NCBI GenBank assembly: GCA_022385805.1
Contig: MU277791.1
Location: 20,807 to 49,338, forward strand
DNA: 28,532 bases
From: Pilatotrama ljubarskyi
Taxonomy: Eukaryota; Basidiomycota; Agaricomycetes; Polyporales; Polyporaceae
Direction of reading: 5' to 3'
Shown here: in pieces, positions 1 to 28,532 of the stretch
How the letters are laid out: each line of letters begins with the position of its first letter
Position numbering within the stretch: position 1 is the stretch's first letter
Position numbers and translations under genes: made by a program
The notes under the pieces: generated by a model
The model's input: the letters and a program-made list of their open reading frames with translations, nothing else
Told to the model about the DNA's origin: nothing
Databases searched by the model: none

Positions 1-1538
1 CAAGTGCTCCACAGGTAAGCTGAGCCTAGCGGGCTTTCCGCTGCGTGCCAAGCCCTGCTCAACAAGTGCTTGTATACCTCGTTCGGGATGGCGTCTGGAC
101 CAGGCGCCTTGAAGGAGCGCAGGGCGCGGATCGCTTGCCGGACTTGCGAGTCTGTGACCGGCCGGAAAGCGAAGCGCGGCTCTGGGTAAGGGCCTGCTGG
201 AATGTCCACCATGCTGGGAGGCAGAAAGAAAGTGTGGTGGAACTCGACCCCCTTCTCCTCATTGCTGTCAAGGGTGCGCTCCCGACCGCTCACCCCAGTA
301 ACCCGTATCGGAGGAATGCGGGCGCTTCCCCCATCGGTAGCCCCTCGTCGGAGGAAGCGGTTAGCGTTCCAGATGGTCTTACCATCCACCGAGTCAATCC
401 AGGCTTTCCAGAAGTCGTTCTTTGCAGCTGTGATCTGGTCAGCGTAGCGGTTGCAGTAGCAGCGGTACTCCCTGTGGGATGGATGGGTCCGGTCAGCGCG
501 GTGGCGGTGGGCGACGCGGCTCAGGCGCTCCTTCTCCACGCGCATCTTTGCGAGGTCCTTCGACCACCACCGCTTCGCGTATGGGGTGTCGGGCGACTCG
601 GGGACGTGGTCGGCCACCGTGGTCTGAATGTCTTCCATCAGCTGAGCGAGCATGTTGTCAAAGGCCGCTATCGAGTGAACGTGTCCAGAGAAGTGGCGGG
701 CATTGATCTTGGCAGCCAGGGCCTCATTGAACTGCTCCCAGTCAACGCAGCAAAAGTCCCTTCGGGCCCGACGTGGAGCGCTGGAGGTCGGGACATCAAA
801 CACTGTTGCGATCGGAAGGTGGTCAGTTTTTGTCGGGCGTTTGTGGGACATCACCATGCAGCTCTGCAGCCTGTCCAGGATCCCTGCTGTGCAGAAGACA
901 TTGTCGGGCCTTGTCAAGTTCTTGGTGCGTGTCGCCTCCAGGGTCGGTAGCCCCGCAGGCAATGCCTGGAGGAGCTCATGTCGGTCGAGTATGCCGATCA
1001 GGGTCTCAGCCCGTCGCAGGCCTTCCGTGGTGAAGAGGTGATGGTTGTTCAGATGCTCCCAAGCCGGGTGATGACCATTGAAGTCCCCCAGCCATACGAC
1101 ATGGTGGTGCCGGTCCTCCGGGCCCTCTGTCGCTGGGCATGATGCGCGGGAGGCGGCATGGAGTGCGGAGTCGTGGTCACCGTCGACGTAGAGGTTGAAG
1201 AGCAAGATGGTCGCGCCGGCCGATCGGATGGCCACTGCCGTAATGTCGGGGTGTCGCACCGGGATGGGACTCCAGTCGTTGGTGGAGAGTTGTTTGTTGA
1301 TGAGCAGGACCGAGCGCGAGCGCGTCACACCCTCAGCCCCATGGCATGTCGGGTAGACCACGCGCCAGTGAGGGCTGCCGGTGGTGAGTCCTAGGAAGGA
1401 GAGAAAGGGTTCCTGTAGAGCAATAATGTCGTAGTCAGCGAGAGACAGGTCGTTGATTACATCCTGCTGGGCGCGCCCAGACTTGTTCAGATTCTGCTGC
1501 CAGACGCGGAGAGTAGTTTGCTGGTGTGCTTCATTCAT
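1..1538 (-). CDS. LINE ORF2, endonuclease domain and start of reverse transcriptase (partial)
   Basis: ORF2 begins at the ATG at 1538-1536, inside the ATGA overlap with the ORF1 stop, and stays open for 512 codons to the left edge. The N-terminal ~230 residues carry the exonuclease-endonuclease-phosphatase signatures of LINE endonucleases: the metal-binding Glu in LQEPFLS, the NLYVDGDH strand, GDFNGHHPAW, RPDNVF and the terminal TDHLPI motif. This enzyme nicks target DNA to prime reverse transcription. After a linker the frame reaches FKAPGPDAIPNEVYKHLL, the first reverse transcriptase block. The RT catalytic motifs and any RNase H lie outside the window. No internal stop was found when I translated it by eye. 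Confidence 0.9.
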   Translation of the reverse strand, partial: MNEAHQQTTLRVWQQNLNKSGRAQQDVINDLSLADYDIIALQEPFLSFLGLTTGSPHWRVVYPTCHGAEGVTRSRSVLLINKQLSTNDWSPIPVRHPDITAVAIRSAGATILLFNLYVDGDHDSALHAASRASCPATEGPEDRHHHVVWLGDFNGHHPAWEHLNNHHLFTTEGLRRAETLIGILDRHELLQALPAGLPTLEATRTKNLTRPDNVFCTAGILDRLQSCMVMSHKRPTKTDHLPIATVFDVPTSSAPRRARRDFCCVDWEQFNEALAAKINARHFSGHVHSIAAFDNMLAQLMEDIQTTVADHVPESPDTPYAKRWWSKDLAKMRVEKERLSRVAHRHRADRTHPSHREYRCYCNRYADQITAAKNDFWKAWIDSVDGKTIWNANRFLRRGATDGGSARIPPIRVTGVSGRERTLDSNEEKGVEFHHTFFLPPSMVDIPAGPYPEPRFAFRPVTDSQVRQAIRALRSFKAPGPDAIPNEVYKHLLSRAWHAAESPLGSAYLWST

Positions 1539-3220
1539 TGGTGAGCTGCAGAGGTGACCGGCTGCCCGTTATTATTGCAGAAGGAGTCGAGGGTCGCCTG
1601 CCGTGTCGCACGGGGCGGGCCATCAGCGCGTTCGAAATGGTGTTGTACTTGCGACCATACGGTCGGCGGCGGTGGTGCCCGCCCGAGCTCGTCTTCCTCC
1701 GTGACCCACGTCTCCGGGGCATCGGTGACGAAAAACCTGAAACCGCTGTCAGCTTTACGACGGATGTGGGTGCTCACCCGAGCCCGTAGGGCGGGACACG
1801 CTCGGTCCCATGCTGCGTGGCCGTCTTCATTGCAGTTGGCACAGCGGTATCGGCCGGGGTCATCTGCCACTTTGCACTGCGAGGTGGGGTGCGGTCCGGC
1901 GCAGTTGGCGCACACATCGTGGGCAGCGGAGCACGCCCACGCAAAGTGGTCGCCGTACGCCTGACACCGCGCGCACCGCTTCGGTTCGTCCATGTCGCGA
2001 CGAACGAGGGTCCGACGACCTGCAAGGGTGAGACCTTTCAGTACACGGTTCGCCTGATCTACTCCGGTTACCGTGAGCATCAGGAAGGCGGTACGTTGGC
2101 CAGGAGAGCATCGGGCAATAGGCTTGATCCAGTCCGCACGGACGATAGCGTTAGATGCGAGCCCGTGCGCGGCCTCCACGGCGCGTAGAACGGTGGCATC
2201 GTGAGGATCAAAGGCAACAGGGACTCGCTCCACCACGAGCTTGTAGGTACGCTCGATGAGCTGGGCGGTCATACCCATCTTCCGCGCAAAAGGTTTGGCG
2301 ACAGTCGGCCTGCGAAGCCAGTGGGCGAGATCGATGCTGGAGGCCGTAAAAACGACATCGCCTTGAGGGAGGATCTTGGCTGTTTCGATAGTGCTTCCCC
2401 CGGGCGGCGTGAGCCCGCTACGCTCGAGCTCCACTAATACCGCGCGAGCTCGCTCCCTGAGGGCCTCGTCTTTGACGTTATCGCCGCCCTCCGCCTGGAT
2501 GGTGGCACCTCTGACCAGTACCTGGCGCCTGAGAAGATCCACTAGAGTGGCTGCGCGGCGAACGCGCACCGGGGCTGTCTCGAGTGTTAGCGAGGCAGCA
2601 GGCGAGGACTGCTCACCGTGGCCTGCAGCGCGGGTCTTGTCCAACTCCTCGCGTGCAGTGACGAGCACTCCCTCCGCCTCCCGTACGCGGACGCACGCCT
2701 CCTTGAGGTCTGCCGCACAACCCTCCACCTCTGCCTTGAGCCTAGCCATACTCCCCGCAAATTCCTCGATGCGCTCTTCCACGTGCGAGGTGTGTTCGTC
2801 GAGCCGGAGCCGGAGCTGGTCTTCTGCTCTTTCCACTACGGAGTCGCTAACCGCGGTCTGTAGATCGTCGTCTAGCACTGCCTTGGCCAGATGGGCGAAG
2901 GCGATCAGGCCCTCCCGGGCGAGTTCACGGGCAGGCGCGGCGGATGCGAAGTGCAGTAGTCCGGTAATGAGCGACTCGCCTGTAACGGCGTGGGACCCCT
3001 CCGGAATCAGGGATCTGGATTGAAGGAAGGCGGTGGCGACGCGGAGGTCTGGGACTACTTTCTCTGCCTCCATCCACGCCTCTTGCGAGGCAGTGGGCTT
3101 CTTTGGTTTTGCTTTTCGAGTGGTCTGCGCCGGCACCTTCTCACGGGCGCCTAGGTGCGTGCGAGATGTCGGGGGCGTACTGGCCGGCCGCGGTATCGTG
3201 GTGCGACCAGAAGCGGACAT
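1535..3220 (-). CDS. LINE ORF1, gag-like zinc-knuckle nucleic-acid-binding protein
   Basis: This is a single open frame of 561 aa. The N-terminal ~60 residues are Lys/Pro/Thr-rich. A Glu/Arg/Leu-rich stretch at about residues 125-220 should form a coiled coil. A globular middle region follows. Near residues 420-490 come three cysteine/histidine knuckles in a row, beginning CARCQAYGDH, CANCAGPH and CANCNEDGH. This matches ORF1 of fungal Tad1/I-type LINEs, which binds element RNA to form the ribonucleoprotein. The frame ends in an ATGA overlap with ORF2, a usual coupling arrangement in these elements. No stop or frameshift is visible. The long plus-strand frames over this interval are shadows of its GC-rich codons. 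Confidence 0.9.
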   Translation of the reverse strand: MSASGRTTIPRPASTPPTSRTHLGAREKVPAQTTRKAKPKKPTASQEAWMEAEKVVPDLRVATAFLQSRSLIPEGSHAVTGESLITGLLHFASAAPARELAREGLIAFAHLAKAVLDDDLQTAVSDSVVERAEDQLRLRLDEHTSHVEERIEEFAGSMARLKAEVEGCAADLKEACVRVREAEGVLVTAREELDKTRAAGHGEQSSPAASLTLETAPVRVRRAATLVDLLRRQVLVRGATIQAEGGDNVKDEALRERARAVLVELERSGLTPPGGSTIETAKILPQGDVVFTASSIDLAHWLRRPTVAKPFARKMGMTAQLIERTYKLVVERVPVAFDPHDATVLRAVEAAHGLASNAIVRADWIKPIARCSPGQRTAFLMLTVTGVDQANRVLKGLTLAGRRTLVRRDMDEPKRCARCQAYGDHFAWACSAAHDVCANCAGPHPTSQCKVADDPGRYRCANCNEDGHAAWDRACPALRARVSTHIRRKADSGFRFFVTDAPETWVTEEDELGRAPPPPTVWSQVQHHFERADGPPRATRQATLDSFCNNNGQPVTSAAHQ

Positions 3221-3353
3221 TCCGTGCTCGAAGACCCAGTGAGTACTCTAGAGATACTACTACTAGCCCAGGGCGTGTAGATACCACACGTCGCGAACCT
3301 CCCCCTATGAGGACGGAGCGTGGGAAAAAACAAGCCGGTGGTGGTAGAGCGTC

Positions 3354-4205
3354 AAGAGGGGTCTGCGTGCAGTGTTGGCGGTGTGTTTCATGATTCGCGC
3401 GGCAGGCTGACTCTTACACGCAGTTTGCAGGAGAGAAGCTCGAGAGAGCGGAAAGCGATGTCGTCTGGAGGTTCTCTGAACCGACTTGCGTCGTTGCCCG
3501 GCATGAGAGGTAAGCGATACGCGTCCTCGGCTGCAGGTCGAAGACTGAAGGTGCCCTCCCGAAGATCAACTCTTCCCACCACTCTCTCCCCCGGGGTCTG
3601 CTGCGCCCTTACTGCCATCCGCGGCTCCTCAAGCAGTACCTCGCGCGAGGAGTGCTAGGTGGCACACGCACCCGGTTACCGCTCCCAGCGACGACGTCTC
3701 GGAGCACTCCACCGGCGACTACAAAATGCAGACTGAGTTGTATTGTGGCATAGCCGACCCTTCCCTCAAGTGTCCACGCACCGCCGTTCCCTTGCAGCAA
3801 TGCGAGTCGTGCCACACCGCCGGAGCCGGGGACCACCATCTCGTATCCGGCGCCGACCTCAAAGCTTTGATAGGCCTCGCTCTGGATCCTCCCCCGCGAA
3901 AATCTAAGCGTGGCCAGGGTGACCGCGCGAGGAGGCATGAGCTCCTGATGCGCTTTGGGTCTCAACTCTTCGGTCCTGGTGCCATCCCTGGACTCGGCGA
4001 TGCTCCGTCGCCCAAGCGGCATTCAAAGCGCAGCCGCCTGAAAGGCTTCAGGTACCTGGTGCGTCGCGACTACGCCGTCTGTCCCCAAGGCGTCGTCGTC
4101 GATAAATGTCACTGCGGGGATTTGGATCAAGAGTCATTGACTTTGCAGCCCGCTGGGATGAGTGACTACGATCATCGTGACGGAGACGAGTGGTGCGACG
4201 CGTGA
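3354..4205 (+). pseudogene. M1: 5'-truncated copy of the tandem membrane-protein family, cut by the LINE
   Basis: Only the end of exon 2 and exons 3-4 remain here. The last codons of exon 2 (to 3380, reading LRAVLA) match the family's IRVKLA/IRAAIA end. Intron 2 is 3381-3430. Exon 3 is 3431-3509 and begins ERSSRERK, like the other copies. Intron 3 is 3510-3564, and exon 4 is 3565-4205. Exon 4 encodes the conserved C-terminal region HHLVSGADLKALIGLAL, the basic helix RRHELLMRFGSQLFG, a second basic helix KRSRLKGFRYLVRR, and the acidic end DGDEWCDA. In frame upstream of the LRAVLA block is LINE sequence with a stop, so exon 1 and most of exon 2 are displaced to the far side of the LINE or lost. 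Splice sites are inferred from paralogue phase. Confidence 0.75.
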
Positions 4206-4680
4206 AGATATAGCAATATGTTCTTCGCAGAAATTGCAACAATATCGGTTACGCTCTCACGCTCCCCTATTCTCTATTTTTTAATGGCTGAAACGCTGCT
4301 GCCGAAGCGAACGTCAGCTCGTATTCATTGCTTAGAATGCCCACTTACTTATCCCCTATGCTCTTCTCGTTTACAGTGAGGACATTGCTGCGTACTACCC
4401 TTGCTTCCCTTGTATCATACATCATAGGCTCGAGCACTTGCTGCCGCGCGTCGCGTGTATAGTAGTACGGACATGTACAGTATATCACCTACGGTACTGT
4501 CAAGGGCAAACTTGAAGCGAAGTGCACCACGTCCTGCAATGACCCATTTGTTCGCAGTGCACGACAAATATACTGCTTTCCAAGAAGGAGGCGAGGTCCA
4601 TCTGCCGCCTCACCGAAAAATAGTGCGCACAGAGCATACAAGTATTATCAAACCAATGTCATTTGGGTATGAGCATCCGT
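4206..4680. other. Spacer between M1 and the M2 promoter, no gene seen
   Basis: This stretch is AT-richer than the surrounding genes and has only short, unconserved open frames. At the equivalent place in the other units a minus-strand kinase begins about 60-80 bp left of the promoter motif. I searched for its diagnostic start and for the LRPRYSP block and found neither. The kinase of unit 2 therefore appears to be deleted, with the breakpoint just left of 4681. Confidence 0.6.
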
Positions 4681-4710
4681 CAACGTGGGAATACGTGGTT
4701 TCCGGAATAG
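4681..4710. promoter_or_regulatory. Conserved double-ACGTG promoter motif, unit 2 (kinase lost)
   Basis: The sequence starts CAACGTGGGAATACGTGG and continues TTTCCGG. It matches the motif found at 17754, 21963 and 26837, each time in the K/M intergenic region. Here it stands about 320 bp upstream of the M2 start, with no kinase on its left. Its survival without the kinase suggests it serves M, or both genes. ACGTG is the core of bZIP/bHLH-type sites, but no specific factor can be named. Confidence 0.6.
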
Positions 4711-5032
4711 GAAAATCCTAGTCCGGCCCATACACCGTCGACCTGGAATTACTCCTCGCCATAAAAGGACATTGAGCCATTCCACGCCCCGCATGCCGAG
4801 TCTTATCGCTTCTTCCGCTGCCCATGGGGAATCGATTGATGCTTTACCCAGATTCCTAGTATCTCCACGCCACCCCGTCCTGTACAGGCGGTCGCAAGCT
4901 ATATACGCCTGCGCGTGTTTGTGGGATGCCCTTTGTTTCTCCTCAGGCTCTCGTTCTACTCATCCATCGCAGCATACTGTGAAAGAAGAGGCGCAGCTTC
5001 ATCATCATTCAGTGGCTCCTATTACGCCCAGC

Positions 5033-5546
5033 ATGTCCGACGAGGGGTACAACCTCTTTGGTGCGATTGCAGGCGGTATCGGCATCGTAACTGTATTCCC
5101 CCTCCTTGCGTGCTGGTTACTGAGCCAACTTCCTACGGCGAAAATGCGCGAGCTCGACCAAATGCTATCGGACACTGAATCACTCCTTGATTCCTCTGTT
5201 CGGGAGGGCCTTCTCCACGGAGGCAATGATTTCCAACCATTCCGCGTCAGATTGTGGGCGTAAGTCATGACCGCGATACTGTACATGCCCCTCAGCCTTC
5301 TCACGCCAGCATAACAGAGTACAGCTCCGCGCCGATGACCTGCGGGGTAAGCTGTACGACGTCAATACGTGGAAAGAAGAATGGGACTCTTGGTGGAAGG
5401 GTTCGTCCGGCGCCATTAGACTCCTCCGAACGGAGCTCAGCAAGCTACGAGTTGCGCTGGTGGTAAGTTTCGATGTGTTCCTCTTTTTCTCGCACTAAAT
5501 CAACTCCGTTTGCAGAGATACAGCTCCATACAACGCCGGCAGCTCT
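5033..5546 (+). pseudogene. M2 5' part: exons 1, 2 and start of exon 3, interrupted by the Plavaka element
   Basis: Exon 1 is 5033-5259, exon 2 is 5318-5462, and exon 3 starts at 5516 and is cut at 5546/5547. The start codon aligns with those of M3, M4 and M5. Exon 1 encodes MSDEGYNLFG followed by a hydrophobic segment (about residues 9-30) and a helix ending VREGLL. Exon 2 encodes a Trp-rich, probably helical region (TWKEEWDSWWKG) ending LRVALV. Exon 3 opens with RYSSIQRRQL. All three visible exons are open and have family-typical lengths (227 and 145 nt for exons 1 and 2). The gene continues at 13620 beyond the transposon. Introns 1 and 2 are 58 and 53 nt. Confidence 0.8.
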
Positions 5547-5560
5547 CATCGGCAAAAGCG
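5547..5560 (+). repeat. Left terminal inverted repeat of the Plavaka element
   Basis: CATCGGCAAAAGCG is the exact reverse complement of 13606-13619. It is followed by subterminal AAGCGCTT copies, including a perfect 12-bp palindrome GCAAGCGCTTGC at 5571-5582 and a further AAGCGCT at 5583-5589. These are candidate transposase-binding sites. Confidence 0.85.
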
Positions 5561-6006
5561 TTGAAAACACGCAAGCGCTTGCAAGCGCTCGTGAGTACTT
5601 ACAAACCCCGGAAGTACTTGCATGTCTAAGACCCATATGCGATGGTTACGGCCCTCCGCACAAGCGCATGCAAATCACTGGGATCACTGCCAAACCCGGC
5701 GCGCAAATATGCACTTTGTGAGTGATTGGGGCCTTTCCACGCCCTCGCAATGCCATACATGCGATCCTGTGGTTACCGAGCCTGCATCACGAATATATTC
5801 GATTGTATAGAGGTTCAGGGCATATTCGTTACCAGACCCGGGAGATCAACGGAAGACCAGTACTAGGATAACAGCGAGCATGATTATTTGAGCGAACACA
5901 GCATACAATACATCGAGCAAGAGATTAGAGCAGGAATTCACGAGGCGAGTGAACAGCGCGAAGGAGCATTCAGCAGGTTACGCTGATAGAATGTCCAAGG
6001 GGCAAC
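5561..6006. other. Left internal end of the transposon, no gene
   Basis: The stretch holds the subterminal AAGCGCTT repeats (5571-5590), two GTACTT copies near 5595-5620, and then AT-richer sequence that probably includes the 3' untranslated region of the DUF6698-like gene ending at 6007. No conserved coding frame was found. Confidence 0.5.
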
Positions 6007-8003
6007 TCAGGCGGCCATCTCCGGCGCGTTGCTGCTGGGCCACACGGAATTGCACTCGGCTTCCAATTGCTGCCTGAATACTTCGAACTGGTTCTCGGCG
6101 TCGCAATCGGCCTGGGGAGAGTCCAGCATAGACTCAATACCGTAGACATGCCTGGGAAGGGGAAGCGCAGTCAGTGGGAGAAATGATGCACATCGGGTAT
6201 AGATGGCTACTTGTTGAAGAGATGCAGGACAGGTTCTGCGAAGTTCTTGAACGCGAAGAGCATGACGATGTTGTCGAAGAACTGTGCGCCGTCGAAGACC
6301 TTGGGATTCTGATGGACCCAGCTGCTTTCTGAGGAGAGAACATGTCGCATCTGTTATCGTTGTTAGCACGGACGCCGACGCTCTTAGGGGACTGCCTACT
6401 AGGCAAGCGACGTAGGCGATGTTCTCGGGAGTGACTTGAGTTATGCCATTCATGCGCGAGATCGAGGCACGTCCTGTACCGCCAACACCTGGTGCTTTCG
6501 TGGACGAGTCGGGGCTGGTCCAGATACAACGATATCCCTAATGAACAGCGTGAGTATTTGTCTCAGATGACCGCGAGGATACTCACACCGATAAGGGGGG
6601 CGCCCTCGAACAGCCCGTCGCGGAAGTATTTCGGGTCCTCCCGTACGGGCTTGGAGTTGTCGTAGAGGAAGTTTGCGAAACCGGCATGATTCATGTTGAT
6701 GTCCCCAGCGTGTATACCCTCAAGAAACCTGTAAATGAGATGTGATACGTTAGCATTAGCCTGAGCGACGTAGCAAAACAACTTTTACTTGTCCGGATCG
6801 CTGTCGAAGTCGTTAACCGCTGACCTCCATGTCAAGAGACGTGCCGACCAGGTACTGTTCCAGCCCCAGTTCGCTCGGTTCATGTCGAACTTACCCTCCG
6901 CAGTCAGAGGACTGTACGTGCGAGTTTCGCCGTCATTGTCGGGATCTTGGATCTTGACGACCGGGATCCACTTGCTCAGGTGGTCTTTCAGGGTGCAAAT
7001 GTCGGCGGCACGTCCTTGGCGTGCATGATGGTCGATCTATATGCCCGGACATGTGATGAGCACGGTCCTCCGCGGGCAGAAGGGACTCACGAAGTTGCTA
7101 AACAACCCTAGAGCGCACTGGTCCTCTTCGAGGAGCGGGAGCATGTCCGGTAGGAACGATACTCGCTCCAGAAGCCATTTCCCGAGCTTGACGTACCGCT
7201 CGCGTAAGGGTGCCGGGCTGTACGAAGAGTCGGCAGTCAGTATACACGGCCGGAAGAGGATGCCGTACCACTGGCGCAGGACGGCGCTGCGTTGGAAAGC
7301 CTCTTCTTGGCTAGGGCTTGCGCATATAGTCAGTCCTATAGCGACAGCTTGACTAGTCGCAAGGTATGGGCCATGGAAACGCAACGCCAGACGTGCAATG
7401 TTGTGGAGATGATCCAATTGTGAGCCGGCCGAGCTGGAGCAAGTCAGCATACCTCAAGGGTCACAGTGCGAAGCAACGCACTCAATCTTCCATCGTCCAG
7501 CCTCCTTGGACCTCGCGAGGGCTGATACCAGGGCGTCAAACTTGCCGCGCACTGCGTCGCTAGCGACGCCTGGTACAGGTGCAAGCTGGGGAGGGTCAGC
7601 GCGCATATCCGCCTCCGGGTCGTTCGAGAGTTCCGCAAACTCCTCAGGGGTGAGTTCGAAGTCGTCGTTCGCAAGAGCTGGCGAGCTTCTACCGAGGGTC
7701 CTTCTGTGGGTACCGCTGCGGCTCGAAGACCTTCCGTTGGCAGGCGAGCTGTTGCGGCGGCGCCTTCTGCGGTCATGGCTGCGAGACGGAGAATACGATC
7801 GCCTTCGTGAGCGCCTGTCGTCGCGACCTCGCGGGCTGTCGGACCGGCCCCGTTCATTGCGGCGACGCTGGGAAGGTGCTTCTCCACGCGAGTTCAATTC
7901 GGTAGGTGAGGGGACCCGTCTTCGGAGGCGCATATACTCAGTCTGTTGAATAGTCCAGTAGTGAAAAGACTTACTGAGGACGACGAGAGGTGGACCGCCC
8001 CAT
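6007..8003 (-). CDS. DUF6698-like protein carried by the Plavaka element
   Basis: The model has eight minus-strand exons: 8003-7975, 7919-7482, 7433-7091, 7036-6789, 6728-6587, 6537-6393, 6328-6211 and 6151-6007, giving 535 aa. The start gives MGRSTSRRPQ. A 55-nt intron then joins it in phase to an Arg/Ser-rich tract (about residues 15-75), followed by an acidic segment FELTPEEFAELSNDPEAD and a globular domain. The blocks NHAGFANFLYD, GYRCIWTSP, GRASISRMNGITQVTPENIA and FDGAQFFDNIVMLF match a basidiomycete-restricted family I recognise as DUF6698, function unknown. It is transcribed divergently from the transposase. The RS-rich start may bind RNA or chromatin (inference). The exon 5 donor at 6392 is weak (GTCCCC) and the least certain junction. 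Confidence 0.72.
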
Positions 8004-8318
8004 TTGCGGCTCGTCCTGAAAATCTTGCTGAGGCGAATGCGAGAGATGAGGGGAGGAGAGAATGGGCATATTCGACTGCACGCCGTGCTTTTTGAGGAGG
8101 ACGAGTGGGGCGGCACAGAAGCCAGCGCGGAGTTGGAAGATCTGCCTACCGGTTTTGGTGCGAGAGCTGCCATTCTGGGCGAACGCGACGCGTACACGTA
8201 CATCACGTGCTCGCGTGGACTTCGTCGTTTTCGCATCCTGACGTTCCTCTGGCTCTTACCCTCTATTCAGGCCATGCGGCCGGTCTATGTCCTCGCCCTT
8301 GCATGCTTTCTCTTCTAC
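8004..8318. promoter_or_regulatory. Bidirectional promoter between the two transposon genes
   Basis: These 315 bp separate the start of the DUF6698-like gene (8003, minus) from the transposase ATG at 8319 (plus). Open frames crossing it in both directions lack the family N-termini and are treated as chance. No TATA box is obvious. Confidence 0.45.
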
Positions 8319-11300
8319 ATGTCTCAGCTCTGCATAGGATGTGGCAAGAATTGGACCAGGATCAACCGTCATCAGGAAACCTGCAGGCCGTATCTCGCCC
8401 TCACCGGACCCAATGGCCTCAAAAAACGGGCAGCAGACGCACAGGAGGCCATCGAGGAGGAAGAACGTCGGCGGGAGGAGAAACGACGGGCGGAGGCTGC
8501 GCGGTTGAGGGAGCTCACCGAGGAAAGGGCAAGAGAAGAGGTGCGCTAACACTTGTGTTATGCGCAGAGGACGCGCCTTAGCTGATACTTCATGCGCAGG
8601 CTCTCAGAGAAGCTGCACGTCCTGTGGACATCCCGGTGCTCAGTCGTGCTGGGCGGCGGCGACGCGCACCGGCGTGGATTCGTGCGCAGGACATGGTGCC
8701 GACTTCCCTTGCAGGACTCCCAGAACATATCCCACGTCCTCAAACCCCGGCAGTACAACGCCCGCCTCCTCCAACGGTAGAAGACGCCCCAGATCTTGAG
8801 GAAGAGCTCAGAGATTCTACTCCTAGCGTCGATATCTCCCCCATCGAAAGCAAGCCCAATGCATTCGGTGTTTTCCGCCGCTACACGCAGATGCCCCAGC
8901 ACGACCCCGAGGAAGGCTTGAATATCGAGGCATTCAACGACATTCGTCCGCAGGACCACGAACCACGCGGTCATGAGCGAAGGGACCCTCTCAGACCCTT
9001 CGGCCTGACAGCAGCATCCTCCCTGTCCGACTACTTCGCACCGTTCATCAACGCATCCGTGTTCCGCCTCATGCGATGGTTCTACTCCGGCTCAGTCACA
9101 AAGTCGGCGGCCGAGCTTGACCGCCTTGTCACCGACGTCATCCTCGCAGAGGATTTTAATCCTCAGGACCTCCGGGGGTTCAGCGCCGCGCAAGAGCTCA
9201 AGCGGATGGACGAATGCACAGATGGATCAGAGGCTTTCCCGGCGACAGACGGCTGGAAGCGGGGCACTGTTGAGATACCGCTCCCTAAGGCGAAAGTGCA
9301 GCATGACTCGGAAGCCTCGGCCCCAACGCTCAAGGTTGACAACGTCTATTACCGGCCTTTTCTCGCCTCGATCAAAGCGGCTTACCAGGATCTGGTCGCG
9401 GGGCAATATCATTTCGTGCCATTCAAGCTCTTCTTCCGCGGTCAGCATCCCCCATCCCCCATCCATTTGAGAATAGTTCGCTGATTTTATCAACAGCGCC
9501 GCAATCCACACCTGCGCCAAGCACGGGCACCGCTCACGGGACACCCCCTCCGCCAGTGGAGCGCTTGTATTTGGAGGCGTACAACTCGGACGCGCTGATC
9601 AAGCTCAACGACGAAATACAGGAGAAAGCAAGAAACGATCGTGAGTCCAGAGATGACCCGGAAATGGAATATGCCGTCGCTCCAATCGCCCTCTACTCCG
9701 ATTCCACACATCTCACAAACTTCGGGGTCGCCTCGCTGTGGCCTGTCTACTACTGGATCGCTAGCCTCTCGAAGTACATCCGCGTGATGCCTACATCCTT
9801 CGCAGCCCATCACTTGGCATACATCCCCTCAGTAAGCCAGCAGTCCTATACACACTTGTGATTCACTCACGCGACAGTTACCTGCAGCTTCCGGACATCA
9901 TCCAGCAAGCCTACGAGCAGCAATACGGTTGCCCTCCAACTGCAGCAATCCTTCGCTTCTGCAAGAAGGAGCTCATCCAGCAGATCTGGCTCCTTCTTCT
10001 GGACGACGATTTCGTGACCGCTTATGTGCATGGCTTTGTCGTCGAGTGCGGAGACGGCATCAAGTGTCGACTCTTCCCTCGCATACTGACTTACTCCGCA
10101 GATTATCCTGAGAAGTAAGTGGATCGGTCAGACGATGTCATCAGCAGGCATGTCTCACGGTGATTCTCTAGGTGTCTCATCGCATGCATCAAGTTCCTCG
10201 GCCACTGTCCATGCCCGGACTGCCTCGTACAAAAATCCCAGATACACCTCATGGGGACCAAGAACGATATGGCTTTGCGGCACAGTAAGATACGCGAGGA
10301 CACCCCCTGGCTACGCGCAATGCTGTCACGTGTGCGAGGATGGATTTTCGGCCGGGGCTATGCACCTGAGGGCAAACACATTGAAGGAGTCCTCGGGGCC
10401 ACATCGACTTCCCCAAACCAGGTACGTCCCTTGACGAGCTGTTCCCTCTCATGTTTTGCCCCTAAAACATCCTTGTGGAGATTGTTAAGCCAATCTATGC
10501 ATCCTTCTTACATATTCCACAGCTATGTGAAGTCTAACTCGACTACTATCGCCTCATATTGACCCCAAGTTGATGCATTCTGGACAAGCCATTTCATGCT
10601 ATTGGCATCAATAGTTTCTTTCAGGAAGGCTCTGATTTAATTACAGAGTTTATACTATACATGTGCAAGGTGCTCCATGCTGCAATATGCAACGAAAGGC
10701 CGCTAGGTAGCAGCAGACCTGGCAGGTTGGACAAGTCTGAGGGGTCTGACTGAGAAAAGGTCAGACATGCCAGACACTCAGAGATTTGCGAAAGTACTGA
10801 TGCCTGAGGGCAAACACATTGAAGGAGTCCTCGGGGCCACATCGACTTCCCCAAACCAGGTACGTCCCTTGACGAGCTGTTCCCTCTGCTTCGTTGTGTC
10901 TTACCTGGCGCACGAATCATAGAGCGCGTTCTCACGGCGCCTCGGCCAGTTTGGCTTCGACATATATCGCACCCTCGTGCCGGACTTGATGCACGAGTTC
11001 GAGCTCGGAGTATGGAAGTCGACCGTCACACATCTCATACGGATACTCACGTCCATCGGCGCCTCCGCAGTCAATGAGCTGAATTCCAGGTACGACAGCT
11101 TCGCTTTTAGATGGTGTTAACACTCCTACAAGCTTACTTTCCGGCAGATTTGTGGAGGTTCCCACATTCGGGCGGGACACAATCCGACGCTTCAGTACAA
11201 ACATCGCTGGTCTGAAGAAAATGGCGGCGCGCGACTTCGAAGACATGATACAGGTACGTCATCCTGGTGTCGCACCGACCGTATGGCATTAACGTTCAAC

Positions 11301-13328
11301 ATAGTGCGCGATACCAGTATTCGAGGGGCTACTCCCCGCCGCCCATGACCGCATTGTGCGCCGGATGCTATTCAGGCTTGCTACCTGGCACGCCCTCGCA
11401 AAGCTCCGCCTCCATTCTGACACCACTCTCACACACCTCGAGAACATCACACGCGCGCTCGGCCAAGCGATGCGTGCATTCAAGTCGAAGGTATGCCCCG
11501 AATACGATACCCGAGAGCTAGACAAAGAGGTCGCTGCGCGGACTCGAAGACGTCTCAAGAAAAGAAAGGACACCAAGAACAACGCCAGTACTTCTCTACC
11601 CCAGCACACCGAGAGCGAGAACCACGATGGCGAGCGCGTTCAGAAGGAATTTAACCTGAATACGTACAAATTCCATCGGCTCGGCGATTATCCTTCCTCG
11701 ATTCGGCAGACAGGTACAATTGAAGGGACCTCGACGCAAACGGTGAGCATCTGGCCGAGGCTATTACAATGCGCTACACCTCGTCCATCAACACTGATCT
11801 CTTCACAGGGAGAGCTCGAACATCGGCGGTGCAAGCAGTTCTACGTGCGAACAAACAAGAACGCGACATTTGTATCCCAGATCGCGAAGCATCAACGCCG
11901 CGAGCGATTTGTCAATGATATACACCAGCGCATGCCCGGAGCGAAGGAGCCCGCCCGCAAGCACTCAGCAAGACGACTGTTCACGAGGAGCACGGTTGGG
12001 CCACTCCAGCTTGGGCCCGACGACTTCGAGCCTCTCGGTCCCACGTCCCCGCGCGACCACCACAGGATCTCAGATGACCAGCGCCACCACGTCGACATCA
12101 TGGGGTTTGTTCTGGAGAACAAGGACGATCCCGCTGTCGATGTGAGGCTACTATATCCTGTGCTGTGTAACTGCTCCGTCATTGACTGTGGTTTACAGGA
12201 CTTCGCTCGGAAACTCCGATGTCACGTAGTCGAGCGACTGCACGGGTTGAGCGATCCATCGCCTTCGCAAGCCGACACTCCGCACTACGTACCCTCCAAT
12301 CAAGACCTCGCGGCGCTGCGTATACGGCACAATCGCATGTACATTCACAAGCGCATGCTCGTCAACTACACCTCCTACGACATGCGCCGGCAGCAGGATT
12401 CAATCAACCCGAGCTCGCACAACGACGTCATGCTCCTCGCACCTGCAGGCAGCTCACATCCTCATCTGTACGCTCGAGTGCTCGGCATCTTCCACGTCAA
12501 TGCGTACCTCGCAGGCCAAGGCAACGAAGAGCCCACCCTTCTACATATTCTGTGGGTGCGCTGGTTCAATATCGACGAAACTGCGCCGTGGGGATTGGAC
12601 GCATGCGCGCTCCCCCGACTCGAATTCGCGCCGCTCGACGACGACCCATTCGGCTTCATCTCACCGGACCAGGTCCTTCGCTCTATCCATCTCATCCCCG
12701 CCTTCGCCCACGGCCGTTCGGACGTCGCGCTACCTGGGTACAGCCTTGCGCGCTCAGATAACGAAGAGGATGAGGACTGGAACTTCTACTATGTGGGGAT
12801 GTAAGTGCCCGGATGCCTCTGGTGCAGTCTGATGGTGCTCATGCTATGGTTATATCAAGCTTTTCGGACCGTGATATCTTCATGCGCTTCCTCGGCGGCG
12901 GTATTGGTCATCAACAGATATATTCCAGCGTATCCATGGCACATCAAAGCACCCAGGACTATGGAGAGGAGGATTTCGAAAGCAGTACACTCGCATCAGC
13001 GGCTCGCGAAGAAGATCTCAATGAGGACATGGGGTACCATGAGCCGGATGGTCCCGCAGGAATGGACTTGAGCTCAGATGACGAAGGCGCTGATGTGGTC
13101 GAACAGGAAGCAGAGGACGAAGCGGTCGACTTCGGCTATACACCATCCGATTCCGACTCGAGCTCCGACTCTGGGTCTGAGAAGGCCGGCGGCGAGGACG
13201 AACCAGCTGGTCGGCCGACATTAAGCATTGTGATACCGCCGAGACGCGGCACGGCGCGGCCTATCGAGGACCTTAGAGGCGAAGGAGACGACATGGAAGA
13301 TCTGTATTACGGGTTTGCTGCACCGTGA
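8319..13328 (+). CDS. Plavaka-type transposase, 11 exons, intact frame
   Basis: Exons are 8319-8540, 8600-9440, 9497-9831, 9888-10114, 10172-10421, 10923-11089, 11148-11253, 11305-11742, 11809-12141, 12199-12800 and 12860-13328. The lengths sum to 1,330 codons in one frame (1,329 aa). The N-terminus has a zinc finger, CIGCGKNWTRINRHQETC, then a charged helix. The catalytic core shows family blocks YSDSTHLTNFG, GHCPCPDC, LVPDLMHEFELGVWK, FVEVPTFGRDTIRRFS, AARDFEDMIQCAIPVFEGLLP and NYTSYDMRRQQDS. D423, D646 and E723 are likely RNase H-fold catalytic residues (inference). The C-terminus has DRDIFMRFLGGGIGHQ and an acidic Ser/Asp tail. Intron 5 (10422-10922) is swollen to 501 nt by an insertion. 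If that intron is still removed, the protein is complete. Confidence 0.88.
10365..10449 (+). repeat. 85-bp direct repeat, copy 1 (transposase exon 5 end and splice donor)
   Basis: The copy runs from CCTGAGGGCAAACAC to CTGTTCCCTCT and is identical to 10803-10887. It covers the last 57 nt of exon 5 and the first 28 nt of intron 5, including the GTACGT donor at 10422. The two copies flank 353 bp of unrelated, AT-richer DNA. Confidence 0.95.
10450..10802. mobile_element. 353-bp AT-rich insertion inside transposase intron 5
   Basis: The stretch is clearly AT-richer than the surrounding element and has no recognisable coding frame. It contains a small inverted repeat (GTCTGAC 10744-10750, GTCAGAC 10760-10766). 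It is bracketed by the 85-bp exact direct repeats, far too long for a normal target-site duplication. It may be a small non-autonomous element plus a local duplication, or filler DNA from a break-repair event. Which of these it is cannot be told from sequence alone. Confidence 0.5.
10803..10887 (+). repeat. 85-bp direct repeat, copy 2
   Basis: It is identical to 10365-10449. This copy leads straight into the rest of what looks like the original 63-nt intron (10860-10922, GTACGT to ATCATAG), so the original junction is the copy 2 side. The duplicated 57 nt of exon sequence now lies inside the enlarged intron. Confidence 0.95.
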
Positions 13329-13605
13329 CGTTGTACTAGAGTAGTATTGTTGTCTACTGTACTAGGTGCCAATGGGTTTCAGCTCGCACTGTGTTGTGTG
13401 GTAGACCATCGAACCGCGTAGTTGCCCCGCTACAACCATCATGCATTGTATATGCCCTCAAGCACTTGTAAAGTACATGTGGACATCGGTGCTTTGCAGC
13501 TGCGCGCAAGCAATTCTGCGCTCCCGCCCGACTTTGCAAGAGCTTGGTAGCGCTTCCAAATCAGGACCAGATTTGGAAGCGCTGAAAACCCTTGGGCGCC
13601 ATAAG
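13329..13605. other. Right internal end of the transposon with subterminal palindromes
   Basis: This is the transposase 3' flank. The main structure is a perfect inverted repeat: AGCGCTTCCAAATC (13549-13562) and its complement (13570-13583) around a 7-nt loop. It shares the AGCGCTT core with the left end. No gene is seen. Confidence 0.65.
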
Positions 13606-13619
13606 CGCTTTTGCCGATG
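13606..13619 (-). repeat. Right terminal inverted repeat of the Plavaka element
   Basis: CGCTTTTGCCGATG is the exact complement of 5547-5560. It is immediately followed by CTC (13620-13622), matching CTC at 5545-5547. This gives a 2-bp (CT) or 3-bp (CTC) target duplication, depending on whether C5547 belongs to the repeat or to the host. Confidence 0.85.
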
Positions 13620-14390
13620 CTCTTCTGCTGGGCACTTGAACAACGTCACACATTTTGCTGGTATTCGAGGTCTGTATCCATCTACATCATGTTAGCACTA
13701 TTCACTGAAGCGCTTCAAGGATGGATATTTGGACCATTCTTGAGCTCTGATCAGCCAAGTGCGCCATCTCGTTGGCAGCATCCGACTCCTCAACCGATGG
13801 CGACCGATTGTGACATACACGCCCGCTCCGAATCGCAGGATTACTTCCCGATGCCCGCTTCTGCCAGCATATATGGTACAGCACATCCCGGACATACCTC
13901 GAGATGTGGCCTGCATTGCCGTCCTAGTGCCATGTCCCCTTCGCCGCTCGCCACTCCTTCCTGCGCGACTCCGGACGGATCCACCATGTGTGGCTCTTGC
14001 ATGGGCGGGAGCGATTCAGGTGCAGAGCATCACATCGTCTCTGCAAAGGACCTGCAAGAAGTTCTGTTGCTTGTCATAACGCATCAAGTCCGACGACGGG
14101 GGAGTGTAAGCAAGCGTCAACGTGCTGTACGGCAGGCGCTCCTTCTCCGCTTTGGCCGGCGGCTGTTTGGTTCCGGCGCCGCCAACGGGTGCCCGGAGGG
14201 CCTGTCGCAGATGGGGCACACCCAAAACAATCGCATCAAAGCCATCCGACGATTCATACAACGCACGACCGAGGTGCACGCACATGGTTTCGCGGCCTCC
14301 AGCAATGAAGATGGTCGCCGATGGGAGCCCCTGACCACTGAGCTTGTCTCCGACGATGAATGCGACGGCGAAGAGTGGCACGACGTCTGA
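13620..14390 (+). pseudogene. M2 3' part: rest of exon 3 and exon 4, beyond the transposon
   Basis: Exon 3 resumes at 13620/13621 and ends at 13669, reading SSAGHLNNVTHFAGIRG, which aligns residue for residue with M1 (SSGGSLNRLASLPGMRG). A 50-nt intron (13670-13719) leads to exon 4 (13720-14390). Exon 4 carries the family C-terminus: HHIVSAKDLQEVLLLV, a basic block KRQRAVRQALLLRFGRRLFG, a second basic helix NRIKAIRRFIQR, and the acidic end CDGEEWHDV. The ATG at 13611 that opens a longer frame lies inside the transposon end and is not a real start. Without the insertion the gene would encode about 373 aa. As it stands it is split by 8.07 kb. Confidence 0.8.
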
Positions 14391-14869
14391 AAGCATTGTC
14401 TTCTCAGACGTTGTACCGTCGAAGTTCTTGACCCTGGTATGCCTTCCTGGTCTTCGTGTGATTCTACTGATGATCGCGCTCGCGCGGCTAATCTACATCC
14501 ATGCCTGATGTTTCTTCGCTATGCATATGCTCACGATGCTTCTTCATGCTATCTCTACCGCTATCTCACAGTGCAGTATGATATGTTCTCAGGCATCGCG
14601 CCGACTCTGTCTTTGTAGTTTCTAGCTATCTCTACTTATCCCCTGTGTTACTGTACGGTCCGTACCGGCACTCCCAGCGCATGGCCCAGTCATTCTGTGC
14701 GAGCTCCGAACGAGAAATGGGCTTCGAGTCGAACGGCTCCGGATTACGCATTACCTCAGTCTGTAGGATACATGCCCGCTACCTGGTATACGTTGACTTA
14801 CTGAGAATCGCTTTGTATCGCCAATGCGTGCTTCCAGGAGACCGACATCACTCCCATCATGTCGTGTTG

Positions 14870-15151
14870 CTAGATCAAACGAAGCATTGCTCCCCAGCTG
14901 AAGGAACCAGACGAAAGGTGCTTGTCGGACGTCAGTTGGGTCGCGTGCTGTGGGGCGCTAGCCGGCATCGTGAGCACATCGACCAATATAATAGATATGA
15001 TGGCAAAAGTTGCAAACTGCTGCGCGAGCCGCCGACCAGATGCTACGACAGCTGAAGTATAGGCATGCGCCCTGCCTTCCGCAACGTCCACAATGAGAGA
15101 TTGCGCGCGAGAGGTCACAGGATATGTGAGCGCGCAACAGCCCACTTTCAT
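14870..15151 (-). other. Possible coding fragment with a hydrophobic segment, unassigned
   Basis: This 93-codon minus-strand frame contains FATFAIISIILVDVL, a stretch long enough to cross a membrane, followed by a Ser/Thr-rich end. Codon use looks protein-like, and it could be the last exon of a gene running leftward. I do not recognise it, and no paralogue is visible in the other spacers. A chance frame is equally possible. Confidence 0.22.
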
Positions 15152-15347
15152 GCTACACTCACCAGAAGGGATTGCATACCAGTCGTTACATGGTCATACA
15201 CGAAGAACGTACCGCCGGGTATCCTGTGAGACGAAGTTGGTTCTCGTTCAGTCTAGGCCACTATACGTCGTTTGGCGCACTACAGGGCTGCATAGTAGGG
15301 AGTATGCTCACCGATTTCAGAGATCGCACGGCGAGAATAGGCTGCAG

Positions 15348-15399
15348 GTACGCACCGCTCCGCAAGCTTCTCATGATGCGCCCATGCTACATGAGGCTT
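15348..15399 (+). repeat. 52-bp conserved block shared with 24290-24341, copy 1
   Basis: The two copies match at 48 of 52 positions, while the flanks have diverged far more. Each is preceded by AG. Read on the plus strand in the frame starting GTA, three of the four differences are silent and the peptide is V(R/H)TAPQASHDAPMLHEA. That is suggestive of a short exon of an unknown gene, though a regulatory or transposon relic is also possible. Confidence 0.6.
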
Positions 15400-15784
15400 T
15401 CTTCCCATCCATCTCCCAGTTGCCTTTGACAAGCAACTGAGTCCACTCATGTGCACGCGGGATGACAATTCCAAGGATGGGGAAACTCGCCTTCGTGTCG
15501 GCGGCCTCGATGTCGCAAGCTGAACGCGAGTCATCGGGTTGTCATGCATGTGTGTGCCCTTCGGCTTTTATCCCTGCATCCCTCATGGGAATGGCAGCGT
15601 CTATGAATCCGGAACAAGGTAGAGCGTATGCGCGCCCTAATGACAGTGAACGCGAGAAGGGAGCATTCCCGTACGGTGCTTTGCCCAACCTCGTGCCCGT
15701 GGCAATCATTGCCTTGCGATCGCGTCAGTATATGCCGGACGCGCTGTGCGACATACTGACCACAGAGTAGGCGCTCTCAATGGT

Positions 15785-16111
15785 TCACCCGCGCGGACAG
15801 AGACACAGTAGCATCCGATTCAAAGGTGGCGTGCGGTGCATGCGCGCTGCTCGGGCGTTGGCTGGGACGCAAGTTCTTCTCCATAGTGTTGTGATCAACC
15901 TATCGAAGCAGGAGAAGGGGCAGGTCTGAACGGACCTGAAATGCTTCGCATCTTGTGCGCTTTTCAGTGTCGCGAATACCGCTGCGACGTCGAGTCGGAA
16001 TGCGACTTCTTCCGCATCACCCACCTCGAAAGTCTTGCAAGGGTCGGCGATAGACGATAGACACCCTTCACACACAGCGGTACAATCGACTTGGACGAAG
16101 CGGTGGTACAA
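15785..16111 (-). other. Possible coding fragment, cysteine-containing, unassigned
   Basis: This minus-strand frame reads VQVDCTAVCEGCLSSI early and AEEVAFRLDVAAVFATLK in the middle, with protein-like composition and a heptad-like Leu/Val/Ala pattern. No family is recognised. It lies 3' of K3 on the same strand, so it could be a separate small gene or an eroded relic. Confidence 0.2.
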
Positions 16112-16358
16112 TTCCCTGAGAGCGGTCAGGACACTTCTAATCGGTGCAAACGTCTTTCCAGACTCACCAGATCGATGTTAGTCGCTTCAGGCGGGTCCGA
16201 CCGTAAGAATACAGGTATACATGAGACAATCTACAGAACAATGGGACGATGCTTGCAAGACGGGATAAGGATAGCAGAGAGAAACGGGCGGGCACGCTGG
16301 TGGAGGTCAGGTAATATACGGGCTGCAGAGTCTCGAAGTACTCACTCTCAGAAGCTTG

Positions 16359-17677
16359 TCACCTCACGAACTTCTTCAGGTGGTATATGCCTTCCCATGC
16401 GACGGCGACGGTATTGTTGAACATCCGTTCAATGGCGGGTTCGGTCTTCGGGCCTAAGCGCCAGCGGTAGAGCGACTCGTTTAGGTCCGCGCGGATATGC
16501 TCCCACTTCTGCAGAAGCTGAGATGCCGTCGGACGAAGTTCTGGACGCTGTTGTAGCATCGGTTCGATCAGGGGAAGCAGGAACTGCGTGCTGTTGTATT
16601 TCTGTTGACGCGTCAGCTATGTGTGGTTCGGGGGGAGGACGAGGCTCACCTGCTCGAACTCCTTGAAGTATAGGTTACCCAGGGCGTAGATGTCGACCTT
16701 GAACGCATCGTAGGGGACGGTTTTCGACAACTCCGGTACTTCCTTGTCTCGTCCAACACGGCCCACAACATATGGCGGGGCGCCCGGTGGGAACCAGGAC
16801 GACAGTCCGAAGTCAACATAGTAGTACTTGATCGACCGACCAGCTCGAGGTAATGGCTTGATCTCGTACAGGGCATCGGACGTATACTCGCGCCGAACCG
16901 GATGATGACCGCCAGGATATAGTGGTGTGCCATCCATCATGATGTTCTCGATGGCAACGTCGCTGCTTGAACGTCAGTGCGGCGTAGGCAAAAGCTCTCA
17001 CGTCCGTACCGATGAGCTATGTTGTGTCTGTGAAGGAAGACGAGACCCTGGTGCGCGTCAGACGAGAACAAGTCGTATGCAGGCTTTGTGTTACCTCGAG
17101 GGTCTGATTCACAAACTCGACCAGATCACCGACCGTAGAGAACTGTGGGTCGTTGCATGGCCTCAGGTAGGGCATGACCATCAGGGATAGCCCGGGGTCG
17201 AACGGATCGCGCAATATCTGGTAGACGGGAACACAGCGGTTCTGAGGATCCTCCAAGGATGAGAGATACTGAGCGATGCGCGACTCTTGGGTATCATTCC
17301 TAAACTTCTTGATTGCTACGAGCCTATTGTCCTTCCGCCGCCTTGCGTCGATCACCTGGAAGTTCTACGTACGGATCCTGAGTGAGCGACTTCTCTCAAA
17401 AGCTCAGATTCGACCAACCCACAATCAACATAATCGAGTCTTCGCAGAATGTAGGCTCTAGGTTCGTTTCTTTCCACGAGGGCTTCCATTTTGGTGAGTA
17501 GCGCGGTCTCAGCAGGTAGCCTTGCTCATGGAGGTACGGTTGACGGTCTTGCCAAAAACGCTCGGAGGGGAGAAGATCATAGACGCCCTGATCCGTGAGG
17601 CGCGCAGCTCGCTTCACGCCATCTTCATCCAGGACGGCATGACTTGGCAAACGCTTCTGGTTCTCCAGCGTAGACAT
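16359..17677 (-). CDS. K3: kinase-like protein of tandem unit 3
   Basis: The exons are 17677-17423, 17364-17095, 17047-17010, 16962-16650 and 16601-16359 (255/270/38/313/243 nt; 372 aa). The first ~85 residues hold the family signature GYLLRPRYSPKWKPSW. The kinase core follows: VAIKK with Lys104, a hinge at VMPYLRPC, HRD at 187-189 split across the exon 3/4 junction, DVAIEN with Asn194, DFG at 238-240, and KVDIYALG for subdomain IX. The C-terminal ~60 residues end in WEGIYHLKKFVR. A glycine-rich loop is not evident, and the usual catalytic-loop lysine is Ala. Asp189, Asn194, DFG and Lys104 are all kept, so activity is plausible. It is divergent from M3 across 488 bp. This family is expanded in basidiomycetes; its substrates are not known to me. 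Confidence 0.92.
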
Positions 17678-18165
17678 AGACCGACAGCAAATGTGGAAGG
17701 AGGCACGGGAAACAGCGCATCATGCCTGCGGCTCAAGCTGGAGAATGCCTGTCCAACGTGGAGGCAACGTGGTTCCCGTAAGCGGCAACTACGTTCAGAG
17801 CGCTCGGAACGCACAGCGCCCATATATTCTAAGTACCAAGTTCCTTCACCAGCACAGCTCAGCTGGAATCCACCCGCCAGGTTCATGCGGTACAGATTCC
17901 GTGCGCATGCTTGATGGCCATGCACGGGACTATCATCATCGATGCATGCACCATACACGTTCCTAGGATCCCATGGAAGTCCGCTCTGCCAGTGGCAATC
18001 CGGTGCCGTCTCATATAACTACCAGATACCCCGTCTCGTCCGGCCGCTCATATTCTCACCCTCAGAATCCCGCATACCTCGCTCGAGCGACCGCACCACA
18101 CCCGGGTCTCCCAACCGTCTTTTGAGCACTATAACCATTTGCCTACTAGTCCCCGGGTTCCGGCG
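17678..18165. promoter_or_regulatory. Bidirectional K3/M3 promoter region
   Basis: The 488 bp between the two start codons contain the conserved double-ACGTG motif (17754-17796), two short CATATA-like runs (near 17820 and 18013), and pyrimidine-rich sequence before M3. A shared regulatory region is inferred from the fixed geometry in three units. Confidence 0.6.
17754..17796. promoter_or_regulatory. Conserved double-ACGTG promoter motif, unit 3
   Basis: CAACGTGG, then a second ACGTGG eleven bases later, then TTCCCGTAAGCGG and TACGTTC. The order and spacing match units 2, 4 and 5. It lies 77 bp from the K3 start. The GTAAG near its end is also found in units 4 and 5 and could be a splice donor in a plus-strand 5' untranslated exon. 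Confidence 0.65.
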
Positions 18166-19370
18166 ATGTCTGAGCAAGGCTTCAATATTTGGGGCCTCGT
18201 CGCGGGTGTGCTAGGTACTGTGGGCCTCCTGCCCATATTCTGGAGCTTGATCAAGAGCCAAATGCCCTCGGAGAAGCTGAGGGCAGTTGAAGCTCTGCTT
18301 GCGGAGACGGAAGCCATGCTTAGCTCAGGCGTTGAGGAGGGCCTGCTCACCTACGAAGAGTTCCGTCTCATGATGTGGACGTACGTTCCTCCCCATGATT
18401 TATTGTTGCTCACTCACTGACTAGGTTGTGTATCAACTCGATAGTACTAAAAGTCGCATTGACGACGCGCGGGCGCAGATATACGCCGCCACAACCTGGA
18501 AAGAGGAATTGCGGAACTGGAGACAGGGGCTGTCGGCGAAGTCCACCGTCCTTCGTGGCGAACTCAATAAAATCCGGGCTGCTATTGCTGTGAGTTCACG
18601 CGTCAACGACCCTCATAGACCGATTGACTAAGTGCACCCTCCCGCCCACTCGCAGAGGAGCAGCTCCGAGGAGAGGGGCAAGCTAGGCCTAGCTGGAAAG
18701 GCCGCAGAGCTAGTGCTCTCCTCTCGGAAACACCGAGGTACGTGCAGTACTCAGCGCGACATGGCAGTTCCCTCGTTGAGTAGCGCGCCTGGCAGAAGAC
18801 TCATGCCCCGCCGCTCCCCCCGCTGAGAGTGCACTTCCTCCATCCGCAAGCAGCGTCCTGCTCGCGGGTAGCAAAGGGGCTGGATCTCCCGACGGTCCAT
18901 GGTGCCCAGCGCGTCCCACTACTTGGTCAGCTAGCGAGGTCACTCTCACTCGCCCTTCCGAGCACAGGGACGATGCAACACTCTGCGAGGCTACCATTAG
19001 CGGCGCCGCCACGAAGGATGACGCCCCTTCGACGACGGAAGTCCCGCCCGTGACGTCAGCATGTTCGTCTTGCTGCCGAAAGGCGAGCAGGAAGAAGTGC
19101 CACCTCTCCCGTCAAGCGGTCCTAGCAAGCTTTGGCCAAGAGCTCCTTGTGCCCCCATTCACCCCGGCTCGCCCAGCCGGCCGCGACGGCCAAGCTGCGA
19201 CACCGCCTCGTACGGGTCGGAGCCGTCTCAGGCGGCTGGCAGATCTCTTACGGCGCTGTGACGATATGCAGCTGCAGGACGCCATCGATGCGCGTACCCT
19301 TTCTGCGATCCTGTCGTCGAATCCGATTTGCAATAACGACTACGACGGAGACGACGAAAGCGACGAGTAG
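18166..19370 (+). CDS. M3: membrane-anchored helical protein, open copy
   Basis: The exons are 18166-18380, 18445-18589, 18656-18737 and 18784-19370, giving about 342 aa. The N-terminus is MSEQGFNIWG, followed by a hydrophobic stretch (about residues 10-29) that could be a membrane anchor. A predicted helix leads to VEEGLL, then a Trp-containing helical region (TWKEELRNWRQGLS) ends IRAAIA, and exon 3 is charged (RSSSEERGK). The C-terminal domain is the most divergent of the family. SRQAVLASFGQELL and RSRLRRLADLLRRC align with the basic helices of M1/M2/M4, and the end is DYDGDDESDE, but the usual HHLVSxxDLxxLL block is not clear. A small compensated frameshift there is possible. The exon 4 acceptor could instead be 18795. 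The function is unknown, and I recognise no named domain. Confidence 0.7.
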
Positions 19371-20570
19371 ACCTGTCACACACGTATGTTGCGTCTCCCG
19401 CGCCATGGAACCCCACTCGTTCCGTCAATTGCGACCGTTTCATCGCTTCCGTACAGGACCTCACCTTCGTCCATCCGCCATGCTCTTGTAATGCTACCGA
19501 TCTTCCCCATTGCTGCGACGCCACATATAGCTATCGTCGATTCTGTATGCGTTCCTACTCGCTGTGTATATATATTTACTGCCGGCCCATGCCACTGCTT
19601 CTTGATGAACCAATGTCATCGTCAACGTCAGGCGATCTGCGAGGATCGCTGTGGCGGATGAGCAGTGCAATGATATGAGTAGCGCCATCTCCGGTCTCGG
19701 CGCCCTTCGGATAATACCCCACTGTGGCAGTAGTGCTGCGAATTAACAGCCAAGTCGCAGCCTCGCCCTGAGGCCGAGGGATAGGTGAAGATCACTCGGC
19801 TTGTCGCCGGATTACACAGGCCGATGGGACCAGCTACTGTGAGCGTTGGCCTTCATGTATACAGGGCTGAGGCGCTAAGTGGCCGACAACTTACACGGAT
19901 CTCCAGATGCTTAGCCAGCGGTTGCTTCGTGGCGAATCCATCACTCGAAACGAAGGACGGACGACGGCAGCATCCTAATAACCTGCAGGGCCGGTCCGTG
20001 CGATGCAACCACCTTGCTGATACGGCGTGCCTATGCGGCTTGGCTGTCGCAAACGTGAGCGATGCCCCCTTGTCGGCCAGGCCATTGAACCCTCGCACGC
20101 ACCTTGCAGTTACATACTGGTTGAAAACTTGCCGAGAAGCCCAGAACGACATAGTTTCGTCTACCGCACGCTGAAGAGCAGCGTGACCGTGGCTGCGTCC
20201 ACTCACGGAGGGGTCGCGATCTCGTAACACAGCAGTACGATGTGAATGCCAGTATGATCATGAGATGACCTCGTGTCCACGGTCGGTGCTAGGTGTACAT
20301 GCTGCGATACCTAGGTGAGTACGTCGATGTCCGCGTGTGCCGTGGCGGCGCTTACCTGTCTATAGCCCGTACTTAGGGGTCCCATAGAAAACGCAGCATA
20401 ATACGATGCGGAGGTACGATTGAAAGCATGAGTGACTCAGCCAAGCGACGTGTCGATAGCAGGGCGCATGATCTACAGAGAAGAAACAGTGTAGGACACC
20501 CGGTGCTGAGAGCGTCGTCAGCTTCCAGGAGCAACAGGCTAAAAGCAATCATGAGACAGCAACGTACGTA
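19371..20570. other. Spacer between M3 and K4, no gene
   Basis: These 1,200 bp include the M3 3' flank and a right half (about 20030-20540) that resembles the right half of the spacer before K5 (about 24945-25400). Shared landmarks are GACAAGGGGG-like and TACTGCTGT-like strings on the minus strand and a CTATAGCCCGT/CTCTAGCCCGT string. Indels between the two are not multiples of three, so this looks like duplicated non-coding DNA or a dead gene. Confidence 0.5.
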
Positions 20571-21904
20571 TCATCCAACGAGCTTCTTCAAGCGGTATAC
20601 GCCCTCCCAAGCAACTGCAACCGTGTCGTTCATCACCCTTTCGAATGCAGGCTCGGACTTGGGCCCAAGGCGCCAGCGATAGAGTGTCTCGCTGAGCTTA
20701 GCTCGGGTCTTCACCCACTCCTGTAGGGCTTGCTCCGCGGTGGGCCGTGCCTCGGGCTGCCGTGCCGTCATTGGTTCGATCAACGAGAGCAGGAAGTCCA
20801 TACTGTTGTATCTCTGCGCGAATGTCAGTGAAAATCAGGCGCCCCGGGTGGACGTCGGCGCTCACCTGCTCGAACTCTTTCGAGTACAGGTTTCCTAGTG
20901 CGAAGATGTCGACCTTGAAGGCGTCGTATGGGACGTCATCGGATAGCTCTGGGACATCCGCGTCTCTCCCTACGTCTCCGACGACATATGGTGAAGTTCC
21001 CGGCGGAAAGTGCGATGCAAGCCCGAAGTCGATGTAGAAGTAGCGCACTTTACGACCGGCGCGGGGTAGGGCCGATACGGGGTATAGGCCTTCTTCGCTA
21101 TAATCTAAGCGTATGGGATGGTGTCCGTTTGGGTAGAGCGCTTTGGCATCCATCATGATGTTCTCCACCGCTACGTCGCTAAGATGATCATTCTTCTGCT
21201 GGCTGTCCGATGTACTCAAGAGAAGGCTTACCGATGAGCTACGTGGTGCTTGTGCATGAAGGCAAGACCCTGTGGATCTCTTGAGGCAGATGCGGATTGG
21301 CGGAAGCTCGTAGACTAACCTCGAGCGTTTGATCAACAAAGTCAACGATGTCTCCTATCGTAGAGAACTCTGGATTGTTGCAGGGCCGCAGGTAGGGCAT
21401 GACCATCAATGCGAATGACGGGTCGTGCGGGTCGGCGAGAATCTGGTGAACGGGGACGCAATGGTTTCGTGGGTCCTCGATGGAAGCAAAGAACTGTGCA
21501 ATCTGTAGCTCATGTCCCTCCTTGAGGAACGACTTGATAGCGACCCGCTCTTGGTTCGAGAGTCGGGTCGCGTCCATAACCTGGTAATCCTAAGGCCGGC
21601 TTTAGCGACTTCCATACCCATCTACCGAGGCTGCTGTGAACGGACGCACAACCAGCAAGATCGAGTCCTCACAAAAGTTTGGATCAAGGTCTGTGCCCGA
21701 CCATGACGGCTTCCAGTCTGGCGAATATCTCGGTCTCAAGAGGTAGCCATGGTCGCGCAGGTAGCGGTATCGGGCTCGCCAAAATCGTTCTTTCGGGACA
21801 AGATCATAGAAACCCTCAAGCGTGAGCTGGTTATGGCGTGCCACGGAGTTCTTGTCTAGAAAGGCATGGTTCGGCAACCGCTTCCGCTTGACCTGTGCAG
21901 ACAT
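20571..21904 (-). CDS. K4: kinase-like protein of tandem unit 4
   Basis: The exons are 21904-21650, 21589-21320, 21269-21232, 21178-20866 and 20813-20571, with lengths identical to K3 and K5 (372 aa). The signature GYLLRPRYSPDWKPSW is followed by VAIKS (Lys104), a conserved Glu in HELQIAQFF that may act as the helix-C glutamate, MVMPYLRPC, HRD at 187-189 with DVAVEN (Asn194), IDFGLASHFPPG, and KVDIFALG. The C-terminus is WEGVYRLKKLVG. It is closest to K5 by eye. It is divergent from M4 across 499 bp. No stop, frameshift or missing catalytic residue was found beyond the family-wide lack of a clear glycine loop and of the HRDxK lysine. Confidence 0.92.
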
Positions 21905-22403
21905 AGAGCGAGTACAAAGGGAGGCAAACGCATTGGGTGAGTGCTTCGCTCCCTGTAGAGCCCAACGTGGGGAAAACGTGGTGCCCAGAATGGTAAGTTA
22001 ACTAACTAAGTATGTTCGAGCCATTCGCTCATCTGCAGACTAGCGCCCAGGATCTAAGATGCGACTTGAACAGGCCGTGGTCGGACACACGCCAGTACGG
22101 CCTTGCAGCACCAAAAATCCCCGTCGTCGTTCTCGGCCTCTCTAGATGCGTTTCGCAGGAATATTCTGCTGGCGATGATATTGATGCACGCTGTTCCCCA
22201 CGTTCCACCCGTGCTAGCAGCACTCCGGTCCTGCCTCACCAGGGTCGGCAGACCGTCGCATTCATCTATCATAAAGTGCGGGCTACTCAGTTTGCTCCGG
22301 TCAGGACCCTCCCCCACAGTTGCTCCTCTCCCGGTGGCCTCGTCACCGTTACTGTCTCCAACCACTCAATACCACTCATCTCTGCTCAGCTGCCCCTCCA
22401 GCA
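21905..22403. promoter_or_regulatory. Bidirectional K4/M4 promoter region
   Basis: The 499 bp hold the conserved motif (21963-22000) and a CT-rich run before the M4 start. The GGTAAGTTAAC just after the motif is a good splice-donor sequence on the plus strand, so M4 may have a 5' untranslated exon. Confidence 0.6.
21963..22000. promoter_or_regulatory. Conserved double-ACGTG promoter motif, unit 4
   Basis: CAACGTGGGGAAAACGTGG is followed by TGCCC and GGTAAGTTA. It lies 59 bp upstream of the K4 start on the opposite strand. It has the same order of elements as in units 2, 3 and 5. Confidence 0.65.
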
Positions 22404-23674
22404 ATGTCTGACCTAGGCTGGAATGTCTGGGGCGCCGTCGCAAGCGTACTCGGCACGCTCGCACTCCTTCCCCTTCTGGCTACCTGGTTTCTCTCCCGCT
22501 TACCATCAGCGAAGTTACCTGCTCTACTGCGCCTCCTGAGGGAAACGCAGGACTTGTTCTCAGCCGCTCTTCGTGAAGGCCTCATCACGGATGAGAGCGA
22601 GTTGCACCAATTCAACGTCAACCTCTGGGCGTAAGTGTCTTACAGTGCTTTCAAGCGTGTGGCGCCAGCTTAGCGACCATGATTGTTGTCGCCCTTCCTC
22701 ATCAGCGCGACTATCCGTGTCGACGAAGTTCGTGAGCTGGTTTACGCCACTAACTCGTGGCAGGGAGACGTGGTTCACTGGTGGCGCGGCTGGTCTGGGA
22801 AAATGGCGCTCATCACCAGCAATCTCAATGCCATCAGAGTGAAACTGGCTGTGAGTACAATGTGAATGTCTGCCATGCTCGTCGTACTCACGCACGCTCA
22901 TTTGTGTAGAAGAGGCACTCGAAGGAACGGAAGAGACTGGCTGCGGAATGCTCCCCGTCCGACCTGCCATTGCTAGCGAACGGAAAATCCGGTCAGCTTC
23001 ATTCCGTTTTGTTTCGCTCGCCATTGTGTAACCGTAACCATGCAGAGACATCACCTTCCCTCAAGCCTACGTCACATGGCCCGAGTCCTTGTCTTGTACT
23101 CCCTCGCGAGGAGCTATTCCTAGGCGGCTCCGGTCAAGCACACGATTTCTCGCGAGCTTCTCATCCGGCGATACGGGACGTCGTGAACAATCTAGGCTCT
23201 GGGCGGCCTCGTGTCTATGAGCCCGCCACCGTCGACCATGGCGACACTCGCGATCCCCGAGCCATTCCCCCTCGCTACGCCACTCATACACCCACCACCG
23301 AGGTTGCATCACACTATCTGGTCTCGGACGCGGATTTGAAGAGTCTCCTGGGTCTCGCCTTGGCGCACCCCGTCACGCAGATGGAGAGAGGCAAACGAAA
23401 GAAGAGAGCGATGCGACAAGACTTGCTCCTGCGCTTCGGCAGGCAGCTCTATGGTGGACACGTTCCGGCTTGGTCAGGCACTGGTGCGATGCATCCGAAG
23501 CCGGCTCATCCGCAGAGCAGCCGTCTCAAGTCGCTCTCGTGCCTCTTGCGGCGTACCTGGGGTGGCTATCCAGGAGATGGGATGCGGTGGAATGCTCGTA
23601 CTGTTCTCGAAGGATCAGTGCTCCCCGTCGCTCCTGAGGGAGGTGGCGATAGCGACGAGTGGGTCGATGTGTGA
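22404..23674 (+). CDS. M4: membrane-anchored helical protein, best-preserved copy
   Basis: The exons are 22404-22630, 22706-22850, 22910-22991 and 23046-23674, giving 360 aa. MSDLGWNVWG leads into a ~20-residue hydrophobic segment (about 11-30, AVASVLGTLALLPLLATWFL), then SRLPSAKLPALLRLLRETQD and LREGLI. Exon 2 encodes a Trp-rich helix (VVHWWRGWSGK) ending IRVKLA. Exon 3 starts KRHSKERKRL. Exon 4 has a Ser/Pro/His-rich, probably disordered linker, then HYLVSDADLKSLLGLALAHP, a basic helix KRKKRAMRQDLLLRFGRQLYGG, SSRLKSLSCLLRR and the acidic end GGGDSDEWVDV. Intron 3 is 54 nt without an in-frame stop, so its retention would add 18 residues. The likely topology is N-terminal anchoring with a cytosolic helical bundle (inference). 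No family is recognised. Confidence 0.78.
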
Positions 23675-25433
23675 TGGAGGTGTCCTCATCCTCCGTTGCG
23701 ACTCGTCCAGCTACCTACTCCTCTTGTCTGATGGCCGAGCCCGCCACAGAACCGCCGTCCGAACAAGGGTATGTACACATCGATCCGTCTACTCCCATTG
23801 TTCTCCGATCCGTATCAAGCATGCATGCCTTTTACACGTTTAGCGGATGATTGCACCGTTGTACTAGCCATCGCGTCCCGACCTATTTATTCACGACGCG
23901 TCTTTCATCGTGGAACGGAGCGGTGTGCCGTGTACGAGCGGTGGCACGGGCAGCTTCATCGGTCACCGAGCGTGAGCGCCCCAATCCACGGCCAGCAAGA
24001 CCAGGCAGGGCCGCGACAAGCCTCTCGCCCAGCAACCGTGCAGTGTGGCGCGACACTGAACGGTATCACGACGGCCCTGCACATGCTCTGTTTCGTGTCC
24101 CATCCGATGCTGGCCGCATGAATCTGTGCAGCACTGGCAGGAACATGGGGCATGCCTGTATACGCCTTAAGCGAGCCTGACCGCGAGCACAACGCAGCCA
24201 TGCCGATCCTGGCGGACACCAGCCGCAGCTGACGCGTCCCACAAACGTGACGCAATCAACCGCTTGCCACGGTGGAAGTAGTTCTAAAGGTACACACTGC
24301 CCCGCAAGCTTCTCATGATGCGCCCATGTTACATGAGGCTTGCTTCTATTCGAAGTGCCCCTCAGAAGCATCTGATTTCGCTCACTCCTGTCCACGCGTG
24401 AACACGACCTCGAGGATAGGGAAAAGGCCCGGGAACCTTCGCACCAGCGGCCAACGCTACCATGACGGACGCGCGAGCCATGGGGCGGTACCACCAGGAC
24501 CATCGTTGGCATGTCGGCTTCACGCTCACCCATTTCATGTCTGCCAGGAACATCCGCGATTTGTGAACCCCAACACGACGCATCTCTTTCAGAGGCCTAG
24601 TAACACATGGGCCATCAGCGTATCTGAGAGGACATCTCAGTGCGGCATTCTGCTCGTTCCCGCGCATCTGACCCCCGATGCCGTGGGACTATAAGTCAGT
24701 ATGTACAGACTACACGTGCAATGTCGCGTACTGACCTGTATGGGCAAAGGAATCGCAGGCCAGTCCGCGTCGAGATGCTTGGGGGACGGGTTACATGGCA
24801 GCGGATGTTGCCGGGGCGACAGCCTGTATACAGTCATCAACCCGTCGTTACAGCGTACAATAGGACTAGGGGCCGCGTGAACTCACCATGATTGGATGCG
24901 TCTCCTTGAACGCAGTGCATTCATGCACGTTCGAGCAGTATTGCCGATACCCCCTTGTCGAGCGTACTCACCTAAGCGAACGTAGACCATGTCGCTCTCT
25001 CACCGTCGGAGCGGTCGCCCAGCGCGACGCGCTTTCGGAAATACGTCGCTGCTATCGCGACCACATACAGTACCGGATGTCTTCAAGATTCTATGATACA
25101 GCAGTATGCCTTGAGTGCTGGTGTGGCCAGAACATGACCTCTCGTGCATGATCGGTGATAGATATACATTCCTATGATGCCTGCGTAAGTTCCATGCAAT
25201 GATCATTTCATGAGCCCCTACCGGTCTCTAGCCCGTGTGCGAGGGATCCCACAACGAGTACACAATACTATAGATGCGGACGAACGAGGCTGAAGGTATG
25301 CGCGACTGAGTGAGGTAGCGTGACGATAGCGAGGAGGTGTGAGCGACAGTGGCAGATGGAGCACGGATTCTGGAAGCGACGTGAGCTTCAGGTGGCAGCG
25401 CGAGCAGCATACGAAGACCAACCGAGTAACGTG
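23675..25433. other. Spacer between M4 and K5, no gene assigned
   Basis: These 1,759 bp contain the 52-bp block at 24290-24341 shared with the spacer before K3. They also contain a right part that resembles the spacer before K4. Minus-strand frames in 24066-24900 show several splice-like GT/AG pairs (for example near 24884 and 24720), but no consistent protein could be assembled across spacers. It may hold a decayed third gene of the unit. Confidence 0.45.
24290..24341 (+). repeat. 52-bp conserved block shared with 15348-15399, copy 2
   Basis: It matches copy 1 at 48 of 52 positions and, like it, is preceded by AG. The surrounding bases keep only scattered similarity (for example GAGGATAGGGAAA against AAGGATGGGGAAA about 65 bp downstream). 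See copy 1 for the reading-frame argument. Confidence 0.6.
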
Positions 25434-26764
25434 TCACTTTACAAACTTCTTCAAGCGGTATACGCCCTCCCAAGCGACTGCGACAGTGTCGTTGACAACT
25501 CGATCGAAGGCTGGTTCCGCTTTTGGCGCTAGTCGCCAGCGGAAGAGGGACTCCTTGATCGTCGCCCGTGTCTTCTCCCATTCTCGGAGGACTTCTTGCG
25601 CAGTTGGTCGTAATTCCGGCCGTCGCTGTGTCATAGGTTCGATTATGGAAGGCAGGAAATCCATGTTGTTATACTTCTACGCTTAGAGTCAGGCACGGAC
25701 TCTACATCTCTCGGTGCCAGAGACTTACCTTTTCGAACTCCTTGGAGTATAGATTTCCAAGAGCGAAGACGTCGACCTTGAAGGCATCGTATGGGACGTC
25801 GTCGGATAGCTCCGGAACATCTGAGTTCCTGCCGAAATCCCCGACCACGTATGAAGAGGATGTCTCAGCGAAGTGGGAGGAAAGCCCAAAGTCGATGTAG
25901 AAGTAGCGAACACCTCGACCAGCTCGGGGTAATGCCGTAACCGGATACAGCGCGTCTGGAGTGTAGCCCATACGTATTGGATGGTGTCCCGACGGATAGA
26001 GCGGCTTAGCGTCCATCATGATGTTTGCGAATGCTATATCGCTATATTGATCATTGTCCAGGTGACTGTACGATCGCTAGTGTGAGCCTTACCGATGAGC
26101 TACACGATGTTTGTGCATGAAGACGAGACCCTGCAGCAGAGTTATCCATAATATTCTGTTAAACCACACATTTCGACTGACCTCGATTGTCTGGTCAACG
26201 AACTCGATGATGTCGCCTATGGTAGCGAAGTCCGGATTGTTGCAGGGTCTGAGGTAGGGCATGACCATCAATGCTAGTTGTGAATCGTGCGGATCAGGGA
26301 GGATTTCGTGTATTGGAACGCAGTGATTTTGAGGGTCGCGAATGGAGGAGAAGAATTGGGCAATGTGCAGCTCCTCTCCTTCCTTCAGGAAGGCTTTGAT
26401 AGCCACTAGTTCGCGATTCGAGATCCTGGTCGCATCTATGACTTGATAATTCTATATGGTGTGCGCGGCGTCAGCGAACGAGTGCCGAGCACGGTGAGGT
26501 ACGACTCACGATCAGCATAATGGAATCTTCGCAAAACGTAGGATCAAGGTTCGTGCCTATCCAGGAAGGCTTCCAGCCAGGTGTATACCTCGGCCTCAGC
26601 TGGTAGCCGTGGTCCTTCAGGTAATTGTAACGCGCTTCCCAGAACAGCTCTTTCGGCATGAGATTGAAGAGGCCCTCGCACGTGAGCTTCGCGTAGCGTT
26701 CCACAGACTCGTCATCCAGAACAGCATGGTTAGGGAGCCGCTTCTGCCTGACTGGCACGGACAT
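25434..26764 (-). CDS. K5: kinase-like protein of tandem unit 5
   Basis: The exons are 26764-26510, 26451-26182, 26130-26093, 26041-25729 and 25676-25434 (372 aa, same lengths as K3 and K4). It shows GYQLRPRYTPGWKPSW, VAIKA with Lys104, MVMPYLRPC, HRD at 187-189 followed by IAFAN (Asn194), IDFGLSSHF, KVDVFALG and the end WEGVYRLKKFVK. It differs from K3/K4 in the catalytic loop, where the Glu before Asn194 is Ala, and it lacks the PPG after the DFG loop (HFAETSSSY instead of HFPPGTSPY). All core catalytic residues remain. Its partner M5 carries stop codons, so this kinase persists beside a broken M gene. Confidence 0.92.
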
Positions 26765-27186
26765 AGACCTCGGGCGAGTGGTGGAAAGCGCATCACTACA
26801 AGCGCGTGTGGCAGTCCTTGTTGCCGCCCAGAAACCTGCGTGGGCAAAACGTGTTGCCGTATGCGGTAAGTACGTTCATATCGCCCGGGTCCGCCGCGAC
26901 TCGCACTCCCTACGTTGTTCCACGCACGATCGCTACAAAAGAGATCTCAGGCGGGGGCGACTTCGCCACTACTGCATCTCAGATTCTACAACACGCTAAA
27001 CCTGTGTTGTCAGTGTTCTCTCCGACAGACGAATGCACGCGTCAGGCACGTTCACCCCCCGTGCCGGGGGGACTCAAATATGGGAGAGCTATGCTTGCCA
27101 CCCTCTCTCGCTCTTCACGTGCACACTGCTCCTCGTCCATCCTCCTCACTCGCCTATAACCCTTCGACTCTAATCTCAGATCCAGG
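26765..27186. promoter_or_regulatory. Bidirectional K5/M5 promoter region
   Basis: This is 422 bp, the shortest of the three complete intergenic regions. It contains the conserved motif at 26837-26876 and a GGTAAGTACG donor-like string. Confidence 0.55.
26837..26876. promoter_or_regulatory. Conserved double-ACGTG promoter motif, unit 5
   Basis: TGCGTGGGCAAAACGTGTTG is followed by CCGTATGCGG and TAAGTACGTTC. It is 73 bp from the K5 start. The first core is slightly degraded (TGCGTGG for AACGTGG), while the downstream GCGG/TACGTTC part agrees best with unit 3. Confidence 0.6.
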
Positions 27187-28480
27187 ATGTCTAATTTGGC
27201 TTGGAACGTCTGGGGTGCCGTCGCGGGTGTCATCGGGATCCTCATGGTGTTCCCGGTCCTCTTCACTTGGTTCCTTTCCCGGACGCCGTCTGCAAAGCTA
27301 CCCCCTCTGCTCGATCTGATGAAAGAGACGCAAGATCTCCTTGACGTTGCCCTCTGATAAGGCTATATCACTGACGGGGACGAATGCTACCAATACAACC
27401 TCAACATCTACTCGTGAGTGTCTCCCTCAACTGCCTCCGTCGTGTGGCGTCAAACGTCTCATACCGTGTATGCCTCTGCTATCCTTTCTCGATGCACCAA
27501 AGAGCAACCATACAAGTTGACGAGGTGCGCATGAAGGTGTACGCCGCGAAGACGCTGCTAGAAAACATCGCAAATTGGTGGCATGGGCTATCCGGCAGGA
27601 TCAATGCCCTTCAGGAGGAGCTGAGCGGCATCAGGGTGAAGCTCATCGTGAGTCGCTTACGAACGTAGACTCGACTGTGTAGAATTTCACGCCACCTCGC
27701 ATTCGCATAGGAAAAGCACTCCAGGGAACGGAAGAAGCGAGCGTCTCAAGCCAACTTCTCATCCTTCTCGTCGGACAGCAAAGGTCTGTTCTCCTGTATA
27801 TGTCTCCGTGACCCGTAACTCATAGGCGATATACAGGACTGGGGCAAACTATCCTTGCTCGCACCGGCCTGGGGCCGAGCGCCCAATATTCATTGCACCT
27901 CGACCATTATGCACCCGTCACCCACTTAAAGCAGGACGTACCTCAACCCGATTCAAACCCTCCTGCAGAGCCCGCCACAATGCAAAGGATGTCTGTGTGC
28001 ACAGTAAGCAGCCTCGGTGGGCCACTCGTGCCCGTAGAAGATCTTGCCGGCCGGCCGGCGTGTCCCCTGGGCGTGAATCCTGCGGCAACCACTCGTCCCA
28101 CCCATCACCTCATCGCCGACCCCGACCTGCAAGGCCTACTTTCCCTCGCGTTGGCTCATCCTATCCTTCCGACCGGTGGCGGCAAACGTCAGCGAGCCGC
28201 CAGGCACGACCTCCTCCTGCGGTTTGGGAGGCAACTGTGGGGAGGCGACCATCTTTCTGTTGCAGGACACGACGCGCCGACGTACCACAAACGGCATCCA
28301 AAACGCGCCCGCATCAAGGCTTTCTCGCGTCTCATGCGGGGTGCGTATGCCTCCAGCAAGGACTCTCCATTTGGCACGCCTTCTGAGATCGCTTGCCGTC
28401 ACTGCCCTGATGGAGACTCGCGGATGGACTCGCGCTGCTCGCACACAGACTGCGATGGTGACGGGTGGGAGGACGTCTGA
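27187..28480 (+). pseudogene. M5: membrane-protein copy with two adjacent stop codons in exon 1
   Basis: The exons by paralogy are 27187-27413, 27503-27647, 27711-27783 and 27837-28480. Exon 1 begins MSNLAWNVWG with a hydrophobic segment and continues to ETQDLLDVAL. The next two codons are TGA TAA (27355-27360), where M4 has Arg-Glu. Translation would stop after 56 residues, leaving just the anchor and first helix. The remainder of exon 1 (GYITDGDE) and exons 2-4 stay open: exon 2 ends IRVKLI, exon 3 begins EKHSRERKKR, and exon 4 ends HHLIADPDLQGLLSLALAHP, RAARHDLLLRFGRQLWGG and DCDGDGWEDV. The decay is therefore recent, or the short anchor peptide is still made. Exon 1 (227 nt) and exon 2 (145 nt) lengths match M2 and M4. 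Confidence 0.82.
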
Positions 28481-28532
28481 GAGATCCGCGCACCCTTGTT
28501 CTATCCCCATCCTGCCTCTCCTAGCCCTATGC

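What the first reader, a model, noticed from the sequence alone, without database searches (positions are those of the whole stretch)
3354..28480. Tandem array of a divergent kinase / membrane-helical-protein gene pair: candidate undescribed two-gene system
Seen: five copies of the four-exon M gene and three 372-aa kinases, always K (minus) then M (plus), heads facing across 422-499 bp. Known: kinases with the LRPRYSPxWKPSW signature are expanded in basidiomycetes, and clustered, fast-evolving kinase/effector pairs occur in fungal self-recognition and cell-death loci. Inference: M has an N-terminal hydrophobic helix followed by helices, an architecture reminiscent of membrane-targeting HeLo-like or MLKL-like effectors. 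A paired kinase could control it, for example by phosphorylating the basic C-terminal domain. No sequence homology to HeLo domains is claimed.
Basis: partly seen in the sequence, partly recalled or inferred. Interest (0 to 1): 0.88.

Follow-up and report, generated by a model that had tools for sequence, protein, structure and literature searches.

The report
Paired kinase and membrane-protein gene array
A wood-decay fungus carries a fast-changing array of back-to-back gene pairs, each joining a protein kinase to an unnamed protein with a predicted membrane anchor; the pairing is real, but what it does (perhaps telling self from non-self) is untested.

Summary
The window is from a Pilatotrama ljubarskyi assembly (Polyporales). 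Three intact 372-aa kinases (K) face three four-exon genes (M) head to head across 488, 499 and 422 bp. The "five M copies" are two intact M genes, one with two stops in exon 1, one split by an 8-kb DNA transposon, and one 5'-truncated remnant. The pair itself is well supported: 17 of 18 array kinases in the genome (one degenerate) have an M head to head; K and M distances correlate (Mantel r 0.71, 14 pairs); a double-ACGTG element sits in all three window promoters. All 6 M proteins found in four other species lie on contigs that, by length, also carry K. M has an N-terminal hydrophobic helix, a predicted three-helix coiled coil and a disordered tail, and no credible known relative. K and the M N-domain show purifying selection; the M tail looks relaxed. 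Two versions of the array (contigs C77, C122) differ in pairs and transposons. Best reading: a co-regulated kinase/membrane-partner module diversifying by birth and death, perhaps for recognition. HeLo/MLKL kinship is not supported by sequence and undecided by fold. No functional data exist here.

The parts
16359..17677 (-). K1, protein kinase, 5 exons, 372 aa, intact
   Evidence: splice model; equals deposited P0042
18166..19370 (+). M3, helical protein with hydrophobic N-terminal helix, 4 exons, 338 aa, intact
   Evidence: start 488 bp from K1 start
20571..21904 (-). K2, protein kinase, 5 exons, 372 aa, intact
   Evidence: Pfam PF00069 E 1.1e-12
22404..23674 (+). M4, 4 exons, 360 aa, intact; identical to deposited BV20DRAFT_1126194
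25434..26764 (-). K3, protein kinase, 5 exons, 372 aa, intact
27187..28480 (+). M5, 4 exons, two adjacent stop codons (27355-27360) in exon 1: probable pseudogene or shortened gene
   Evidence: deposited model P0008 begins after exon 1
17757..17771 (+). promoter element CGTGGN4AACGTG between K1 and M3
   Evidence: 3 matches in window, 0.03 expected
21966..21980 (+). promoter element CGTGGN4AACGTG between K2 and M4
26839..26853 (+). promoter element CGTGGN4AACGTG between K3 and M5
5033..5546 (+). M1, N-terminal part of an M gene interrupted by a transposon; no kinase remnant found beside it
5547..13619 (.). 8073-bp DNA-transposon insertion with 14-bp terminal inverted repeats, inside the M1 gene
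   Evidence: ends compared with the PlavakaB description in PMC12730594 (passage)
13620..14390 (+). C-terminal part of the interrupted M1 gene
3413..4205 (+). M0, 5'-truncated M copy (exons 3-4 only)

Best explanation
K and M form one two-gene module. SHOWN from sequence: the two genes lie head to head across 0.4-0.9 kb, are inherited together and multiply as a unit in an array that gains, loses and breaks pairs; part of the pairs share a promoter element. K keeps the residues of an active protein kinase and shows no second Pfam domain. M has one hydrophobic N-terminal helix, a predicted three-helix coiled coil, a S/T/P-rich low-confidence linker and, in one subgroup, a conserved C-terminal motif. 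INFERRED: the helix anchors M in a membrane with its bulk in the cytosol. The pair is co-expressed. K docks on or phosphorylates its own M (linker or tail), switching M's assembly or activity. Pair-specific divergence keeps neighbouring pairs insulated. The array diversifies because it serves a recognition-type task, such as non-self or parasite sensing.
For: 17 of 18 array kinases (one of the 17 degenerate) have an M head to head at 422-867 bp. With M4 as query, every match at E below 0.05 in the 33-Mb assembly lies on the three array contigs. K and M N-domain distances correlate: r 0.82 over 16 pairs, 0.71 over 14 without near-duplicates, p 5e-5 (permutation floor), and within both subgroups. 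CGTGGN4AACGTG occurs 3 times in the window, all in K-M promoters (0.03 expected); of 16 copies in the assembly, 6 are in K-M promoters. Other species: 6 of 6 M proteins on contigs that by length also bear K; T. cinnabarina scaffold 184993 reads g19 K, g20 M, g21 K, g22 K. Catalytic Lys, HRD, Asn and DFG are all kept in 15 of 16 aligned kinase models. dN/dS: K2 0.13, K3 0.25, M4 N-domain 0.16, linker 0.79, C-domain 0.69.
Against: No expression, phosphorylation or interaction data. The K-M correlation is expected from co-duplication alone and does not show contact. The promoter element is exact in only 6 of 17 pairs and absent from the second subgroup; its other 10 genome copies and the 23 of the reversed control show that single copies arise by chance. 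Kinases of this family occur in many Polyporales (449 hits, 120 listed), while the M searches found M in only four other species (both scored only about 8000 capped candidates). Unpaired members exist: K at C122:6493, M1 in the window, and an M at C77:128612-129049 with its C106 counterpart. Several M and K copies carry stops or frameshifts, so pairs are dispensable. No dN/dS above 1 was seen.
Confidence: 0.42

Rival explanations
1. Ordinary signalling duplicated without a recognition role: M is a membrane scaffold that positions K, and the array is neutral birth and death of a lineage-specific kinase family.
For: Purifying selection on K and on the M N-domain, no dN/dS above 1; broken and unpaired members; old kinase lineages shared across Trametes.
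Against: Different pair content of C77 and C122 in one assembly; M diverges much faster than K. Neither excludes it.
Confidence: 0.3
2. Selfish toxin-antidote or meiotic-drive unit: M harms membranes, K neutralises it, and each pair spreads by killing non-carriers, loosely as the kinase part of Spok confers resistance.
For: Pairs move as units and differ between two versions of the array; in Spok the kinase domain gives resistance (passages of PMC6660238); tight divergent pairs suit antidote linkage (inference).
Against: M genes occur without a kinase (M1; C77:128612) and K without M (C122:6493), although M1 is broken; K is a canonical protein kinase with no nuclease match; kinase lineages are shared by species.
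Confidence: 0.1
3. HeLo/MLKL-like executioner: M is a pore-forming four-helix effector switched on by K.
Confidence: 0.1

Closest known systems
Eukaryotic protein kinases (Pfam PF00069), deposited as 'kinase-like protein' in Trametes and allies
   Same: K matches PF00069 above the curated cut-off (6 of 6 scanned) and has close relatives in many Polyporales.
   Different: Own N-terminal region with the LRPRY..WxPSW signature (113 of 120 relatives fit the pattern used); arrayed and divergently paired with an orphan gene.
HeLo/HELL domains and the MLKL four-helix bundle
   Same: Extreme N-terminal hydrophobic helix followed by helices; a kinase nearby.
   Different: No sequence match; the predicted form is one membrane-span-like helix plus a three-helix coiled coil.
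Spok spore killers of Podospora
   Same: A fungal locus in multiple copies that includes a kinase function.
   Different: Spok is one protein with predicted nuclease and kinase domains (passages of PMC6660238); K and M are two genes and no nuclease model was reported.
Ascomycete heterokaryon-incompatibility (het) loci
   Same: Versions of one locus with divergent gene content; old lineages.
   Different: No HET, NACHT or HeLo model was reported for K or M; no phenotype known.

Membership tests
Eukaryotic protein kinase | PF00069 match plus catalytic Lys, HRD, loop Asn and DFG | tested here: met
   K2 E 1.1e-12; five relatives above cut-off; 15 of 16 aligned models keep every residue, the exception being a model with a frameshift; two of the 18 models (C122:6493 and the degenerate C77:102625) were left out of that alignment
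FunK1 / Pkinase_fungal family (PF17667, number recalled) | match to that Pfam model | tested here: not met
   six K proteins scanned, only PF00069 and PF07714 reported
HeLo/HELL/MLKL four-helix bundle | sequence-profile match | tested here: not met
   15 M members scanned at E up to 0.1: eight unrelated families, each in one member only (best E 0.0065; among them CARD at 0.014), no HeLo-type model; further members
HeLo/HELL/MLKL four-helix bundle | four-helix bundle fold with amphipathic or hydrophobic helix 1 | tested here: inconclusive
HeLo/HELL/MLKL four-helix bundle | membrane targeting and cell death on activation | not testable with these tools
   needs expression experiments
Spok spore killer | nuclease and kinase domains in one protein | tested here: not met
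   K gives kinase matches only
Non-self recognition (het-type) locus | divergent haplotypes in one species | tested here: inconclusive
   C77 and C122 colinear at 91-97% with different pairs between; a single TALE homeobox match leaves alleles versus duplicated segments open
Non-self recognition (het-type) locus | incompatibility phenotype mapping to the locus | not testable with these tools
   needs crosses and pairings

The most novel reading that the evidence does not exclude
The K-M arrays are a basidiomycete self/non-self recognition or innate-immunity system of a new type: each pair is a kinase switch with its own membrane-anchored effector, pair lineages older than the species are shuffled between haplotypes, and the mixture of pairs sets specificity in Trametes-clade fungi.
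Probability: 0.18. Interest if true: 0.92.

Novelty: new variant of a known kind. Interest (0 to 1): 0.6.

Why it matters
M is a protein family that neither Pfam nor the PDB sequences and folds searched here explain, and it is tied by gene order and correlated divergence, and in part by a promoter element, to one kinase family. That makes a concrete, testable two-gene hypothesis in a group where, as the abstract of PMC8229728 says (passages seen), models of somatic incompatibility rest on ascomycete work. If the arrays govern recognition, they would open the molecular basis of individuality in wood-decay mushrooms; if not, they still define a co-inherited kinase-partner candidate with many natural replicates.

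Tried and rejected
Rejected: five intact M copies. Rejected as shown: K1-M3 and the C77 pair K106928-M108765 being simply divergent alleles. They occupy the same interval between 97% and 91% identical flanks, but the kinase tree puts them in two old lineages, and T. versicolor has a member of each (P0068, P0076) on contigs of the same stated length, so differential retention of old paralogues is at least as likely. Undecided: whether C77 versus C122+C106 are haplotypes of a heterozygous isolate or a duplicated segment. Ends tile (C122 ends at C77:119578; C106 reversed matches C77:126647-129394), the C106 flank searched (6.8 kb) is single-copy apart from a 70% paralogue, and another contig pair is identical over 3.5 kb (C95/C160), which speaks for redundancy in the assembly; but only one TALE homeobox match was found, and PF00046 gave ten scattered matches that did not settle it. 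The DNA search with the C77 flank was not scored.

Led nowhere: Rfam on the window (0 matches); Pfam on the three transposon open frames and the first LINE frame; eight-base word counts in promoters, no better than Markov samples (the gapped element was then picked by eye and tested). A small-xxx-small motif in the M helix (21 of 24) is common in shuffles too (59%). The third protein search, with alignment A2, added only P0129 and P0130. K-like loci outside the array: M templates scored 30-48 on three stretches, noise level, but the head side of two of the kinases there was covered by only 0.35 and 0.74 kb, so this check is weak; the genome-wide search is the better one. HET-s and MLKL chains were not among the listed fold rows, which excludes nothing. 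Literature: in searches (6 of 6 listed; 1 of 1; 7 of 7; 15 of 34; 15 of 286; 6 of 6; 12 of 143; 6 of 7) no listed title or abstract start describes this pair; only passages of PMC8229728, PMC12881547, PMC12730594 and PMC6660238 were read; most subscription journals are not held.
Full report
What is there. The window is C122:20807-49338 of a 33.1-Mb, 173-contig unnamed assembly. The M4 and K1 models equal deposited proteins of Pilatotrama ljubarskyi, and contig C106 has the same length (79,320) as the deposited contig of P0129; C122 and C77 are shorter here than the deposited contigs (49,338 and 133,049 against 52,754 and 137,104). Splice models give three 372-aa kinases with identical exon lengths on the minus strand, and three four-exon M genes on the plus strand, 488, 499 and 422 bp apart start to start. 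K2 and K3 are 73% identical, K1 63-64% to both; M proteins are much less alike (M3-M4 40% in the first 130 residues).

What the other M copies are. M5 carries TGA and TAA in exon 1; the deposited model skips that exon. The C77 counterpart has no stop at that place, though my model of it shows one further on, in a part of uncertain splicing. The N-terminal piece at 5033 and the C-terminal piece ending at 14390 flank an insertion of 8,073 bp (5547-13619): contig C77 has the two flanks side by side at 95.2% and 97.3% identity, and carries a frameshift of its own there. The insertion has 14-bp inverted ends beginning CATCGG and a target duplication of 2 to 4 bp, near the PlavakaB description of 5'-CATCA ends and 2-3 bp duplications (passage of PMC12730594). 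Pfam did not confirm a transposase on the open frames tried, so the class is a recalled label. The copy at 3413-4205 keeps exons 3 and 4; beside it lies a LINE-type element whose second frame matches endonuclease models (PF14529 E 4.3e-9).

The array beyond the window. Searching the assembly with K2 and M4 shows clusters on C122, C77 and C106; every M4 match at E below 0.05 lies on these three contigs, whereas K2 also finds more distant kinases elsewhere. I modelled 18 kinase genes in the clusters: 14 without stop or frameshift in my models, three with one such defect, one degenerate. Seventeen of the 18, the degenerate one included, have an M gene head to head at 422-867 bp; K at C122:6493 has none. 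M scores are 141-1870 (the top two are self-alignments), against 27-37 in ten shuffles with one template and 49 at C122:6493. Four of the 17 M models contain a stop or frameshift. M without a kinase also exist: M1 in the window, and an M at C77:128612-129049 with its C106 counterpart.

Pairs evolve as units. Using 16 of the 17 pairs (the pair with the degenerate kinase was dropped; one frameshifted kinase model was kept), K and M N-domain distances correlate with r 0.82; without two near-identical pairs, r 0.71 over 14 pairs, p 5e-5, the floor of 20,000 permutations; within the two subgroups of seven, r 0.77 (p 0.0017) and 0.67 (p 0.00035). Co-duplication alone would produce this, so it shows joint inheritance, not contact.

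Shared control region. CGTGGN4AACGTG occurs three times in the window, once in each K-M promoter 62-80 bp from the K start, with 0.03 expected from shuffles (distances). In the whole assembly there are 16 copies, of which 6 lie in K-M promoters, that is in 6 of 17 pairs; the reversed control pattern has 23. The element was chosen after looking at the promoters, and two of the six carriers are the near-identical K3-M5 promoters of C122 and C77, so the evidence is suggestive of co-regulation, not proof. The second subgroup of pairs has no exact copy.

Selection. Between C122 and C77 counterparts, dN/dS is 0.13 for K2, 0.25 for K3, and for M4 0.16 in the N-domain, 0.79 in the linker and 0.69 in the C-domain; the last two rest on 14 and 6 synonymous changes. 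M4 dS also varies along the gene (0.46 to 0.07), a possible sign of exchange between copies.

Other species. M relatives were found in T. maxima (3), T. cinnabarina, Cubamyces lactineus and T. cingulata. In T. cinnabarina the numbering g19 K, g20 M, g21 K, g22 K shows direct adjacency. The T. cingulata M is 82% identical to an M on C106 in the N-domain, and a T. cingulata kinase is 85% identical to one on C77, which suggests that lineages of both genes are older than the split of these species. Against universality: K relatives in many further species (449 hits, 120 shown) have no M found by these capped searches.

Two versions of the array. C122 and C77 are colinear over the window's right part (19981-28532, 91.0%), but between the 97% and 91% blocks C122 has K1-M3 where C77 has K106928-M108765. 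The kinase tree, built from 16 of my 18 models and 54 of the 120 fetched relatives, places these in separate, supported lineages with Trametes members. Whether C77 and C122+C106 are haplotypes or duplicated segments is open (see Tried and rejected).

Mechanism. Shown: anatomy, pairing, joint inheritance, a promoter element in part of the pairs, kinase residues kept. Inferred: membrane anchoring, co-expression, phosphorylation or docking of M by its own K through the linker or tail, and a recognition role. The last step rests on array turnover and fast M divergence, which neutral birth and death could also produce; hence the moderate confidence. The drive and HeLo readings are kept as rivals at about 0.1 each.

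Verdict. The effector analogy is a lead only. Interest is good because an orphan protein is fixed to one kinase family in a fast-changing array that no paper seen here describes, but no function has been shown.

Noticed in passing
window 5547-13619: An 8073-bp DNA transposon with matching inverted ends inserted in an M gene; by eye it carries a plus-strand multi-exon gene (about 8280-13330) and a minus-strand gene (about 6007-8236) with an SR-rich part.
   Followed up: partly
window 10365-10449 and 10803-10887: An exact 85-bp direct repeat inside the transposon.
   Followed up: no
window 1-3220, minus strand: LINE-type element: a first frame with cysteine motifs like zinc knuckles (by eye; no Pfam match) followed by an endonuclease frame with overlapping stop and start.
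   Followed up: partly
window 15346-15404 and 24288-24346: A 59-bp repeat (92%) downstream of two M genes; the C77/C122 identity block ends at 15343, next to the first copy, so it may mark exchange points.
   Followed up: no
C77:128612-129049 and C106:76216-76625: An M gene with no kinase found in the 3.7 kb upstream on C77, present in both versions of the array.
   Followed up: partly
C95:73000-76500 and C160:5003-8503: Two contigs identical over 3.5 kb in opposite orientation, containing another K-like kinase: redundancy in the assembly.
   Followed up: partly
C106, left part of C122, right end of C77: A second subgroup of pairs with wider promoters (636-867 bp); their M models show no clear copy of the C-terminal motif, and several promoters contain CACGTG by eye.
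   Followed up: partly
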